This document shows positions 1 to 64,000 of a stretch of 64,000 nucleotides of DNA, in pieces. The notes beneath the pieces were generated by a model, which was given only the letters and a program-made list of their open reading frames with translations, ran no database searches and was not told the DNA's origin. Each line of letters begins with the position of its first letter. Within the stretch, counting starts at the first letter, position 1. The DNA is from Candidatus Gastranaerophilales bacterium (GTDB lineage: Bacteria; Cyanobacteriota; Vampirovibrionia; Gastranaerophilales; Gastranaerophilaceae). Where the stretch lies: contig CALVBI010000001.1 of assembly GCA_944325735.1 (NCBI GenBank), positions 675,784 to 739,783 on the forward strand, read 5' to 3'. A program made the position numbers and the translations under genes.

Positions 1-29
1 ACACTATATTTCCTGTTAAATTATAATTA

Positions 30-1181
30 TTATTGAGCTTTTTCTTCTGTTTTTTGTATAGGTTTTAATTTTTGTCCTTCTACTGCGATATTTTGAATAC
101 CTGAAAGAACAATTGTATCATCAAGATTTAAGCCGCTGTTTACTACCCAGTTGTTATCAATAGCATCTGATACTTTGATATTTTTCTTAACAGCTTTGTT
201 ATCTTCTACAGCCCATACATAGTACCCGCTCATAGCGTCACCTTTTGTGCTTGCTTGAGGAACTGTCATATATTTAACCAATTTAGGAGCAGTTATTTTA
301 ACTTTCATATAAGCTCCAGGAACTAACCAACCTTTTGTATTATCAAATGTAGCTCTTAATGTTACAGAACCTGAATTTTTATCAATTTTATTATCAACAA
401 AATTTACTTTACCTATTTTGTCATACCAAGAGCCTCCGTCGAATTGTACTTCAACTTTTGCATCTTTGAATTTGTTACTTGCTTTTAATAGTCTTACAAA
501 GTCATCACTCTTTAAGCTGAATGTCACAAATACTGGGTTTACACTTGAAATGTTTACTAAAGAACCTGATGTAGCAGTTACGTAATTACCTTCTGTAATA
601 TTTACTTTACCTATTCTTCCGTCAATTGGAGATGTAATTTTTGTATAACCTAGGTTAACTTTTGCTAATTCTAGTTGTTGTCTTGCGGCATCATATAATG
701 CTTTATTTTGGTTTCTAGCTGCAAGACTTTGATCTACATCAGATCTGCTTATTAAATCTTCTTTTACAAGAGCATTAGCTCTGTTTAATTCTTGTTGAGC
801 ATTTTTTAATAATGCACTGTATTGATTTACGTTTGCTTGAGAGTTATTTACTTCAATTTGGTATTCTCTAGGATCTATTTGGAATAGAACTTGACCTTTT
901 TTTACAAAGTCACCTTCTTTAAAATATTTTTTTAATAAAAAGCCTGGTACTCTTGCTACAAGATCTACAGAATATTCTGCTTCTACTCTGCCTGTAGATT
1001 CCGCAGATACATTAACTTCTTCAATATGTGGGGTTCCTACTTCTACTTCTTTGGGCATTAACATTGCTCGTCTTTGTGCGATTGCAGCAATAATTCCAGA
1101 TGTTTTATTATAAATTATTGGCACAATAATTACTGCCAAAATAAGTATTCCCCATTTTTTTCTTGTCATTTGATATTTCAT
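30..1181 (-). CDS. RND efflux periplasmic adaptor (membrane fusion protein)
   Basis: 383 aa protein of the AcrA/MexA (HlyD-like) adaptor family, which bridges an inner-membrane RND pump and an outer-membrane channel. Seen: one N-terminal membrane segment (about residues 11-27), a biotinyl-lipoyl-like half motif around residues 70-105 (EGDFVKKGQVLFQIDP), a helical hairpin at about 105-175 rich in Gln/Asn/Ala, then the second lipoyl half (ITSPIDGRIGKV) and beta-barrel. Length is normal for the family. There is no lipobox Cys, so it is anchored by the N-terminal helix. The start is supported by a GGAGAG Shine-Dalgarno. Transcription runs out of the window at the left, where the RND pump gene would be expected (inference). 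Substrate unknown. Confidence 0.9.
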   Translation of the reverse strand: MKYQMTRKKWGILILAVIIVPIIYNKTSGIIAAIAQRRAMLMPKEVEVGTPHIEEVNVSAESTGRVEAEYSVDLVARVPGFLLKKYFKEGDFVKKGQVLFQIDPREYQIEVNNSQANVNQYSALLKNAQQELNRANALVKEDLISRSDVDQSLAARNQNKALYDAARQQLELAKVNLGYTKITSPIDGRIGKVNITEGNYVTATSGSLVNISSVNPVFVTFSLKSDDFVRLLKASNKFKDAKVEVQFDGGSWYDKIGKVNFVDNKIDKNSGSVTLRATFDNTKGWLVPGAYMKVKITAPKLVKYMTVPQASTKGDAMSGYYVWAVEDNKAVKKNIKVSDAIDNNWVVNSGLNLDDTIVLSGIQNIAVEGQKLKPIQKTEEKAQ

Positions 1182-1232
1182 ACTTCTCTCTCTCCAATTT
1201 TGTAAGGTAATCTGGTAGATTTTTCTACTTTA

Positions 1233-1261
1233 ATCGTAATTTATTATTGTGCTTATGTCAA
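1233..1261 (-). promoter_or_regulatory. Sigma70-type promoter of the RND adaptor gene
   Basis: On the minus strand TTGACA (1261-1256), a 17-bp spacer and TACGAT (1238-1233) lie about 50 bp upstream of the adaptor ATG. This suggests the adaptor gene is transcribed separately from the ldh gene upstream of it. Confidence 0.55.
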
Positions 1262-1299
1262 TAAGTACATATTATAATCAATCATTTGCAGTATTAATG

Positions 1300-2274
1300 T
1301 TAATGTAGATTATTTTTATTTAGAATATTTTTTAGTGTATCAGCGGATTTATATAAATTTTCTATTTCTGTTTTGTTTAATGATATTGGAATATGGTTTT
1401 CTACTCCGTTTGTCCCTACAATTGCTGGCATACTCAAGACAACATCATTTATTCCATATTCTCCTTGCATCATAGAAGATATTGGAAGAATTGATTTTTC
1501 ATCTCTTATAATTGCTTCACAAATTCGTTTTACAGACATTGCTATCCCGTAATTTGTTGCTTTTTTTCTTGAAATAATTTCATAAGCACTATTTCTTACA
1601 TCTTCTGCAATTTTTTCTGTAGCTGATTTGTGGTCATAATGTCCTCGCATTTCGCAGAATGTGTTTAGGGGTACTCCTGAAATATTTGCACTGCTCCAAG
1701 CTGCTATTTCACTATCTCCATGTTCGCCTATAATGAATGCATGTACGCTTCTGCTGTCTATATTCAGATGTTGCCCTATTGCATATTTTAATCTTGCGGT
1801 ATCAAGTACTGTGCCTGAACCTATTACTCTGTTTTGTGGTAGACCGCTCAATTTTAAAGCTGCATAAGTAAGTATATCTACAGGATTAGATACTATTAAT
1901 AGAATTCCTTTAAAATCTCTTTTTGATATTTCTGGGATGATTGTTTTGAATATTTTGATGTTTTTTTCTACCAAATCAAGTCTTGTTTCCCCCTGTTGTT
2001 GATTTGCACCTGCTGTAACGATTACGATTGCTGCGTTTTTTATGTCATCATAATCTCCTGCATATATTTTCATTGGTCTTGCAAATGGGATACCATGGCT
2101 AATATCAAGAGCTTCTCCTTCTGCGCGTTTTTTATCTGCGTCAATCATAACGATTTCAGTAAATAGTCCGCTTTCCATTAAACTGAATGCTGATGCAGAG
2201 CCAACAAAACCACAGCCTATAATAACAACTTTCCCATAATTTATGCAATTAGAACAATCTGAAGTGTTTTCCAT
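1300..2274 (-). CDS. ldh: L-lactate dehydrogenase
   Basis: 324 aa NAD-dependent L-lactate dehydrogenase, interconverting pyruvate and lactate and regenerating NAD+ in fermentation. Seen: N-terminal Rossmann glycine motif (GCGFVGSASAF), substrate loop with Gln before GETRLDLV (typical of LDH; malate dehydrogenases have Arg there), the VSNPVDILTY segment, and the catalytic-His motif GEHGDS. Length matches the family. An AAAGGGA Shine-Dalgarno supports the ATG. With AdhE at the right end of the window it indicates mixed lactate/ethanol fermentation. The N-terminal 12 residues before the Rossmann strand carry two Cys and are slightly longer than usual. Confidence 0.93.
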   Translation of the reverse strand: MENTSDCSNCINYGKVVIIGCGFVGSASAFSLMESGLFTEIVMIDADKKRAEGEALDISHGIPFARPMKIYAGDYDDIKNAAIVIVTAGANQQQGETRLDLVEKNIKIFKTIIPEISKRDFKGILLIVSNPVDILTYAALKLSGLPQNRVIGSGTVLDTARLKYAIGQHLNIDSRSVHAFIIGEHGDSEIAAWSSANISGVPLNTFCEMRGHYDHKSATEKIAEDVRNSAYEIISRKKATNYGIAMSVKRICEAIIRDEKSILPISSMMQGEYGINDVVLSMPAIVGTNGVENHIPISLNKTEIENLYKSADTLKNILNKNNLH

Positions 2275-2384
2275 AATATCCCTTTCTCGATTATAAATAA
2301 TTTATATAATATATTTATATGTTAAAGAATATTTATTTTTGAATATACAGTATATTATTTCCAGTTTACTAATTTTTTGTATTG

Positions 2385-2413
2385 TTGATATTTTAAAGAA
2401 AAATTATTATAAT
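2385..2413 (+). promoter_or_regulatory. Promoter placed for a leaderless nucleotidyltransferase mRNA
   Basis: TTGATA (2385-2390), 17-bp spacer, TATAAT (2408-2413). The ATG at 2420 begins six bases after the -10 box, so transcription would start at or next to the A of the start codon. No Shine-Dalgarno is present. This also argues against the longer TTG start at 2339, which lies upstream of the promoter. Confidence 0.5.
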
Positions 2414-2419
2414 AATTTT

Positions 2420-3076
2420 ATGGAATTTAATATTGAAGATTGGTTACAGGATTTTACAAAAAAATTATTTGATCAATTTAATTCTCGTATAAAGTTTGTA
2501 GGCCTTCAGGGTAGTTACAAAAGAGGAGAGGCAAACGAGAATAGTGATGTTGATATTGTAATAATTTTAGATAGATTAACTTTTGAAGATTTAGGTGAAT
2601 ATAAAAAAATAGTTCATTCTATGCCTTTTTATGAAAAAGTTTGTGGATTTATTTCAGGAGAAAAAGAAATTTATAATTGGCCAAAACATGACCTGTTCCA
2701 ATTAGTGAATGATACAATTCCATTACATGGTAGTTTATTTCATTTTATACCAGCATTAGGCAGAGCAGATATTGTAAATGCTATAAAGATAAATTCTGCT
2801 AATTTGTATCATCAAATGTGCCATGGATATTTGTTTGAAAACCGTGACATTGAAGTTTTATACCAAGGTTATAAATGTGCATTTTTTATTTTGCAAGCTA
2901 TTTATTATCTTAAAAACTCTGAATATATGGGTTCTAAAAAAGAACTTTTGATGGAGTTGGATGGTGAAGATAAAGAAATTCTACTTATAAATATTAATTG
3001 GAATTCCCTAGATATTATTGGAAATACTGATTTTTATTTTGAAAAAATTATTAATTGGGCAGGCATGCATATTTAA
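2420..3076 (+). CDS. MNT-like nucleotidyltransferase domain protein
   Basis: 218 aa protein with an N-terminal polymerase-beta-like nucleotidyltransferase fold. Seen: GSYKRGEANENSDVDIVI, the family signature of Gly-Ser followed by Asp-x-Asp that binds NTP and metal (about residues 38-55). Related proteins include antibiotic nucleotidyltransferases and MNT antitoxins; target unknown. No HEPN partner gene is adjacent, so a toxin-antitoxin role is not supported. Start chosen at 2420 because a good promoter ends at 2413; the in-frame extension back to a TTG at 2339 reads like untranslated AT-rich DNA. The 3' end overlaps the convergent MlaA-hydrolase gene by 4 bases. Confidence 0.65.
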   Translation: MEFNIEDWLQDFTKKLFDQFNSRIKFVGLQGSYKRGEANENSDVDIVIILDRLTFEDLGEYKKIVHSMPFYEKVCGFISGEKEIYNWPKHDLFQLVNDTIPLHGSLFHFIPALGRADIVNAIKINSANLYHQMCHGYLFENRDIEVLYQGYKCAFFILQAIYYLKNSEYMGSKKELLMELDGEDKEILLININWNSLDIIGNTDFYFEKIINWAGMHI

Positions 3077-5190
3077 TTTTTCGAATTTGCTATTTTGTGT
3101 GGAATTTTTATATCTTTTTTTAATTCATTTATAAATTCGTTAGTATATAAAAATCCAAGATGTGCTCCGTTATTTAAAATTATAGTTTTTTTGCCTGTGC
3201 ATAGCTTTAACTTTTTTAATTGGCTATGATTTACTAAATAGTCATCTAAAGAGTGATATATTTTATAATTATTGTTATTTTGCAAATAGTTTGATAAAGA
3301 TAGGATGCTTGAATCAGGTCTTAAATCTTCAAGAGTTTTGTAAGTATTACCGAGAACATATTTTTTTACGTAATCCTCATAATTCATATTATAAATTTTT
3401 TCATAGATGTCAGTTTTTTGATTTTTTTTAGTTTGTTCAATTGTAAATATCAAATCAGATAATTTTTGATGCATTACAAAACTTGTAATCAAAAGCCCTT
3501 CTTCTTCTGTGAATGGGAGTGCATTTATGTTAAAATTCTTGTTATCTTCTTTTTTCTCTACAAGTTGGATTACTTTTGCTGCGGTTTTAGCTGCTGTATT
3601 TTTTAAATTTTCAGTATTTCGATCCCATTTATCAATGCCTTTGTCTACCTGTTCCATAGCATATACAAGTTCAATCGGAGGACAGATTGAGATGTATTTA
3701 GTAATGTTCAAAGTATTATTTTTATATTCTTTATCGGCTACAAATAAAGTTGTAAGAGCTCCAAATGATGTTCCGATCAAGATTTTTTCTTGGAATTTAC
3801 AATTATATTTTTTCTCAAGTTGATTAATAATTTTAGAAGTTACTAATCTTAAGTATTCAGCATCTTCTGCTGGAATTCCTGGAGCATAATTATCAGGCAT
3901 ACTTTTCACGAATTCCCATTGAAAATGGCTTCCTTGAATTATTACGGAATACCCTGCATCATAAAATAATTTTGCAAATACAGCAGAATGTTCTGAAACT
4001 ATCCCTTCCCCAATTGACGGGTAGATTATTGCAAGCGGGGAGTTTTTATCTTTTTGCAGAATATATTTGAATTTATAATTTTCTTTTTCAGGAGTAATAT
4101 TCACAGATGATGTTTTTATTTGTTTGGTAAAACATCTGTTCCATATTGACATTTCATTCCAAATGGATTTATCTTTCTCAGGAATATCAAATAAGGCAGT
4201 TCGCATGGAATCAACGACAGGATTTTGTGGATTGTAGTCAAATAAGAGCATATCTGCCATAAGTTGAGAATTTTCAAGGTTATAACTTTTCAATATAATA
4301 TTATCAATATTTGTTCCGCCTTTTAAAATTTCAGCAACTGTGAGTTTTTCTTCGTTATTTATTTCGTTTTTATTCTGTTCTTTTATATCAAGTGTACTTT
4401 CATTATTATTAATTTTATTATTTGCAATTTCTTCTTGCACGATTTCAAACCCTTTTGCGAGAATTTCCTTTCTATTAAAGTTATTTGATTTAATGTAATT
4501 TTCAACGCCATACATTTTTTTTGCGATATCATAAGGGTCAGCATATGTCGATTCTACCATTTTGATAAGAGGTTGCATTGTGCTTGTTCTGTTGACTGTT
4601 AAACCTGCTTTTACCATAGCTAATACAGGAGTGCCTACGTATGTTGTCGGGTTTAGTGATGTGTCGAGGATTTTCCCAGCAACACCTCTTGCTGTTGTCC
4701 CGTTCATAACAGGTAATACAATGTAAGATCCTGAATTACATTTGCATTTTGTAAGAGCTTGTTCCATATCTTCATTTATGGGCTCAATTTTAAAAATACT
4801 TTTTGCTGGATCAAACATTCCTCCTAATCCAAGAGTTGTATTTGTAAGAAATCTAGCTGTTTCACTTTTTGTAGTTTTAAAATCTTTTTGGATAAGGCTG
4901 CTGACTAATCTTTTGGGGTATTCTATGTTTTGATAGGCACTTTGAATTCTTTCTATTCCGTATTCAGGCAAAATAGAACACCATAGAATATGTACTGGTC
5001 TTATTGCATATTTGTTTAATCCGAGGTTAAATGCAAAAACTTTTCTATTAAATTTTTCATATTTGTCAGGTCCTAGATATATGTATGAATAATCGGGGAT
5101 TTTACCTTGTTGTTTAATTAATTCTTCACTGTTTGAGATGTTTGTTGTAAGTAGTAAAAGGATTAGAGTTATAAAAATTTTTTTTACCAT
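3073..5190 (-). CDS. MlaA (VacJ)-domain protein fused to an alpha/beta-hydrolase
   Basis: 705 aa envelope protein. A hydrophobic signal peptide (residues 1-21) lacks a lipobox Cys, unlike the classical MlaA lipoprotein. Residues about 35-240 match MlaA: DKYEKFNRKVFAFN near the start, the NTTLGLGGMFDPA segment, and the GSYIVLPVMNGTTARG segment. MlaA is the outer-membrane part of the Mla phospholipid transport pathway. A low-complexity Asn/Glu linker (about 255-290) leads to a C-terminal alpha/beta-hydrolase: nucleophile elbow GTSFG near residue 475, candidate Asp in SLDDYLVNH, and His in NGAHLGF. I infer a lipid transporter subunit joined to a lipase/esterase-like domain. A separate mlaD-like gene lies at 18536. 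The fusion is unusual to me. Confidence 0.8.
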   Translation of the reverse strand: MVKKIFITLILLLLTTNISNSEELIKQQGKIPDYSYIYLGPDKYEKFNRKVFAFNLGLNKYAIRPVHILWCSILPEYGIERIQSAYQNIEYPKRLVSSLIQKDFKTTKSETARFLTNTTLGLGGMFDPAKSIFKIEPINEDMEQALTKCKCNSGSYIVLPVMNGTTARGVAGKILDTSLNPTTYVGTPVLAMVKAGLTVNRTSTMQPLIKMVESTYADPYDIAKKMYGVENYIKSNNFNRKEILAKGFEIVQEEIANNKINNNESTLDIKEQNKNEINNEEKLTVAEILKGGTNIDNIILKSYNLENSQLMADMLLFDYNPQNPVVDSMRTALFDIPEKDKSIWNEMSIWNRCFTKQIKTSSVNITPEKENYKFKYILQKDKNSPLAIIYPSIGEGIVSEHSAVFAKLFYDAGYSVIIQGSHFQWEFVKSMPDNYAPGIPAEDAEYLRLVTSKIINQLEKKYNCKFQEKILIGTSFGALTTLFVADKEYKNNTLNITKYISICPPIELVYAMEQVDKGIDKWDRNTENLKNTAAKTAAKVIQLVEKKEDNKNFNINALPFTEEEGLLITSFVMHQKLSDLIFTIEQTKKNQKTDIYEKIYNMNYEDYVKKYVLGNTYKTLEDLRPDSSILSLSNYLQNNNNYKIYHSLDDYLVNHSQLKKLKLCTGKKTIILNNGAHLGFLYTNEFINELKKDIKIPHKIANSKN

Positions 5191-5311
5191 TTTTGACCTG
5201 ACTTATTTTCTGATTGTGTTTCATATTATTGTGTTTTGTTGATGAATAAATGGCATTACTCGTCAGGGTATTTTTTGTGATATTATTTTGGCAAGTAAGG
5301 AGAATGTATTA

Positions 5312-5869
5312 ATGAGAGAAAAAGAAAAAATGTTGAGCGGGCAATTATACGATGCAAATTATGATAAAGAGTTAATAGATGAGAGAATGCATTGTAAATG
5401 TCTATGTCATAAATATAATAACCTTTCTCCTGATAATGTAGAAGAAAGAAAATCCGTATTAAAGCAATTATTAGGAAAAACTGGAGAAAATTTTTTGATT
5501 GAGCCGGATTTTAGATGTGATTATGGTTATAATATTGAAATTGGTGAAAATTTTTATTCTAATCACAATTGCGTAATTTTAGATCCTGCAAAAGTTAAAT
5601 TCGGTGATAATGTATTTATCGGTCCAAATTGCGGATTTTATACTGCAGGTCATCCATTAGATGTTAAAACAAGAAATGCTGGAATTGAGTATGCTTATCC
5701 TATAACTGTTGGGAATAACGTTTGGATTGGGGGAAATGTTTGTGTAATGCCTGGTGTTACAATCGGTGATAATGTTGTGATAGGAGCTGGTAGTGTTGTT
5801 ACAAAAGATATCCCATCAAATGTTGTAGCAGTTGGTAACCCTTGTAAAGTTTTGAAAAATATTGTATAA
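5312..5869 (+). CDS. Maltose/galactoside O-acetyltransferase-like hexapeptide enzyme
   Basis: 185 aa acetyl-CoA-dependent sugar O-acetyltransferase of the Maa/LacA/NodL type. Seen: N-terminal mac domain (EKEKMLSGQLYDANYDKEL), left-handed beta-helix hexapeptide repeats from about residue 60, the AGHPLD segment with the catalytic His, and the C-terminal IGAGSVVTKDIP and VGNPCKV motifs. Full length. The ATG at 5312 is chosen because AAGGAG precedes it; a TTG at 5288 would add eight residues with no ribosome site. The physiological sugar is unknown. The promoter of prepilin A lies inside the last codons of this gene. Confidence 0.85.
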   Translation: MREKEKMLSGQLYDANYDKELIDERMHCKCLCHKYNNLSPDNVEERKSVLKQLLGKTGENFLIEPDFRCDYGYNIEIGENFYSNHNCVILDPAKVKFGDNVFIGPNCGFYTAGHPLDVKTRNAGIEYAYPITVGNNVWIGGNVCVMPGVTIGDNVVIGAGSVVTKDIPSNVVAVGNPCKVLKNIV

Positions 5870-5870
5870 T
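5842..5870 (+). promoter_or_regulatory. Promoter of prepilin A
   Basis: TTGTAA (5842-5847), 17-bp spacer, TATAAT (5865-5870), within the 3' end of the acetyltransferase gene. The start codon at 5900 follows with an AAAGGAG site between them. The same 17-bp layout precedes the other three poly-G prepilin genes. Confidence 0.6.
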
Positions 5871-5899
5871 CAGTGAAGTATATATGAAAGGAGCAGTAG

Positions 5900-6641
5900 A
5901 TGAAAAAGATTAAATTACTTGCAAAACTCGGGGGGGGGCAATTTAAGGCTCTTTACACAAGGCTTTACACTTTCAGAGGTCTTAATAACATTAGGGATAA
6001 TTGGTATAGTTGCAGCAATGACTTTACCAAGTTTGATTAATCATTATAGAGATCGGCAAATTCTTTCACAGTTCAATCATGCAGTATCATTATTTTCAAA
6101 TGCATTTACTCAAATGGCAAATGATAATGGTGGACAATTAACTAATTTATTTGGACCTTGGAATGATTTTCGTCATTTAGGTCAAGATTTTTATGCTCAA
6201 TATTTTAAATTGTTAAAAATGTGTATCCCATATGGTTCGTATAAAGATTGTGTTCCATATAAAATTTATGCCCTAGATAAGACAACTGAGGCTCCTGAAG
6301 TTTGCGGGACATATCATCATGTTGGAATTTTAGAGAATGGTATGATATTTTGTTTAGGTATGCCAAATCGTCGAGGTGATGGATGGGAAGATAGATTTAC
6401 TTTATCAGTAGACTTGAATGGGGCCCAAAGACCTAATACTTTAGGGTATGATGTGTTTATGTTTTATATAAGTAATACAGGTACACTTAGGAATGTTAAG
6501 GATTGGGGTGCCAGTAGTTGTGATATAAATTTAAAAGGTTCTGGACGTAATGGCTTTAGATGTTCAGAATGGATCCAAAAATACCAAAATGTAGATTATT
6601 TACATCATTCTTATCCAAATTCTTCTAGTATTTGGAGATAG
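5900..6641 (+). CDS. Prepilin A: type IV pilin-like protein with poly-G tract (out of frame as read)
   Basis: Prepilin-type protein with class III signal G^FTLSEVLITLG (Glu at +5), hydrophobic alpha1 and a Cys-containing globular domain. The start is the ATG at 5900, which has an AAAGGAG Shine-Dalgarno and its own promoter. Ten codons later a run of 9 G (5930-5938) begins. The ATG frame then gives a 46-codon product ending in TAA; the prepilin frame (from about 5919) is reached only with 8 or 11 G. Read with 8 G the leader is about 18 residues ending QG^FTLSEV, normal for a prepilin. A TTG at 5919 is in the prepilin frame but has no ribosome site. Interpreted as a phase-variable gene in the OFF state, or an assembly error in the tract. 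Confidence 0.8.
5930..5938 (+). repeat. Poly-G tract, 9 G, in prepilin A leader
   Basis: Homopolymer of nine G preceded by C and followed by CA, within the leader codons. Similar runs occur in frame-critical positions of three other prepilin genes in the window. In DNA this AT-rich such runs are not expected by chance. Confidence 0.95.
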
Positions 6642-6657
6642 TTATTTATATTCAAAG

Positions 6658-6692
6658 AGGCTTTCATAAAATTATGAAAGCCTTTCAATTTT
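6658..6692 (+). terminator. Rho-independent terminator of prepilin A
   Basis: Perfect 10-bp stem AGGCTTTCAT / ATGAAAGCCT with a six-base loop, followed by a T-rich stretch. It sits between convergent genes. Confidence 0.8.
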
Positions 6693-6715
6693 TCGATTTT
6701 TAGAAAATATTTCTT

Positions 6716-7213
6716 CTATAATCCTAAAGCATATTTATTGCTTAAGGAAATCATATCCATTGCGTTAAAAATATTTTGTTGTGTATTTTGAACAGAGTCT
6801 ACTCTATCAGAAAGACTTGCCAATTGAGCTTGATATCCTTGAGCAGCGGATATTTTAGATTGATCTCCAGAATTTAGCATAACCTGAATTTCTGCAGAAA
6901 TATTATCTATAATATCATCTAAACTGTCATTAGATGAAACGCTTACTCCAACTGCAGATGCAAGTGTTTTTGCTTCTGATAAAAGTTCTTGTTCTGATGA
7001 ATTACCTCCTCCTTGTTGTTGTCCTGAATTATTTTGATGTTTTGTAGCTTCAGCTTGAGCTATTAAACTTTGTGCTTGAGCTTCTGAGGTTACAGTTGTT
7101 GGGTCAATACCTAATGCTTCCAGTTTCAATTTGGTCGATGAACTGAGTTCGTCGCATTTATAGGTTGACATCGATGCAGCTTGTGCACTACTGATTGAAC
7201 TGATAGATGACAT
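6716..7213 (-). CDS. Unrecognised Ser/Gln-rich small protein
   Basis: 165 aa protein that I do not recognise. The first 25 residues are Ser/Ala-rich; a Gln/Asn/Gly-rich linker follows at about 60-75, then predicted amphipathic helices. No membrane segment or Sec signal. A single Cys near residue 20. The ATG at 7213 is preferred because AAAGGA lies seven bases before it; a GTG two codons upstream is possible. The Ser-rich, signal-less N terminus resembles in style the starts of the proteins at 19892 and 41975. It converges on prepilin A, with a shared hairpin between them. Confidence 0.6.
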   Translation of the reverse strand: MSSISSISSAQAASMSTYKCDELSSSTKLKLEALGIDPTTVTSEAQAQSLIAQAEATKHQNNSGQQQGGGNSSEQELLSEAKTLASAVGVSVSSNDSLDDIIDNISAEIQVMLNSGDQSKISAAQGYQAQLASLSDRVDSVQNTQQNIFNAMDMISLSNKYALGL

Positions 7214-7425
7214 ACCCACATCCTTTCAATATTCTTACTTTCTACTTTTTGTTTAATGACTTTTTTCTTAAAGTCAAATTTTTGACAAAATTATTGACGG
7301 ATATTTTGACTGTATCTTTACAAATTAAGCTTATAATTTTACATTTCTTAAATTTAATTTCTCCGAATATTTGAGAAAGTAGTCAAAGCTGTATGTTTGT
7401 GTTATTATGTCAATGGAGTTATATT

Positions 7426-8169
7426 ATGAAAAAGTTATTTATATTGTGTTCGATATTATTACTTATGTCTTCTAGTGCTTATGCTGCTGGAAAATATGTC
7501 AAGATTGTTCCTGAATTTTTGCAGCCAGCTCAGACGACAAGTTATGAGAAAGTTAATGAAACTCTTGCTGTTATTTTTAGCAAGATTAGACCGGTTATTA
7601 ATACAGAAAAGTATCCAAAATATTACCATGATTTTACTTTGGTAAAAGATGACGGTACTCAAAATAAAGCATATCATTACGTAAAAAATGGTAATGCTGA
7701 ATTAATTTATAATATTGATACTAATGAATTAAAATATGTTTCTTTCAGACGTCCTGAACTTATGAAATGCAGAATTTTATATGATTATCCATCAGGAAAT
7801 TTGCATGCAGTACAAGTTTTTGTTTCGGATAAAGAATCTTATGTATTTACTTCTGATGGTAAATATATTGATTACACTCCTTATGTAAAAGAAGTAAAAG
7901 AAAAAGTTGTAAAAAATTGGAAAGTGCCACCACGAAAACAAATTGATATTCTTGCAAAAGGTCAAAAAGATTTGTTGGTACAAATGGCTTTAACTCTTAA
8001 TAAAGACGGTTCAGTGAAAAAATGCAAGATTTTAAAATCATCAAAAATAAAAGCTCTTGATGATAATGCCGGTGCTGCAATTAAGGCTGCTGCTCCATTT
8101 AAGCCGTTCCCAAAATACTTCTTTAATGATGAAATTGTAATTATTTTGAATTTTAATTTTAGTTTATAG
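7426..8169 (+). CDS. Periplasmic protein with TonB-like C-terminal domain
   Basis: 247 aa exported protein. A Sec signal peptide (MKKLFILCSILLLMSSSAYA) precedes an unknown middle region; residues from about 155 to the end resemble the TonB C-terminal fold (a Lys-rich helix, a KNWKVPP segment, then VQMALTLNKDGSVKKC and an AAPFKPFP segment). Unlike true TonB it has a cleavable signal and no long Pro-rich spanner. The start at 7426 is set by GGAG upstream. The last 11 bases overlap the convergent zinc-ribbon TonB gene, so the two TonB-like genes sit tail to tail. Confidence 0.7.
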   Translation: MKKLFILCSILLLMSSSAYAAGKYVKIVPEFLQPAQTTSYEKVNETLAVIFSKIRPVINTEKYPKYYHDFTLVKDDGTQNKAYHYVKNGNAELIYNIDTNELKYVSFRRPELMKCRILYDYPSGNLHAVQVFVSDKESYVFTSDGKYIDYTPYVKEVKEKVVKNWKVPPRKQIDILAKGQKDLLVQMALTLNKDGSVKKCKILKSSKIKALDDNAGAAIKAAAPFKPFPKYFFNDEIVIILNFNFSL

Positions 8170-9040
8170 TAATTTCATAATTACCATTGTTAATTTTAAA
8201 GTTCATTCTAATAGTTTCCCCATTATATTCATCAGGTGGTGGGGTGAATCTTGGTACACTCATCATCATATAATAGACAGTGTCATTAAGCCCCTTGTTA
8301 GATGATTCTTTGGTGAATTTTCGATTTATCAATTTACCGGTTTTATCTACTGAAAATTGAATAGAACATTCACCTGCTCCTTGAATACTTCCTACTGCAA
8401 ATTTTGAAAATAATGCTGCTCGTAAAAGATTTTTATATCTTAGCATTTCTGGACTATTGGGGTTATATGCAGGCTTTTGTGGCTCTTTATGAATTTGTGG
8501 TTGAGGTGTAATTTTTTGTTTTTCTATTTGTATTGGCTGTTGCGTAATCTCTTGTTTAGCTTTTTTATTTATATTTGTTGGTTGTATTATTTTATTAATT
8601 TTTTTAGATTTATTTTGAGTATTTTCTGTTATGCGCCTGGCATAGTCAACAGGCGTTGACGTTAACGGGATTGGTTTTTGTGTGTTGTTAACTTCCGACT
8701 GTTGCCCTTGAGTTCGCGGTTGATATATTGGAGTGTCATCCCAAATTTTATCGATGTTTGGAATTGTTTTGTTAATATTTGTCTTTGTTTTTGTTTGAGT
8801 TGCTTTTTGTTTTTTTGCAGGAGTATTACCAATAGGGATTGACCAAATTATAATTGACAAAATTATACATAGTGCAAAAAATATTCTTGATACAAGTTCT
8901 GATTTTTGCTCAAGTGTAAGTGATGTATTTTCTTTTTTTGCTGGATTTTTATCTTCGATATAATCGAATGTATTATTTCCGCAATCACAGTATTCTACTT
9001 TTTCTTTGTATTCAGTTTTGCATTCTCTACATCTATACAT
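8159..9040 (-). CDS. Zinc-ribbon, single-TM, TonB-C-like protein
   Basis: 293 aa. Domains in order: an N-terminal zinc ribbon (residues 2-24, Cys pairs in YRCRECKTEY and YCDCGN), one membrane helix at about 50-70, a long Gln/Lys/Thr/Pro-rich periplasmic linker (about 75-190), and a TonB-like C-terminal domain (about 200-293, with CSIQFSVDKTGKL and SVPRFTPPP). A cytoplasmic zinc ribbon on a TonB-like protein is unusual. AGGA lies upstream of the ATG. Last gene of a minus-strand run that begins with the 13390 gene. May connect the inner membrane to an outer-membrane partner; this is inference from the TonB-like end and the spanner-like linker. Confidence 0.65.
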   Translation of the reverse strand: MYRCRECKTEYKEKVEYCDCGNNTFDYIEDKNPAKKENTSLTLEQKSELVSRIFFALCIILSIIIWSIPIGNTPAKKQKATQTKTKTNINKTIPNIDKIWDDTPIYQPRTQGQQSEVNNTQKPIPLTSTPVDYARRITENTQNKSKKINKIIQPTNINKKAKQEITQQPIQIEKQKITPQPQIHKEPQKPAYNPNSPEMLRYKNLLRAALFSKFAVGSIQGAGECSIQFSVDKTGKLINRKFTKESSNKGLNDTVYYMMMSVPRFTPPPDEYNGETIRMNFKINNGNYEITIN

Positions 9041-9047
9041 AACAAAA

Positions 9048-9227
9048 TTATCCTATCATAAATAAACTCAATTTATAAATACCGAAAAATATTAATGCAA
9101 CTATCATCATTATAATTATAATTGCAGTTTGTCTTATAATATTAAACTCTTTTTTAGCTTGAATATATTTAAAGATAAATGGTACTTCTATTAAAAAGCA
9201 AAGTAATATTAAAATAATCTTAAGCAT
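9048..9227 (-). CDS. Small two-TM membrane protein, 59 aa
   Basis: 59-codon gene, nearly all hydrophobic: helix one at about residues 3-22, a short charged loop (QAKKEFNIIR), helix two at about 34-51. The ATG is immediately adjacent to the stop of the 46-aa gene upstream (TAA then ATG) and has AAAGGAGC in front of it, inside that upstream gene. This tight coupling and the strong ribosome site support a real gene. Function unknown; likely an accessory subunit of the neighbouring TonB/VWA membrane cluster. Confidence 0.7.
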   Translation of the reverse strand: MLKIILILLCFLIEVPFIFKYIQAKKEFNIIRQTAIIIIMMIVALIFFGIYKLSLFMIG

Positions 9228-9368
9228 TTATTTGCTCCTTTTGAATATAATATTTTCAAGCATAATTGTTTTGTGCATTTTAGGTTTTATACTTGTAGTA
9301 ATCGCTGTTGTTACTGCAAGGATTATTAATATAATAATTGTAATTATTGTAATTTTAATCACATTCAT
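9228..9368 (-). CDS. Small single-TM membrane protein, 46 aa
   Basis: 46-codon gene with an Ile/Thr-rich membrane helix at about residues 4-26 and a basic C-terminal tail. Its ATG overlaps the stop codon of the TonB-C-like gene upstream by one base (TAATG), and its own stop abuts the next ATG, so three genes are translationally coupled. No homology recognised. Support is from coupling and the membrane-helix composition, not family membership. Confidence 0.6.
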   Translation of the reverse strand: MNVIKITIITIIILIILAVTTAITTSIKPKMHKTIMLENIIFKRSK

Positions 9369-10198
9369 TAGTATGTTATCCTTTCAAAATCAGAGAAATT
9401 GTTAGGTGTAGAATATCTTTCTTCTAGTGCTATAAAGAAATAACCTTGTACGACTGTTGATTTTCTTTGAGTCCCTTTTGGAAAATTTAGAATAGGCTGT
9501 TTTTGTAATTTTGAGATTGCTGTTTTTACATTATTTCTTGCAACATCCATATAATTAGGATTTGAACAGTTAACTTTTATATTGGAAACATTCCCGAATT
9601 TATCTACAACAAAGTTGAAAGTAAACATTGTGCCTAGTGGAGCATATTCAATATTTGAATTTCTCATTATTTGATTTTGGACATTACTTCTCCATTTGTT
9701 CCAAGCAATAATTTCTTCTTGTTCAGTCATGTAAGGGTTATTGAAATTACTGTTTTTAGGATATGTATTTGTTTGTTTAGGTTGATTTTCTTGTATATTG
9801 TATTCTTTTTCAACTTCATTTAAAAGTTGTTGAAGAAGTTCTATTTGTGATAAATCTTCTTCTGGGATTGTTTTATCAATTTCTTTCTTAGGTTTTGTTG
9901 GATTTATATTTATTGTTTCAATTTGTTTTAATTCTGGTTGTTGAACAGGGTCTTTTATTATTTGCTCAATTGGTTGTTGAGTATTTATTTCAGTTTGTTT
10001 AGGTGTTGTTTGAGTCGTTTGTGTATTTGTAGTTGTTCTTATTGGAATATTTTTCGTTGAGATGGTGTCGCTAATTCTTGTCAGCTTAAAGTTTTCATCT
10101 TCAATAATCAGTGGATGATGCATTTCTGGATGAAATTTAAGCGTTAATATTGTTGCTACAACAAATGAAATTATTACAAATACTTTTAAAAAATCCAT
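9368..10198 (-). CDS. Single-TM TonB-C-like protein
   Basis: 276 aa. N-terminal membrane anchor (about residues 4-21), then a Thr/Gln/Pro/Glu-rich linker with repeated TQTT- and QQP-like words (about 50-140) and a C-terminal TonB-like domain (about 165-265: NKWRSNVQNQI, FNFVVDKFGNVSNIKV, AISKLQKQPILNFP). This is the order of TonB: anchor, periplasmic spanner, C-terminal domain. ExbB/ExbD are not recognisable nearby, although the 537-aa polytopic protein just upstream could play an energising or scaffold part (speculation). Stop overlaps the next start. Confidence 0.7.
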   Translation of the reverse strand: MDFLKVFVIISFVVATILTLKFHPEMHHPLIIEDENFKLTRISDTISTKNIPIRTTTNTQTTQTTPKQTEINTQQPIEQIIKDPVQQPELKQIETININPTKPKKEIDKTIPEEDLSQIELLQQLLNEVEKEYNIQENQPKQTNTYPKNSNFNNPYMTEQEEIIAWNKWRSNVQNQIMRNSNIEYAPLGTMFTFNFVVDKFGNVSNIKVNCSNPNYMDVARNNVKTAISKLQKQPILNFPKGTQRKSTVVQGYFFIALEERYSTPNNFSDFERITY

Positions 10199-10200
10199 AA

Positions 10201-11814
10201 TTAATCTTTATCAACTTTTGCCAATAATTCGTCACAAGCGTAGATATCAAATTTCGTTTGGCTTAACATAAGTGTCTCTGCAATTAATAGAGCAGTTGGA
10301 ACAAGAGCTGCAACTAAACTTAAAAACATTCCTTGCATATCTCCACCTATTTCAGTCATAAAATATGATACGTTCATTGCAAATTCTATGAATATAATCG
10401 CACAAGCAATTGTAAGAGATCTTGTTTTTTCTGAATTTAATTTTCGTACTCCTTCAAGTCCGTATATTGTAACTCCATGGTGCTGGTAATCAGAAAAACC
10501 GTCTTGTTTGATTACCTGTGAGCCTTGGATTTTTTTAGTACAGAAAAATGCATTTACAAAAGAGAAAAATGCAAAAATAATTAAAAATGTTGCGAGTGTC
10601 AAAAATACAGGGCTTATTCTTAAGCCTGAAATTCTGACCCAACCTGCAGCTTCAGGAAAACACATTGCAAGAGTATTTGATACACCATAAGCCAAAAATG
10701 GTGCTGTCAAAATGCCTACAACAGTTTCTCCTACTGATTTTAGTTGAAGATTAAACATTTTATCTTTGATATATTGCAGTTTAGAATTACTTAAACTGTT
10801 AATATATCTTTCAATCCATTGTCTATATGATTTTATGACACTTTCAAAATCTTCTCTGTATTCGTATTTATCTAATGTCATAGTCCATTCTACACCGTTG
10901 CATTTGAAATAGCCGCAGCTTATTGCAAGAACTGCCATTATACCAGAGAAAAAGAATGAAATAAAAATCGCAAATGTCATAAAATCATTTAAATTCATGT
11001 AATAAATAAGGTTTACGACATAAATTCCAAGCACAAATATTAATGAGAAAATCAGCATAAAACTTTGACCTAATTTTGCTGATTTGGACATTTCTTTTTG
11101 AATATTGCTTTGCAGATATAGATATATCCCTTGTTTTAAAAGCAAGCATATTCCATAGATTAAAATTGTGTATACGCCCCAAACTTTTATGTTAGTCGGC
11201 ATATGTAAAAAGTTTGCACTTTCTTTAATTTCAAGTCCCATCAGGTAATTTGATACTCCAAATGCACATACCATAGAACTTAAAAACATTGCTATATGTA
11301 AGAAAATACTTGTTTTAGAATTTGTGGATAATTTTTGTTTTAAATCATTAATATGAAAAGCTACTTGTTTGATAATTGCAACACGAGCATCTTCCAAGTC
11401 TTCTTTTTGTTTTTCAAGTTTTACTTTAGTGACAGCATTAACATCTTTGCCGTACAATCCTTTTATATCTTCTTCTGTTAAGTCTTCTTTCCCGATTGAA
11501 GTTATTGTTTTAGTATTATTTACAGGAGCTTCAGCTATAATTTTAATGCCTAAAAATTCATTTGATTCTGCAAACATAATTTTGCAGATGTTACTCGTTT
11601 CAACTTTTTTTATTGGTTGGCCTTTGAATAGGACTTTGTCACTTTTAAATGTGTTAATAATAACGCATTTATTTTCAGATACTTTGTATTCTAATGTTAG
11701 TAAAACGTCATATCCAGTATTTAAAATAATGTCGCAATTTGGGTTTGTTCCGACATTTATTACATCTTTGTTAAATACTTTTTCCCCTTGTGAAGTTGAT
11801 ATTACTATAGCCAT
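10201..11814 (-). CDS. Polytopic membrane protein with FHA-like N-terminal domain
   Basis: 537 aa, not assigned to a known family. Residues 1-95 look like a degenerate FHA/beta-sandwich domain (INVGTNPNCDIIL near 20-32 is the FHA-style segment). A charged stretch (about 120-165) precedes eight likely membrane helices in two groups: four at about 168-310 and four at about 365-525, separated by a soluble region of about 60 residues. The repeat of four suggests an internal duplication (inference). Sits two bases upstream of the TonB-C-like gene and just downstream of the VWA gene. VWA plus FHA-like plus membrane subunits recalls phosphothreonine-linked secretion or stress modules, but no kinase or ATPase is here. 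Confidence 0.6.
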   Translation of the reverse strand: MAIVISTSQGEKVFNKDVINVGTNPNCDIILNTGYDVLLTLEYKVSENKCVIINTFKSDKVLFKGQPIKKVETSNICKIMFAESNEFLGIKIIAEAPVNNTKTITSIGKEDLTEEDIKGLYGKDVNAVTKVKLEKQKEDLEDARVAIIKQVAFHINDLKQKLSTNSKTSIFLHIAMFLSSMVCAFGVSNYLMGLEIKESANFLHMPTNIKVWGVYTILIYGICLLLKQGIYLYLQSNIQKEMSKSAKLGQSFMLIFSLIFVLGIYVVNLIYYMNLNDFMTFAIFISFFFSGIMAVLAISCGYFKCNGVEWTMTLDKYEYREDFESVIKSYRQWIERYINSLSNSKLQYIKDKMFNLQLKSVGETVVGILTAPFLAYGVSNTLAMCFPEAAGWVRISGLRISPVFLTLATFLIIFAFFSFVNAFFCTKKIQGSQVIKQDGFSDYQHHGVTIYGLEGVRKLNSEKTRSLTIACAIIFIEFAMNVSYFMTEIGGDMQGMFLSLVAALVPTALLIAETLMLSQTKFDIYACDELLAKVDKD

Positions 11815-11828
11815 TAATTATCCTCTTT

Positions 11829-12503
11829 TTATCTTCCTAATGCGTGTAGAAATCTTCTTATTGATTTATCAATATTTTGTTTTGGAGCTACGATCAAGTG
11901 ATTTTCGCCTAAAACAGGTGTAAGCTTTTCTTTTGCTAAATCGAGTTTAGCAGGATGTGCATCTAAAAACATCATTGAGATATCAGGTGCATATTTTTTT
12001 ACGTTTTGAACATTTTTAGGTAAAATATCCCAGTTAATTTGTTTTTCAATAGCTCCTTCATTTTCAAGATCCCCAATTACAACTACTGCAGGTACATAGC
12101 CATTTTTTTTCATTGTAAGAGCGTGAGAAAAAGCTTTTTTTAGTCCAACACCATATGCAGTGCCATAATCTTTTTCATCATATTTTGTGAAAGCATCCAT
12201 TGATTTTGTGATAGTGCTTCCATTCATTGGGCTTCCTTCATAAATAAGGTATGCATCTTCAGAAACTCGTAAAATTTTAATTTGGTCTTCTGGATCTAAA
12301 AGGTTACAAATTTGACGTAAAGTTTTTTTCTGTTCAGGTAAATATTTTTGATTAGATGCAGAGGAATCAACAACAAATATAACTGCTGCAGGATGAAAAT
12401 CATCGACTTTAATCTGTTTTAGTCCTGTCCAGATAAATTTTAAAGCAACTGATAGTACCAGTATTAATAATCCTAATGTAACCAATCTTTTATTTAATTT
12501 CAT
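11829..12503 (-). CDS. Membrane-anchored von Willebrand factor A domain protein
   Basis: 224 aa. One N-terminal membrane helix (about 7-24) followed by a VWA domain. The metal site is visible: DSSAS (DxSxS), the Thr of GTAYG and the Asp of VVIGDLENEG. VWA domains bind protein partners through a divalent metal. The ATG at 12503 is preferred; a TTG four codons upstream has no better ribosome site. Lies between the signal-peptide protein at 12560 and the FHA-like gene in a minus-strand run of seven genes. Role in the complex unknown. Confidence 0.8.
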   Translation of the reverse strand: MKLNKRLVTLGLLILVLSVALKFIWTGLKQIKVDDFHPAAVIFVVDSSASNQKYLPEQKKTLRQICNLLDPEDQIKILRVSEDAYLIYEGSPMNGSTITKSMDAFTKYDEKDYGTAYGVGLKKAFSHALTMKKNGYVPAVVVIGDLENEGAIEKQINWDILPKNVQNVKKYAPDISMMFLDAHPAKLDLAKEKLTPVLGENHLIVAPKQNIDKSIRRFLHALGR

Positions 12504-12559
12504 ATTATTATCCAATTATAAAAACTATTTGCTAAGAATAATATATCATAATTTCAGGC

Positions 12560-13390
12560 TTACTGCAATGATTTATTAAAAGGATACGCATTTAGAGGTT
12601 GATTTAGTTTTAATTCAATTGTAGTACCGTCAGGAATATCAACATCTTCGCCTTTTTGCAAAGCTCCTCTAATGCCACCTCCGGCAGCTCCAAGCCCTCC
12701 ATATATTAACATATTTCTACCCCAGTCATCACAACCGCCTATTGCAGTAAAAATTGTTCCTACTACCATACTGCCTAATGCTCCGATTAGCATATCTCTT
12801 GTCATTTTTTTTGCACGTTCACTTTTTTCTTCTATATAAATTTTTTCTGTCGAAATTTCAATCATATTTCCATCAGGGGTGATAATTTGATTGAAATTAA
12901 TTTCTAAAGCTCCGCTTCCATAAGCGTATCCTGCATTTTTTGCATAAGTTGCATTGCCATATACAAGACTGCCTGCTGGGGCAATAAGTGAGCCGTTATA
13001 TACAAAATCTTTTGTGAGAGATGCAATAAGTTTGTCATTTTTTTCAAGACTTCCTGAATTTATACCAGAATCAAATGTTATATGAAAAGTTGTTCCTTCA
13101 GGGATTTCTATTACAGAACCTGTGAGAGTTTTATTTGGTGTTGTTACAGTTTCAAGATTAATAGGAGTTTCTTGTTTTAATTCTATGGGGGTGTAATTAG
13201 ATCTTTCTATATTGTTGTTTTTAATTTCTTTTTTATTTCTTTTTTTTGAATAATCAGTGTTATTAAAATTCGTTTGTTGAAATCTTTGTTTGTCAAATTC
13301 TGCTTGAGCCTCGTCTGAAAAATCATATTCCGCGAGTGCTGGAAGATAGATAAATTGAAAACATAAAAATACAATTAAAAACTTTTTCAT
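12560..13390 (-). CDS. Exported protein with glycine-zipper segment
   Basis: 276 aa. Sec signal peptide (about 1-20, ending ALA), a charged Asn/Lys linker, then a beta-rich domain (about 90-195) containing IPEGTTFHITFDSGI and the repeated phrase IPDGTTIELKL near the end, which resembles periplasmic domains of the TrbI/VirB10 or conjugal-beta type, though I cannot assign the family. Residues about 200-245 are Gly/Ala-rich (glycine zipper, MVVGTIFTAIGG and GGLGAAGGGI), suggesting membrane insertion or oligomerisation. It heads the run of genes down to 8159. No Shine-Dalgarno; the -10 box ends nine bases before the ATG. Confidence 0.6.
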   Translation of the reverse strand: MKKFLIVFLCFQFIYLPALAEYDFSDEAQAEFDKQRFQQTNFNNTDYSKKRNKKEIKNNNIERSNYTPIELKQETPINLETVTTPNKTLTGSVIEIPEGTTFHITFDSGINSGSLEKNDKLIASLTKDFVYNGSLIAPAGSLVYGNATYAKNAGYAYGSGALEINFNQIITPDGNMIEISTEKIYIEEKSERAKKMTRDMLIGALGSMVVGTIFTAIGGCDDWGRNMLIYGGLGAAGGGIRGALQKGEDVDIPDGTTIELKLNQPLNAYPFNKSLQ

Positions 13391-13399
13391 TATTTATAT

Positions 13400-13427
13400 A
13401 TTATAATAGATTGTTGAATTATTACAA
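13400..13427 (-). promoter_or_regulatory. Promoter of the envelope cluster (possibly leaderless)
   Basis: Minus strand TTGTAA (13427-13422), 16-bp spacer, TATAAT (13405-13400). The ATG at 13390 is nine bases beyond the -10, so the leader is at most a few bases long. Confidence 0.5.
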
Positions 13428-13465
13428 CATCTTTGTTATAATTTGTCATACAAGAGAGGGGAATT

Positions 13466-14071
13466 ATGGAAAAAATATTGGAATTATTAGCGGTTGTGAT
13501 CAGTGCATATATAATTGGTTCTATACCTACAGGGTATATAATCGTAAAAGCTTTCACAGGGCAAGATATTAGAACTATTGGTTCAGGTTCTACCGGTGCC
13601 ACTAATGTAAAAAGAGTTATGGGTAAAAAATGGTTTTTTATAACTCTTTTATTAGATGCTTTTAAAGGAGCTTTGCCTGTTGTATTGGCTGCGATGTTTG
13701 CAAAATCTTTTACAGGAATAGGATTGTTGCCGGTATTGGCTGCTATTGCTGTAATTCTAGGTCATAGTAAATCAATATTTTTAAAGTTTACAGGAGGAAA
13801 ATCTGTAGCATCTGGTGTTGGAACTATTTTGGCTCTAAATTGGCAGGTTGGATTAATTATTGCAGCAATATGGGCAGTAATTACATTTTTCTCAAGATAC
13901 GTATCTGTCGGATCTATTATAGCTTTAGCTCTTTCTCCTTTTATTATGTGGGCGTTTAAAGCTCCAATCGCTTATGTAGGCTATTGCACATTAGGAGCTT
14001 TGTATATAATATGGCTTCATCGTTCAAATATTCAAAGACTTATCAAAGGTGAAGAAAATAAGGTTAGATAA
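13466..14071 (+). CDS. plsY: Acyl-phosphate glycerol-3-phosphate acyltransferase
   Basis: 201 aa integral membrane enzyme that transfers an acyl group from acyl-phosphate to glycerol 3-phosphate, the first step of phospholipid synthesis. Seen: the PlsY motifs GSIPTGYI, GSGSTGATN (with the preceding RTIG), DAFKGALP, and GHSKSIFLKFTGGKSVA. Several membrane helices; normal length. GAGAGGGG precedes the ATG. Its stop directly abuts the next small gene. Confidence 0.95.
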   Translation: MEKILELLAVVISAYIIGSIPTGYIIVKAFTGQDIRTIGSGSTGATNVKRVMGKKWFFITLLLDAFKGALPVVLAAMFAKSFTGIGLLPVLAAIAVILGHSKSIFLKFTGGKSVASGVGTILALNWQVGLIIAAIWAVITFFSRYVSVGSIIALALSPFIMWAFKAPIAYVGYCTLGALYIIWLHRSNIQRLIKGEENKVR

Positions 14072-14278
14072 ATGGATTTTACTTTTTTATTAATAGGTTT
14101 AGGTATAATAATTGTTCTTTTTATAATCGGAAAGATTTTTGCAATTTTAACAAAAATCTTTTTGATTATAATTCTTGTCGCAGCTGTTGCTGTCGGATTT
14201 TTCTTTTGGCAGAATAACAATAAAGAGATTAATCCTCAAAAAACAAGTTATATTACTTCTTCTTTGTTTTATCTTTAA
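14072..14278 (+). CDS. Small membrane protein downstream of plsY
   Basis: 68 aa; two hydrophobic helices (about 4-24 and 26-46) and a short polar tail. The ATG follows the plsY stop with no gap (TAAATG), which supports coupled translation. Unknown function; the tail overlaps the convergent 151-aa gene by 26 bases. Confidence 0.5.
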   Translation: MDFTFLLIGLGIIIVLFIIGKIFAILTKIFLIIILVAAVAVGFFFWQNNNKEINPQKTSYITSSLFYL

Positions 14279-14708
14279 TGTAGTTGATTAAAAGGCTTAT
14301 TCCTAATCCTATAGTTGCACCGCCTAAAGTTTTTAGGGTGATTTTTAAAGGTGCTTGCTTTGTTATTGTGCTAATTTCTTGTTTAAATTCTTGCTTAGTA
14401 TCTTTTATTAATGTTTTTACATTGTTATAGAAATTATCAATGCTTTGTTGTTCTAAATTATGGAAGTATTCTCCAAGATTTTTAGATTTTTCTAGTTGTT
14501 GATTAAAATATTTTTTTTCTTTTTCTAAGTAATCGTTATCATAAAAAACAGTTTTCATGAACTTTTTAAAAATTTGTTTTTTATTTGATAGCTCTTGTTT
14601 GGTATCGTATACTTCTTTTGCACCTAAAGCTATTCCGCCTGCAGATGCAAGGATTATGTTTTGTTTAAGATTGTATTTATTGTCTGAAGAACTAATTTTT
14701 TGAATCAT
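14253..14708 (-). CDS. Unrecognised helical protein
   Basis: 151 aa, Lys/Gln/Asn-rich, with a long central helix likely to form a coiled coil (about 35-115) between two short hydrophobic stretches (about 18-30 and 125-143, the latter GGATIGLGISLLINYI). Lies four bases downstream of the 834-aa membrane protein on the same strand, so probably co-transcribed with it. No family recognised. Confidence 0.55.
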   Translation of the reverse strand: MIQKISSSDNKYNLKQNIILASAGGIALGAKEVYDTKQELSNKKQIFKKFMKTVFYDNDYLEKEKKYFNQQLEKSKNLGEYFHNLEQQSIDNFYNNVKTLIKDTKQEFKQEISTITKQAPLKITLKTLGGATIGLGISLLINYIKDKTKKK

Positions 14709-14712
14709 TTTA

Positions 14713-17217
14713 TTAACTCTTAATCATTTTTGAAAGTTTTGAATTATTTGTAAAATTTATATCTTGTTGTTTAGTTTCTTGTTTATTATCTATTTTAGTT
14801 TCTGTATTTTTAGGTGCAACTTCGTAGGATTTGATTGAACGTTTACCTGTTAATCGTTTCATAAAGTCATAGTATTTTCTAGTGAAACCTGTTGCTTTAT
14901 CTTGTTTTTCTTCAAGAGCAATTAATTGATCTCTTGAGTGAGTACCTACTGCAACACCTACAGATTTTCTTGTCAGCCATTCACCGATTGTTGTATTTGT
15001 GAATGTAATCCAGCTCATTCCGAATAATGATTGGTGATATTGTTTGCTGAATGTGCTGTTGAATAGGTCAATTAATAATGTTTGATAGAATAATCTTGAA
15101 CCTTCTTGTACAAATCTTTCTTTGAATTTTGTTTTAGCTCCTTCGACATCATTACCGTTTGATTTCAGCATTACCATGTTGTAGTTATCGGTCATCAAGA
15201 ACCAGATTGTAGCAGCCAGAGCTGCGTTTTTTGCAAGATTTGATAATTCACTGTTAGATACATTTGACATTGTATCAACGTTAAATGATTTTAAAATATT
15301 ATCTTTTACGTAATCTTGGAATGCTTTTGGTGATAAATTCTTTTTCGCAGCTTGATGTCCTATGTTTTCAATACTTGTTGCAAGAGATGATACGTTTGAA
15401 ATTCTTCTTAGTAATTCTTCTTGATCAGCTGATAATTTTGTATTTTTTGCAATTTTGCCGTTTGAAACATTTTGTATAAATTCTTCAAGAGCTTTTGTGT
15501 TAGGAATATTTTTTTCTTTAGCATAATTTTCTACAATTGTGCTAAGAGTATTTTTATCACTTATGTCTAATTTTAAGAAACTTGATTTTTTACTTATTGA
15601 TTTAATTGCATCATCAATTACTGTGTATGGTAATGTACAGTATTTCCATACAAATTTGAACGGAGCTAGGAAGAAGTTTACGAATGGTTTAATTTTCTTA
15701 TCTTTTGCTCCAAGACTTATTGTACCATCAGGATTTGTTGAAGTTTTTGCGATTTTTCTATATTCTTCAGCTAAATTATTGAAACCGTTTTTGTCAAGAA
15801 CTTTAGTAATTTCGTTGAATTTCTCTTTCGAAATTCTGTAATCTTTAATTTGAGTTAAGTCATTATAATGTCTTTTGAAGTAGCCAGAGAATGATTTCCA
15901 AGCATTATCTATTGAAGAAACTTTTCTAAGTCCTTTTACTGCAAATCCTCCGCCAATAATTACACCTACTGCTTTAAGTACTGTATTTAATGATAGTAGA
16001 GGTTTTTGTTGTTTTTCTTTATCTTCTTTGTTTTCTGATGCTTTGAATGATAAATCCGGTTTAATATTAGCTTCTGGAGCGTGATTTTTCTCATTTTCTG
16101 CTCTTGCTTCTTCAGGGGTTAATCTTGTGATATGTTTACCGTTGATTACACGAGAGAATGCTTCTGTTGTAAGAGTTGTTAATGCTGTCATCAGCATAAT
16201 ACCCATTTTGGAGTTGTTGATGTATTTATTTAAAGCCCCTAATGTTACAAGTGTGATGTACGCATTGAAGCCAATTCTTGCCATTTCTTGTTTAAATCTT
16301 ACTTTTTGTTCGTGAGATGCTGCTTTTTTGTCATCATCCATCATTCTTGATAGGTTATAAGCATCGTTTGCTAGGAATATTGCAGGAGGAAGACCTGATA
16401 CTAATCTGTTTAGAGATCTTTCGTGCTTTGTATCATAGTTTCCTGTTTTGGGGTCAAACATTTTTACTGATTGTCTGAATATTTTTGATGAAATTTCAGC
16501 ATCAGATTTATCTTTCAAACCTTTCATTGTTTCAAATAAGCCGCGTAAAGAGTTTACTTTAGCATCAACTTTTGAACGTTGTCTTATTGATTTGAAAAAT
16601 GGTTGTTGGAGTGTTTTGTTTGCCCAACCTTTAAGAGGTTTGATTTTCCCTGCTAATGTGACAATTCCGTTTAGAATATCTGCAGGAAGTATTTTTATAG
16701 GATAAATTAGTCCGTCCCAAATAAGTTGAGGAATAGTCTTTTTGTTGAAAGTGATTTTATCCCCGTTTATTTCAACCATTTTATTTGTAAGTTCGGAATC
16801 TCTCACACTTTCAAATAATTCTTGACCAATAGAAGATTGAATCTTTTCTCCGTTTTTACCTATTTTTTCTATTCCGGTATGTTTTTTTGCAAATTGTAAG
16901 AATTCATTAATGCTATATTCCCCAGCTTTTTTATAGCTAGGAGCAAATCTTAAAGCTAAGCCTGTAGCGATTAAAGCTCCTACTGTATATAGGAGAGGTT
17001 TCATTTTGTCATCTTTTGGAGGTTGTTTTTTATCCCCATTAAAAGAAAGACCTTTAAAAGATAAATCGGTTGAAATACTTTTTAAAGGTCTCTCGTTTAT
17101 TAAATTTTTTGATGACATGAACTCGGAAGAAAGAGGAACATGTTTTGGAGATAATTCTCCTGCTGACTTTTGTCGTTGTTTCACTGTGTCGTAGTTCGTT
17201 AATCTTCCTATAAGCAT
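14713..17217 (-). CDS. Large unrecognised membrane protein with repeated FxG-type words
   Basis: 834 aa, no family recognised. Several hydrophobic segments (about residues 75-95, 305-345, 410-430, 655-680, 735-765) among basic, Lys-rich helical regions; C terminus Lys/Asn/Gln-rich. Two halves each contain a word of the type LSFKG/LSFNG (about residues 50-60) and LSFKA (about 395) followed by a Lys/Glu/Pro-rich linker and a hydrophobic stretch, suggesting an internal duplication. The ATG at 17217 is chosen for its GGAAGG ribosome site; an ATG seven codons upstream has none. Similar short words occur in the orphans at 40782 and 60014. Confidence 0.6.
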   Translation of the reverse strand: MLIGRLTNYDTVKQRQKSAGELSPKHVPLSSEFMSSKNLINERPLKSISTDLSFKGLSFNGDKKQPPKDDKMKPLLYTVGALIATGLALRFAPSYKKAGEYSINEFLQFAKKHTGIEKIGKNGEKIQSSIGQELFESVRDSELTNKMVEINGDKITFNKKTIPQLIWDGLIYPIKILPADILNGIVTLAGKIKPLKGWANKTLQQPFFKSIRQRSKVDAKVNSLRGLFETMKGLKDKSDAEISSKIFRQSVKMFDPKTGNYDTKHERSLNRLVSGLPPAIFLANDAYNLSRMMDDDKKAASHEQKVRFKQEMARIGFNAYITLVTLGALNKYINNSKMGIMLMTALTTLTTEAFSRVINGKHITRLTPEEARAENEKNHAPEANIKPDLSFKASENKEDKEKQQKPLLSLNTVLKAVGVIIGGGFAVKGLRKVSSIDNAWKSFSGYFKRHYNDLTQIKDYRISKEKFNEITKVLDKNGFNNLAEEYRKIAKTSTNPDGTISLGAKDKKIKPFVNFFLAPFKFVWKYCTLPYTVIDDAIKSISKKSSFLKLDISDKNTLSTIVENYAKEKNIPNTKALEEFIQNVSNGKIAKNTKLSADQEELLRRISNVSSLATSIENIGHQAAKKNLSPKAFQDYVKDNILKSFNVDTMSNVSNSELSNLAKNAALAATIWFLMTDNYNMVMLKSNGNDVEGAKTKFKERFVQEGSRLFYQTLLIDLFNSTFSKQYHQSLFGMSWITFTNTTIGEWLTRKSVGVAVGTHSRDQLIALEEKQDKATGFTRKYYDFMKRLTGKRSIKSYEVAPKNTETKIDNKQETKQQDINFTNNSKLSKMIKS

Positions 17218-17309
17218 TGTCTTTTTCCTTCCCGTCATGTATTTTTAACTGAACATGTTTTTTTGACAAGTGGCAGTATATACAAAATTTACAGTATTTA
17301 ACAAATTTT

Positions 17310-18110
17310 TTATAAATGTTGTAATACTGATAAAATAAGGCTTTTAAATTTTATTTTTGCTTTATTTGCGGCTTCAATAACTTCTTCATGGGATAATTTC
17401 CCGCTGGTTTCCGAGCTTGCAGCATTTGTAATGCAGCTTATTCCTAAGATGTTTAATCCGCAATAATTCCCGACTATTGCTTCCGGTACAGTAGACATTC
17501 CAACAGCATCTCCGCCGAGTTTTCTAATCATTTTTATTTCTGCTGGTGTTTCATATGATGGTCCTGAATTTGCCCAATATACGCCTTTTTTTATATCTAT
17601 GCCTAAATCTTTTGCACATTTTTCAGCTATTTTGATTAATGATTTTTTATAAACTTCTGTCATATCAGGAAAACGTTCCCCTAACTTTTCATCATTTGGT
17701 CCTATAAGAGGATTTGAGCCCATATGATTTATATGATCAGTTATCAACATTAAATCAGCTGCTCTGTATTCTTCGTTTACAGCTCCTGCTGCGTTTGTAA
17801 GAATTAGAGTTTTTATACCAAGAGCTTTCATTACTTTAACAGGATAGGTTATTTCCTGCATTGAATGTCCTTCATAAAAATGATTGCGTCCTTGCATCAT
17901 TACAACTTTTTTGCCTTGAATTTCTGCAAAAACTAATCTTCCTTTATGCCCATGTACAGTAGATTTAATAAAGTCAGGAATTTCATTATAAGGAATCGCA
18001 TAATCACAGTATTCATCAGCTAATTCTCCGAGCCCAGAACCTAGAATAATAGCTATTTCCGGTTTAAAGTCATTAGTTTTTTCCCTGATAAATTCGATTG
18101 TGTTTTGCAT
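17310..18110 (-). CDS. punA: Purine nucleoside phosphorylase (trimeric type)
   Basis: 266 aa phosphorylase that cleaves inosine/guanosine-type nucleosides with phosphate to base and ribose 1-phosphate. Seen: N-terminal phosphate loop ILGSGLGELAD, QGRNHFYEG, the TNAAGAVN segment, SGPSYETPAEIKMI, and GMSTVPEAI. These are the class I (trimeric) PNP signatures. Length normal. AAGGAG lies upstream. Together with the uracil phosphoribosyltransferase nearby it indicates nucleoside and base salvage. Confidence 0.93.
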   Translation of the reverse strand: MQNTIEFIREKTNDFKPEIAIILGSGLGELADEYCDYAIPYNEIPDFIKSTVHGHKGRLVFAEIQGKKVVMMQGRNHFYEGHSMQEITYPVKVMKALGIKTLILTNAAGAVNEEYRAADLMLITDHINHMGSNPLIGPNDEKLGERFPDMTEVYKKSLIKIAEKCAKDLGIDIKKGVYWANSGPSYETPAEIKMIRKLGGDAVGMSTVPEAIVGNYCGLNILGISCITNAASSETSGKLSHEEVIEAANKAKIKFKSLILSVLQHL

Positions 18111-18132
18111 ATATCAACTCCTTTTCCCCACT

Positions 18133-18162
18133 AAAAAAGTTAGAGTAATCTCTAACTTTTTT
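18133..18162. terminator. Bidirectional terminator between omega-like gene and punA
   Basis: Perfect inverted repeat AAAAAAGTTAGAG / CTCTAACTTTTTT with a four-base TAAT loop. On the minus strand it would end the omega-like transcript before punA. Confidence 0.85.
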
Positions 18163-18191
18163 ATAAAACTTTATCTTTATGTTTAGTGAAA

Positions 18192-18434
18192 TTAACCTAC
18201 TAAACGGTCATCATCTGCTTCTGCAGCTTTAACCATTATGGCATGTTCCACAGGATTTTCTTTTTTATAAGTTGTGTCAAAATTTTCTTCAAAATTAAAA
18301 TCGTCATGAGCTTTTTTAGCTTGGTTTTCATCTACAAGTTTTTTTGCAAGCTCTGCAATTTCATATACTAATTGATATCTGTTGTCGGTATTTTCGTTTA
18401 AATCCCATGCAACTCTTATTATTTGATCCATCAT
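18192..18434 (-). CDS. rpoZ: Probable RNA polymerase omega subunit-like protein
   Basis: 80 aa. The segment NRYQLVYEIAELAKKLVDE (about 17-35) and the following KPV-like piece NPVEHAI (about 60-66) resemble omega, a small subunit that helps assemble RNA polymerase. The middle is acidic and not conserved. Starts with two Met; either may be used. Assignment is by motif resemblance only; a lineage-specific small protein is the alternative. Confidence 0.5.
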   Translation of the reverse strand: MMDQIIRVAWDLNENTDNRYQLVYEIAELAKKLVDENQAKKAHDDFNFEENFDTTYKKENPVEHAIMVKAAEADDDRLVG

Positions 18435-18499
18435 AAGTTAAAACCTCACTTTTTGTTTAATATATATTTAATACTATAATACAAAAAAAAATTTGGCAA

Positions 18500-18529
18500 G
18501 TGGCAAAAAAATATGAATTGTTGTATAAT
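18500..18529 (+). promoter_or_regulatory. Possible promoter of mlaD-like gene
   Basis: TATAAT (18524-18529) ends six bases before the ATG at 18536; the -35 candidate GTGGCA (18500-18505, 18-bp spacer) is weak. No Shine-Dalgarno precedes the ATG. Compatible with a leaderless mRNA. Confidence 0.4.
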
Positions 18530-18535
18530 TGGCTT

Positions 18536-19165
18536 ATGAAAATTTTTGACGGAATTCACAAATATATTTTAATAGAATTCGTTATTTGGTTTTTTATATT
18601 ATGTGTTGTTGTAGCAGGTATTAAAATTCACCATTATCACAAGGAAAAGGATCTTGTTACATATCAGATTTTTATGCCAGATGTGGATGGGTTAATTGTT
18701 GGTTCTCCTGTAAAATTTATGGGAGTGCCTGTTGGCTATATCGAAAAAATTAAAATTGTATCTAATGATGTTTATTTAAAAATTGTAATAACTGCAGAAG
18801 ATGTTGAATTACCAAAAGGATCTATAGCAACTGTTGAATTTAACGGGATGGGTGGGTCTAAATCTTTAGAAATTTATCCTCCGACAGATGAAAGTATTGC
18901 AGAAAATAAACTTATTGTTGTTCAATCTCCTAAAAGACTTCATGATTCATTAGGTTTGCTGAATGATATGTTTGATAAAATCGGTTCTATATCTACAAAA
19001 CTTTCATTCTTCGCAAAAGAAACAGGTGCTGTTGAAATGGGTAAAGGTATTAATGTTGGTGAAATTCAAAGTAATATGGGACTTTTAGATAAATGGTTAA
19101 AAGAGTTTTCTAATTTGAAAAAAGAAGGGGTAAAATATGAACAAAGAGAAAGTCAGAATAATTAA
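18536..19165 (+). CDS. mlaD: MlaD/MCE-domain protein
   Basis: 209 aa. One N-terminal membrane helix (about 10-30) and a single MCE domain (about 40-118: MPDVDGLIVGSPVKFMGVPVG, then VEFNGMGGSKSLEIYPP), followed by a short helical tail. MCE proteins of this size form periplasmic lipid-binding hexamers attached to an MlaEF ABC transporter. MlaE and MlaF are not in this window. The MlaA-hydrolase fusion at 3073 is the likely outer-membrane counterpart. A GTG twelve codons upstream is an alternative start. The end overlaps upp by 29 bases. Confidence 0.85.
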   Translation: MKIFDGIHKYILIEFVIWFFILCVVVAGIKIHHYHKEKDLVTYQIFMPDVDGLIVGSPVKFMGVPVGYIEKIKIVSNDVYLKIVITAEDVELPKGSIATVEFNGMGGSKSLEIYPPTDESIAENKLIVVQSPKRLHDSLGLLNDMFDKIGSISTKLSFFAKETGAVEMGKGINVGEIQSNMGLLDKWLKEFSNLKKEGVKYEQRESQNN

Positions 19166-19787
19166 TAATCCTGTTGTATTATTAAATTTATGCACAATGC
19201 GTGACAAAAATACGGATAGTCAGGGGGTTAGAATTGCAACAAGAAAAATTACAAGATGTCTTTTGTATGAAGCTGCAAAAAACTTACCGCTTGTTGATAC
19301 TCAGGTAACTACACCTTTAACGACATTTACAGCAAAAACTGTTGATCCGAATATAAATTTAATTATTTCTCCGATTTTGCGTGCAGGACTTATTTTTACA
19401 GATGAAGCTATTGATATTTTGCCTCAAGCTTGTATAAGACATATTGGTATGTATAGAGATGAAAAGACTTTAAAACCTGTTTGGTATTACAATAAAGTCC
19501 CTATGGAAGCTCCTAATCCGGAAAAATTTTATATATATATAACAGATCCGATGTTAGCGACAGGTAATTCTTTAATAGAAGCAATAAAATTATATGCTGA
19601 TAAGGGAATTCCTATTGATAATATTAAAGTAATTTGTATTATTGCAGCTCCTCAAGGGATTGAGAATATTCAAAAACATTATCCTGATATTGAAATTATT
19701 ACAGCTGCAGTTGATGAATGTTTGAATGAAAAAGGTTATATTGTCCCAGGTATGGGTGATGCAGGAGATAGAATTTTTAATACATAA
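19137..19787 (+). CDS. upp: Uracil phosphoribosyltransferase
   Basis: 216 aa. Converts uracil and PRPP to UMP. Seen: SPILRAGL, the PRPP-binding segment YITDPMLATGNS, and the C-terminal uracil-binding end GYIVPGMGDAGDRIF. Full length. GAAGGGG ribosome site lies inside the mlaD coding region, so the two genes overlap and are probably coupled, although their functions are unrelated. Confidence 0.95.
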   Translation: MNKEKVRIINNPVVLLNLCTMRDKNTDSQGVRIATRKITRCLLYEAAKNLPLVDTQVTTPLTTFTAKTVDPNINLIISPILRAGLIFTDEAIDILPQACIRHIGMYRDEKTLKPVWYYNKVPMEAPNPEKFYIYITDPMLATGNSLIEAIKLYADKGIPIDNIKVICIIAAPQGIENIQKHYPDIEIITAAVDECLNEKGYIVPGMGDAGDRIFNT

Positions 19788-19814
19788 TTGATTTTGTAAA
19801 TAAATATAAAGATA

Positions 19815-19862
19815 AATAATGGTATTTTTTAAAGAATGTTTTAAAATATACCGTTATTTTTT
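19815..19862 (+). terminator. Terminator after upp
   Basis: AATAATGGTAT pairs with ATACCGTTATT (one G-T pair); a second A/T stem closes the loop, and a T run follows. Confidence 0.65.
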
Positions 19863-19891
19863 ATGTGTGTATGAAATAGGAATATTATTAT

Positions 19892-21706
19892 ATGGTTTTT
19901 CAAATTACGAGTGTAGGCGCAAGTACAAATTCTAGTTTAACTGAAACTAAAAAAGATATTGAAAAATTAAAAAAAGAAGCTAGGGCTAAAGGCGAATATA
20001 TTGTTACTGTAAGTGGTGACGAAAAAGGATTAACCGCTATTGCTCGTAAATTTAATATGTCTTTAGCTGATTTTAAAAAGATGACCGGACTTACAAAAGA
20101 TACTTTAACAAAAGGACAGGTTATAAAAAATGTTCCGCATGAAAAAATTCCTGATGGTAAAGGTTTAAAATATTTAGCAGAAAAAAATGGAATGACTTTA
20201 GATGAATTGTTAAAGTTAAATGGTTTGCCTAAAAATTATCAACCATCAAAAGGAGAGTATTTTTATGTTTATCCTAAAGATACAGGTGTTGAAAAAAAGT
20301 CTGAAAAAATAATAGAAAAAAAAGATCTTAAACAGGTAAAGAAATCTGAGGGTAGTGATATTCAGAAAAAAGAAACACCTTCTTTGAGTCCTCAAAACAT
20401 TGCAGAACAAATTAAAGAAGCTGTATCTTCAAATTATGGAGCTGTAGGAAAAGAAGATTTCAGCAAAGCATTTTTGCAAATTAACGAAAAAAATGCAAAA
20501 CAAGTAATCAAGGCATATGATGAATTACCTGATAATGATGAATCTTTAATAAATGCAATATCTTCTGAGGTATGGAGTTCCAAAGATTTAAGAAAAGACG
20601 CAATAATGAATGTCTATGACAATTTGGCAAAGCAAACTAAAAAGGTCAATTTGACAAAAAGACAGGAATTTAAAGCTGAATTAGATAAGCAATTTGGAAA
20701 ATTGATTGGTATGGTAAATACTGAAAAGTTGGATTCAATGATTAATGATATGATTAATCCACAAAAAGAAAATAATTCTTCAAAAGATGCATCAAAGTCT
20801 GATCCTCCAGAAATTTTAAAAAGTTCTAATGGGGGAAACAGTAAAGATATTACAACTTCTACTTTAACAAATATAAAAGATGGAAGTGGAAATTATGTTA
20901 CAGCTGGAACTTTAAGAAAGTGGGCAATAAACAGCGGTAAAAATGATAAAGGATTTAGTAAAGTCGAAAATCCTTATATTGTAAGACCTCTACCAAATTA
21001 TAATACAGAAACTAAAAAAATAGAGGCTTTAACTGAGTTAAGAGAACCTACTGGTAATGGCGATTTGGAAGGTAAAGTAATAATTTTAAATTCCGGTCAT
21101 GGCGGTTATCAACAAAACAATGGATATTTTGACCCTGGGACTGTTTTGTCTGTTAAAAATGCCGAAGGTAAAGAAATGCCAATTGAAGAATGGCGTGTAG
21201 CAGAAAGTTTTGTTGATAAGTTATCAGATGAATTAAGAAATAGAGGGGCGAATGTTATTTTTGTCTCAGGAGCTGTAAGAAATGGTGGAATGGCAAAACA
21301 ACATTATCTTGAAAATCTAATTGCAGGTAAAAAAGGCTCAGATGAACTTAGAGAGTTAATTAGTGATACTGATAAATCTGATATGCTATTTCTTTCTGTT
21401 CATGTGGAATCTGCAAAAGAAAGACCTAATTCCAGAATGTGTACAGTTAGGTATTCAAAAAATATTGATAAAGAATTGTCTGACAATATTAATAAACACT
21501 TGAATAAGGGGTTTATGGCTTTAACTCCTGAAGTTACACATGATAATTTATATGTAAATAATGCGACTAAAGGAATTCCGTCTTCATTATTAGAAATTGG
21601 AAATATCGCAAATGGAGATATTACAAATTCTCTATTATCGAGTTACGATCAAAAAAAATATATGAAGTGTGTCGCTGATGCGATTGAAGAGACTATGAAT
21701 AATTAA
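19892..21706 (+). CDS. LysM-repeat N-acetylmuramoyl-L-alanine amidase (Amidase_3)
   Basis: 604 aa peptidoglycan hydrolase. Two LysM-like repeats at about 35-80 and 85-130 (the second around KYLAEKNGMTLDELLKLN), a Lys/Ser-rich linker, a helical middle (about 170-290), and a C-terminal Amidase_3 domain (about 390-604). Zinc ligands and catalytic residues are visible: His in NSGHGG, Glu in EEWRVAE, His in SVHVES, Glu in LLEIGNI. There is no Sec signal peptide or membrane helix at the N terminus. Next gene starts nine bases later, so the two hydrolases form an operon. Confidence 0.9.
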   Translation: MVFQITSVGASTNSSLTETKKDIEKLKKEARAKGEYIVTVSGDEKGLTAIARKFNMSLADFKKMTGLTKDTLTKGQVIKNVPHEKIPDGKGLKYLAEKNGMTLDELLKLNGLPKNYQPSKGEYFYVYPKDTGVEKKSEKIIEKKDLKQVKKSEGSDIQKKETPSLSPQNIAEQIKEAVSSNYGAVGKEDFSKAFLQINEKNAKQVIKAYDELPDNDESLINAISSEVWSSKDLRKDAIMNVYDNLAKQTKKVNLTKRQEFKAELDKQFGKLIGMVNTEKLDSMINDMINPQKENNSSKDASKSDPPEILKSSNGGNSKDITTSTLTNIKDGSGNYVTAGTLRKWAINSGKNDKGFSKVENPYIVRPLPNYNTETKKIEALTELREPTGNGDLEGKVIILNSGHGGYQQNNGYFDPGTVLSVKNAEGKEMPIEEWRVAESFVDKLSDELRNRGANVIFVSGAVRNGGMAKQHYLENLIAGKKGSDELRELISDTDKSDMLFLSVHVESAKERPNSRMCTVRYSKNIDKELSDNINKHLNKGFMALTPEVTHDNLYVNNATKGIPSSLLEIGNIANGDITNSLLSSYDQKKYMKCVADAIEETMNN

Positions 21707-21715
21707 GGTAATAAT

Positions 21716-23002
21716 ATGTTTGGTTTAGGATTTTTAGATTTTATAGCAGATTTATTTGGTTTTTCTTCTGATAAAAATACAGAGCAGAAAAATGTAAATA
21801 AAAAACAATCTCCAGTTGTTTACCATAAGGTAAAATCCGGAGAAACTTTGTATTCTATTGCAAAATCTCATGGAGTTTCTGTTGAGGCATTGAAATCTGC
21901 TAATGGAATAAAAAGTGATATGTTATCTGTTGGTCAAAATTTAAAAATCCCAGCAAAATCTTCTGAAACTATATTCCCCAAAACTAAGAAATCCGAAAAT
22001 TCAGGTTTTCAAATGTATAGAGAAATTTCTGATGAAGAAATTGCAAGAGAAAATGCTAGAAATAAGTTTGTAAAAATAACAAAAAATCCACCTTATACGA
22101 TAAAAGAGGGTGATACTGCAGAATCAATTGCTAAAAAGTTTAATGTATCGCCTGATGCAATTATTGCTCTTAACTCATTAGATGAAAAATTCTTAAAAAT
22201 TGGTGATGTAATTAAAATCCCAGAGACACGTACTGCTAAAAATGTAAAAAATATAAATGATTTAGCTAAAGCTACAGGTTTAAGTTTGGAATATTTAAAA
22301 TCTCTTGAAAATATGGAGGAAAAGCACAATAAAATTTATTTAGATAAAAATGGTGTAAAAACGATAGGTATCGGGCATGCATTGAATAATGAGGAAGCAA
22401 GAAAGTTTTCTGGGAAAACTTTATCAGATACTCAAATATATACAATGTTAGCTCAGGATTTAATTGATAGAGAACAAAATATAAAACTTCTTGTTGGTGA
22501 TACTGCTTATAAAAAAATGCCTCAACCTGTTAAAGAATCTATAATGGATTTTGTATTTAATAGGGGTGAAACCGTATTTGAAAATAAAAAAGATTTGATT
22601 AGCAGTTTGCAAAAAGGAGATTATAAATCAGCTATTGCAAAAATGGATACAGATTATTCTATTATGAAATTTGATTCTCAATCAGAATTAAAGGCTTATA
22701 TGGCTAAATTTAAAGATAAAAGAATGTTTGTAGTTGAAAAAGATGGCAAAACATTGAGAAAATATTTAAGTGGGCTTGATAAACGAAGATTATTTGAAAT
22801 TTCTCATGCAAGTAAAATTTACAAGAGTAATATGCCTCAAGAAATAATATCTTCTGCTCAAAATTTATATAACAGGGGACTTTATTTTATGAGTATAGAA
22901 ACTAATAATGGAATTTATTCACAACAAACATACCAAAATATAAAATCAGATTTCAATACTTTAGTGAATGATTGGTTTGACGGTAAAATTAAATTGAAAT
23001 GA
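21716..23002 (+). CDS. LysM-repeat phage-type lysozyme (GH24)
   Basis: 428 aa. Two LysM domains (about 37-82, HKVKSGETLYSIAKSHGVS; and about 123-165, YTIKEGDTAESIAKKFNVS), then a T4-lysozyme-like domain (about 180-300). The catalytic triad spacing of T4 lysozyme is kept: Glu in NMEEKHNK, Asp nine residues on in KIYLD, Thr six further in GVKTIGIGH. A C-terminal extension of about 120 residues is unassigned. No signal peptide. No phage genes flank it, so this is more likely a cellular wall-remodelling or secreted enzyme than a prophage lysin. Confidence 0.88.
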   Translation: MFGLGFLDFIADLFGFSSDKNTEQKNVNKKQSPVVYHKVKSGETLYSIAKSHGVSVEALKSANGIKSDMLSVGQNLKIPAKSSETIFPKTKKSENSGFQMYREISDEEIARENARNKFVKITKNPPYTIKEGDTAESIAKKFNVSPDAIIALNSLDEKFLKIGDVIKIPETRTAKNVKNINDLAKATGLSLEYLKSLENMEEKHNKIYLDKNGVKTIGIGHALNNEEARKFSGKTLSDTQIYTMLAQDLIDREQNIKLLVGDTAYKKMPQPVKESIMDFVFNRGETVFENKKDLISSLQKGDYKSAIAKMDTDYSIMKFDSQSELKAYMAKFKDKRMFVVEKDGKTLRKYLSGLDKRRLFEISHASKIYKSNMPQEIISSAQNLYNRGLYFMSIETNNGIYSQQTYQNIKSDFNTLVNDWFDGKIKLK

Positions 23003-23011
23003 TAAATTAAA

Positions 23012-23767
23012 TTATTGGTGTCCGTTTCTTTTTACTAATTCTAAAAGTTGAAGCATTTTTCTTTTCAATTTTAAATTTTCATCTTTAAGATTAGCAATTT
23101 CTTCTTCATATTTTTGATTATCATTAGAAAAAGTTGCTTCAGGTTTTGGCACTGTATTATAATCAAGAATAAATCGTTTTTTAGCCTCTTCTTTTAGAAT
23201 AACAAGAGCTTTTATATCTTCTTCTTTAATAAAGCCTAATCCAATAAGAATTTCTCCGAATTTTTTAGGATTTCCAGATTCTTGAGCATCTCTGTTAGCT
23301 AAGATTGCTTGTTGTAGTTGATCTACAGATAGAACGCCTTTTTGTTTGAAATATTCTCCTGTTCTAAATTTGCCTGCAATAAAACCTGCCATTGCGTGGA
23401 TTTCTTTTGAGTCAGGGACTTTTATAAAATTCTGTTCGAGGCATAATTCATAATATTTTGCGACTTCTTCCATTGAAAGGAATGTATTTACAGAAATTTC
23501 AAGCATAGAATATTCATTTGCACAACCTTGTAAAAAGTTGTATATGTTGTTGTCAAGCCCGCATTTTCTTTCTGTTAATTCTGTTTTCCCTTTAAATGTT
23601 AATGTAGGTACAAAAGTTGAAAAAATATCATCAGGATGATTTTTTAGGAAATCATCACAAGATAATTCTTTCATTTCTTTTTCCAGTTTTAAATAAATTA
23701 CTTGTTTAACCCATAATGGAACATTTAGAACTTTTTCTAAAAATAAGTCAAGAATATTCTTTTTCAA
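23012..23767 (-). CDS. Protein with MshEN/GspE-N-like helical domain
   Basis: 251 aa. The middle (about 130-195) resembles the N-terminal domain of type II secretion/type IV pilus ATPases (MshEN): GEYFKQKGVLSVDQLQQAI and KKFGEILIGLGFIKEEDI, a pair of helix-turn units. MshEN domains can bind cyclic di-GMP, but the binding residues cannot be verified here. No ATPase follows; residues 215-251 form a coiled coil. TTG start with GAGGT upstream. Could regulate pilus or surface behaviour (inference). Confidence 0.5.
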   Translation of the reverse strand: MKKNILDLFLEKVLNVPLWVKQVIYLKLEKEMKELSCDDFLKNHPDDIFSTFVPTLTFKGKTELTERKCGLDNNIYNFLQGCANEYSMLEISVNTFLSMEEVAKYYELCLEQNFIKVPDSKEIHAMAGFIAGKFRTGEYFKQKGVLSVDQLQQAILANRDAQESGNPKKFGEILIGLGFIKEEDIKALVILKEEAKKRFILDYNTVPKPEATFSNDNQKYEEEIANLKDENLKLKRKMLQLLELVKRNGHQ

Positions 23768-23928
23768 ATCAACCTCGCATAATAACTCTATATATTAAAA
23801 TTATAACATAAATTTTAATATATTCAAGTTTCTGTCTACTCTTAACGGGGGATTTTGTTCTTCTTCTTTATGCTATTGATTTATATTAATTAAAATTGTA
23901 TTATATAACTATAATAGGAGAATTAAGT

Positions 23929-25122
23929 ATGCAAAAAGAGACAAAGAAAAAGGTTGCTATTGGTGTTATTTCGTTAATAGGAATTATTACAACTATAAAA
24001 CTTGCAATAATATATTTTAATGCAAATTTTAATCCATATGCATTATCAAGTTTTTGTTCAATTAATGAATTTATTGATTGTGATGGTATTGCAAGAACCA
24101 CAGAAGCTCAATTTTTAGGAATTCCTCTAGCTTATTGGGGGTTATTTTTCTATTCTTTTGTAATTCTGATGATGTTTGCACCTAAGTTAAAAGACTTTAA
24201 ATTATTAAAATTTATGGAAGTATTTAAAAATCCTATGGACTATATTGCTTCTTTAGGATTATTTTCTTTTATAATTTCGATGATTTTATTATTTTTGAGC
24301 TTGTTCGAAATTAAAAAATTGTGTATATTATGTGCCTTTACTTATGTATTAAATCTTTTAATAGGATGTATTGCTACAGATTTTAAAAATGGAGGATTTG
24401 TACATTCAATAAAGCAAAGTTTTATAGATTTTATGGATGCTGTTAAAATTAAAGCGTATTTAATTGCATTTATAATTGTTATGCTTATTGCTGGAGGATT
24501 TTTAACTTATACAAGGGTTACATTTGTGTTTGCACCTCAGGTAAAAAGACAGTATGAATTTAAAGAATTTATGCATAAAAAGAATAAATATGCCATAAAA
24601 GGTAATGTTTTAGGGGATGAAGATGCAAAGATATTAATTTATACATATTCAGATTATCAATGTCCAATATGTCCTGTTCATAATTCAATGATGCATAAAT
24701 TAGCTAAAGAAATGAAAGGTATTAAAATTGTACATAGAAATCTTCCTTTAGATACAGAATGTAATAAATATTTGCAAGCTCCATTCCATGAAGGTTCTTG
24801 TATCGATGCTAGATATTCTATTGCTGCAGAAAAACAAGGTAAGCTTTGGGATATGAATAATATGTTATTTGAGAAAAAACCTCAGACTGAAGATGATGTT
24901 TTAAAATATGCTGCAGATATGGGCTTTGATTTGGAAAAATTGCAAGAAGATGCAAATAGTCTTGAAACTCAAAAAGAAATCGAGAAACAAATTGACGATG
25001 CTTATAAAAGAGGTATTCAAGGTACACCTTCTACTATGATTAATAATGAAGTTTATATCGGTATAAAAACATATAAAGAATTTAAAGAGTGGGTGGAAAA
25101 ACTTGGAGCTGAAAAAAGATAA
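23929..25122 (+). CDS. VKOR-DsbA fusion (disulfide bond formation)
   Basis: 397 aa. N-terminal VKOR domain (about 5-140) with four or more membrane helices, the loop cysteines of SSFCSINEFIDCDG and the quinone-site CILC motif; further helix at about 175-195; then a DsbA-like thioredoxin domain (about 220-397) with CPIC active site and cis-Pro in GTPST. The thioredoxin part oxidises exported thiols and VKOR passes the electrons to quinone. VKOR-thioredoxin fusions are well known in cyanobacteria. The four prepilins have several Cys each and are plausible substrates. Start by TAGGAG; a TTG at 23896 is less likely. Confidence 0.92.
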   Translation: MQKETKKKVAIGVISLIGIITTIKLAIIYFNANFNPYALSSFCSINEFIDCDGIARTTEAQFLGIPLAYWGLFFYSFVILMMFAPKLKDFKLLKFMEVFKNPMDYIASLGLFSFIISMILLFLSLFEIKKLCILCAFTYVLNLLIGCIATDFKNGGFVHSIKQSFIDFMDAVKIKAYLIAFIIVMLIAGGFLTYTRVTFVFAPQVKRQYEFKEFMHKKNKYAIKGNVLGDEDAKILIYTYSDYQCPICPVHNSMMHKLAKEMKGIKIVHRNLPLDTECNKYLQAPFHEGSCIDARYSIAAEKQGKLWDMNNMLFEKKPQTEDDVLKYAADMGFDLEKLQEDANSLETQKEIEKQIDDAYKRGIQGTPSTMINNEVYIGIKTYKEFKEWVEKLGAEKR

Positions 25123-25648
25123 AATAGTTATTCACACTTGTTGTGCAATATGTTCAGGATATCCTATATCTTTATTAAAAGATATGGGATATCAAGTTAT
25201 TGCTTATTTTTATAATCCTAATATTTATCCGATTGAAGAATATCAAAGAAGATTAGAAGCAGAAATTACTCTTTGTAAAAATTTAGATTGTGAATTGGTT
25301 ATAGGAGATTATGAAACTGATTTGTATTATGAAAAAGTTGCAGGCTTGGAAAATGAACCTGAAAAGGGAAAAAGGTGTGATAAATGTTTTGAACTAAGAT
25401 TATTGAAAACTGCTCTATTCGCAAAAGAAAAAGGTATTCAAAATATAACAACTTCTATGGTTATAAGCCCACATAAGAATTTTCAAAAATTAACATTAAT
25501 AGGTGAGAATATTGCAAATGAATATGGGTTAAATTATTTAGCAATTGATTTTAAGAAAAAGGATGGTTTTTTGAAAACAAATAAAATATCAAAAGAACTG
25601 GGATTATACCGTCAAAAATATTGCGGATGTAAATTTGCTCAAAGATAA
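25103..25648 (+). CDS. queH: Epoxyqueuosine reductase QueH
   Basis: 181 aa, DUF208/QueH, reducing epoxyqueuosine to queuosine in tRNA. Seen: TCCAICSG near the start, the NPNIYPIEEYQRR segment, RCDKCFELRL, TTSMVISPHKN, and the end YRQKYCGCKFA, giving the conserved Cys set that binds the iron-sulfur and metal sites. TTG start at 25103 lies inside the end of the VKOR gene (20-base overlap) with GGTGG upstream; no in-frame ATG precedes the family core. Confidence 0.92.
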   Translation: MELKKDKIVIHTCCAICSGYPISLLKDMGYQVIAYFYNPNIYPIEEYQRRLEAEITLCKNLDCELVIGDYETDLYYEKVAGLENEPEKGKRCDKCFELRLLKTALFAKEKGIQNITTSMVISPHKNFQKLTLIGENIANEYGLNYLAIDFKKKDGFLKTNKISKELGLYRQKYCGCKFAQR

Positions 25649-25751
25649 ATCATATATATACACTATGATTATTTAAAAATATATTATATAATAATATAAA
25701 GACTTGATTTATAAAAAAAAATAATTAAAATTAAATAAAAAGGATGTATTT

Positions 25752-26780
25752 ATGAATAAGAAGATTGTTTGGATATTAGCATTATTATTAACATTATCAT
25801 CAGCAGGCGTATATTCTGCTGATATTGGTAAATTAGAGCCAATAGATAGTAAAAAGACTGAAGAACATAAGCCGATGAGAAGTCCTAAATTTCAACCTAA
25901 ATCAGAAAAGCAGGATGATCAAAATAAGGACAAGGATGGTAAGTCTTCTTTATCTCTAGATAAAAATACAATGTATTACCCTAATGCTAATATAAAAAGT
26001 GTTATATCAAAATATAAATCAGGTAATTATTCAGGGTGCTTACAAGAATTATTTTCTTTAGTAAAGAAAGATCCTTCTAATGCATTAGCTTATTATTATA
26101 TGGCTATGGCTTATACTCATATTGATATGGAAACAGAAGCAATAGAAGCTTATGAAAAAGTAATTGCACTTAACCCTAATGAATATTTAGTTCAGTATGC
26201 CACAAAAGGTAGAGATTGTTTAACAGATGGACCTGCATGTCAGCCTGTTGTAGAAGAAAAACCGGCAGAAGAATTAGATGATTTGGATAAATTTATTAAT
26301 GCTCCTTATGGTAATGGTTTGTCTCCAGAATTAAATATGGAAATTAAACAAAAGCAATTGATTAATATTAAAGAAACTATAAATAAAAAAGAAGAATTAG
26401 AAAATAAAGATATCCAAAGAATAAAAGACTTTGATAAAAATAAATCAACATCAAAAAATATAGATAACGAAAAAATTGCTCAAGTGAGTGATGAAGATGT
26501 ATTAAATGCTATTAAGACATTAAAAGAAGCTGGATTAACAATATCTGTTCAAACAGAAAATCCATATGCCCAAATGATGCAATATCAAAATCCTCAAATG
26601 ACGGAAATGAGCATGTTGTTAGGAAATAATAACAACAATGGTAATAGCATGATGAATATGTTACCTATGTTAATGACTCAGGCTCAGAAGGGAGAAAATA
26701 TTGATCCCAGATTTATGCAAGCTATGATGATGAATTCTATGATGACAGATTTTACTTTTAATAACGATAATAACAAATAA
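25752..26780 (+). CDS. Exported TPR protein with Asn/Met-rich tail
   Basis: 342 aa. Signal peptide (1-22, ending YSA), a charged linker, two TPR-like units at about 75-145 (ALAYYYMAMAYTHIDMETEA), an acidic helical region, and an Asn/Met/Gln-rich C terminus (about 270-342). Likely a periplasmic scaffold. AAAAGGATG precedes the ATG. The next TPR gene starts nine bases later. Confidence 0.65.
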   Translation: MNKKIVWILALLLTLSSAGVYSADIGKLEPIDSKKTEEHKPMRSPKFQPKSEKQDDQNKDKDGKSSLSLDKNTMYYPNANIKSVISKYKSGNYSGCLQELFSLVKKDPSNALAYYYMAMAYTHIDMETEAIEAYEKVIALNPNEYLVQYATKGRDCLTDGPACQPVVEEKPAEELDDLDKFINAPYGNGLSPELNMEIKQKQLINIKETINKKEELENKDIQRIKDFDKNKSTSKNIDNEKIAQVSDEDVLNAIKTLKEAGLTISVQTENPYAQMMQYQNPQMTEMSMLLGNNNNNGNSMMNMLPMLMTQAQKGENIDPRFMQAMMMNSMMTDFTFNNDNNK

Positions 26781-26789
26781 TAATTTATT

Positions 26790-27392
26790 ATGATTATAGA
26801 TTATGAAAAAGCTAAAGAAAAATTGTTGACAGAATTAGATTATGACTGTCAGCAATTTTTCGTTAAAAAGGGATATATTTTAGAAAATGCATATTTCGAA
26901 CTTCTCTCTGATAATATAGAAAAATCTAAAAATTTATTTAATGCAATTAAAGATAATGATATTAGGGCTCATTGGGCTTATTTTATGATTTCAATGATTG
27001 AGGCAAATGTAAGAGAATACCCGTCTTATTTTGAATTGAGAAATTTTCTTGAAATAGATTTGAATATTTTACTTCATTATTTTAAAGGGGATTATGTTGA
27101 AAAAATCGTAAGATATGCAGATTTTATGTTTACGATTAATCCAGAAGTTCATAAATTTATCGGTCGTGTATTTTATAATAATGGATATTTGGATCAAGGA
27201 ATGTTTTTTTTAGATAGAGCAAAAAATTATTTTTATCATGATCCGGAACTTCATTATTTATTAGCATATATTTATTACAATAATAATCAAATTGAGAATG
27301 CTCAAAAGGCTCTTGAAGATTGTATAAGGATTTTACCTGAGTATTTCCCAGCTTTGCATTTGCTAAAAAAGATTAAGAGTAGTGTAAAATAA
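26790..27392 (+). CDS. TPR-like helical protein
   Basis: 200 aa, no signal peptide. Helical repeats are visible around 65-110 and especially 130-195, where PELHYLLAYIYYNNNQ and AQKALEDCIRILPEYFPALH have the TPR spacing. No Shine-Dalgarno is seen; translation may depend on the gene upstream. Function unknown. Confidence 0.6.
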   Translation: MIIDYEKAKEKLLTELDYDCQQFFVKKGYILENAYFELLSDNIEKSKNLFNAIKDNDIRAHWAYFMISMIEANVREYPSYFELRNFLEIDLNILLHYFKGDYVEKIVRYADFMFTINPEVHKFIGRVFYNNGYLDQGMFFLDRAKNYFYHDPELHYLLAYIYYNNNQIENAQKALEDCIRILPEYFPALHLLKKIKSSVK

Positions 27393-27455
27393 TTTGTTAA
27401 GATAAATTGTTCGTGGTACACTTATTTTTGCCGATTATTAAAATAGGAGAAAACT

Positions 27456-28505
27456 ATGATTATAATTATGGAGCGTAATGCTACCAAAGTTCAAATTCAA
27501 CGTGTAATTGATTTTTTGAAAGATAACGGATTTGATATAAGATTCAACCAAGGTCAGGTGCATTCTGTAATAGATGCAATTGGCGATAAAACAACAGTTA
27601 CCCCTGGTCGAGTTGCGGCATTTGATGGCGTAAAAGAAGTTAAAGTAATCCGAGAACCTTTTAGATTAGCTTCAAGAGATAGAAAGCCTGATGATACCGT
27701 AATAGAATTTGCAAATGGTGTAAAAATCGGAGGCGGTAATAAACCTGTATCAATGGTAGGCCCTTGCTCTGTTGAAGAAGATTATGACGGACTTATTAAA
27801 GTTGCTTTAGCTGCAAAAGAAATGGGCTGTGAATTTTTGCGCGGCGGAGCTTTCAAACCTAGAACTTCACCATATGATTTCCAAGGTTATGGCGAAAAAG
27901 CATTAAAATATTTAAAAAGAGCAAGTGAAGAAACTGGCTTATTGACAGTTTCAGAGGTAATGGACGCTTCAGATTTGGATATGATGTGTGAATATGTTGA
28001 TGTATTGCAAATCGGAGCAAGAAATGTGCAAAATTTCAAATTATTACATGCTGTCGGTAGATGCAGAAAACCGGTTATTTTAAAAAGAGGATTAGCAAGT
28101 ACAATCAGAGAATTTTTACTAGCAGCAGAACATATTATGTATAATGGTAATCCAAATGTAATATTATGTGAACGCGGAATAAGAAGCTTTGATAGCGCAT
28201 TTACTCGTAATGTAATGGATATCGCATCAATTCCTGTTATCAAAAAATATTCACATTTGCCTATAATTGTTGATCCTAGTCACGGTACCGGTCAGAGATA
28301 TTTAATTGAGCCTATGGCTAAAGCAGGGCTTGTAGTTGGAGCAGATGGTATTATGATTGAAGTCCACCACGATCCTGAAAATGCTTTATCTGACGGGAAA
28401 CAAAGCTTGCCTATTCCAATGTTTAAGGAAGTTATGGGACGTATTAATCAGTTTAATAACAGATTACATTATGAAAAGACTTGTTTGTCAGTAAATGTAG
28501 AATAA
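27456..28505 (+). CDS. aroF: DAHP synthase (type I-beta, with N-terminal regulatory domain)
   Basis: 349 aa 3-deoxy-7-phosphoheptulonate synthase: condenses PEP and erythrose 4-phosphate, first step of aromatic amino acid synthesis. Seen: ferredoxin-like N-terminal domain (about 1-68), then [37 protein letters not shown], and VDPSHGTG in the barrel, with metal ligands Cys (GPCS), His (PSHG), Glu and Asp in place. GGAG upstream; an ATG at residue 5 is an alternative start. Followed by a strong hairpin. Confidence 0.93.
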
Positions 28506-28512
28506 TGAATTA

Positions 28513-28541
28513 TTGAAAATATTATGACAATCTGCTATAAT
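28513..28541 (+). promoter_or_regulatory. Promoter of prepilin B, overlapping the aroF terminator
   Basis: TTGAAA (28513-28518), 17-bp spacer, TATAAT (28536-28541). The -10 lies inside the first arm and loop of the aroF terminator hairpin. Confidence 0.6.
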
Positions 28542-28562
28542 TTATATAGCAGATTGTTTTTT
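28528..28562 (+). terminator. Terminator of DAHP synthase gene
   Basis: Perfect 12-bp stem CAATCTGCTATA / TATAGCAGATTG with a five-base loop and a T7 tail. Confidence 0.88.
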
Positions 28563-28578
28563 TAGAAAGGAACAGAGT

Positions 28579-29459
28579 ATGAAAAGATTTAAAAATTTCG
28601 GGGGGGGGGCAATTTAAGGCTTGCACCACAAGGCTTTAGTGGATGTCATTCTGAGGGTGCATACCCGAAAGAATCCAGCCAATTATTAAAAGGAAAAGCT
28701 GGATTGCTTCGACAAAAGTCTCGCAATGACAGATTCGGATTTACATTAGCAGAGGTATTGATAACATTAGGAATTATCGGTGTTGTTGCTGCAATGACGA
28801 TGCCCACCTTAATTCAAAATTATCAAAAGGAAGTTACTGTTACATCGTTAAAAAAGATGTATTCTACGTTGACACAGGCTGCTCAAATGTATCAGGCACA
28901 AAATGGTATTACATATGAAGAATTTGATACATCATTGGATGGTAAAAGTTTTATGGCTAAATATTTTGCTCCATATTTGCACGTTATAAAGGAATGCAAT
29001 GGTTTTCTAGATTGTTATGAAGATTACCCTTTGGCAATAGATAGGAATAAGCAGTATAAATTTATAAATTATATTGTAGTATTGGCAGACGGTTCATATT
29101 TAGGTGTTTTGGCAATTCCATCTGGGGTATTATTTTTCTTTGATATAAATGGAGCAAAAGGCCCAAATTATTCAGGTCGCGACATATTTAGTTTTTATTT
29201 GATTAATAAAAGTACAATAGTTGGAAATGAGGGATGTGCTTCTACTATTGAAACTTTAGAATCAGGTCTTTATCCTGGTGGGTATTCTGGTTGTTATGTG
29301 CCATTCACAAAATATCCTAGAGAAGAACTTTTAGGTACGAGTGTACATAGAGCATGTAATAGGAATGCAGCTATGCTGACTAGTGGGTCTCCATATGATG
29401 CTTGTGCTGCTGTAATAATGCAAGATGGGTGGAAAATTGCTAAGGATTATCCTTGGTAA
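28579..29459 (+). CDS. Prepilin B: poly-G prepilin with palindromic repeat inserted in the leader (out of frame as read)
   Basis: Prepilin with F-G^FTLAEVLITLG (Glu +5), hydrophobic alpha1 and a Cys-rich globular domain. ATG at 28579 has AAAGGA and a good promoter. A run of 10 G (28600-28609) follows seven codons later; as read the ATG frame stops after 12 codons (GGAI then TAA). With 8 or 11 G the frame is open all the way to the prepilin core. Compared with prepilin A, 105 bp (35 codons) are inserted after the first QGF, lengthening the leader to about 53 residues; most of the insert is an imperfect palindrome. A start at the internal ATG-less codon near 28704 would drop the conserved leader and has no ribosome site. 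Confidence 0.78.
28600..28609 (+). repeat. Poly-G tract, 10 G, in prepilin B leader
   Basis: Ten consecutive G preceded by C and followed by CA. The next 12 bases (AATTTAAGGCTT-like) match prepilin A closely, so the tract and its flank are homologous between the two genes. Confidence 0.95.
28644..28731. repeat. Imperfect palindromic element inserted in prepilin B
   Basis: 88 bp with inverted ends TGTCATT...AATGACA and an inner inverted pair AATCCAGC...GCTGGATT around an AT-rich centre. Each arm is about 35 bases. The element is translated in the prepilin frame (CHSEG... to ...SRND). It resembles palindromic repeats of the TGTCATTCTGAG / GAATCCAGC type that I know from many bacterial genomes, and the way Rickettsia palindromic elements insert in frame into genes. 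No second copy seen in this window. Confidence 0.85.
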
Positions 29460-29462
29460 TTT

Positions 29463-31247
29463 TTAGAAATTTCTTTGGAAAAATCCTGCGATTTCTTTAT
29501 GCGGGAAGAATTTTACAATTGGACGACCATGTGGACAGGTGTATGGCATTTTTGTCGTACGCCATTTTTTGATAATTTCCTGCATTTGCCAAGTTGAAAG
29601 TTTTTGACCGGCTTTTACTGATGCTTTGCAAGAGGTTGTGATTAGAATTTTTTCTTCCAATCTGTCTATATTTCCGTCTATATTTTCTAGAATGTCGGCT
29701 AAAATTTCTTTAGGATTTACTTTTGCAATCATTTGAGGAACTTTGCGGAAAATAAGTTCATTATCTTTCAAAAATTCGATTCCGTAGCCGAATTTTTCAA
29801 ATTTATCAATATTTTCTTTTATAAGTTCAGCTTCCGAACTTGATACAGGTACAACATCTGATACAAAAAGCATTTGAGATACAATATTTTTTTCTGACAT
29901 TAATTTTTCATAAATGTATCTTTCTTCTGCTATGTGTTGGTCAACTATTTCAAGTCCGTCTTCTTTTTCTACAAGAATATATGTGTTTTTATATTGACCT
30001 ACAATATTTTCTTCAGGTTCAGCTTCTTTTTCAACAGGGATAAAGAATTGTTTTTGTTCTGTTTGTTCAACTTGAGTTTCTTTTAATTCTTCGGTTTCTT
30101 GCTCAATTAATTTATCAGATACATAGATTGTATCGTCTTGTTTATCAAAGAAAATATCTCCAGATTGTTCCATTTTGGGCTGAACAAAATCGATAATATT
30201 GTTTTGTTGGAAACTTTCATTTGGAGTATATTGTTGCGTATTAATTGTGTTTCTTTCAACATAATTTGCAAGTCCAGCTTGAATTGAAGTGTAGATGAAA
30301 TTGAATATTTGGTTTGTATTTTTGTATCTTACTTCTTTTTTTGTCGGGTGGACATTCACATCAACATCTGATGGTGGGATTTCTAAATTCAATACTACAA
30401 AAGGGTATTTGCCGTTTGCAATAAGACTTTTATAAGCTGTATCTATTGCTTTTTGGAAAATAGGACATTTAACTGTTCTTGAATTTATGTATATGTGATA
30501 ACTTTTTTTGCTTGAACGAGTGTAATCAGGAGTGCTGACATACCCTGATATTTTTAGGCCTGCAAGGTTATCTGTTTTTAAGACTTCTTTTAAATTCGCT
30601 ATTACATCTGCAGAATATACTTCTTTTATTGTTTGTAAAAGGTTATTTTGCCCTGATGTTTTGAGCATTGTTTTTCCATTCTTTTTAAGTTCAAAAGAAC
30701 ATTCAGGGTGTGCAAGAGCTATTGCTTGAACGAGTTCTTGAATATATGAAAATTCTGTATTTGGGCTTTTTAAGAATTTTAAACGTGCAGGAAGATTGTA
30801 AAAAAGGTCTTTTATATCCATAATTGTACCTACTGCACAGCCAGTCTCAACTTGTTTTACTTCAGAATTCTCACATTTAACTTTTGTACCTGTATCAAAA
30901 TCAGCAGTTCTTGTAGTGCAAGTTAATTTTGAAATAGAAATAATACTAGATAGTGCTTCCCCTCGAAATCCGAGAGTATGAATATTGAACAAATCTTCAT
31001 CTGATGCAATTTTGCTTGTTGCATGTTTTGAGAACGCAAGCATAATATCATCAGGGTGAATTCCGCAGCCGTTATCTGCAACCCTTATGTCGCGGCAATC
31101 ATTATTGATTTCAATGCTTATTTTAGATGAACCTGCATCGACAGAGTTTTCTACGAGCTCTTTTACAACAGATGCAGGTCTTTCAATTACTTCTCCCGCT
31201 GCAATTTGGTTTATTAAATGCTTTGATAACTGCTGAATTCTAGCCAT
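29463..31247 (-). CDS. mutL: DNA mismatch repair protein MutL
   Basis: 594 aa. GHKL ATPase N terminus: NQIAAGEVIERPASV, ELVENSVDAG, VADNGCGI, and LGFRGEALSSI. The C-terminal endonuclease motif is present as DQHIAEERYIYE (DQHA-x2-E-x4-E with Ile for Ala) and the closing CPHGRPIV motif, so this is a nicking-type MutL as in bacteria without MutH. Acidic linker at about 330-400. A mismatch-repair state matters directly for the stability of the poly-G tracts found next to it (inference). Confidence 0.95.
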   Translation of the reverse strand: MARIQQLSKHLINQIAAGEVIERPASVVKELVENSVDAGSSKISIEINNDCRDIRVADNGCGIHPDDIMLAFSKHATSKIASDEDLFNIHTLGFRGEALSSIISISKLTCTTRTADFDTGTKVKCENSEVKQVETGCAVGTIMDIKDLFYNLPARLKFLKSPNTEFSYIQELVQAIALAHPECSFELKKNGKTMLKTSGQNNLLQTIKEVYSADVIANLKEVLKTDNLAGLKISGYVSTPDYTRSSKKSYHIYINSRTVKCPIFQKAIDTAYKSLIANGKYPFVVLNLEIPPSDVDVNVHPTKKEVRYKNTNQIFNFIYTSIQAGLANYVERNTINTQQYTPNESFQQNNIIDFVQPKMEQSGDIFFDKQDDTIYVSDKLIEQETEELKETQVEQTEQKQFFIPVEKEAEPEENIVGQYKNTYILVEKEDGLEIVDQHIAEERYIYEKLMSEKNIVSQMLFVSDVVPVSSSEAELIKENIDKFEKFGYGIEFLKDNELIFRKVPQMIAKVNPKEILADILENIDGNIDRLEEKILITTSCKASVKAGQKLSTWQMQEIIKKWRTTKMPYTCPHGRPIVKFFPHKEIAGFFQRNF

Positions 31248-31248
31248 A

Positions 31249-32271
31249 TTAACCTCCTATGAAGTGAGAGAAAAAGAAATGTTTTACGTAATCAAATTGA
31301 GTTAATAGTACTACAACAACAATTGATACAATCAAACCTAATGTTACTTTGTACAAGTCTTTGATAATGTGTTTATACATTTTTTTAGGTGATTCAAATC
31401 TTAATCTTTGGTAAAGAGCAATTTCTCTACCAGCTAAAAGGCCTATGAATACCCAAGTTGTAGACATTGGTACATTGTTTAAGTTTATGAAATACATTAA
31501 TAAAAATGCGTAAATAACATCAATAATAGTTGCAGAACGTGGATCTTGTACGTTTGTTTTCATTTTAACTATTTTTTGAATATCTCCGCCTCGTTTGTAT
31601 GTAAGTATTCCTAAGAATATTGTGAAACATACAAGTACAAATAATAATTCCCAAATGGACGCTTTTCTCGGTAGGTAAATGAATAATTTTGCAGAATCCT
31701 GCATTAACCATTGTGACCAGATGAATGCTGTAGAACACCATTTTGCAACCATCCACCATTTTGAGATTTTAGTATCCCCAGAGCGTTTTTGTGTATAGTA
31801 AAAATATCTTTCAACAGGACGTCCAATGATATTGTAAATAATAATTGCTACAATAAATGCTATGACATATCCGAGTACTGATTTTGTAAGCATCATCCAA
31901 ATAACAGATACATCGCTTACTGAAAATACACTCAGAACTAAAAAAGTTGTTGCAACTGGAATTCCCCATCTTGTCAACAGAATTAAAATAATAGGCGGTA
32001 GTAAATACAAAAATGTATAATGATCTGTTACAGGTATTCTTGTCAAAAGTCCGAATGACATATCCCCGTCATTCACAACCCAGCCTATCCCGATTGTCAA
32101 AACTAAAACTATAACAGAAAATGCCCATAAATAATAAAATGGGGTTTTCTTGTTGGCACTTAAAAAAGTACCTAAAGTTTGAATAATATCGTTTGATACG
32201 CAGGCGTACATTGAAAGTAAAAATCCTGCTATTCTATAAAAATCGCTTAGTGTAAATGCTCCCTCGAACAT
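31249..32271 (-). CDS. PiT-like inorganic phosphate transporter family membrane protein
   Basis: 340 aa with about eight to nine membrane helices. Two segments recall the duplicated PiT signature: CVSNDIIQTLGTFLSA near residue 25 and NLNNVPMSTTWVFIGLLAG near residue 270 (compare GANDVANAxGT and xPVSTTHxxVG in PiT proteins). Shorter than typical PiT proteins and divergent, so substrate is uncertain. ATG ATG at the start; the second is better spaced from GGAGG. Lies one base from mutL, so probably co-transcribed with it. Confidence 0.6.
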   Translation of the reverse strand: MFEGAFTLSDFYRIAGFLLSMYACVSNDIIQTLGTFLSANKKTPFYYLWAFSVIVLVLTIGIGWVVNDGDMSFGLLTRIPVTDHYTFLYLLPPIILILLTRWGIPVATTFLVLSVFSVSDVSVIWMMLTKSVLGYVIAFIVAIIIYNIIGRPVERYFYYTQKRSGDTKISKWWMVAKWCSTAFIWSQWLMQDSAKLFIYLPRKASIWELLFVLVCFTIFLGILTYKRGGDIQKIVKMKTNVQDPRSATIIDVIYAFLLMYFINLNNVPMSTTWVFIGLLAGREIALYQRLRFESPKKMYKHIIKDLYKVTLGLIVSIVVVVLLTQFDYVKHFFFSHFIGG

Positions 32272-32392
32272 CATACCTCCATCTATTTTTCAATCTACAA
32301 CAAACACAAATTCATCTAAATGTTTGATTACAAATTTGAAACATTTCTATAAGATGCTATAAAGAGAAAATTTTTTATAGGGAGATATAGAC

Positions 32393-33268
32393 TTGGTAAG
32401 AGCGAGAATTAATACGAAATTAAAACCTTCAAAAAAAGCAGATTTGCAGGTTGTAAAACCTGTCAAAACAACTAAATATAGCGATATTGATTTGAATAAT
32501 TGGAAAGCATATGATCATGTAAAAACTGATACATTGTGGGAATTTCCAAGTCGCTTGAGAGAAGGTGGACATTCAAACGAATATCATGGAAATTATATTC
32601 CTCAAATCGCTCAACAATTATATGAAAGATTTACAAAGAAAAATGATGTTGTACTAGATTTATTTTTCGGCTCAGGAACATCTGGAATTGAAGCTGTTAA
32701 TATGGGCAGAAGATGTATTGGCGTTGAATTAAAAGATGAATTAGCAGAGAGTGTATCTCAAAAATTTACACCAAAACAATTAGTAACAGATGTTCGTATT
32801 ATTTGTGCGGATTCTGCTTCAGAAGAAGCGAAAGAAAAAGTTCAGGCAAGTCTTGATATTATGAGAGAAGAAAAAGCTCAATTCTTAATTCTTCATCCGC
32901 CTTATGATGATATTATCAAGTTTTCTGATAAAAAAGAAGATTTATCTAACTGTGAATCAACTGAAGAATTTTATGATTTATTTGCAAAAGTTGCAAAAAA
33001 TGGTTACGATATGCTTGAAAAAGGCCGTTTTGCAGCATTAATTATTGGTGACAGTTATAAAAATTCCGAAGTTCAGCCTCTAGGTTTTGAATGTATGGCT
33101 AGAATGATGAATTTAGGTTTCAGACTAAAAGGAATCATTGTAAAAGATATTCAAGGGAATGAACGTGCAAAGGGTAAAACTGCTAATCTATGGCGCTATA
33201 GAGCCCTAGCAGGCGGTTTCTTCATCTTTAAACACGAATATGTAATGATATTCCAAAAAGTTAAATAA
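32393..33268 (+). CDS. Orphan DNA N6/N4 methyltransferase-like protein
   Basis: 291 aa SAM-dependent methylase. Motif I DLFFGSGTSGIEA (about 84-96) precedes the catalytic motif IV, which reads HPPYDD (about 168) instead of the usual DPPY/NPPY/SPPY. The order I then IV differs from beta-class enzymes. N-terminal region (about 25-75) includes WEFPSRLREGG. No restriction endonuclease gene is adjacent, so it is solitary in this window. TTG start with AGGGAG eight bases before it. Could modify DNA or another nucleic acid. Confidence 0.75.
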   Translation: MVRARINTKLKPSKKADLQVVKPVKTTKYSDIDLNNWKAYDHVKTDTLWEFPSRLREGGHSNEYHGNYIPQIAQQLYERFTKKNDVVLDLFFGSGTSGIEAVNMGRRCIGVELKDELAESVSQKFTPKQLVTDVRIICADSASEEAKEKVQASLDIMREEKAQFLILHPPYDDIIKFSDKKEDLSNCESTEEFYDLFAKVAKNGYDMLEKGRFAALIIGDSYKNSEVQPLGFECMARMMNLGFRLKGIIVKDIQGNERAKGKTANLWRYRALAGGFFIFKHEYVMIFQKVK

Positions 33269-34747
33269 TTATCTTTGAGTTGTAATATTTAATGTATTTA
33301 CAACTCTCAGCATTAATTCATTCCAAGTTTCTTTTTTGCCTAAGCGGAATAATTTAACACTGTCATACCAGTCGCAGTGAGTTAAATCCATGTGCCATCT
33401 CCAGTTGTAGTTGTAAGGTAACAGTACAATACAAGGTTTACCCATAGCTCCTGCAAGGTGAGCTAAAGAAGTGTCACTGCATATTACAAGGTCAACATTT
33501 TCTAAAGCTCCTGCGGTGTCTGAAAAATTTTTAAAGCTGCTCGCTAAATCTGTTATATCGTATTTGGAAGATAATTTTTCAAATTCTTCTGAACCTTCAA
33601 ATGTTTGAGCGGAATATACTTTTACATTTGGGAGGTCAAATAGTGGGGCAAAAGCTTCGACATTTATTACCCTATCTGTTTCGTAATAAGTGTTTCCTTG
33701 CCATTTTATTGCGATTTTAAATTTATCATTATTAAAGAAGTTTTCTTTATAATATTGAACTTTTTCAGGTACAGCTTTTAAATATTTATCGTGATGCATA
33801 AATACTTCTTCATTATTAAGCCCTAAAACGTATGGCAGGCTAAGAAAAGGAAGATGAACATCAAAATTGATTTTGTCTTCTTCGTAAAATAAATTCATAA
33901 TTTCTACATCAGGGAAATTATCTTTAAATAGTTGTACTAAAGCTTTTTGTGGTTTTAGAATTATTTTTTTACATCTTTTTTGCAGTTCAGGTAAATATCT
34001 TGCAAACATAATCATATCGCCAAATCCGGCTTCATAGTATGTGTATAATGTTTTATTCGCAATATCTTCGCCCTTCCATATTGTAGCTTTTTTAAGGATA
34101 TTTGGATATGTTACTTGCTGAGATATAATTGCAGTATTTCTGCATAGTCTGTTTTCAAAATATTTTAGACCGGTTTTATAATCTTTAATTCTTAAATATC
34201 CTAAAGATAAGAAATATAAGACTTCTTTGTCTTCAGGATTTATTTCATGGCATTTTTGAAAATATTCTATTGCTTTTTGAGGGTTATTCAAAAATAGATA
34301 TAAACTTGCTAAGTTATAGCAGGCTTTTTCTGATTTTGGGTTAATTTCTATCGCTTTTATGTAAGCTTTTTCGGCTTTTTCATATTCTATATTATTTTTA
34401 TAGGCAAGACCTAATAAGAAATATATTTCAAACTCGCAAGTTAGTGTATTAATAGCTTCTTCAAGAATTTCTATTTCTTTTGTAAAGTCTTTTTTTGTTT
34501 CATATACTTTTGCTAAATTTTCATAGAAGTAAGTATCCTTTTTTATAGATAAAGCTTTTGTAATAAATGTTTCAGCTTCTTCTAATTTATTTTGTGATAA
34601 TTTTAAAACTCCTAATAAGTTTAAAACTTCTGCATTGTTAGGATTTTTTCCTAATATTTCGTTATAAACAGTTTCTGCTTGGTCTAATACTCCCTCAGAG
34701 TGTAATTTAAACGCTTTATTAAATTTTTCTTTTTCCAAAATATTCAT
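33269..34747 (-). CDS. TPR protein with GT9/heptosyltransferase-like C-terminal domain
   Basis: 492 aa. Five or six TPR units (about residues 1-190, e.g. NAEVLNLLGVLKLSQNKLEE), then a glycosyltransferase-like domain (about 215-480) ending with the GT9-type nucleotide-binding segment VICSDTSLAHLAGAMGKP. Such TPR-transferase proteins are common in bacteria with O-linked protein or surface glycosylation; acceptor here unknown. One could imagine pilin glycosylation, but there is no direct support. Directly abuts the methyltransferase gene end to end. Confidence 0.75.
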   Translation of the reverse strand: MNILEKEKFNKAFKLHSEGVLDQAETVYNEILGKNPNNAEVLNLLGVLKLSQNKLEEAETFITKALSIKKDTYFYENLAKVYETKKDFTKEIEILEEAINTLTCEFEIYFLLGLAYKNNIEYEKAEKAYIKAIEINPKSEKACYNLASLYLFLNNPQKAIEYFQKCHEINPEDKEVLYFLSLGYLRIKDYKTGLKYFENRLCRNTAIISQQVTYPNILKKATIWKGEDIANKTLYTYYEAGFGDMIMFARYLPELQKRCKKIILKPQKALVQLFKDNFPDVEIMNLFYEEDKINFDVHLPFLSLPYVLGLNNEEVFMHHDKYLKAVPEKVQYYKENFFNNDKFKIAIKWQGNTYYETDRVINVEAFAPLFDLPNVKVYSAQTFEGSEEFEKLSSKYDITDLASSFKNFSDTAGALENVDLVICSDTSLAHLAGAMGKPCIVLLPYNYNWRWHMDLTHCDWYDSVKLFRLGKKETWNELMLRVVNTLNITTQR

Positions 34748-35072
34748 AATCGATTATATACAGATTTCTTTAAAAAAATCAAAAAATCTCATGCATTTAA
34801 AGGATAAAATATGTGAAAATGTAGTTTATTCTAATAATGTACATCGGGTATATGGCAAAAATATTAAAAAGCATGCCCTAAAAGAGACAATATTACAAAA
34901 TATTAACCAAACTTGAAGAAATGTAAAATCAGCTGAAAACATGTCGTCATCATGGTTTCGGGGAAAATTTAAAAGCGGAGGAATGGTTTAAAATAAAAAA
35001 GTTGTCCACCTTAGATGTATAGAGTACAATTAATAATATATTCAACTTCTTGTAGAGGTAGGATGATTATTT
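34748..35072. other. 325-bp gene-free region with a promoter for the YggS gene
   Basis: No open frame longer than about 15 codons with a start and no recognisable RNA family. At its right end TTGTCC (35002-35007), 17-bp spacer and TACAAT (35025-35030) form a promoter about 40 bp before the ATG at 35073. The stretch 34900-34990 is less AT-rich than the rest and contains ATGTCGTCATCATGG-like sequence of unknown meaning. Confidence 0.5.
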
Positions 35073-35738
35073 ATGGACAATACAGTTAGACAAAATCTTT
35101 TACGGATACAGGAAGAAATCGCACCTTATACACCAAATATCATAGCGGTTACAAAGTATTTTGACGAAAGTGCAATGATCGATGCATATAATGCAGGATT
35201 AAGGAATTTCGCAGAATCAAGAGTAATTGAGGCAATTGAGAAGATAAATAATCTTCCTACAGATGTGAAAAATAATTCAAAATTTCATTTTATCGGACAT
35301 CTTCAAACAAATAAAGTGAAAAAAGTTATAGGTCATTTTGATTATATTCACTCTGTAGATTCATATAAGCTCGCAAAAGTAATATCTGATGAAGCTTGTA
35401 ATGCTGGGATAGTTCAAAAAATTCTTCTTCAAGTGAATAATGCAAATGAAGAACAAAAATTTGGATTTTCTAAAGATGAAATATTTGAGGTCTTTAATTC
35501 AATAAAAGAACTTCCTAATATTGAAATTTGCGGGTTAATGAATATGGCACCTTTAGGGGCAACTGATGAAGAATTAAATTATTTATTTGAAGATATTTTG
35601 CAAATTAAATTGAAACTTGAAAAAGAATTTAATTACAAATTGCAAGAATTGTCTATGGGGATGAGTCAGGATTACAAAATCGCAGTAAAACACGGTGCGA
35701 CAATGCTTAGGATTGGTAGAAAATTATTTATAAAGTAA
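35073..35738 (+). CDS. YggS/PLPBP family pyridoxal-phosphate homeostasis protein
   Basis: 221 aa PLP-binding barrel protein. Seen: PLP lysine in IAVTKYF, HFIGHLQTNK, ICGLMNMAP, and LSMGMSQDYKIAVKHGATMLRIGR at the phosphate site. Controls free PLP. Lies directly upstream of sepF, an order common in cyanobacteria and Gram-positive division clusters. A GAGGTAGG site precedes the ATG. Confidence 0.92.
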   Translation: MDNTVRQNLLRIQEEIAPYTPNIIAVTKYFDESAMIDAYNAGLRNFAESRVIEAIEKINNLPTDVKNNSKFHFIGHLQTNKVKKVIGHFDYIHSVDSYKLAKVISDEACNAGIVQKILLQVNNANEEQKFGFSKDEIFEVFNSIKELPNIEICGLMNMAPLGATDEELNYLFEDILQIKLKLEKEFNYKLQELSMGMSQDYKIAVKHGATMLRIGRKLFIK

Positions 35739-35757
35739 GATAAACGGAGGAAAAACG

Positions 35758-36261
35758 GTGGCAGTAGTAACAGACAAAATTAAATCAGTAGTAGATTTTT
35801 TAGTAAAAGGATTTGAACCAAGAGAAACAATTTTTGATGAAATGGCTCAGGAAGCAGATATCGATTACCCTGTAGAAGATAACGTAGCTCTTCAGCCAGA
35901 ATATTCTTATCAACAACCTTCAGTTGACAGAACAAATGAAATTAAAGTTGTAAGCCATCCTAATTTTAAAGGTTATGAAGTAAAAGTTATGGAACCTCGC
36001 TCTTTTGAAGATGCTGCTACTATTGTTCAACATCTAAGAAACAGAAAAACCATCGTTTTAAACCTTCACCTATTGGATAAAGAACAATCACAAAGAACAA
36101 TTGATTTTGTTTGTGGTGCAGCTCATGCATTAGATGGCAAACCTCAAAAAGTTGGTGATTTAGTATTTGTATTTACTCCAAGCAATGTAACTTTGTCTGT
36201 TGATGTAAATGCTAATCAAAATAAATTTAATGACTCATTGTGGAGAGCTCCTTTACAATAA
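35758..36261 (+). CDS. sepF: Cell division protein SepF
   Basis: 167 aa. N-terminal amphipathic segment that may bind membrane (about 4-18), an acidic linker, and the SepF core (about 60-155: EVKVMEPRSFEDAATIVQHLR, TIVLNLHLLDKEQSQRTIDF, and a VFVFTPSNV end). SepF tethers FtsZ to the membrane and aligns filaments. GTG start with GGAGG upstream. ftsZ lies 2 kb downstream. Confidence 0.93.
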   Translation: MAVVTDKIKSVVDFLVKGFEPRETIFDEMAQEADIDYPVEDNVALQPEYSYQQPSVDRTNEIKVVSHPNFKGYEVKVMEPRSFEDAATIVQHLRNRKTIVLNLHLLDKEQSQRTIDFVCGAAHALDGKPQKVGDLVFVFTPSNVTLSVDVNANQNKFNDSLWRAPLQ

Positions 36262-36299
36262 GTCAAAATAATATGAGAAAGAGAGAGATAGTTGAATAT

Positions 36300-36324
36300 G
36301 AGGCATTTTATGCCTCTTTTTTTT
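36300..36324 (+). terminator. Terminator after sepF
   Basis: GAGGCAT / ATGCCTC stem with a TTT loop and a T8 tail. Confidence 0.88.
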
Positions 36325-36325
36325 A

Positions 36326-36354
36326 TTGAAATCGTCTTAAAATTATGTTATACT
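36326..36354 (+). promoter_or_regulatory. Promoter of prepilin C
   Basis: TTGAAA (36326-36331), 17-bp spacer, TATACT (36349-36354), starting two bases after the T tail of the sepF terminator. Confidence 0.6.
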
Positions 36355-36387
36355 TTAAATGTAGCTTTAGCAATGGAAGGAGTAAAT

Positions 36388-37151
36388 ATGAAAAATTTGT
36401 TTAAATCAAAATGTCGGGGGGGGGGCATTTAGCCGCTTTTGTTAATGGTTTTACCCTTGCCGAAGTTTTAGTAACTTTAGGAATTATTGGAGTGGTATCG
36501 GCCATGACCATTCCTACCTTAATGCAAAATCATCAGAGAAAAGTTTATGTTACCCAGCTTCATAAGGTTTATAATGTGGTTCAGCAGGCTTTATTACAAT
36601 ACCGGACTGACAGAAATGCGATTGACATAAAGGAAGCCGGATTGACTTCCAAGGCTAGCATGAGTGAGTTTTTTCATAAGTATTTCAAGGTAATTCAGGA
36701 TTGTGACAAGGGCGTTGCAGATCCATGTTTTGCTGATGATTATAAAAATATAAACGGCAACTCTGTAACTGATATTAACGGAAATGATTGGCATGGCGGG
36801 GCTTGTGCTGTTATCGCGGATGGCAGTGCCATTTGTCTGGATAGTCCTGTTTTTACTGGTGCATCTTTTGAGGACGGCAGAACAGTAACGGCCGGAAACG
36901 TTTTTGTTGACGTAAACGGAAAACAGGGGCCGAATATTGTCGGACGTGATGCTTTTATTTTGGCTATATTTTCTGACGGAGTTTTGGATACTGTTCATGC
37001 GGATGCTATTTGCAGAACTCAGGGTGAATGTAACGGCGGATCCATTGAGGATACCAGACTTATCGGCAACGCTTGTGAAGATTCTGTGTCAACCGGTGAT
37101 CATGTTTGTTTCGGTAAAATTTTGAATGATAACTGGGAAATGACTTATTAA
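36388..37151 (+). CDS. Prepilin C: poly-G prepilin with higher GC than neighbours (out of frame as read)
   Basis: Prepilin with NG^FTLAEVLVTLG, Glu +5, hydrophobic alpha1, several Cys and a C terminus CFGKILNDNWEMTY shared with prepilin D. ATG 36388 has AAGGAG and its own promoter. A run of 10 G (36416-36425) follows codon 9; the ATG frame stops after 14 codons, and the prepilin frame is joined only at 8 or 11 G. An ATG at 36411, just before the tract, is in the prepilin frame as read but lacks a ribosome site. GC-ending codons are frequent (one 60-base line at 36841 is 29/60 G+C), unlike its AT-rich paralogue D, suggesting a different recent origin. Confidence 0.8.
36416..36425 (+). repeat. 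Poly-G tract, 10 G, in prepilin C leader
   Basis: Ten G preceded by C and followed by CA, in the leader region of the prepilin gene. Confidence 0.95.
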
Positions 37152-37154
37152 ATC

Positions 37155-37183
37155 AAAAAAGAGCTTTTTATAAGCTCTTTTTT
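37155..37183 (+). terminator. Terminator of prepilin C
   Basis: AAAAAAGAGCTT / AAGCTCTTTTTT perfect 12-bp stem with a five-base loop; the T run is part of the second arm. Confidence 0.88.
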
Positions 37184-37185
37184 AT

Positions 37186-37214
37186 TTGCTTAAATAATAA
37201 AATTATGTTATATT
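37186..37214 (+). promoter_or_regulatory. Promoter of nadK, possibly leaderless
   Basis: TTGCTT (37186-37191), 17-bp spacer, TATATT (37209-37214). The ATG is nine bases beyond the -10 and there is no Shine-Dalgarno. Confidence 0.5.
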
Positions 37215-37223
37215 TGCTTCGTT

Positions 37224-38024
37224 ATGGAAATGAAAAATTTTGCTGTTTGTTATAATCAAGAAATATCTCATTCAGTAGAGATAAAAGATAAGCTTGTAAA
37301 AATTCTTTCAGAAAAAGGTCTCTCTGTTGATGTCCTTGATATAGACGGATTAAAAGATGGCTTTGATTTTGTCTTTGTAATAGGAGGAGATGGTACTATT
37401 TTAAAAACGGCAAGATTTTATGCAAAGTATAAAACTCCAATTTTTGGTATAAATTTAGGCCGTTTAGGTTTTTTGTCTCAATCATCTAAAGAGGATATTG
37501 AAAAATCTGTAGACGAGATATTAAAAGGTAATTTTGTTATTGAAGATCGTATAATGCTTCAAAGCGGGCATTTTACAGCATTAAATGATTTTGTGATTAA
37601 GGGTCAAGATATGGGAAGAACTTCTCGTTTTTCCTTGAAAATTAATGATAAATTTGTATGTGACTATCTAGCTGACGGGATTATTGTATCAACCCCAACT
37701 GGTTCAACAGCTTATGGGTTATCAGCTGGCGGACCTGTTTTATCTCCAAGTTTGAATGTTTTTGAAATTGTTCCAATTTGTCCTCATACATTGAATGCAA
37801 GGCCAATTGTTGTTCCTGATTGTGAAAAAATTACTGTATCAACAGATTCAAATTCAAAATATGTTTTGTCTACTGATGGTCAAGAATTGTATGAAATTAG
37901 CTCAGATATTGTAATTGAAAAGTCTATATATACAGCAAAGTTAGCATTGTTAAAAAATTCAGAGTTCTATTCAATATTAAGAAATAAATTGCATTGGGCA
38001 ATGCCTCCTGCTTATGAAAATTAA
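37224..38024 (+). CDS. nadK: NAD kinase
   Basis: 266 aa; phosphorylates NAD to NADP. Seen: GGDGTILKTAR (catalytic GGDG), GINLGRLGFL, the STPTGSTAYGLSAGGP segment and a C-terminal TDGQE. Normal length for bacterial enzymes. ATG codons at residues 1 and 3; the first fits the promoter better. Confidence 0.94.
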   Translation: MEMKNFAVCYNQEISHSVEIKDKLVKILSEKGLSVDVLDIDGLKDGFDFVFVIGGDGTILKTARFYAKYKTPIFGINLGRLGFLSQSSKEDIEKSVDEILKGNFVIEDRIMLQSGHFTALNDFVIKGQDMGRTSRFSLKINDKFVCDYLADGIIVSTPTGSTAYGLSAGGPVLSPSLNVFEIVPICPHTLNARPIVVPDCEKITVSTDSNSKYVLSTDGQELYEISSDIVIEKSIYTAKLALLKNSEFYSILRNKLHWAMPPAYEN

Positions 38025-38119
38025 AAAGCTTCTTTTTTAGTATATAAGGTTTGTTACGATTAATATTAATTTTTGTTCATATTTTTTAAGTAAATTCTTG
38101 TACTTTTTTTCTATTTAAA

Positions 38120-38139
38120 ATAGTATGTTATTATACTAT
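38120..38139. promoter_or_regulatory. Dyad upstream of ftsZ
   Basis: Perfect 7-bp inverted repeat ATAGTAT / ATACTAT separated by six bases, 43 bp before the ftsZ start codon. Could be an operator or part of the promoter region; AT-rich context lowers confidence. Confidence 0.3.
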
Positions 38140-38181
38140 TGTAGATAGACAACTATACAATTATATAAAAGAGGTAACAAA

Positions 38182-39369
38182 GTGGAAAATTTCGTATCAG
38201 ATATCTTTGCTAAAAAAGATGAAACAACAAGCAATGATCAAACTCAAAGGTCTCCAATAAATCCTACTAATATTAAAGTAATCGGTGTTGGCGGCGGTGG
38301 CGGAAATGCTGTTAACCGAATGATTAAAGCAGGACTTTCAGGTGTTGAGTTCTGGTTAATGAATACAGATTTACAAGTTTTAGAATATGGTCAAACTAAA
38401 AATAGAATTCAGTTAGGTGCAAAATCTACAGCTGGTCTTGGTGCTGGTGGTGATCCTTCAGTTGGAGAAAAAGCTGCAGAAGAAGCACAACAAGAAATTA
38501 CAGAAGCATTAGATGGTGCTGATATGGTATTTATCACTGCAGGTATGGGTGGTGGAACTGGTACCGGTGCTGCTCCTGTAGTTGCAAAAATTGCTAAAGA
38601 ATTAGGAATTTTAACAATCGCAGTTGTTACAAAACCTTTCACTTGGGAAGGTCGTAAAAGACAAAATCAAGCTAATCAAGGTTTAGAAAAACTAAGAGAA
38701 GCTGTAGATGCTGTAATTGTTGTTCCAAATGATAAATTGCTTCAAGTTGTAGATAGACAAGTTTCATTAACAGAATCATTTATCATTGTAGATGAAGTTT
38801 TACTAAGAGGTGTTCAAGGTATTTCTGATATCATTACAGTTCCTGGACTTATCAACGTTGACTTCGCTGATGTTAAATGTGTTATGCAAGCATCAGGTTC
38901 AGCTCTTATGGGTATTGGTCGTGGTCAAGGTGAAGGCAGAGCTATTAAAGCAGCTGAAATTGCTATCAATTCTCAACTTCTTGAATCTTCAATTAATGGT
39001 GCAACTGGTGTAATTGTAAATATTACAGGTGGTCCAGATATGACTCTTCATGAAATATCTGATGCTGCTAATATTATTCATGACGCAGTTAATGATGATG
39101 CAACTGTTATTATCGGTACAGCTGTAAATGAAAATATTCAAGGTGAAATTCAAATTACAGTTATTGCAACAGGTTTTGAAATGAAAAATCAACAACCTGA
39201 ACCAAAAACTGATGTAAAACAATTAAGTGCTTCTGATTTCTTTGCAGGAACATTTAATTCAAATTCTAATTTGAATTCTCAACCACAGCAAGCTACTAGA
39301 AGACCTTCAATGCCAGAAGTGTCTCCAAGCTTCACAAATATTGAAATTCCAGATTTCTTGAAAAAATAA
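38182..39369 (+). CDS. ftsZ: Cell division GTPase FtsZ
   Basis: 395 aa tubulin-like GTPase forming the division ring. Seen: [15 protein letters not shown], the tubulin signature [15 protein letters not shown], the T7-loop region around VDFADVK, an Asn/Gln-rich linker (about 340-380) and a conserved C-terminal tail ending IEIPDFLKK, the SepF/FtsA-binding type of tail. GTG start with AGAGGT. Followed by a terminator. Confidence 0.97.
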
Positions 39370-39401
39370 ATCACACTAACTAAGTTGGAATATGAAAAAG
39401 T

Positions 39402-39436
39402 AAAAAGGAGTGATTAATAAAATCGCTCCTTTTTTA
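39402..39436 (+). terminator. Terminator of ftsZ
   Basis: AAAAAGGAGTGATT / AATCGCTCCTTTTT stem (one G-T pair) with five-base loop and T tail. Confidence 0.85.
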
Positions 39437-39469
39437 TATTAATATTAGTATCAAGATATAATATAAAAT

Positions 39470-39507
39470 AAAAAGCTTTTTGTTTTATTAACAAAAAGCT
39501 TTTTTTA
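39470..39507. terminator. Bidirectional terminator, chiefly for aldolase gene
   Basis: Perfect 15-bp inverted repeat AAAAAGCTTTTTGTT / AACAAAAAGCTTTTT with a TTATT loop, between convergent ftsZ and fba. Gives a T run in both directions. Confidence 0.88.
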
Positions 39508-39530
39508 TTTAAGTTTTTATAAACCTAAAA

Positions 39531-40490
39531 TTAGTCTTGAGCGTGGCCAGCTGTACCAAGAACGTCACGCATTTTGTGCATAACCATTTCTTTAACAGCA
39601 GTTCTGCCTGGTCCCATATATTCACGTGGGTCAAATTTTTCAGGGTGTTCAACAAAGAATTCTCTGATTGTTGAAGTCATAGCTAATCTTAAATCTGTAT
39701 CGATGTTAATTTTAGCTACACCGTGTTTAGAAGCGTATGCTAACATATCTTCTGGAACACCTTGAGCATTTGGTAATTGACCACCGAATTGGTTACATTT
39801 AGCAACGAATTCAGCTGGAACTGATGAAGATCCGTGTAATACTAATGGGAAGTCATATCCTACAGCTTCATTTACAGCTTTTTTAATTTCAGCAAGTCTT
39901 TCGAAGTCTAATTTAGCTTCGCCTGAGAATTTGTAAGCACCGTGAGAAGTACCAATTGCAACTGCTAATGAATCACAACCAGTTTCTTTAACAAATCTAG
40001 CTGCTTCTTGAGGATCTGTATATGTAGAATCTGCAGCGTGAACTTTAACATCATCTTCAACACCAGCAAGTTTTCCAAGTTCTGCTTCTACAGAAACTCC
40101 TCTTTCATGTGCGTAATCTACAACTTTTTTTGTTAATGCGATGTTTTCTTCTAATGGGAATCTTGAACCATCGATCATTACTGATGAGAATCCGCCATCG
40201 ATACAAGCTTTACAAATTTCAAAGTCAGCACCGTGATCTAAGTGTAAAGCGATAGGAACTGTAGTTGTAGCTAAAGCTGCTTCAACTAATTTAATCAAGT
40301 AAGTTTGGTTTGCATATTTTCTAGCACCTGCAGAAACTTGTAAAATAATAGGTGATTGAGTTTCTTCAGCTGCTTCTGCAATACCTTGCAAAATTTCCAT
40401 GTTGTTAACGTTGTAAGCACCGATAGCATATCCGCCTGCTAGTGCTTTTTTGAACATTTCGCCTGTTCCAACTAATTTTCTTTCACTCAT
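39531..40490 (-). CDS. fba: Class II fructose-bisphosphate aldolase
   Basis: 319 aa zinc aldolase of glycolysis and gluconeogenesis. Seen: NVNNMEILQGI, the metal-binding HLDHGADFEIC, SVMIDGSRFP, VEAELGKLAGVEDDV, LVLHGSSSVPAE and NIDTDLRLA. ATG at 40490 is chosen since GAAGGAG lies before it; the frame extends 12 codons further upstream into a basic, non-conserved stretch. Few rare codons, consistent with high expression. Confidence 0.95.
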   Translation of the reverse strand: MSERKLVGTGEMFKKALAGGYAIGAYNVNNMEILQGIAEAAEETQSPIILQVSAGARKYANQTYLIKLVEAALATTTVPIALHLDHGADFEICKACIDGGFSSVMIDGSRFPLEENIALTKKVVDYAHERGVSVEAELGKLAGVEDDVKVHAADSTYTDPQEAARFVKETGCDSLAVAIGTSHGAYKFSGEAKLDFERLAEIKKAVNEAVGYDFPLVLHGSSSVPAEFVAKCNQFGGQLPNAQGVPEDMLAYASKHGVAKINIDTDLRLAMTSTIREFFVEHPEKFDPREYMGPGRTAVKEMVMHKMRDVLGTAGHAQD

Positions 40491-40519
40491 TTGAGTTCTC
40501 CTTCTTTTTATTTTTCTTA

Positions 40520-40603
40520 CTGACACTTGTCAGATATTTTTAATTTTAGGAAAAACCCTTATTTGGGTACATTTATTATACACATGTAAAGTACAACAAA
40601 CAA
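40520..40603 (-). promoter_or_regulatory. Promoter and downstream dyad of the aldolase gene
   Basis: Minus strand TTGTTT (40603-40598), 17-bp spacer, TATAAT (40580-40575). Downstream in the leader is the perfect dyad CTGACA CT TGTCAG (40520-40533), a candidate operator. Confidence 0.5.
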
Positions 40604-40649
40604 AGAAACGGTGCAAGTGTAAAGAAATATTAATATCGTATATACTATT

Positions 40650-40678
40650 TTACAAAACCTGATATGAGTTGATATAAT
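40650..40678 (+). promoter_or_regulatory. Promoter of the 364-aa orphan
   Basis: TTACAA (40650-40655), 17-bp spacer, TATAAT (40673-40678), about 100 bp before the ATG. Confidence 0.5.
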
Positions 40679-40723
40679 AGGCTTATTAGGGAATTAATGA
40701 ATAATTTAGGTAGCAAAAAAAAT

Positions 40724-40754
40724 TTTCTACTTGCATTAAATATTCAAGTAGAAA
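40724..40754 (+). promoter_or_regulatory. Leader hairpin before the 364-aa orphan
   Basis: Perfect 10-bp stem TTTCTACTTG / CAAGTAGAAA with an 11-base loop in the predicted 5' leader, without a T tail, so not a terminator. May protect the mRNA or bind a regulator. Confidence 0.5.
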
Positions 40755-40781
40755 TGTTCTAAAGTAAATGGAGTATAGACT

Positions 40782-41876
40782 ATGACAATCAGACCTGTAA
40801 CATCTGCAACATTGGTAAGTAATTTAAATCAGTTAAATTTTGAAGGTAAAAAGAAAAAGAATCCTAATGCATCTCAACCAATAAGTCAAGTTTCACATAA
40901 ATTAGCAGTACCATTGGCTGCAACAGTTTTGGCAATGAGCCCTATGGCTTCTTCTGGTAAGGGAATTCAGGTGCCTTTAGATAATGTTAATACAATTGAA
41001 ATGATTGACAGTAATGATTATAAAGGTCGAAAAATTGATGAAAAAACTTTTATAGATTCAGATGCTAATTCTTTGAATATGACTACAACTATAGGTCTTG
41101 TAAATACTAAAGATAATAGTCGAAATTTTGATAAAATTATGTATGGAGTATCCTCAACTGTTAATTTGGGTGGATTTTTAGAGTCTTCTTATGATGAAAA
41201 ACCTGTAACAGATTATAGTGATATCGTATTTGATTTGATGTCGGATGATGGAACAAAAGGTTTATCTTTTAATGTTAAAAGTATAAATGTTGAAGGTAAT
41301 TCTAAACCATTTTTTGATAAGGAAAAAGTTGCTTATGTTGAATCCGCAATAAAATCACCAAATAACAAAACAGATGTTGAGGTCCATAAATATAGAAGAA
41401 CTTTGCGTCATGACCTATTCGGAATGCAAAATATAGCAAATAATAATATAATGAAAGATGCAATTCCTAAAACATCATATGGAAATTTAGAAGGTGAACA
41501 AGAAGTAGAGGTCGGTAATGATAAATATGTTTTAGGATACTATTCAACAGATGGTGATTCTAGTACTGCAGAATTGGTGACAGTGAGAAAAAATGGTAAT
41601 CCTGAATTATGTGTACGTGGAATTGTATTTTATAATGCAACAATAAACCCAGAATCTTCTAATCCTCAAAAGTTTAAGTATTCATTGGTGAGACTTGAAG
41701 GTGCTGAAAATAAAGGGTATTCATTAATTGATGATAATTTGGCTAATGTTTTAGTTCAAGTTTTATGTGATAGTCAGTTCAAGAATGCTACGAAAAATAC
41801 ATATGTTATGGAATTAGATTCTGAATATATGACAACTACAAAAGGTGTTTTGATGCCTATTAAAGATGTCAAGTAA
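40782..41876 (+). CDS. Unrecognised 364-aa protein with an LNFEG word
   Basis: No family recognised. N terminus polar, with LNFEGKKKK (about residues 20-28) then a hydrophobic Ala/Met-rich stretch (about 45-60) that could be an internal membrane or export segment; the rest is a mixed alpha/beta domain rich in Asp/Asn/Lys. No Cys-rich motif apart from isolated Cys. GGAG ribosome site. The F-x-G word near the N terminus is shared in style with the proteins at 14713 and 60014. Followed 98 bp later by another orphan on the same strand. Confidence 0.6.
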   Translation: MTIRPVTSATLVSNLNQLNFEGKKKKNPNASQPISQVSHKLAVPLAATVLAMSPMASSGKGIQVPLDNVNTIEMIDSNDYKGRKIDEKTFIDSDANSLNMTTTIGLVNTKDNSRNFDKIMYGVSSTVNLGGFLESSYDEKPVTDYSDIVFDLMSDDGTKGLSFNVKSINVEGNSKPFFDKEKVAYVESAIKSPNNKTDVEVHKYRRTLRHDLFGMQNIANNNIMKDAIPKTSYGNLEGEQEVEVGNDKYVLGYYSTDGDSSTAELVTVRKNGNPELCVRGIVFYNATINPESSNPQKFKYSLVRLEGAENKGYSLIDDNLANVLVQVLCDSQFKNATKNTYVMELDSEYMTTTKGVLMPIKDVK

Positions 41877-41974
41877 TATTTAATGTAAACATATGTAACA
41901 TTTTATAAACATGTTGAAATAGCCCATTAGGGTATGTTTTTACATGTATAGTATATAAAAATCAGAGAGTAGCA

Positions 41975-44818
41975 ATGAACGTTAATTCAATAAATGTTAA
42001 TAACAAAGTCTCAAGTGTTGGAAGTCAAACTACTAGCACTAATACTTCTTCATTGAATTCCATAATGGTTAAAAATCAGGATTTCGATAAGTTATTAAAG
42101 AAATTGAATATTTCACAAGATGAATTAATGGTTTTAATTAATAAACATCCTGATTTCCTAAACTTACAAGCTGATAAACAAACTGAATTAGTTAATCAAT
42201 TAAAAGCAGAAGTTAAACAAACTGCTGAACAAAAAGTAGAAAATTCAAATAATGAACCAGAAACTGCTGAAGTAGCTTCTGATTCAGAAGATCCTTTTGG
42301 AGCTTTTAATAAAGCAGAATTTAATAAATTATCAACTAAGGAAAAGATAAATGCTTGTATTACAGAGTTTGTAAAAAGCCAATATATTTATGGTACTAAA
42401 AATCATGATGGTGGTTATATTTCTCAACCACATTCAGAAGAACAATGGAATGCATTAACTCCAGAACAAAAACAACAATTAATTGAAAAATTTAAAACAG
42501 GTATAAATAATAGTGACAAATTTGAAAGTTTAAAAGCTTTAATCAATTTATCTACAAGTGAAAATATAGAAAATGCTTCTGTAATTGATAGTGCTGCTGA
42601 TGTTGTAATGAATGGAATTCAATCAGCTAGCAGAGTTGGTATTTCTTATGTAGAATTTATGCATCAAGATGACGCTACTCGTTATAATGCAATTGATGAA
42701 TATTTAGCAGAAGCAGAAATGCTAGATCCAAATTCGTTAAATGAAAATGATAAAAAATATATTTCTCATTGGAAATTAATTTCTTCTCAGGTTGCAGATA
42801 TTGTAGCAAAAGAAAAAGGGCTTGAAGATTTAGAATTATGTCCTTCAGATGCAAGACAATATATTAAATATTATAATTTAAATGAAGAACAATTATTATA
42901 TGATGCGTTAAAAGCTAAACAAGATAAAGGATTACAGTTAACTCAAGAGGAAGAAAATAAGTTAGCTGATTTAAGTCGTTATGTAAATACTCCAGCAGGT
43001 CAAAGAGAAATTAAAAAATCAAAAGCTGCAAACCTAGAAAAATTACAAGCTGAATATGATTCAATAAAAGCTAAAAAAGAAAATGGCGAAAATTTAACAT
43101 CAGAAGAATTAGGGACCTTAAATATTTTAGAGGCAAAATTAAATCCTACTGATGAAAAAGCAAAAAAAGAATTAGAAGAATTAAAAGCGTTTGCTAAAGC
43201 GATGCCTAAACCTGAAACAGATTTTGAAAAGGCTGTTGTTAGTGATTTTGAAACATTTACTTCTGAAATAAAAGAACACATCAAAGGTTCTGATATGGAA
43301 GCCGTTGCAGCTAAAGCATTTATTGATAAAAAATGTAAAGATATGAATCCAGAGCAGCGTGCTGAATATATTAAAACTGCTATTAAATTTTACAATGGTT
43401 CTGCTTCTTCAAAATTATTTGCAATTTATTCAAAACAATATCCAGAATTATTAGATGATACATCTTTAGTTGGCAAAGGTGCTCTTGCTACAAAAGAATT
43501 AGACGCAGAGCAATATAAAAAATTAGCTAAAGCTACAAAAGAAGCTTCAAAATCAAATAATGAGTTTGAAAAAGATGAAGCATTGGCAGCTGTAGAAACA
43601 AGCGGTATTATTTTAACATCAAAAAGTTGTTCAGGTGCAGAACATGATGATAAAAAAGTTATTTATTCTTCTGATATTCCTGATATTGCTGCTGGTAATG
43701 ATGATGCAAAATATCAAAAATTAGTTTTTGATGTTGCTACAACAATTACTGATGAAGCAAAACAAAAAACAGCTGTTATTGAATCGCAAACTCATAAAAA
43801 TGCAAAAAAAGAATTCCAAGTATATGCTGCCAATAATTGTTATAAATTAAAAGGCGAAAACCAAATTACTTCTTTAAAGATTGCAACTAAATTTAAAGAA
43901 GCAACAGAGGCTGTTGCAGAAAATGATATTATTGCAAAATTAGATAAAGGAAATCAAACAGAAGCTTTTTCTATTGTTCATAATAGAATTGAACAACAAT
44001 TTGAAAAAGAGGATGCTATTAAATATTCAAATGCATTGGCTGACCAAATTAAAAATTGTCATAAAGATAATCAATTAGATATGCACAAAAATATTATGCA
44101 ATCTAAATATTCAGAAGTTCAAGAATATGCAGCAGGAAATATTAAAGACTATGATCCTACAGTTCAATCTCAAGCATTAGATGTTGTATACACATCTGGG
44201 AATGAAAAAGCTATTGAAACAGCTGTTACAAGTCTTGAAAATGCTCCTTCATATTTGCAAGAAGCAGAGCTTCCAAGAATTCTTGGAGAAACTGCTTTAA
44301 GAAATGGACAAGAGTCATTAAATATTTTAACAAATGATGCTGATTCTAATGTTAATTTAAAATCAAAAATTGCAAGTGGTGCACCTTTAACATCAAGTGA
44401 ATATAATAATCTTTCTTCTGCCGAGAAAAAAGAATATTTTACAAATTATTTCAAAAAATTACCATTAGAACAAAAAATTAAATTGTTATCATCAATTCCT
44501 AATGGTGCTCAAAAGAAAACTATTTATGTAATGATTGCAAGAACTGATTCTAATTTATTTAATGCAATTGTAAAAGATAAAGATAGAGCAGATGCATTAT
44601 TATCTATGGGCTTACCAAATGATGTAAACAACAAAATTGCTAATGTCGTTAAATTTTTAGCAGTGTCTGATATCGGATATCAAAATATTGCTAAAAAACA
44701 CGATATTGATTATAAAAATCAAGACAAACCAAGTAATATTTCATATAATACAAATCCTTATGGATTTGATTCAAAAGAATTATTCAGAAAAGATAAAAAT
44801 GGTAACTTAGTATTTTAA
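41975..44818 (+). CDS. Unrecognised 947-aa helical, Lys/Glu-rich protein
   Basis: 947 aa, almost wholly predicted helical and highly charged. Ser/Thr/Asn-rich signal-less N terminus (about 1-30); coiled-coil like regions at about 330-400 (KLQAEYDSIKAKKENGENLT); long stretches with helical-repeat character (about 560-800). No membrane segment. An AGAGAG site precedes the ATG. Low in aromatic residues in the middle. Likely a lineage-specific scaffold or surface protein; function not inferred. Confidence 0.6.
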   Translation: MNVNSINVNNKVSSVGSQTTSTNTSSLNSIMVKNQDFDKLLKKLNISQDELMVLINKHPDFLNLQADKQTELVNQLKAEVKQTAEQKVENSNNEPETAEVASDSEDPFGAFNKAEFNKLSTKEKINACITEFVKSQYIYGTKNHDGGYISQPHSEEQWNALTPEQKQQLIEKFKTGINNSDKFESLKALINLSTSENIENASVIDSAADVVMNGIQSASRVGISYVEFMHQDDATRYNAIDEYLAEAEMLDPNSLNENDKKYISHWKLISSQVADIVAKEKGLEDLELCPSDARQYIKYYNLNEEQLLYDALKAKQDKGLQLTQEEENKLADLSRYVNTPAGQREIKKSKAANLEKLQAEYDSIKAKKENGENLTSEELGTLNILEAKLNPTDEKAKKELEELKAFAKAMPKPETDFEKAVVSDFETFTSEIKEHIKGSDMEAVAAKAFIDKKCKDMNPEQRAEYIKTAIKFYNGSASSKLFAIYSKQYPELLDDTSLVGKGALATKELDAEQYKKLAKATKEASKSNNEFEKDEALAAVETSGIILTSKSCSGAEHDDKKVIYSSDIPDIAAGNDDAKYQKLVFDVATTITDEAKQKTAVIESQTHKNAKKEFQVYAANNCYKLKGENQITSLKIATKFKEATEAVAENDIIAKLDKGNQTEAFSIVHNRIEQQFEKEDAIKYSNALADQIKNCHKDNQLDMHKNIMQSKYSEVQEYAAGNIKDYDPTVQSQALDVVYTSGNEKAIETAVTSLENAPSYLQEAELPRILGETALRNGQESLNILTNDADSNVNLKSKIASGAPLTSSEYNNLSSAEKKEYFTNYFKKLPLEQKIKLLSSIPNGAQKKTIYVMIARTDSNLFNAIVKDKDRADALLSMGLPNDVNNKIANVVKFLAVSDIGYQNIAKKHDIDYKNQDKPSNISYNTNPYGFDSKELFRKDKNGNLVF

Positions 44819-44843
44819 GGTACGAAATTTGTAGTGGTTAAGA

Positions 44844-44880
44844 AACGAGTCTCTTTGTAAAAAGAGACTCGTTATTTGTT
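44844..44880 (+). terminator. Terminator of the 947-aa gene
   Basis: AACGAGTCTCTTT / AAAGAGACTCGTT perfect 13-bp stem, GTAA loop, then a T-rich stretch. Confidence 0.85.
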
Positions 44881-44960
44881 GATTTTTTATATTGTTTATA
44901 TTTTAATATTTGTACAGCGTTTAAAAAGCGCGAGTTCAATAGAAAGAAGACAATTATACA

Positions 44961-45839
44961 TTGCCTGAAAATAAAAAAGATATTAAATTAGCCAAATATG
45001 CAGGTTTTTGTTACGGTGTAAAAAGAGCCGTTGAAACTGTTAAAAAATTAAAAAATGAAAATCCTGATAAAAAAGTTTTTGTATTAGGGGAACTTATCCA
45101 CAATACTCAAGTTATTCATGAGCTTGAAAGTTTGGGAATTAAGACTTTGAATGAAATTCCTGAAAAAGGTGAGGGGATTTGTGTAATCAGAAGCCATGGA
45201 GAAAGTCCTCAAGTTATTGAAAAGATTAAACAAGCAGGATTTGAACCTGTTGATTTGACTTGTCCTGATGTTAAAAAAGTGCAACAAAAAGCTGTAGAAC
45301 TTGCAAAAGATGGATATTTTGTAGTAATAGTTGGGAAATCTGAACACCCTGAGGTTATTGCAATAAGAGCAAATGCTGAACTGTGGAGTGATAATGTTAT
45401 AGTAGCTGCATCAGTAGAGCAATTAAAAGAGTTTGAAGCTAGAATTAAAAGTCATAAAAAAGTTGGGGTTGTTGTCCAGACAACTCAAAGACTTGTAACT
45501 TTAAATTCTATAGTTGAATATTTGACATCAATAGCCAAAGAAATTCATATTGCAAATACTATTTGTCAAAGTACATCTATGCGTCAAAAAGAAGCTAGAG
45601 AATTGGCAGATGAAAGTGATTTAGTTATAGTTGTAGGCTCTAAAAAAAGTGCGAATACAACTCACTTAGCTGAAATTTTAAAAGATATCACTAAAACTAT
45701 TCATATTGAAAAAGATGATGAACTTGATAATTATAAAGATTTGATTATAAGTGCAAATCATATTTCAGTTACTGCAGGAGCATCTACTCCGCAGAACATA
45801 ATAGAAAATGTAATTGAAAAACTTAGAAAGGAAATATAA
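44961..45839 (+). CDS. ispH: 4-hydroxy-3-methylbut-2-enyl diphosphate reductase
   Basis: 292 aa IspH/LytB, last enzyme of the MEP isoprenoid pathway, making IPP and DMAPP with an iron-sulfur cluster. The three cluster Cys are visible: AGFCYGVKRA, DLTCPDVKKV and ANTICQST; also GELIHNTQVI, RSHGE and the TAGASTP end. TTG start at 44961; a GAAAGAAG site lies about 12 bases upstream. rpsA starts five bases after the stop, a pairing seen in several bacteria where LytB and S1 are linked or even fused. Confidence 0.94.
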   Translation: MPENKKDIKLAKYAGFCYGVKRAVETVKKLKNENPDKKVFVLGELIHNTQVIHELESLGIKTLNEIPEKGEGICVIRSHGESPQVIEKIKQAGFEPVDLTCPDVKKVQQKAVELAKDGYFVVIVGKSEHPEVIAIRANAELWSDNVIVAASVEQLKEFEARIKSHKKVGVVVQTTQRLVTLNSIVEYLTSIAKEIHIANTICQSTSMRQKEARELADESDLVIVVGSKKSANTTHLAEILKDITKTIHIEKDDELDNYKDLIISANHISVTAGASTPQNIIENVIEKLRKEI

Positions 45840-45844
45840 AAAAC

Positions 45845-46921
45845 ATGACAACAACATTAGAAAAAACAAATTTAGATGAATTTGAAAGATTATTAGAAGA
45901 ATCTTTCGCTAAATCTTACTCAGTAGCTGATATCGTTGAAGGTACAGTTGTAAAAAAAGAAAGTGATGGATATTTAATCAGCGTTAAAGGTGCTAAAACT
46001 GAAGCATTTTTACCTGTTAAAGAAATCCCAGCTTCTGAAGGTATCGATAATTTAGAAATCGGTGAAGAAAAAGAATTTTATGTATTAAAAGAAGAAAATG
46101 ATGAAGAAGGAATGCTTTTATCATTGAAACGTTTAGCATTTGCTCAAGCTTGGGCTCAATTAAACGATGCAAAAGTTCAAGGCGATACAATTTTAGCTAA
46201 AGTTGTATCTATCGTTAAAGGTGGCGTATTAGTTGACGTTGCTGATTTAAAAGGATTTATCCCATCTTCTCAATTAAGAACAGGAACTCCTTTTGACGGT
46301 TTAATTGATACAAAAATTGAAGTTAAAGTTCTAGAAGCAGATCCTAAGAAAAATAAACTTATCTTATCTCAAAGACAAGCTGTTGCCGAACAACGTGATC
46401 AAGTTGTAGATAATATTTTATCAGAACTTCAAGAAGACCAAGTTGTAAAAGGTGAAGTTGTAAGAATTGCTGATTTCGGTGCTTTTGTAGATATTAATGG
46501 TATCGATGGACTTCTTCCAATTTCTGAAATTTCTTGGTCAAGAATTAAACATCCTTCAGATGTAATTTCTTTAGGTGAAACTATTGAAGTTAAAATTATC
46601 AAAATTGATAATGAATTGAAAAGAATTTCATTGTCTTTAAAAAGAATGGGCGAAGATCCATGGCAACAAATTGAAGGTCAATTTGAAGAAGGACAAGTAA
46701 TTACAGGTACAGTTAATAAAGTAACAGGATTCGGTGCATTTATTAACATTTTCCCTGGAGTAGAAGCATTATTACCAGTTTCTGAAATGGCTGAAGAAAA
46801 TGTAAATCCATTCAATACATTCAAAGTTGGTGACAGTGTAGAAGTTCTTATTAAAAAATTCACCCCACAAGAACATAGAATTGCATTGAGTATTAAAGAT
46901 ATTAATAAAGATGCTGAATAA
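45845..46921 (+). CDS. rpsA: 30S ribosomal protein S1
   Basis: 358 aa with four S1 (OB-fold) domains at about 28-100, 115-185, 200-270 and 285-355; the third and fourth have the typical VKGEVVRIADFGAFVDI and VNKVTGFGAFINI starts. Short S1 of this kind is usual in cyanobacteria and Gram-positives (four rather than six domains). Probably co-transcribed with ispH; strong hairpin follows. Confidence 0.92.
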   Translation: MTTTLEKTNLDEFERLLEESFAKSYSVADIVEGTVVKKESDGYLISVKGAKTEAFLPVKEIPASEGIDNLEIGEEKEFYVLKEENDEEGMLLSLKRLAFAQAWAQLNDAKVQGDTILAKVVSIVKGGVLVDVADLKGFIPSSQLRTGTPFDGLIDTKIEVKVLEADPKKNKLILSQRQAVAEQRDQVVDNILSELQEDQVVKGEVVRIADFGAFVDINGIDGLLPISEISWSRIKHPSDVISLGETIEVKIIKIDNELKRISLSLKRMGEDPWQQIEGQFEEGQVITGTVNKVTGFGAFINIFPGVEALLPVSEMAEENVNPFNTFKVGDSVEVLIKKFTPQEHRIALSIKDINKDAE

Positions 46922-46936
46922 TTGATATATTATAAA

Positions 46937-46970
46937 ATATGCCCGAACTTGAAAAGTTCGGGCATATTTG
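46937..46970 (+). terminator. Terminator of rpsA
   Basis: ATATGCCCGAACTT / AAGTTCGGGCATAT perfect 14-bp stem with a three-base GAA loop, followed by TTTG. Confidence 0.85.
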
Positions 46971-46977
46971 TTATAAT
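46949..46977 (+). promoter_or_regulatory. Promoter of prepilin D, overlapping the rpsA terminator
   Basis: TTGAAA (46949-46954, at the tip of the terminator hairpin), 17-bp spacer, TATAAT (46972-46977), 27 bp before the ATG. Confidence 0.62.
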
Positions 46978-47004
46978 TACTATATAAATACGAAAGGAGC
47001 GTTT

Positions 47005-47743
47005 ATGTTTGGATTGTTAAGTAATGTAAATCGGGGGGGGGGGGCATAATTTAGGCTCCTATAAGGGATTCACCCTTGCCGAAGTTTTAGTAACTTTAGG
47101 AATTATTGGTGTAGTATCTGCAATGACAGTACCTACTTTGATGCAAAATTATCAAAGAAAGTCTTATGTCGTTCAGTTGCATAAAGTTTATAATGAGTTT
47201 CAACAAGCAGCTGTCCAATTAATGACTGATAAAAATGCTATTAATTTATCTGAGGCAGGTCTTAATAGTGATGATGCTGCTGGAAATTTTGTTAAAACTT
47301 ATTTCAAGATTGTGAAAGATTGTGGTACAGATGCAGCAATGTGTTTCCCTGAAAAAGATAATTATAAGAAAATTTCTGGAGATAAAGTGACTTTTTGGTA
47401 TGGCAAACGTCATTTTGTATTAGCGAGTGGTGCATCAATTGCAACTTATTACAATGCTAGATCTGGCTTAATTATGGAAATATGGGTTGATACCAATGGT
47501 GCTAAAGGCCCTAATATTATTGGTAGAGATATGTTTGTTATGTTTTTATACAATAATGGTGTACTAGATGATTTAAATAGTCAAAATGATGCTGATGATA
47601 ATGTTACAGGATATGCTAATGTGCCTTTATCTAAGGAGTTAAGAGAAGAGAAATTTAATAGATATTGTATGGCAGGCAGTGGTGTAAATATTCATGGCTG
47701 TTTTGGAAAATTATTAAATGACAATTGGGAAATGACATATTAA
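47005..47743 (+). CDS. Prepilin D: poly-G prepilin (out of frame as read)
   Basis: Prepilin with KG^FTLAEVLVTLG, Glu +5, and the C terminus CFGKLLNDNWEMTY shared with prepilin C. ATG 47005 has AAAGGAG and its own promoter. A run of 12 G (47033-47044) begins after codon 9; the ATG frame then stops after 14 codons (TAA). With 11 (or 8, 14) G the leader reads through to HNLGSYKG^FTLAEV. In the prepilin frame a stop lies directly upstream of the tract, so no alternative start before it exists; the first downstream ATG (47123) is past the cleavage site and would give a non-functional pilin. Confidence 0.8.
47033..47044 (+). repeat. Poly-G tract, 12 G, in prepilin D leader
   Basis: Twelve G preceded by C and followed by CA; the longest of the four tracts. 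Confidence 0.95.
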
Positions 47744-47771
47744 AACAGGAGATTTTAAATCTCCTGTTTTT
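47742..47771. terminator. Terminator between prepilin D and rpoD
   Basis: AAAACAGGAGAT / ATCTCCTGTTTT stem followed by T's; lies between convergent genes and can serve both. Confidence 0.85.
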
Positions 47772-48768
47772 ATTCTCCAAAATAATTTTTTAAGCCTACT
47801 GCTAATTTTTTATTTTTACAAAGTTTTTTTAGTTTTGCTATTGCTCTATTCTCAATTTGTCTTATACGTTCTCTTGAAACTCCATATTGAGATCCGATTT
47901 CATCAAGAGTTTTTTTGTTTCCGTTATTATCAAGCCCGTAGCGAAGGATTAAGACATCTCTTTCTTTTGGACTTAATTGATTTAACATTTTTCTGATATC
48001 TTCGAATAAATTTTCTTGAGATACTCTGCTGTCAGGAGTTATAGAATCTTCATCTACGATGAAATCCGCGATTTTTGAAGAGTCTTCTGAAGAATTAGCA
48101 GGAGTTTCCATACTAATTGTAGATTGAGCAGATTTTATTATTTGAGTTAATTTATTCACTGGAACGCCTAAACGGTATGCAATTTCTTGTTTAGTAGGCG
48201 TATGACCTAATTCTGTTGTCAAATCGATAGTTGCACGTCTGATTTTTCCTAAAGATTCAATCATATGGATTGGCAGGCGGATAATTCTTGCTTTATCAGC
48301 TATAGCCCTAGTGATAGATTGTTGAATCCACCAAGTTGCATATGTAGAAAATTTATAACCTTTTGTGTAATCAAATCTTCCTGCAGCTTTCATTAAACCC
48401 ATATTTCCTTCTTGGATTAAGTCAAGAAAAGAAAGTCCGCGGCCGATGTATTTTTTTGCAATACTTACTACTAATCTTAAGTTTGCGTTTACTAATAAAT
48501 TTTTAGAGAAATCATCGTGGTCTTCATATATTTTTTTTGCAAGATCTAATTCTTGTTCACTTGATAATAGAGGTATTTTCCCTATTTGTTGTAAATATAT
48601 TCTAACGCTGTCATCAGAATTTACTGATGATAAATTCTCTTGAACTTTCGGGTCTTCTACTGTTTCCAAAACATCCTCTTCTTCCGGTATTTCAAGTTCA
48701 TGAAAATTTACATCTTCATCAGATATTTCTTCAGTCAGCAGACCGTATTTTTCAAGTTCTTTTTTCAT
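47770..48768 (-). CDS. rpoD: RNA polymerase sigma factor (RpoD/SigA type)
   Basis: 332 aa sigma70. Region 1.2 SVRIYLQQIGKIPLL, region 2 (NLRLVVSIAKKYIGRGL, DLIQEGNMGLMKAAGRFDY, KFSTYATWWIQQSI), region 3 and region 4 (LSPKERDVLILRYGL, LDEIGSQYGVSRERIRQIE). Acidic N-terminal region is short, as in cyanobacterial SigA-type factors. ATG 48768 has AGGAGAG; the frame runs six codons further upstream. The many TTGAnn-17-TATAAT promoters in this window fit such a factor. Confidence 0.93.
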   Translation of the reverse strand: MKKELEKYGLLTEEISDEDVNFHELEIPEEEDVLETVEDPKVQENLSSVNSDDSVRIYLQQIGKIPLLSSEQELDLAKKIYEDHDDFSKNLLVNANLRLVVSIAKKYIGRGLSFLDLIQEGNMGLMKAAGRFDYTKGYKFSTYATWWIQQSITRAIADKARIIRLPIHMIESLGKIRRATIDLTTELGHTPTKQEIAYRLGVPVNKLTQIIKSAQSTISMETPANSSEDSSKIADFIVDEDSITPDSRVSQENLFEDIRKMLNQLSPKERDVLILRYGLDNNGNKKTLDEIGSQYGVSRERIRQIENRAIAKLKKLCKNKKLAVGLKNYFGE

Positions 48769-48818
48769 TTCTCTCTCCTGTATCACATCAATATGATAAA
48801 TTTATGTAATTATTATAG

Positions 48819-49553
48819 TTAATTTTTTAATTTTTGTCTAACGGTTTCAAAAATTATTGCACTTAGAGCATTTGAAACATTTAGAGAGTTAAATTCTTTA
48901 AGCATTGGTATTTTTACAATAAAATCTGATGCTTTCAATAAAGATTTTGACACTCCTGCATGTTCTGCTCCCATTATTAGTGCAAAATTCATATCATTGT
49001 ATTTAACATCATAATAATTATCTTTTGCACTAGCGTCAGTTGCAACTACCCACCAGTCGGAATTTTTTAATTTTTGTACTGCATTTACAAGACTGTTTAC
49101 TTTTATTATTGGGATATGATTAATAGCTCCGGCGCTTGTTTTTTCAACAGTTGCATTAACTTGGACATTGCGTCTTGAAGGTATAATAATTCCTGATACG
49201 CCTGCACATACACAAGTTCTTATTATTGCACCTAAGTTATGGGAGTCTTCTATCCCATCTAAAATTACGACAGAATCATTTTCATGTTTTTCTTCTAAAA
49301 ATTCATCTAAATCTTTGTATTTGATAGGTGAAATTAGAGCAATAATTCCTTGATGATTGTATTCAGCATAAGGCTGAAACTTTTCTTTTGCTACAAATTG
49401 AAAAACAATATCACGTTCTTTTGCAAGTTCTTTTATTTTGTTTAATTTTGCATCAGAGTGGATATTTTTAGAAATTAGGATTTTGTTAATTTCTCTTTCT
49501 CCACTTATTAGGGCTTCTGTTATAGCATTTTTACCAAAAATTATATTATCCAT
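48819..49553 (-). CDS. rlmB: TrmH-family rRNA 2'-O-methyltransferase (RlmB-like)
   Basis: 244 aa SPOUT methyltransferase predicted to modify the ribose of 23S rRNA G2251. Seen: N-terminal L30e-like substrate domain (about 1-75, with YNHQGIIAL), and SpoU motifs VILDGIEDSHNLGAIIRT, KTSAGAINHIPI, IMGAEHAGVS and IPMLKEFNSLNVSNA. Located between nadA and rpoD on one strand. Confidence 0.9.
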   Translation of the reverse strand: MDNIIFGKNAITEALISGEREINKILISKNIHSDAKLNKIKELAKERDIVFQFVAKEKFQPYAEYNHQGIIALISPIKYKDLDEFLEEKHENDSVVILDGIEDSHNLGAIIRTCVCAGVSGIIIPSRRNVQVNATVEKTSAGAINHIPIIKVNSLVNAVQKLKNSDWWVVATDASAKDNYYDVKYNDMNFALIMGAEHAGVSKSLLKASDFIVKIPMLKEFNSLNVSNALSAIIFETVRQKLKN

Positions 49554-49561
49554 TGTTATAC

Positions 49562-50470
49562 CTATTTTGATACTTCAAGCATTCTTTCGATGCATTTGAG
49601 AGCTTTTTGTGCGATTTCTTTATCTACCTCGATTTCAGGAGTTTCATTTTTCAAGGCGTAATAAATATCCAAAACGGTATTTAATTTCATGCTTTGACAA
49701 ATTGAAGGTACATCATGAATGTAATAGAATTGTTTGTTTGGATTATCGCGTTTTAATCTGTCAATCACACCTTTTTCTGTTGCAACAATAAATTGTTTTT
49801 CATTGCTGTTTTTAACAAAATTCATAATTCCTGAGGTGCTACCGACATAATCTGCTCGAGAAGAAAAGTCTTCAGGACATTCAGGGTGTGCGATTACAAG
49901 TGCATTCCGATATACATATGCAGTTTCTCGTATGCTGAATGGGTCAAATTTAGCATGAACCGGGCAATAGCCGTTGTATGTTATAACTTCAACATTTCCA
50001 AGTTGTTTTTCTACCCATCTGCCGAGATTTTTATCAGGCAAAAATAACACTTTTGGAGCGTTTAAGCTTTTTACAATTTGTACAGCATTTGAACTTGTGC
50101 AACAAATATCGCATTCTGATTTAACTTCAGCTGTTGAATTTATATAGCATACTGTCGGAATATTCGGGTATTTGCTTTTAAATTCTCTTAATTGTTGTAA
50201 GTTTATCATATCAGCCATTGCGCAGCCTGCTTTAAGATTTGGCATAATAACTTTTTTATTTGGATTAAGAATTTTTGCTGTTTGAGCCATGAAATAAACT
50301 CCTGCAAAAATAATTATATCTGCATCAGTTTTTTTAGCCATTTGGCTTAAATAAAGAGAGTCTCCAACATAATCAGCGACTTGGTCTATCTCTATATTTT
50401 GGTAACAATGTGCCAGTACTACAGCATTCTTTTCTTTTTTTAGTTTATTTACTTCGGTTATGTAATTCAT
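49562..50470 (-). CDS. nadA: Quinolinate synthase
   Basis: 302 aa iron-sulfur enzyme joining iminoaspartate and DHAP to quinolinate for NAD synthesis. Seen: VVLAHCYQNIEIDQVADYVGDS, AGVYFMAQTAKIL, cluster Cys in LKAGCAMAD, CCTSSNAV and the late PSICQSMK, and the HPECPE motif. GGAGGAAG upstream of ATG. nadB and nadC are not in the window; nadK is at 37224. Confidence 0.94.
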   Translation of the reverse strand: MNYITEVNKLKKEKNAVVLAHCYQNIEIDQVADYVGDSLYLSQMAKKTDADIIIFAGVYFMAQTAKILNPNKKVIMPNLKAGCAMADMINLQQLREFKSKYPNIPTVCYINSTAEVKSECDICCTSSNAVQIVKSLNAPKVLFLPDKNLGRWVEKQLGNVEVITYNGYCPVHAKFDPFSIRETAYVYRNALVIAHPECPEDFSSRADYVGSTSGIMNFVKNSNEKQFIVATEKGVIDRLKRDNPNKQFYYIHDVPSICQSMKLNTVLDIYYALKNETPEIEVDKEIAQKALKCIERMLEVSK

Positions 50471-50583
50471 TGAGTCGCTCTTCCTCCATTTAGTGTAAAT
50501 TTATGTTAAATTTGCAATCTTTATAAAATGTATTGTATAATAAAAATGTAGTAGAGTAAATATTGTAGTAAAAAAAGATTATT

Positions 50584-52293
50584 ATGGATTTAAATAGTAT
50601 TTTAGAACAATTAGGTGTTGGTAGCAAAGATACAGTATATTTGTCTGTAACTCCAGGTGTAGGCCTTGAGTTGATACAATTAGATGTATCAGGACGTACT
50701 GTTAAAAATTATTCATATAGACCTTTGGAATATAATGAAGCTTTAAGAGAACTTTCTGATATTGAAGGTTTTAAAAATGCAGTAACAGAACTTTTTGCAG
50801 AATTAAAAATCTCATTAAAAAGTAATGTTGTATTAAATTTACCTATGGTATTTTTTGGAAGTAAAGAATTACCTTTATTATTGGCAGATGATGCAGTAAC
50901 AGAAGCTTTAACATCAGAAGTAGAACAATCTTATATTTTTAAACGCTACGAACCAGTTATTAGTTGGGCGGATGCAAGTAATGCTCAAACTGGGGATTTA
51001 AGAAAATTATTTTACTCTGCTATTCAGAAAAATGTTATTGATGATATAAAAAATGCATTAACAGAATTGGGTTGTAAACTAGTTAATGTTGAGATGTCAT
51101 TAACCTCATTATTGAAGGCTTTAGCTTTTACTGGTTTGGCTACCGAGCAAATGAAAGATAATGTATCTTGGAATTTGATGTTAATATCTCAAAGTGGTTA
51201 TTCAATTTGTTCTATGATCGGTAAAAATATTGTAGATTATTATGAAGAACCTTTAGCTATAAAATCTTTTGAAGGCGAAGAAATTTATAATGCAATTAAT
51301 GCATCTGCCCAAATTACTTTAATGAGTTATCCTGCAAATTATTTATATGTTATATCTGAAACAGATATGGTAAGTGCTGAACTGCTATCGAAACGTTTAC
51401 AAACAGATGGTATTGTTAATTTCTGGGAAAATAACAGCTTTAAAAAACAAGATGCTTTACCTGTAAGTTTGGAAGTTTTAGAAGATACTGCTCGAAAGAT
51501 TTCATTAGAGGCAATTGGTATTGCTGTTGGTTCAAGCGTTTCAATGCCTGTTAAATTTAGTTTTTTAGCAGGTGCTTCTGGAGAAGGACTTGCAGATGAT
51601 CCAAATGAACCGGTTCATATTGTTTTAGGTGAAAATGAGTTCGATATTTCACCTAATGCTGCAAGAAATATTGCTTGTGCTATAGCTATAGTTTTATTGA
51701 TTCCTGCAATTATTGGATTCTTTGTTGTACCTATGGTTGCAAAACAAAAACAAGCATTATTAGATGAAGTAAATACTAAATTGCAACAAACTAATGCTGA
51801 AATAACTCGTTTGCAAGAAGAACAAAATAAGCAAAATGATTTTGATATTAATGCTGAAATTAAAAAAGTTATAACTAATAACAGATCAAAATTAATGGCA
51901 TATACTGCTTTAGGCGAAGCTGTCCCTAAAAATTTATGGGTAACATATTTTGTTGCAAAAGACGATGGCAAGTTTGATATAAAAGGTGATTCTTCAAATG
52001 TTGAAGATATATATTTATTCTTCCGTAACATGAAAGATTCTCTTATTAGTACAAAATTAAGACTTCATAAACTAGAAATGAAATCAGATTCTGTAGATGA
52101 TGCTGTAACAATAGATCCAAACCAACCTACAGATTATGAATTTGAAGTAACAAATATGACTAGTGCAGAGTTGAATCCACCACCACCTCCAGATCCGAAT
52201 GCTCCACAAAATGAGAAAGTAGAAGATGATAAAAAACAAAGTGGTGGACTTTTGAATAAGCCATTATTGAATTTTGGGAAAGAAAATAAATAG
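50584..52293 (+). CDS. PilM-PilN fusion of the type IV pilus alignment complex
   Basis: 569 aa. Residues about 1-335 look like the actin-like PilM fold (a strand TVYLSVTPGVGLELIQLDV near the start, a central helix/strand domain, and IGIAVGSSVSMPVKFSF). A membrane helix at about 360-382, a coiled coil (about 383-425), and a PilN-like periplasmic domain (about 435-510: LGEAVPKNLWVTYF and VEDIYLFFRNMKDSL) follow; Pro-rich tail. PilM is normally a separate cytoplasmic protein that binds the tail of PilN. Followed 12 bases later by PilO, as expected for the pilMNO order. No Shine-Dalgarno is obvious. Confidence 0.8.
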   Translation: MDLNSILEQLGVGSKDTVYLSVTPGVGLELIQLDVSGRTVKNYSYRPLEYNEALRELSDIEGFKNAVTELFAELKISLKSNVVLNLPMVFFGSKELPLLLADDAVTEALTSEVEQSYIFKRYEPVISWADASNAQTGDLRKLFYSAIQKNVIDDIKNALTELGCKLVNVEMSLTSLLKALAFTGLATEQMKDNVSWNLMLISQSGYSICSMIGKNIVDYYEEPLAIKSFEGEEIYNAINASAQITLMSYPANYLYVISETDMVSAELLSKRLQTDGIVNFWENNSFKKQDALPVSLEVLEDTARKISLEAIGIAVGSSVSMPVKFSFLAGASGEGLADDPNEPVHIVLGENEFDISPNAARNIACAIAIVLLIPAIIGFFVVPMVAKQKQALLDEVNTKLQQTNAEITRLQEEQNKQNDFDINAEIKKVITNNRSKLMAYTALGEAVPKNLWVTYFVAKDDGKFDIKGDSSNVEDIYLFFRNMKDSLISTKLRLHKLEMKSDSVDDAVTIDPNQPTDYEFEVTNMTSAELNPPPPPDPNAPQNEKVEDDKKQSGGLLNKPLLNFGKENK

Positions 52294-52304
52294 GGAGAGT
52301 AAAA

Positions 52305-53039
52305 GTGGAAAAATATACTGTTTATCTTAAAAAATTTCAAATTGCTGTCAGTATTTTAGCAGTAGCTCTTATTCTATTTATATTTCTAATAACAAAAATA
52401 GTTCCGGAAGTTCAAAAAATTATGCAAATTCAGACAGACTACAAGGCTCAATCCTCTTCTCTTACAGATTCTGAAAGAAAACTTAAAGATTTGCAGGATG
52501 CAGAAAAAAGAAAAGAACAAGAAAATGAAAATACTGCTAAGATATTTTTTAAACCTATAAGTGAAGGTTTGGATACAGAAGCTGCAATTTCTGATGAATT
52601 TGGTGAAATTTTACAGCTTATTAGGGAAAATAAAATAAAAACTCGTTCTGTAAAATATGATTATGATCCACAAGATGACAATTTTGTGAAAAATGCAGCT
52701 AATAGATATCATGTATGTCGTGTAACAGCTGAAATGATTGCTACTTATTCTAATTTTGCAAATTTTTTAAGAGAATTATATAAACATGAGCACTTTTTAG
52801 AAATATCAAAAATTGAAATTGCTCCGTATGAAAAAAATAAAAGAATCCTTTTGGTAAATTTACAAATTAAATTGTATGCTCAGAAGGATCCATCTTCTGT
52901 TGAAGAAGCACCAGCACCAGCTCCAGCTGCAACTCCAGATGCTGCTAATGGCGCAAATCCTGGTGCAGCTGCTCAAACTCCACCATCTCCAACTCCTGTG
53001 TCTTCAGAAGGTGGCGTTTCTCCAGAAGCATCTGAGTAA
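52305..53039 (+). CDS. pilO: PilO-like pilus assembly protein
   Basis: 244 aa. One N-terminal membrane helix (about 12-34), coiled coil (about 40-80), a ferredoxin-like periplasmic domain (about 95-200, with YSNFANFLRELYKHEHFLEI matching the PilO core) and an Ala/Pro/Gly-rich C-terminal tail (about 205-244). GTG start with GGGAG. With the PilM-PilN protein upstream it forms the inner-membrane alignment complex. PilP, PilQ, the ATPases and PilC are outside this window. Confidence 0.82.
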   Translation: MEKYTVYLKKFQIAVSILAVALILFIFLITKIVPEVQKIMQIQTDYKAQSSSLTDSERKLKDLQDAEKRKEQENENTAKIFFKPISEGLDTEAAISDEFGEILQLIRENKIKTRSVKYDYDPQDDNFVKNAANRYHVCRVTAEMIATYSNFANFLRELYKHEHFLEISKIEIAPYEKNKRILLVNLQIKLYAQKDPSSVEEAPAPAPAATPDAANGANPGAAAQTPPSPTPVSSEGGVSPEASE

Positions 53040-53040
53040 T

Positions 53041-53898
53041 TTATTGAAATAATTTGAAATTAATTCCGAATAATTTTTCTTTATTTTTTATACATGTAGC
53101 ACAGAATGATGTTTCAAGTGTGTTATGTTTTGAATAATCTTTGAAATCTGAACCGCATCTACCTCTGTGATCATTTGCTAGGAATGGGCAACTGTAAATA
53201 CCTTTTGCGGTAATGATTCTTCCATATTCGCAGTCAAGACTATTCCAGTCCCAATCTGGAATGTCTTCTGTCTTTTTGTTTTTATCGTAATATACATTTA
53301 TTGTAAAATTGTTTTCATTTGCTTCATAACCATTTTTTAAGCAGATTTTTTTGAATTCATCTATAAGTGTTTTTTTATCTTCATTATAATAATTAGTTAT
53401 GCATAAAATTGGATTAAAACCATATTTTGCAAGACTTTTTATGGCGTGTACAGTTTGTCTGTATGAGCCTCTGCCTCTAATATCATCATTTTTTACTTCA
53501 TCGTAATGGTCGATACTAAGTTTAAATATAATTTCATATGAGCTTTCATCTTCTACTCTTTTTAAAAATCTTACTTTCTTTTCATTGATGAAAGTGCCAT
53601 TTGTAAATATGCATACATTTGAACGTTTTAAACACATTCTTAATATTGAGTTAAAATCAGGGTGAGTCATCGGTTCTGCACCTGTTAAATAAATGCATTC
53701 AATTTCTTCTTGTTTTGTGTCATTAATTGCTTCTCTTATTATGTCTGTTGATATGAAATCTTTAACATTTTTACTTAAAGGGAAGTCAATATAGCAATGT
53801 TTGCAATGTTGATTGCAATTTTTTTCAGTAAGTTCGATAAAAAGATTGTTTAATGCTTTTAATTGGCATACAGGTGTTTGTAAAATAGTATTTTTCAT
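53041..53898 (-). CDS. Radical SAM protein
   Basis: 285 aa. CxxxCxxC cluster motif CNQHCKHC (about 33-40), then YLTGAEPM (SAM-binding GGEP-like), FTNGTFI and SIDHYD. A second set of Cys near the end (CEYGRIITAKGIYSCP, GRCG, CATC) suggests a SPASM-like auxiliary cluster. Such proteins often modify peptides, but no small precursor gene lies next to it that I can identify, and the substrate is unknown. Confidence 0.78.
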   Translation of the reverse strand: MKNTILQTPVCQLKALNNLFIELTEKNCNQHCKHCYIDFPLSKNVKDFISTDIIREAINDTKQEEIECIYLTGAEPMTHPDFNSILRMCLKRSNVCIFTNGTFINEKKVRFLKRVEDESSYEIIFKLSIDHYDEVKNDDIRGRGSYRQTVHAIKSLAKYGFNPILCITNYYNEDKKTLIDEFKKICLKNGYEANENNFTINVYYDKNKKTEDIPDWDWNSLDCEYGRIITAKGIYSCPFLANDHRGRCGSDFKDYSKHNTLETSFCATCIKNKEKLFGINFKLFQ

Positions 53899-54004
53899 AT
53901 AATTTTAACTCCTTTTTAATTTATCATTATTTTATAAATCAAAAAATTAAAAAGAAATTCACCTATAGGGTAATATATCTACCAATATTATTTAATATAA
54001 AAAT

Positions 54005-54325
54005 TTAATTTTTGGAATTAAAATCTTCTGGCTTTTTGTTTTCGAGCCATTTGCTCATAATATAATGTTCATAACTTAGAGCATAATTGTATAGTGCTTT
54101 TACAAGAGTTCTTCCACTTTCTGATTTGCCGACTATTAAAAAATCTCCTGACTTATTTTCTGCAAGCATAATCTCTTTATGAACAATTTTATCAACATGA
54201 TTTTTTGGATTTTTGTTAATTACAATTTTAATCCAATCACATAGAATTTTAGTTCCTGTTGTTTTCCCTGTTGTTATATCTTCGTTTTTAGTTTGTATAT
54301 ATTTTGAAAATTCATTTAATATCAT
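54005..54325 (-). CDS. Unrecognised 106-aa protein
   Basis: 106 aa (123 aa if a start at 54376, inside comF, is used; that extension merely reads the end of comF in another frame). Hydrophilic, mixed helix and strand with KSGDFLIVGKSESG near the middle; no motif identified. Follows comF by ten bases on the same strand, so likely the third gene of the kinase-comF operon. Confidence 0.5.
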   Translation of the reverse strand: MILNEFSKYIQTKNEDITTGKTTGTKILCDWIKIVINKNPKNHVDKIVHKEIMLAENKSGDFLIVGKSESGRTLVKALYNYALSYEHYIMSKWLENKKPEDFNSKN

Positions 54326-54335
54326 ATTAAAATTA

Positions 54336-54980
54336 TTACTCAAATGGGGTGGTTGCTGCAAGGCATATGATATCATTTATACCATTTTTTTTCAATTCTT
54401 TTATCATTTCTTCAAAAGTTGAGCCTGTGGTGCAAATATCATCAATTATAAGTAATGTTTTTTCGTTGTATTTGCTTTTATCAACTTTAAATGCATTAGA
54501 TAGATTTTTTATACGTTCTTCTCTTTTTAATTTATATTGGGGTTTTGTATCTTTTATTCTTGTAATAAGCTCAGTGTTTAAAGTATTAGATGTAATTCTA
54601 CAAAATTCTTTTGCCACCAAATTCATATGATTGTATTTTCGTTTCTTTTCTCTTTTGTGGAATATTGGAACAGGGATAATTTCTAAATCTGTTCTATTCG
54701 AAATTTGATTAAAATACTCAGCCATAAATTTTGCCAGATAGTAAGCTAAATCTTTTTGATTATGGTATTTTAGACCTCTTATTAATTTTTGCAGATTTTT
54801 AGAATATATTCCTGCACAGTAAATGTTTTTCCCATCAATTGTTCTATTTATTTCAATTGGTAAATAATCCATTTTGGAGTAACATTTTGAACACATTTTT
54901 ACTGCTTCTTTTGAACTTTTGCAAAAGTAGCATTTCTTTTTATATATCCAATCGAGTAAACTTTCTAATTTTTTTAGCAT
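54336..54980 (-). CDS. comF: ComF-family phosphoribosyltransferase-like protein
   Basis: 214 aa. N-terminal Cys pairs (CYFC and CSKC, zinc finger) and a C-terminal PRTase domain with PVPIFHKREKKRKYNHM and the PRPP loop LLIIDDICTTGSTFEE. ComF proteins act in DNA uptake with type IV pilus-like competence machines. Fits the pilus genes here, but ComEA/ComEC are not in the window. Starts two bases after the histidine kinase stop. Confidence 0.88.
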   Translation of the reverse strand: MLKKLESLLDWIYKKKCYFCKSSKEAVKMCSKCYSKMDYLPIEINRTIDGKNIYCAGIYSKNLQKLIRGLKYHNQKDLAYYLAKFMAEYFNQISNRTDLEIIPVPIFHKREKKRKYNHMNLVAKEFCRITSNTLNTELITRIKDTKPQYKLKREERIKNLSNAFKVDKSKYNEKTLLIIDDICTTGSTFEEMIKELKKNGINDIICLAATTPFE

Positions 54981-54982
54981 AT

Positions 54983-56254
54983 TTATAGTGGTAATTTAAT
55001 GCAAAATTCAGTGCGAACATTTTCTTCACTTTGGACTGTTATTTCTCCACCATGAGATTTAATAATTTGTTGTGATAGATAAAGACCTAGGCCTGTTCCA
55101 ATTTTTCTGAATTTTTTAGCTGCAGAATAGTATTTGTTAAAAATTAACTGCAATTCTTTTTCTGGAATTCCTTGACCATAATCTATTATTGAAATGGTTA
55201 TGTAACCTGGAATTTCTCCTGTAGTAATATCTATTCTATCTTTTGTATTGCTATGAGATATTGCATTTGAAATTAAGTTTTTTATAACTCTTTCTAGTTG
55301 CATGTAATCAGCAGTTACTTTGATATCTCTGGATGGTGTAAAATATATTGTAATCCCTGAATTATTTGCAATTGGTTGTGTGCTTTCGACAATTTCTGAT
55401 ATAAATTTATTAAGCATAATATTTTCTTTTAATAATTTTATACCTGTTTCTTTAATTTTGTATGTTTCAAGAATAATTTGTACAAGATCAACAAGTTCTT
55501 CATTTGATTTTTTCATATTTAAAAGAGCAACTTGTTGTTTTTCAGTTATTTCTCCAAAAGTCCCATTAAGTAGGAAATTAATAATATTTGATTCTGCAAC
55601 GATTGGAACTTTTAAGTCATGGGTTAAAGTGGCAACGAAATCTTCTTTCAAAGTTTCAATTTCTCTTTCTTTAGTTACGTCTTTTATAAGAACTACATAT
55701 CTTTTTTTATCGTCATCTAAAGATAGTTTGATTGAATGCATTACAAAATTATTTGTAGGGGAATGTTTTACGAAAACGTCTTTATTTTTTAACCTTTCGA
55801 TTGGGGTATTATCGCTTATTTGAATATAATCAAATATGTTTGTTCCTATAATTTCTTGTCCTTTAGCTCCAAACCATTCACTGATTTGTGGTGTAGCACG
55901 TAAAATAGTATGTTTTTCATTTATAATTAAAATCCCGTCCGAAAGAGAGTTAATAACAGATTCTAACAATTTATTTTGACGCATTAATTCTGTTTGGTAT
56001 TCAACAATCATTTTTTCTCTGTCATTAAGAGTTTCTACCATTCTGTTAATACTATCTGTAACATTTTGGTATGTCGGGTGGTTTATTTCTTCTATTTTAG
56101 TTGATAAATTCCCATATCTTACAGAGTTTACTGTGTTTGTGACCATTCCTAAATAATCATTGATTTTAGACCATCTTTTGTTTGTTTGTCTTGCAATAAG
56201 AAATAATATAATGAATACCAGAATGATGCTAAAATTTAATAAATACCAAAGCAT
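54983..56254 (-). CDS. Sensor histidine kinase with PAS domain
   Basis: 423 aa. One N-terminal membrane helix (about 4-21), a linker of HAMP-like length, coiled coil, PAS domain (about 100-200, SLSDGILIINEKH), HisKA (FVATLTHDLKVP, phospho-His in the H box, about residue 215) and HATPase_c (NLISNAISHSN, IDYGQGIPEKE, GTGLGLYLS). Complete catalytic kinase. No response regulator adjacent, so its partner is elsewhere. The ATG has GAGAGGG upstream; divergent from the KdsC-like gene. Confidence 0.92.
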   Translation of the reverse strand: MLWYLLNFSIILVFIILFLIARQTNKRWSKINDYLGMVTNTVNSVRYGNLSTKIEEINHPTYQNVTDSINRMVETLNDREKMIVEYQTELMRQNKLLESVINSLSDGILIINEKHTILRATPQISEWFGAKGQEIIGTNIFDYIQISDNTPIERLKNKDVFVKHSPTNNFVMHSIKLSLDDDKKRYVVLIKDVTKEREIETLKEDFVATLTHDLKVPIVAESNIINFLLNGTFGEITEKQQVALLNMKKSNEELVDLVQIILETYKIKETGIKLLKENIMLNKFISEIVESTQPIANNSGITIYFTPSRDIKVTADYMQLERVIKNLISNAISHSNTKDRIDITTGEIPGYITISIIDYGQGIPEKELQLIFNKYYSAAKKFRKIGTGLGLYLSQQIIKSHGGEITVQSEENVRTEFCIKLPL

Positions 56255-56308
56255 TTGTTTTTCCCTCTCTTTATGTTAAAATTATAGCAGATAAGGGGTA
56301 TTTTGTAT

Positions 56309-56791
56309 ATGGGCAAATTAAAATTACCTAAAACAATAAAAATGGTTATAACCGATTTTGATGGAGTTGTGACTGATAATTGTGTGTATATTGCAAATGA
56401 TTTCACAATGTCTAGAAAACTAAATTTTAAAGATATAATGGCGTTTTCTATATTGAGAAAAAACAATTATAAAATCGGGATTATTTCCGGAGAACAAAAC
56501 GCTGCAATAGAAACGCTTGCTAAAAAATTCCAAATAGAAGAAGTGCATCAAAGTATAAGAATAAAAATAGATGTATTAAAAGATATAGTTGAGAGATATA
56601 ATTTGTCTAAGGAAGAGTTTTTATATATTGGCGATGACATCAATGATATTGAATGTTTAAGTTTTGCTAAATATAAAATTACGGTTCCTCATTCTGTTCA
56701 AAAAGTAAAAGATGTAGAAGGTATTCAAATAACAGAAAACCAAGCTGGAAGTGGAGCATTTAGAGAGGTAGTAGATTGTCTGATTGGTTAA
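56309..56791 (+). CDS. kdsC: KdsC-like HAD phosphatase
   Basis: 160 aa HAD-superfamily phosphatase of the KdsC/YrbI type, which removes phosphate from KDO 8-phosphate in LPS synthesis. Seen: DFDGVVTDN (nucleophile Asp), ISGEQNAAIETLAKK, KIDVLKDIVE, GDDINDIECL, and the KDO-type end GSGAFREVVDCL. Small cap-less form. Implies a Gram-negative type surface. Start ATG 56309 with AAGGGG. Overlaps the next gene by 16 bases. Confidence 0.85.
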   Translation: MGKLKLPKTIKMVITDFDGVVTDNCVYIANDFTMSRKLNFKDIMAFSILRKNNYKIGIISGEQNAAIETLAKKFQIEEVHQSIRIKIDVLKDIVERYNLSKEEFLYIGDDINDIECLSFAKYKITVPHSVQKVKDVEGIQITENQAGSGAFREVVDCLIG

Positions 56792-58275
56792 AAAATATAA
56801 TAGATAAAGTTAAAAGTTTAAATAGTTCTGTTGATAAATTTAAGCAAGAGACAGTAATCCAGTCTTTGCCTTCTTATACTTATGTGAATAGAGCAAAACT
56901 GTTGATAGAGCAAAATAAATATGATGAGGCTTTAGAAATTTTACTAAAGGCATTAGAATTGCCTCAAAAAGATGCTCTTGTATATAAATATCTTGGGACT
57001 GTATATGAAAGATTAGGCGAGTTTGAAAAATCAGTTGAAAATTACCAAATGTCAGCAGATTTGAATCCTCAGGACAGACATATTTGGCAAAGATTAGGCT
57101 TTTCTTTGATTTCTGTTGGAAAATTTGAAAATGCTGTAAAATCTTTTGAGAATGCGAATAAAATTCAGCCAAATAACTCAGATACATATACCGGTTGGGG
57201 TATGGCATTAATGAAACAGAAAAAATACGCCCAAGCTCATGATAAATTTATTGAAGCTGCAAAACATAATAAATACAATTTTTCAGCAGTATTTTTGTGC
57301 GCAGTTATGGAAATTAAGCTAGAGATGTATGACAAAGCTGAAATGAAGTTGACTTTTTTAGCTAATGTATGTCCTAATGCTAATAATACATATGAATTTG
57401 CAAGATTAAAATATTTAAAGAATGATTATGATAGTGCAATTCATTATGCGCAAAAATCATTGGATTATAATTCAAAAATGCTTCCATCTTATATTTTATT
57501 AGGACAGTTGTATGCTATTAAATTTGATAAGGAGGCATCTTTACAATGTTTCGCTCAAGCGCAAGAAAAAGAGCTTACTAATGCTGCTTTGTACCTTGAA
57601 TGGGGAAAAGTGTTAGAAAAATTTGAAGATTTTGAAGGTGCAAAATTTAAACTTTTAAAAGCTTTAGAATATGAACCTGAAAACTTGGAAATTTTAGCAT
57701 ATTTGGGGTTATGCTGTGCTTCAAGACAAGAGATAGATGAAGCTCAACCGATTTTAGAAAAAGTTTTGGAAAAAGATTCTGAAAATAAAATTGTAAAACA
57801 AGCATTGGGGATAATTTCATATGAAAAAGATGATATAGAAAAATCTATAGATCTTTTGAGGGCTGATGATGAAGATTCTGTAAATTCATACTATCTTGCA
57901 AAGTGTTATGAAAAACTTAAAAATGATACAAAAGTAAAAGATTATTACGAAAACGCAATATTGCAGAACCCTAAGTATATTGCAGCTTTTACTGATTATG
58001 CAAAATATCTGATATCCCAAAATGATTACGCAGAAGCACAAAGGAAACTTCGTAAGGCTATAAAGGCAGATGAGAATAATTTAACGTTGTTAAATTTAAT
58101 GTTTTATGTGAGTTACATACTTGTCAAAGAAAACCTTTGTGAATATAATGTAAAAGAAACACTTTCCTTTGCGGAAAAAATTGAAAATATAAATAAAGAC
58201 TTATTTGAATACCCTGAGCAAAAGGCTGAATTAGCAGCTATTTTGCAAAATAGTTCAGAAAGAGATTTAAATTGA
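56776..58275 (+). CDS. TPR protein, 499 aa
   Basis: Nearly all TPR repeats: about ten units from residue 35 to 450, for example ALVYKYLGTVYERLGEFEKS and AQPILEKVLEKDSENKIVKQ. No signal peptide or membrane helix. TTG start with a GAGAGG site; it overlaps the KdsC-like gene upstream and lysC downstream (TTGA overlap), so all three are coupled. Likely a protein-protein scaffold; partner unknown. Confidence 0.75.
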   Translation: MSDWLKNIIDKVKSLNSSVDKFKQETVIQSLPSYTYVNRAKLLIEQNKYDEALEILLKALELPQKDALVYKYLGTVYERLGEFEKSVENYQMSADLNPQDRHIWQRLGFSLISVGKFENAVKSFENANKIQPNNSDTYTGWGMALMKQKKYAQAHDKFIEAAKHNKYNFSAVFLCAVMEIKLEMYDKAEMKLTFLANVCPNANNTYEFARLKYLKNDYDSAIHYAQKSLDYNSKMLPSYILLGQLYAIKFDKEASLQCFAQAQEKELTNAALYLEWGKVLEKFEDFEGAKFKLLKALEYEPENLEILAYLGLCCASRQEIDEAQPILEKVLEKDSENKIVKQALGIISYEKDDIEKSIDLLRADDEDSVNSYYLAKCYEKLKNDTKVKDYYENAILQNPKYIAAFTDYAKYLISQNDYAEAQRKLRKAIKADENNLTLLNLMFYVSYILVKENLCEYNVKETLSFAEKIENINKDLFEYPEQKAELAAILQNSSERDLN

Positions 58276-59540
58276 GAAAAATTATTGTACAAAAATTCGG
58301 CGGAACCTCAGTAGCTGATACAGAAAAAATAAAAAATGTTGCAAAAACTGTAATTAGGGAAAAAGAAAACGGAAATGATGTTGTAGTTGTAGTTTCTGCA
58401 ATGGGTCATACAACAGATTATCTTGTTAAAATGGCTAAAGATTTAAGTCCTAATCCATCAGGGCGTGAAATGGATATGCTTTTATCTACAGGTGAAGGTG
58501 TATCAATTGCTCTTTTGGCAATGGCAATTCAAGCTCAAGGTTATGATGCAATAAGTTTTAATGCTATGCAGATTGGTATTATGACTGAAAATATTCATTC
58601 AAAAGCTCGAATTATAGATATAAAAACAGATAAATTAAAAGAAAATTTGAAACAGGGTAAAATTATTGTAGTTGCTGGTTTTCAAGGTGTTACAGAAGAT
58701 GGCGAAATTACAACTTTAGGCAGAGGTGGCTCTGATACATCTGCAGTAGCTTTAGCAGCAGCATTAAATGCTGAAAGGTGCGATATATATACCGATGTTG
58801 AAGGTGTTTATACAACTGATCCTCGTGTAGTTCCAAATGCTTCAAGATTGGATGAAATTTCATATGAAGAAATGCTTGAATTAGCACATGCTGGAGCTAA
58901 TGTATTACATCCAAGAAGTGTTGAAACAGCAAAACAATTTAATGTTCCAATGCGAGTAAGAAGCAGTTTTAAATTAGATAATTTAGGTACCTTAATATTA
59001 GGAGTTGATAAAATGGAAATTTATAAACCGGTAGCTGGTGTTGCAGCTGATTTATCTCAGGCAAGGATTGTAGTTTGTGATGTTCCTGATAAACCTGGTG
59101 TTGCAGCTAAACTGTTTAGCAAATTAGCAAAAGAAAATATTTCTGTTGATATGATTATTCAATCATATGCAAGAAAAGTATCAAATACTAATGATATTGC
59201 ATTTACAGTTGATGCTTCTGATTTGCCTAAAACTGTAGAAGCTTTGGAAGCTCTAAAAGCTGAAATAGGAGCAACTGGTGACATTCAAGTAGATGAAAAT
59301 ATTGCAAAAGTATCAATTGTTGGTGCTGGTATGATTGACAGACCTGGTGTTGCTTCTACTATGTTTGAAACATTAGCAGAACAAGGAATAAATATTAGAA
59401 TGATATCTACAAGTGAAATTAAAATTAGTTGTCTTGTAGATAAAGATCAAGCACAAAAAGCAGTTAAAGCATTACATGAAGTGTTTGAATTGGAAAGCAC
59501 TGAAATTGCTGAAGTGAAAGGTGATTTGCCAAATATCTAA
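58272..59540 (+). CDS. lysC: Aspartate kinase (lysine-type, two ACT domains)
   Basis: 422 aa; first step of the aspartate family (lysine, threonine, methionine). Seen: IVQKFGGTSVA, LGRGGSDTSAVALA, IYTDVEGVYTTDPR and HPRSVETAKQF in the kinase domain (about 1-245), then two ACT domains (about 265-335 and 345-415). TTG start overlapping the upstream stop. Followed by a terminator, so this operon ends here. Confidence 0.94.
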   Translation: MRKIIVQKFGGTSVADTEKIKNVAKTVIREKENGNDVVVVVSAMGHTTDYLVKMAKDLSPNPSGREMDMLLSTGEGVSIALLAMAIQAQGYDAISFNAMQIGIMTENIHSKARIIDIKTDKLKENLKQGKIIVVAGFQGVTEDGEITTLGRGGSDTSAVALAAALNAERCDIYTDVEGVYTTDPRVVPNASRLDEISYEEMLELAHAGANVLHPRSVETAKQFNVPMRVRSSFKLDNLGTLILGVDKMEIYKPVAGVAADLSQARIVVCDVPDKPGVAAKLFSKLAKENISVDMIIQSYARKVSNTNDIAFTVDASDLPKTVEALEALKAEIGATGDIQVDENIAKVSIVGAGMIDRPGVASTMFETLAEQGINIRMISTSEIKISCLVDKDQAQKAVKALHEVFELESTEIAEVKGDLPNI

Positions 59541-59565
59541 TCTTTAGCAAATTGATATTATTATT

Positions 59566-59598
59566 AAAAAGGATTGTATTTAATACAGTCCTTTTTTA
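59566..59598 (+). terminator. Terminator of lysC
   Basis: AAAAAGGATTGTATT pairs with AATACAGTCCTTTTT (one G-T pair) and ends in T6. Confidence 0.8.
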
Positions 59599-59599
59599 C

Positions 59600-59895
59600 T
59601 TTAAATAAATAAAAAAAAGGAGCTCGAATCTCTGTATGTACAGAGTGTAAGCCCCGTTGGAATTAAGAATAGCTGGAAGTATGAAAAAGATTTAATGATT
59701 ATATTTAACAGAATAAGTGTCATTTTTACAATTACCTATTAGTCTAATATGAAAAATCCAGTTGTACTATATCTAATTTTTGTATATTACCCATGCTTCT
59801 ATATTTAATCTGATAGCCATAAATAATTCTTATTTGATTAAGTGTAAACGTTGCACTTAATACTAAAACCTTTGTAAATCAAGGGTTTTTATTTT
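59600..59895 (+). ncRNA. Candidate non-coding RNA between lysC and the 95-aa gene
   Basis: About 270 bp with no plausible coding frame, ending in its own terminator hairpin at 59865-59895, although lysC already has one at 59566. The 5' part (about 59620-59690) is less AT-rich and contains a local hairpin CTCTGTATGTACAGAG and GTAAGCCCCGTTGG; a further stem TTAAGTG / CACTTAA lies at about 59838-59860. A weak promoter TTGATA-17-TGTATT (59552-59580) overlaps the lysC terminator. Class of RNA unknown; I could not match it to 6S, SRP, tmRNA or RNase P signatures. Confidence 0.35.
59865..59895 (+). terminator. Orphan terminator without an upstream gene
   Basis: AAAACCTTTG / CAAGGGTTTT stem (one G-T pair), five-base loop, T-rich tail TTTTTATTTT. 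No coding gene lies between it and the lysC terminator. Confidence 0.75.
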
Positions 59896-59919
59896 CTTAA
59901 TAAAACTTTATAGTAGGGG

Positions 59920-59948
59920 TTGACAAAATATTTTTTATAGTTTATAGT
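59920..59948 (+). promoter_or_regulatory. Strong promoter of the 95-aa orphan
   Basis: Consensus TTGACA (59920-59925), 17-bp spacer, TATAGT (59943-59948). The leader (about 60 bases) contains AAGTGTT / AACACTT hairpin sequence and a GAGGAGG ribosome site, so the gene should be well expressed. Confidence 0.65.
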
Positions 59949-60013
59949 AAAAGTGTTAAATGAAGTGTTCAAAAAACACTTAATAAGAAAAACCTCACGA
60001 GAGGAGGAAGAAA

Positions 60014-60301
60014 ATGATAACAGTAAATCCAGTAAAATTTAATACAGTAAAACCTATCTCTTTTGGAGAAGGAAATTTAAATAACCTAACCCCAAGCGTA
60101 GCGATTTTATCACTACAAAACCCAAATGCGAAAATTAATTTCGAAAATGATTTGAATCGTACACAAAAAGCTGATATGGTTCAAAATCCGAATATGTTAA
60201 ACGCTTTAGGCGCAAAACTTCGCAAGACTTATAATATACTATTTTCACCTGATTATGATAGAGCAAGCAAAAGTCCAAAACACATTTCATTTTTAGGTTA
60301 A
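60014..60301 (+). CDS. Small 95-aa orphan bounded by ISF-G words
   Basis: Hydrophilic, no signal peptide or membrane helix. PISFGEG at about residues 19-25 and HISFLG at the very C terminus; Asn-rich middle. A near-consensus promoter and GAGGAGG site argue for strong expression. The F-x-G words are like those in the 834-aa and 364-aa orphans. Function unknown. Confidence 0.6.
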   Translation: MITVNPVKFNTVKPISFGEGNLNNLTPSVAILSLQNPNAKINFENDLNRTQKADMVQNPNMLNALGAKLRKTYNILFSPDYDRASKSPKHISFLG

Positions 60302-60395
60302 TGAAATAAGACGATTGCCTGTTCTACACTTTACCCCACCCCAAAACTTACTACATAAATATAAACATGTTGCTAAGTATTTATTTTATAACTTG

Positions 60396-60431
60396 ATATA
60401 TCCTTTCTGTATAATAGCAGAAAGGATATAT
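60396..60431. promoter_or_regulatory. Perfect dyad bracketing the -10 of the rhodanese gene
   Basis: ATATATCCTTTCTG (60396-60409) and CAGAAAGGATATAT (60418-60431), a perfect 14-bp inverted repeat, flank TATAAT (60410-60415). The right arm also holds the AGAAAGGA ribosome site five bases before the ATG region. Could be a repressor operator, or an RNA hairpin hiding the ribosome site if transcription starts further upstream. Confidence 0.6.
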
Positions 60432-60436
60432 TATTT

Positions 60437-60820
60437 ATGAACGAAAAAATTAAAGAAATTCGCTTTGATACTAAAAGGGCTCAATGCTTTTTCCAAGAAC
60501 TTTTAGCTTATACGTTAGGTCCTATTGAATTAAAAGATTTAATAGACGAGGGGAAGGTTAATTTAGTTGATGTAAGACGCCTTGAAGATTATGAGGTTTC
60601 CCATATTCCAGGGGCTATTTCAATACCTAAAGAAGAATTGGCAGATAATATAAGTAAGTTATCAAAAGATGAAATAACAATTATTTATTGTTATAATGAA
60701 CAATGTCATTTGGGGATTGAGGCTTGTTTGATTTTAGCAGAATATGGTTATCCTGCAATGATTTTAGAGGGTGGATTTAAAACTTGGACAGAAGAGTTTC
60801 GGTTTGCAACTACTAATTAG
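60437..60820 (+). CDS. Rhodanese-domain protein
   Basis: 127 aa single rhodanese domain. Seen: VDVRRLEDYEVSHIPGAISIP, the active-site loop CYNEQCH with catalytic Cys, and GYPAMILEGGFKTWTEE. Transfers or carries sulfur (persulfide). N-terminal 30 residues are an extra helical segment. Own promoter region with a large dyad; terminator overlaps its stop codon. Confidence 0.88.
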   Translation: MNEKIKEIRFDTKRAQCFFQELLAYTLGPIELKDLIDEGKVNLVDVRRLEDYEVSHIPGAISIPKEELADNISKLSKDEITIIYCYNEQCHLGIEACLILAEYGYPAMILEGGFKTWTEEFRFATTN

Positions 60821-60848
60821 GATAGTAAAGCTATCCTAATTTTTATAT
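60816..60848 (+). terminator. Terminator of the rhodanese gene
   Basis: ATTAGGATAG / CTATCCTAAT perfect 10-bp stem, TAAAG loop, T5 tail. The first arm includes the stop codon. Confidence 0.85.
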
Positions 60849-61544
60849 ATTTGCGCCACCGTCATTTTTAATTTTATCTATAACGTTTTTACTACCTTCT
60901 TTGGATTTCGCAAGTTCAAGCGCAAATGAGGTTGCTTCTTGGTCTCTTGCTATTGCTTCTTTTAGTCCTGTCATTTCATCTAAATTCAAGTTTGAAAAAA
61001 CTGCACCATTAGAATTTAATGATATTTTAAATATTTTTTGCGACATAAAGTCAAATCCTGGTAGTCCCATATTTAATGCGTACCATTTGTAAAATTGGTG
61101 AGCCATGTAATATGCGTCAATTTGTCCGTTTCGCATGATAAACATAGGTTTGGATTTGAATGAAAAACCTGAATTTGTAATAATATTTATATATAAAGCT
61201 TCAATTCCTTCAAGTTCTGTAATTAAGCCTTCTTCTTCTTTGATGACAGATAATATTTTGTCAGCATTATCAATTTTTATTACTTTTGTTCCTTTGCTTT
61301 CAATAAAGGCTAAAAGCTTTGTTGGATCATTATTACAAGACTTAATTATATCTGTGACATTTTTCTTTACTAATTCTTTGCTTTTTTCAGTTTCTGCATT
61401 AAAAGTAACTGTAACATCTTTTGATACAATGGTTTTAGATGTTTTATTGGAACTGGAATTTTTAAGATGTTTGCTTAATTTTTTAGATAAAGCTTTTTCT
61501 TGCTTTTCTAAAAAGAAATATATAATTTGTTGAAAAATATTCAT
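60843..61544 (-). CDS. Unrecognised 233-aa protein
   Basis: Lys/Ser-rich N-terminal 60 residues with a short hydrophobic start (IFQQIIYFFL), then a mixed domain (about 65-190) and a charged helical end. No motif known to me; no clear signal peptide. Convergent with the rhodanese gene and divergent from adhE. Confidence 0.55.
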   Translation of the reverse strand: MNIFQQIIYFFLEKQEKALSKKLSKHLKNSSSNKTSKTIVSKDVTVTFNAETEKSKELVKKNVTDIIKSCNNDPTKLLAFIESKGTKVIKIDNADKILSVIKEEEGLITELEGIEALYINIITNSGFSFKSKPMFIMRNGQIDAYYMAHQFYKWYALNMGLPGFDFMSQKIFKISLNSNGAVFSNLNLDEMTGLKEAIARDQEATSFALELAKSKEGSKNVIDKIKNDGGANI

Positions 61545-61630
61545 ATTAAAAGTATATCGTACTTTATAATTAAGTCTTTCATCTAAATAAATGAAATATT
61601 AAATTTGTATAAAGATTGTAAAAAATACAC

Positions 61631-61681
61631 TTGCTTTTGTAATAATTTTATTTTATAATATAATTGTGAAATAAATCACGA
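61631..61681 (+). promoter_or_regulatory. adhE promoter with Rex/CRP-like operator
   Basis: TTGCTT (61631-61636), 17-bp spacer, TATAAT (61654-61659), followed at 61664-61681 by the dyad TTGTGAAATAAATCACGA. The dyad covers the expected transcription start. It fits the Rex form TTGTGAA-N4-TTCACAA with two mismatches in the right half, and also the CRP/FNR form TGTGA-N6-TCACA with one. Repression of adhE by Rex, relieved by NADH, is established in Firmicutes. Confidence 0.6.
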
Positions 61682-61703
61682 ATAAAATAGGAGATATAAA
61701 TTT

Positions 61704-64000
61704 ATGACAACAAAAAACAAAAAAGCTGTTGAAAACCTAGAAAAGGCTTTAAATCAGTCTACAGTGGTTGACAGCGCTGAAAAATTAGAAATGCTAATTG
61801 CAAGAGTAAAAAAAGCTCAAAAAATTTATTCTAATTTCTCTCAAGAACAAGTAGATGCAATTTTCAAAGCAGCTGCTACAGCTGCAGACAAAGCTCGTAT
61901 CCCTCTAGCTAAAATGGCTGTTGAAGAAACTGGTATGGGCGTTTTAGAAGATAAAATTATTAAAAATCACTTCGCATCAGAATACATTTATAACAAACAT
62001 AAAAATGTAAAAACTTGTGGAATTATAAAAGAAGATAAAGCAAATGGTATTAAAACAGTTGCAGAACCTCTAGGTGTTATTGCAGGTATTGTTCCTACAA
62101 CAAACCCTACATCTACTGCAATCTTCAAATCATTAATTGCTTTAAAAACAAGAAACGCAATTATCTTTTCACCACACCCAAGAGCAACAAAATGTACAAT
62201 TGAAGCTGCTAAAATAGTTTTAGAAGCTGCAGTTAAAGCTGGTGCTCCTGAAGATATTATTGGTTGGATTGATATTCCATCAATCGATTTATCAAACCAA
62301 TTAATGAAACACCCTGACATCGCTTGTATCTTAGCAACAGGTGGTCCTGGTATGGTTAAAGCTGCTTATTCATCTGGAAACCCTGCATTAGGTGTTGGTC
62401 CTGGTAACGCAGCAGCTGTAATTGATGAAACTGCTGATATTAAAATGGCAGTATCTTCAATTCTAATGTCAAAAACTTTCGACAACGGTATGATTTGTGC
62501 ATCTGAACAATCAGTTGTTGTAGTTGATAAAGTATATGAAGAAGTTAAAAAAGAATTTATCTATAGAGGTGCATACTTAATTAATGAAGCAGAAGAAAAG
62601 AAAATGATTGATCTTCCATTCATTGATCCAAAACGTGGTACAGCTCACCCTGATATCGTTGGTCAACCAGCTTGGAGAATTGCAGAATTAGCTGGATTCA
62701 GCATTCCAAAAACAGCAAAAATTATTTTAGCTGAAAGACCATCAGTAGATTGGGATGATCCATTCTCTAGAGAAAAATTATCTCCTGTATTAACTATGTA
62801 CAGAGCAAAAGATTTCGAAGAAGCAACAGAAATGACTTATGAATTAGTATCAAAAGGTGGTGCTGGTCACTCTGCAGACCTTTATACAGATACTCGTAGC
62901 CAAGAAAGAGTTGACAAATTCGCAGAAAAAATGCCTGCATGCAGAGTATTAATCAACTCACCATCAGCTCAAGGTGGTATCGGTGATTTATATAACTTCA
63001 AATTAGAACCTTCACTTTCTCTTGGTTGTGGTTCTTGGGGTAAAAACGCCGTATCTGGTAACATCGGTGTAGAAAATTTATTGAACTACAAAACAGTTGC
63101 AGAAAGGAGAGAAAATATGCTTTGGTTCAAGGTTCCACCAAAAGTTTACTTTAAAAGAGGAGCAGTTGATCTTGCACTTCGTGAACTTGAAGGTAAAAAA
63201 CGTGCCTTTATTGTAACTGACAGATTCTTATTCAATTCAGGTGCAGTAGATAGCATCGTTAAAGTATTAGATGAAGTAGGTATTGATCACCAAATCTTCT
63301 TTGATGTAAAACCAGATCCTACATTATCTACAATTAACCAAGCAATGGAAATTATCAGACCTTATGAACCTGATGTAATCATTTCATTAGGTGGTGGTTC
63401 TCCAATGGATGCTGCTAAAATTATGTGGTTAATGTATGAACAACCAGATACAGTATTCGAAGATATCTCTATGAGATTCATGGATATCAGAAAAAGAATT
63501 TGCCGTATCCCTGAATTAGGTAAAAAAGCTACAATGGTTGCGATCCCTACAACTTCAGGTACTGGTTCAGAAGTTACTCCATTCGCAATTATTACAGATG
63601 ATGAAACTCACGTAAAATATGCGATTGCAGATTATGCGTTAACTCCAAATATGGCAATTATTGATCCAAACTTTGTAGATGGTATGCCAAAAGGTTTAAC
63701 AGCTGCATCTGGTATTGACGCTTTAGTTCACGCAACAGAAGCTTATGTATCAGCTTTAGCTACAAACTTCACAAATTCAAATGCTTTAGAAGCAACTAAA
63801 TTGGTATTCAGATACTTAGAAAGATCTTACAATGAAGGAGCTAATGATCCTATCGCTAGAGAAAAAATGCACTATGCTGCAACAATTGCAGGTATGGCAT
63901 TTGCTAACTCATTCTTAGGATTATGCCACTCTATGGCTCACAAATTAGGTGCTATGTTTAACGTACCTCACGGTGTAGCTAACGCATTGTTAATCAGACA
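61704..64000 (+). CDS. adhE: Bifunctional aldehyde-alcohol dehydrogenase AdhE (3' end beyond window)
   Basis: 765 codons visible, then cut by the window edge; the family is about 870 aa. N-terminal aldehyde dehydrogenase (residues about 1-450) with catalytic Cys in FDNGMICASEQS and PLGVIAGIVPTTNP; C-terminal iron alcohol dehydrogenase from about 470 with ISLGGGSPMDAAK, PTTSGTGSEVTPF, and metal His in the LCHSMAHKLG segment. Makes ethanol from acetyl-CoA, consuming two NADH. The linker is in frame with no stop. GGAG precedes the ATG. Codon choice is C-rich at third positions relative to neighbours, as expected for a highly expressed gene. Confidence 0.96.
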   Translation, partial: MTTKNKKAVENLEKALNQSTVVDSAEKLEMLIARVKKAQKIYSNFSQEQVDAIFKAAATAADKARIPLAKMAVEETGMGVLEDKIIKNHFASEYIYNKHKNVKTCGIIKEDKANGIKTVAEPLGVIAGIVPTTNPTSTAIFKSLIALKTRNAIIFSPHPRATKCTIEAAKIVLEAAVKAGAPEDIIGWIDIPSIDLSNQLMKHPDIACILATGGPGMVKAAYSSGNPALGVGPGNAAAVIDETADIKMAVSSILMSKTFDNGMICASEQSVVVVDKVYEEVKKEFIYRGAYLINEAEEKKMIDLPFIDPKRGTAHPDIVGQPAWRIAELAGFSIPKTAKIILAERPSVDWDDPFSREKLSPVLTMYRAKDFEEATEMTYELVSKGGAGHSADLYTDTRSQERVDKFAEKMPACRVLINSPSAQGGIGDLYNFKLEPSLSLGCGSWGKNAVSGNIGVENLLNYKTVAERRENMLWFKVPPKVYFKRGAVDLALRELEGKKRAFIVTDRFLFNSGAVDSIVKVLDEVGIDHQIFFDVKPDPTLSTINQAMEIIRPYEPDVIISLGGGSPMDAAKIMWLMYEQPDTVFEDISMRFMDIRKRICRIPELGKKATMVAIPTTSGTGSEVTPFAIITDDETHVKYAIADYALTPNMAIIDPNFVDGMPKGLTAASGIDALVHATEAYVSALATNFTNSNALEATKLVFRYLERSYNEGANDPIAREKMHYAATIAGMAFANSFLGLCHSMAHKLGAMFNVPHGVANALLIR

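Follow-up and report, generated by a model that had tools for sequence, protein, structure and literature searches.

Homopolymer runs, mostly of ten, leave nearly all of 76 prepilin genes one base out of frame in a Gastranaerophilales bacterium: a probable slippage switch

Results

Four prepilin genes of the window

The window, a 64,000-nucleotide stretch from a Candidatus Gastranaerophilales bacterium, has a G+C content of 30.4% and contains four prepilin genes that each carry a G run in the leader (Table 1). These runs (one G9, two G10 and one G12) are the only G/C runs of at least seven in the window; the preliminary description had likewise seen no other long G runs. Each run begins 21–30 bases downstream of the A of an ATG that has a Shine-Dalgarno-like word, and is followed by an N_methyl prepilin motif, and Pfam PF07963 scores over its cut-off in all four genes. 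The in-frame lengths of 8, 11 or 14 are common to the four genes, which bears out the earlier claim that homopolymer runs in prepilin leaders set the reading frame. The leader of prepilin frame 2 contains an in-frame dispersed-repeat insert (CHSEGAYPKESS...). A second ATG at 36411 lies in prepilin frame 3 and spans the run; by eye, it has no Shine-Dalgarno word. A Foldseek search returned no match at E 0.001.

Table 1. Features of the four run-bearing prepilin genes and their context, in window positions.
Feature	Positions	Strand	Basis or state
Pilin gene 1, Shine-Dalgarno-like AAAGGAG	5887..5893	+	sequence
Pilin gene 1, ATG and leader codons before run	5900..5929	+	sequence; ATG-to-run distance 30
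Pilin gene 1, G9 run	5930..5938	+	in frame at 8 or 11; OFF as assembled
Pilin gene 1, conserved 3' flank of run, GCT at end	5939..5950	+	sequence
Prepilin frame 1 (GFTLSEV..., N_methyl)	5946..6641	+	Pfam PF07963, 24 bits
Pilin gene 2, start codon and leader codons	28579..28599	+	sequence; distance 21
Pilin gene 2, G10 run	28600..28609	+	frame needs one more base
Pilin gene 2, conserved 3' flank, GCT at end	28610..28621	+	sequence
Prepilin frame 2	28617..29459	+	Pfam PF07963, 26.7 bits
MutL, mismatch repair gene (genomic context)	29463..31247	-	Pfam; NCBIfam TIGR00585, 525.6 bits
Pilin gene 3, start codon and leader codons	36388..36415	+	sequence; distance 28
Pilin gene 3, G10 run	36416..36425	+	frame needs one more base
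Pilin gene 3, conserved 3' flank, GCT at end	36426..36437	+	sequence
Prepilin frame 3	36411..37151	+	Pfam PF07963, 21.7 bits
Pilin gene 4, start codon and leader codons	47005..47032	+	sequence; distance 28
Pilin gene 4, G12 run	47033..47044	+	in frame at 11 or 14; OFF as assembled
Pilin gene 4, conserved 3' flank, GCT at end	47045..47057	+	sequence
Prepilin frame 4	47051..47743	+	Pfam PF07963, 25.7 bits; AlphaFold2 model, pLDDT 84.5

The run-bearing set across the genome

The four genes first described are real, but the set was an undercount: the genome holds 76 prepilin leaders with runs, 72 of which lie outside the window. All run lengths given here are assembly-consensus lengths. The genome contains 78 G/C runs of at least eight; 76 are found in prepilin leaders and 73 are exactly ten long. 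Within the leaders, 72 of the 76 runs measure ten and the other four 9, 9, 11 and 12. Read in the sense of the gene, the run is G in 55 leaders and C in 21. In all 55 G-sense pilin genes the frame stays open for at least 208 residues between motif and stop. A start with a Shine-Dalgarno-like word precedes the run in 73/76 genes; the start rule demands this word, and two of the three genes that fail it have, by eye, AAGGGG before an ATG.

The prepilin motif matches 97 times in the whole genome, and 22 prepilin genes have run-free leaders. The surroundings of prepilin genes that lack a long run, sampled as 20 stretches, contain no G or C run of at least six. The preliminary description had named two observations that would speak against switching: in-frame leaders without the run in orthologues, and a run length fixed at 8 or 11. 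The 22 run-free leaders belong to other genes of the same genome, which are not necessarily orthologues; a fixed length of 8 or 11 was not found among the consensus lengths.

Pilin genes are one base short at ten

Among the ten-long prepilin runs of this genome, 68/72 need one additional base, one is in frame and three have no start by the rule, while the four runs of other length are all out of frame. In total, 72/73 genes for which the rule yields a start are OFF in the assembly. For the comparison across genomes, 247 C-preceded runs of at least nine were sampled, 55 without a prepilin motif within 330 bases were dropped and 192 were scored, with runs sharing identical flanks counted a single time. 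Many of the dropped 55 resemble leaders with long repeat inserts. In this sample one more base is needed by 141/145 ten-long prepilin runs (68/68 in this genome and 73/77 in other genomes). The sample excludes runs without a preceding C, among them that of L035, whose GTG start gives an in-frame reading at ten. Nine-long runs need one base fewer in 16/18 cases. Eleven-long runs are in frame in 14/17 cases, one of which (L212) depends on a doubtful motif match; the remaining three comprise one without a start, one that needs a base fewer and one that needs a base more. The motif pattern is loose, and doubtful matches occur in the relatives' sample (e.g. L137, L177 and L212). The offset is compensated downstream in all three upstream phases (75, 45 and 21 genes), which indicates that it is not one inherited accident.

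The same runs are mostly in frame at ten inside non-pilin genes. Ten is the in-frame length for 11 of 13 mid-gene runs in non-pilin proteins and for no more than 4/145 pilin runs (p = 4e-12); the 13 were scored separately from the pilins, and L200 and L291 are look-alikes. Because the non-pilin runs are mostly in frame at ten, ten appears to be the real default length, at which the pilins appear to be wired OFF. Nine proteins behind non-pilin runs, a set that differs from the 13, were scanned, and five match families over cut-off: polysaccharide deacetylase, TupA-like ATP-grasp, OmpA, PRTase-CE and DUF2963/RHS. These families resemble gene classes that are phase-variable elsewhere.

A miscount of one base in the runs, or decay of the genes, is highly improbable, even though long homopolymers are error-prone and 72/73 scored genes appear off. 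Ten-long runs within non-pilin genes of the same assemblies are in frame in 6/7 cases, which argues against a miscounted length. Moreover, records whose contig names we take, by naming convention, to be SPAdes or MEGAHIT output carry the same ten-long run and flank, and the pilin frames are open.

Run length, strand and flank are conserved

Counts over 33 genomes of this genus are 79 for C-G9-C, 1458 for C-G10-C and 95 for C-G11-C, and a single length takes 89% of the 1632 counted runs. Three species of the genus (G014, G029 and G031) yielded no C-flanked run of length 9–11 in the count. The share expected at one length from the slippage rates of Campylobacter jejuni is 43% at best. The lengths are tighter than known slippage predicts, which counts against phase variation. 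Loss of mismatch repair was rejected as a cause, given the presence of MutS1 and MutL; with both present, slippage should be lower, which is also a point against phase variation.

The strand that carries the G run is constant over long chromosome stretches, independent of gene direction, with 2 switches along the 76 runs versus 29 for the genes. The 3' flank is conserved on the G strand in both gene orientations. The flanked element has the consensus C-G10-C-R-N-YYY-ARR-GCT, in which GCT starts 8–11 bases past the run. In pooled data, whose rows mix species, GCT is found at this offset in 143/151 ten-long and 27/41 other runs (p = 5e-6). In like-drawn genus sets the difference is gone (14/21, 16/21 and 11/17 for lengths 9, 10 and 11), and control of run length by the flank is not claimed. 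A hairpin between the run and GCT was rejected; compared with shuffled flanks, folding of the G strand is slightly better in G-sense genes (−0.36, se 0.11) and worse in C-sense genes (+0.50, se 0.15).

Neither the tract strand nor the sampled skew changes at dnaA (C3:172.8–174.2 kb), which fails as an origin marker, so the relation of the tract strand to replication must rest on GC skew. By eye, the skew agrees with the tract strand in 17/18 unambiguous 10-kb samples of this genome and 14/18 of G020, with two samples per genome that fall between the strands set aside. Around C-sense genes the local skew on the G strand is near zero (positive in 9/21), which indicates that gene direction confounds the comparison.

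These features also bear on programmed slippage, in which the DNA is fixed at ten, a set share of ribosomes shifts by −1 or of transcripts gains a base, and all pilins are produced at a low, set level. Homopolymers are prone to slip, and plain purifying selection would keep the length constant and hold the two frames one base apart across the slippery run (141/145). A run that stays at ten and is always a base short would fit such a site equally well. The OFF frame of ten-long genes meets a stop within 15 bases past the run in 100/101 G-sense and 25/40 C-sense genes, and a stop soon after the slippery run is seen at many frameshift sites. However, this explanation leaves the G run on one strand and the single 3' flank in either gene orientation unaccounted for, the 20 run-free prepilin stretches offer no shorter, stable slippery site, and most non-pilin runs are in frame at ten and need no shift. 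We consider programmed slippage unlikely.

Related proteins

The body of the related protein P0001 is 99% identical to that of window pilin 4, and P0001 reads MFGLLSNVTRGGGRLTAPNK before GFTLAEV. This in-frame leader spans the run and implies an in-frame run there, i.e. a length other than G12; the comparison of tract lengths within species is bounded by one genome per species. Among the matches listed, which are the best 120, 114 and 14 hits, the start falls within or beyond the prepilin motif in 48/242 protein records, and 30/242 have a run-crossing leader of at least six residues. Since gene callers choose the starts and only the best hits are listed, we draw no ON frequency from these records. 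Gene callers may truncate such pilins.

Despite their nearly identical bodies, pilin 4 and P0001 have unlike leaders past the run. The neighbouring genes L010 and L011 have a common post-run leader and different bodies (by eye). Both pairs, together with an oriented G run and a conserved flank at pilin genes, would fit a site of recombination or gene conversion like the gonococcal pilE guanine motif, which shuffles pilin sequence rather than frame. We regard this as very unlikely: 73/76 run-bearing genes have their own start, each site holds one uninterrupted run instead of four spaced guanine blocks, and the frame rule is left unexplained.

Discussion

The genome carries 76 prepilin genes with leader runs that are mostly ten long and leave nearly all of the genes one base off, and a one-base slippage probably switches each gene ON in a minority of cells. 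Judged from the sequence, the most likely explanation is that a large pilin repertoire varies in phase by slipped-strand mispairing, with OFF as the default. Ten would be the mutational resting length of the run, and length changes would arise during growth at useful rates. Slipped-strand mispairing that adds one base would bring the pilin into frame, and selection may have favoured the out-of-frame wiring for its OFF resting state. Each cell would thereby display few pilins from a large set, and the flank and the strand lock would act in replication by setting the slippage behaviour of the run. The preliminary description had taken the runs for candidate contingency loci. The leader runs that set the frame, the long open pilin frames and the in-frame eleven-long runs in other genomes agree with this, but the constant length of ten, the kept strand and the conserved flank are untypical of such loci.

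A replication-coupled, length-clamped switch is a possibility that we put forward tentatively. In such a switch, an oriented cis-element would pin the run at ten and allow the step to eleven in any gene direction, resulting in a lottery among dozens of default-OFF pilin genes in one genus. GCT on the would-be lagging-strand template might lead to a primer-to-polymerase hand-off at the run. The GCT distance of 8–11 bases is about one RNA-primer length, and GCT as a primase start site is a conjecture. Characterised primases prefer CTG, CTA, TTA or CCC, according to passages of PMC5204125.

If phase variation holds, a little-known lineage has a large phase-variable pilin set that is silent by default, and about 1,600 uniform tracts in 33 genomes offer natural replicates to study how homopolymer length is set in cells. 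Clamping of a slippage tract by flanking DNA and replication strand would become testable. This contrasts with the slippage analysis by PCR in C. jejuni, where passages of PMC4965091 describe slippage as independent of flanking sequence.

Gene conversion from silent copies at gonococcal pilE/pilS shares with the present genes the pilin diversity and an oriented G motif. The pilE motif consists of four blocks, unlike the single run of ten; in the present set almost all genes possess their own start, and the run acts on the reading frame. In Neisseria meningitidis, the signal-peptide region of pilC holds a G run. N. meningitidis and the present genome both have a leader run in a pilus-related gene and include polyG and polyC loci, but N. 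meningitidis has one or two such pilus genes versus dozens of pilins here. To our knowledge, the pilin set of this lineage would, if phase variation is right, be among the largest phase-variable ones. The homopolymeric phase-variable genes of N. meningitidis have a mean length of about 9, with most loci at 7, in passages of PMC4085013. The covered passages of PMC3960869 on pilC and homopolymeric tracts do not state the position of the pilC run in the signal-peptide region. For a melainabacterial genome of the Gastranaerophilales, PMC5877343 reports pilA, pilB, pilC, pilT and pilD, and the passages covered mention neither a homopolymer run nor phase variation.

The closest parallels in the passages of PMC4965091 are the 29 polyG/polyC phase-variable loci of C. 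jejuni NCTC11168, which likewise have G/C runs of similar length within reading frames, many loci per genome and a length that sets ON or OFF. For 11 tracts in 90 colonies, which were picked for the ON length, the same source gives G8 257, G9 214, G10 431, G11 77 and G12 9. In contrast, 89% of the runs here are at ten, flanks are conserved, the strand is constant, and 76/78 runs of this genome belong to prepilin leaders for which ten is an OFF length. Described phase-variable tracts spread over several lengths, as far as passages of PMC4965091, PMC8224891 and PMC4085013 report. The tight length, the strand lock and the flank set the present runs apart from the phase-variable tracts compared.

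Poly-G runs of ten in prepilin leaders

The window contains four G runs of 9, 10, 10 and 12, each with a start codon and its Shine-Dalgarno-like word upstream and a prepilin motif downstream, and no further G/C run of at least 7. The whole genome, which spans 1.94 Mb in 8 contigs and is 99.93% complete, contains 78 G/C runs of at least 8, of which 73 are ten long, two nine, and one each eight, eleven and twelve. Prepilin leaders host 76 of the 78 runs, which read as G on the coding strand in 55 cases and as C in 21. The two runs outside the leaders are the loci L006 (ten) and L008 (eight). N_methyl is matched 97 times in the genome; 20 stretches sampled around run-less matches contain 22 such genes and no G/C run of at least 6.

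In-frame repeats also occur within the prepilin leaders. Dispersed repeats of the type CATTCTGAGGGTG...GAATCC were found by eye in eight genes, and other leaders take in repeats that encode GQAARL-like peptides or contain TACGCACGTAG, so the cleaved leaders seem to accumulate repeats. The mismatch-repair genes mutL and mutS1 each adjoin a pilin with a tract, which may be chance, given one tract per 25 kb.

Coordinates of features beside or within the tract pilin genes (G000, the window's own genome; C1 and C3, its contigs)
Feature	Location	Description
mutL	window 29463-31247	adjoins window pilin 2
mutS1	G000 C3:272758-275454	adjoins a tract pilin
L006	G000 C1:174647	G10 with its own short frame, upstream of a prepilin having an in-frame ATG of its own
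Leader repeat	window 28617-28737	CATTCTGAGGGTG...GAATCC type
Leader repeat, L012, L026, L034, L036, L047, L055, L071		CATTCTGAGGGTG...GAATCC type

The run sets the reading frame

Among the 72 ten-long prepilin runs of this genome, 68 lack exactly one base for the pilin to be in frame with the start codon. One is in frame (L035, with a GTG start), and three have no start under the rule applied, which requires a Shine-Dalgarno-like word. The prepilin runs of 9, 9, 11 and 12 are out of frame too. In a wider sample including other genomes (247 unique C-preceded runs, 192 of them scored), 141 of the 145 ten-long runs that have a start need one additional base (own genome, 68/68; others, 73/77); one of the remainder is in frame and three need one base fewer. 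The upstream length occupies all three classes modulo 3 (75, 45 and 21 genes), and the downstream phase offsets the upstream class every time. Within the genus, 14 of 17 eleven-long prepilin runs are in frame (30 loci, 13 without an assigned prepilin), and nine-long runs need one base fewer in 16 of 18, window pilin 1 included (30 loci, 12 without an assigned prepilin). Therefore, the target length is fixed at 8 or 11, and the actual length lies at ten.

Runs inside non-pilin genes were taken from relatives' loci with at least 60 open codons on either side (n = 13; two of these, L200 and L291, resemble relatives of each other). The in-frame length is ten in 11 of the 13: tens are in frame in 6 of 7, both nines need one more base, and 3 of 4 elevens need one fewer. 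A systematic one-base miscount of run length would break these in-frame tens. Ten is the real length and not a frame effect. Programmed slippage would explain both the run length and the frame offset of the pilins, but leaves the in-frame tens of the non-pilin genes unexplained.

Five of nine proteins behind non-pilin runs, a set partly different from the 13, exceed the Pfam cut-off (polysaccharide deacetylase, TupA-like ATP-grasp, OmpA, PRTase-CE and DUF2963/RHS); NodZ and LysM lie below it, and two have no match. In other species of the genus, a nine-long run lies within a PRTase-CE family gene (L284), and at L248 (an OmpA family gene) and L259, which looks similar, G10 stands right after a stop codon, 6–9 bases upstream of an ATG, where it could act as a ribosome-binding element.

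Constant strand and conserved flank

Along the contigs, the strand carrying G switches twice over the 76 prepilin runs, and the gene strand switches 29 times. When G/C sense was shuffled among the genes, fewer than 18 switches never occurred in 20,000 tries. G020, one of the genomes compared, has one within-contig switch among the 100 of 165 places listed. Judging by GC skew, the G-rich, leading-type strand seems to be the one that carries G, although dnaA was not located at any switch point.

The conserved 3´ sequence on the G strand consists of C, A/G, N and three pyrimidines, followed by purines and GCT. In 111/133 G-sense and 50/59 C-sense runs, the first GCT begins 8–11 bases past the run. 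On the opposite side, GCT occurs within 20 bases in 14/133 and 13/59 on the same strand, and in 26/133 and 17/59 on the other strand read outward. All three codon phases of GCT are used (G-sense, 50, 45 and 27; C-sense, 41, 10 and 1). Because transcription reaches the flank after the run in G-sense genes, and before the run and as the complement in C-sense genes, the constraint seems to act at the level of DNA and not of a single RNA or peptide. Programmed slippage leaves both the constant strand and the conserved flank unexplained. Tests gave no support for fold-back of run and flank, or for the flank being linked to run length.

Variation and distribution

A protein cluster whose body is 99% identical to window pilin 4 starts with MFGLLSNVTRGGGRLTAPNK followed by GFTLAEV, the run being read through in frame. 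As read from protein rather than DNA, this most simply implies a run of eleven, versus twelve in window pilin 4; the leader past the run also differs. The protein record P0058, 99.6% identical to the L035 product, has an interrupted leader that is in frame.

Across 33 genomes of the genus, including this one, we counted 79 nine-, 1458 ten- and 95 eleven-long runs, restricted to these lengths with C on either side and with prepilin context checked for part only. The ten-long form was found in 29 of the 33. None of C-G9-C, C-G10-C and C-G11-C was counted in three genomes of the genus (G014, G029 and G031), so gain or loss of the system inside the genus is possible. Run and flank also occur in 15 stretches of GTDB Candidatus Gastranaerophilales MAG records. 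In four genomes from other families of the order, a looser run pattern gave 4, 2, 0 and 0 matches versus 2, 1, 0 and 0 when the pattern was reversed as a control; the run system is thus confined to the genus in this small sample. One related pilin record is named Fusobacterium sp. CAG:439, which seems to be a misleadingly named public genome of the genus.

A candidate phase-variable system and known tracts

The simplest account is phase variation of an unusual design. The run would rest at ten, where the pilins are one base short, and a gain of one base or a loss of two would allow the pilin to be made. We infer every step of this scheme, from length change through to display.

In one open-access library, we found no description of this pilin set and nothing on Gastranaerophilales with homopolymeric tracts; for phase variation in Melainabacteria there was a paper on flagellins only, and for poly-G tracts, prepilins and phase variation combined, a gonorrhoea review only. 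For the broad phase-variation literature, none of the matches listed had a Gastranaerophilales term. The Gastranaerophilales pilin literature found there includes PMC5877343.

Ten accounts for 67–97% of the runs in each of the 25 genus genomes with at least 20 runs. In contrast, the stationary length distribution that we computed from C. jejuni slippage rates (Table 2 of PMC8224891) peaks at 43%, and the commonest tract length reaches up to 44% in C. jejuni colonies, which were selected with an ON length (PMC4965091). Meningococcal tracts average about 9, although most of them are at 7 (PMC4085013).
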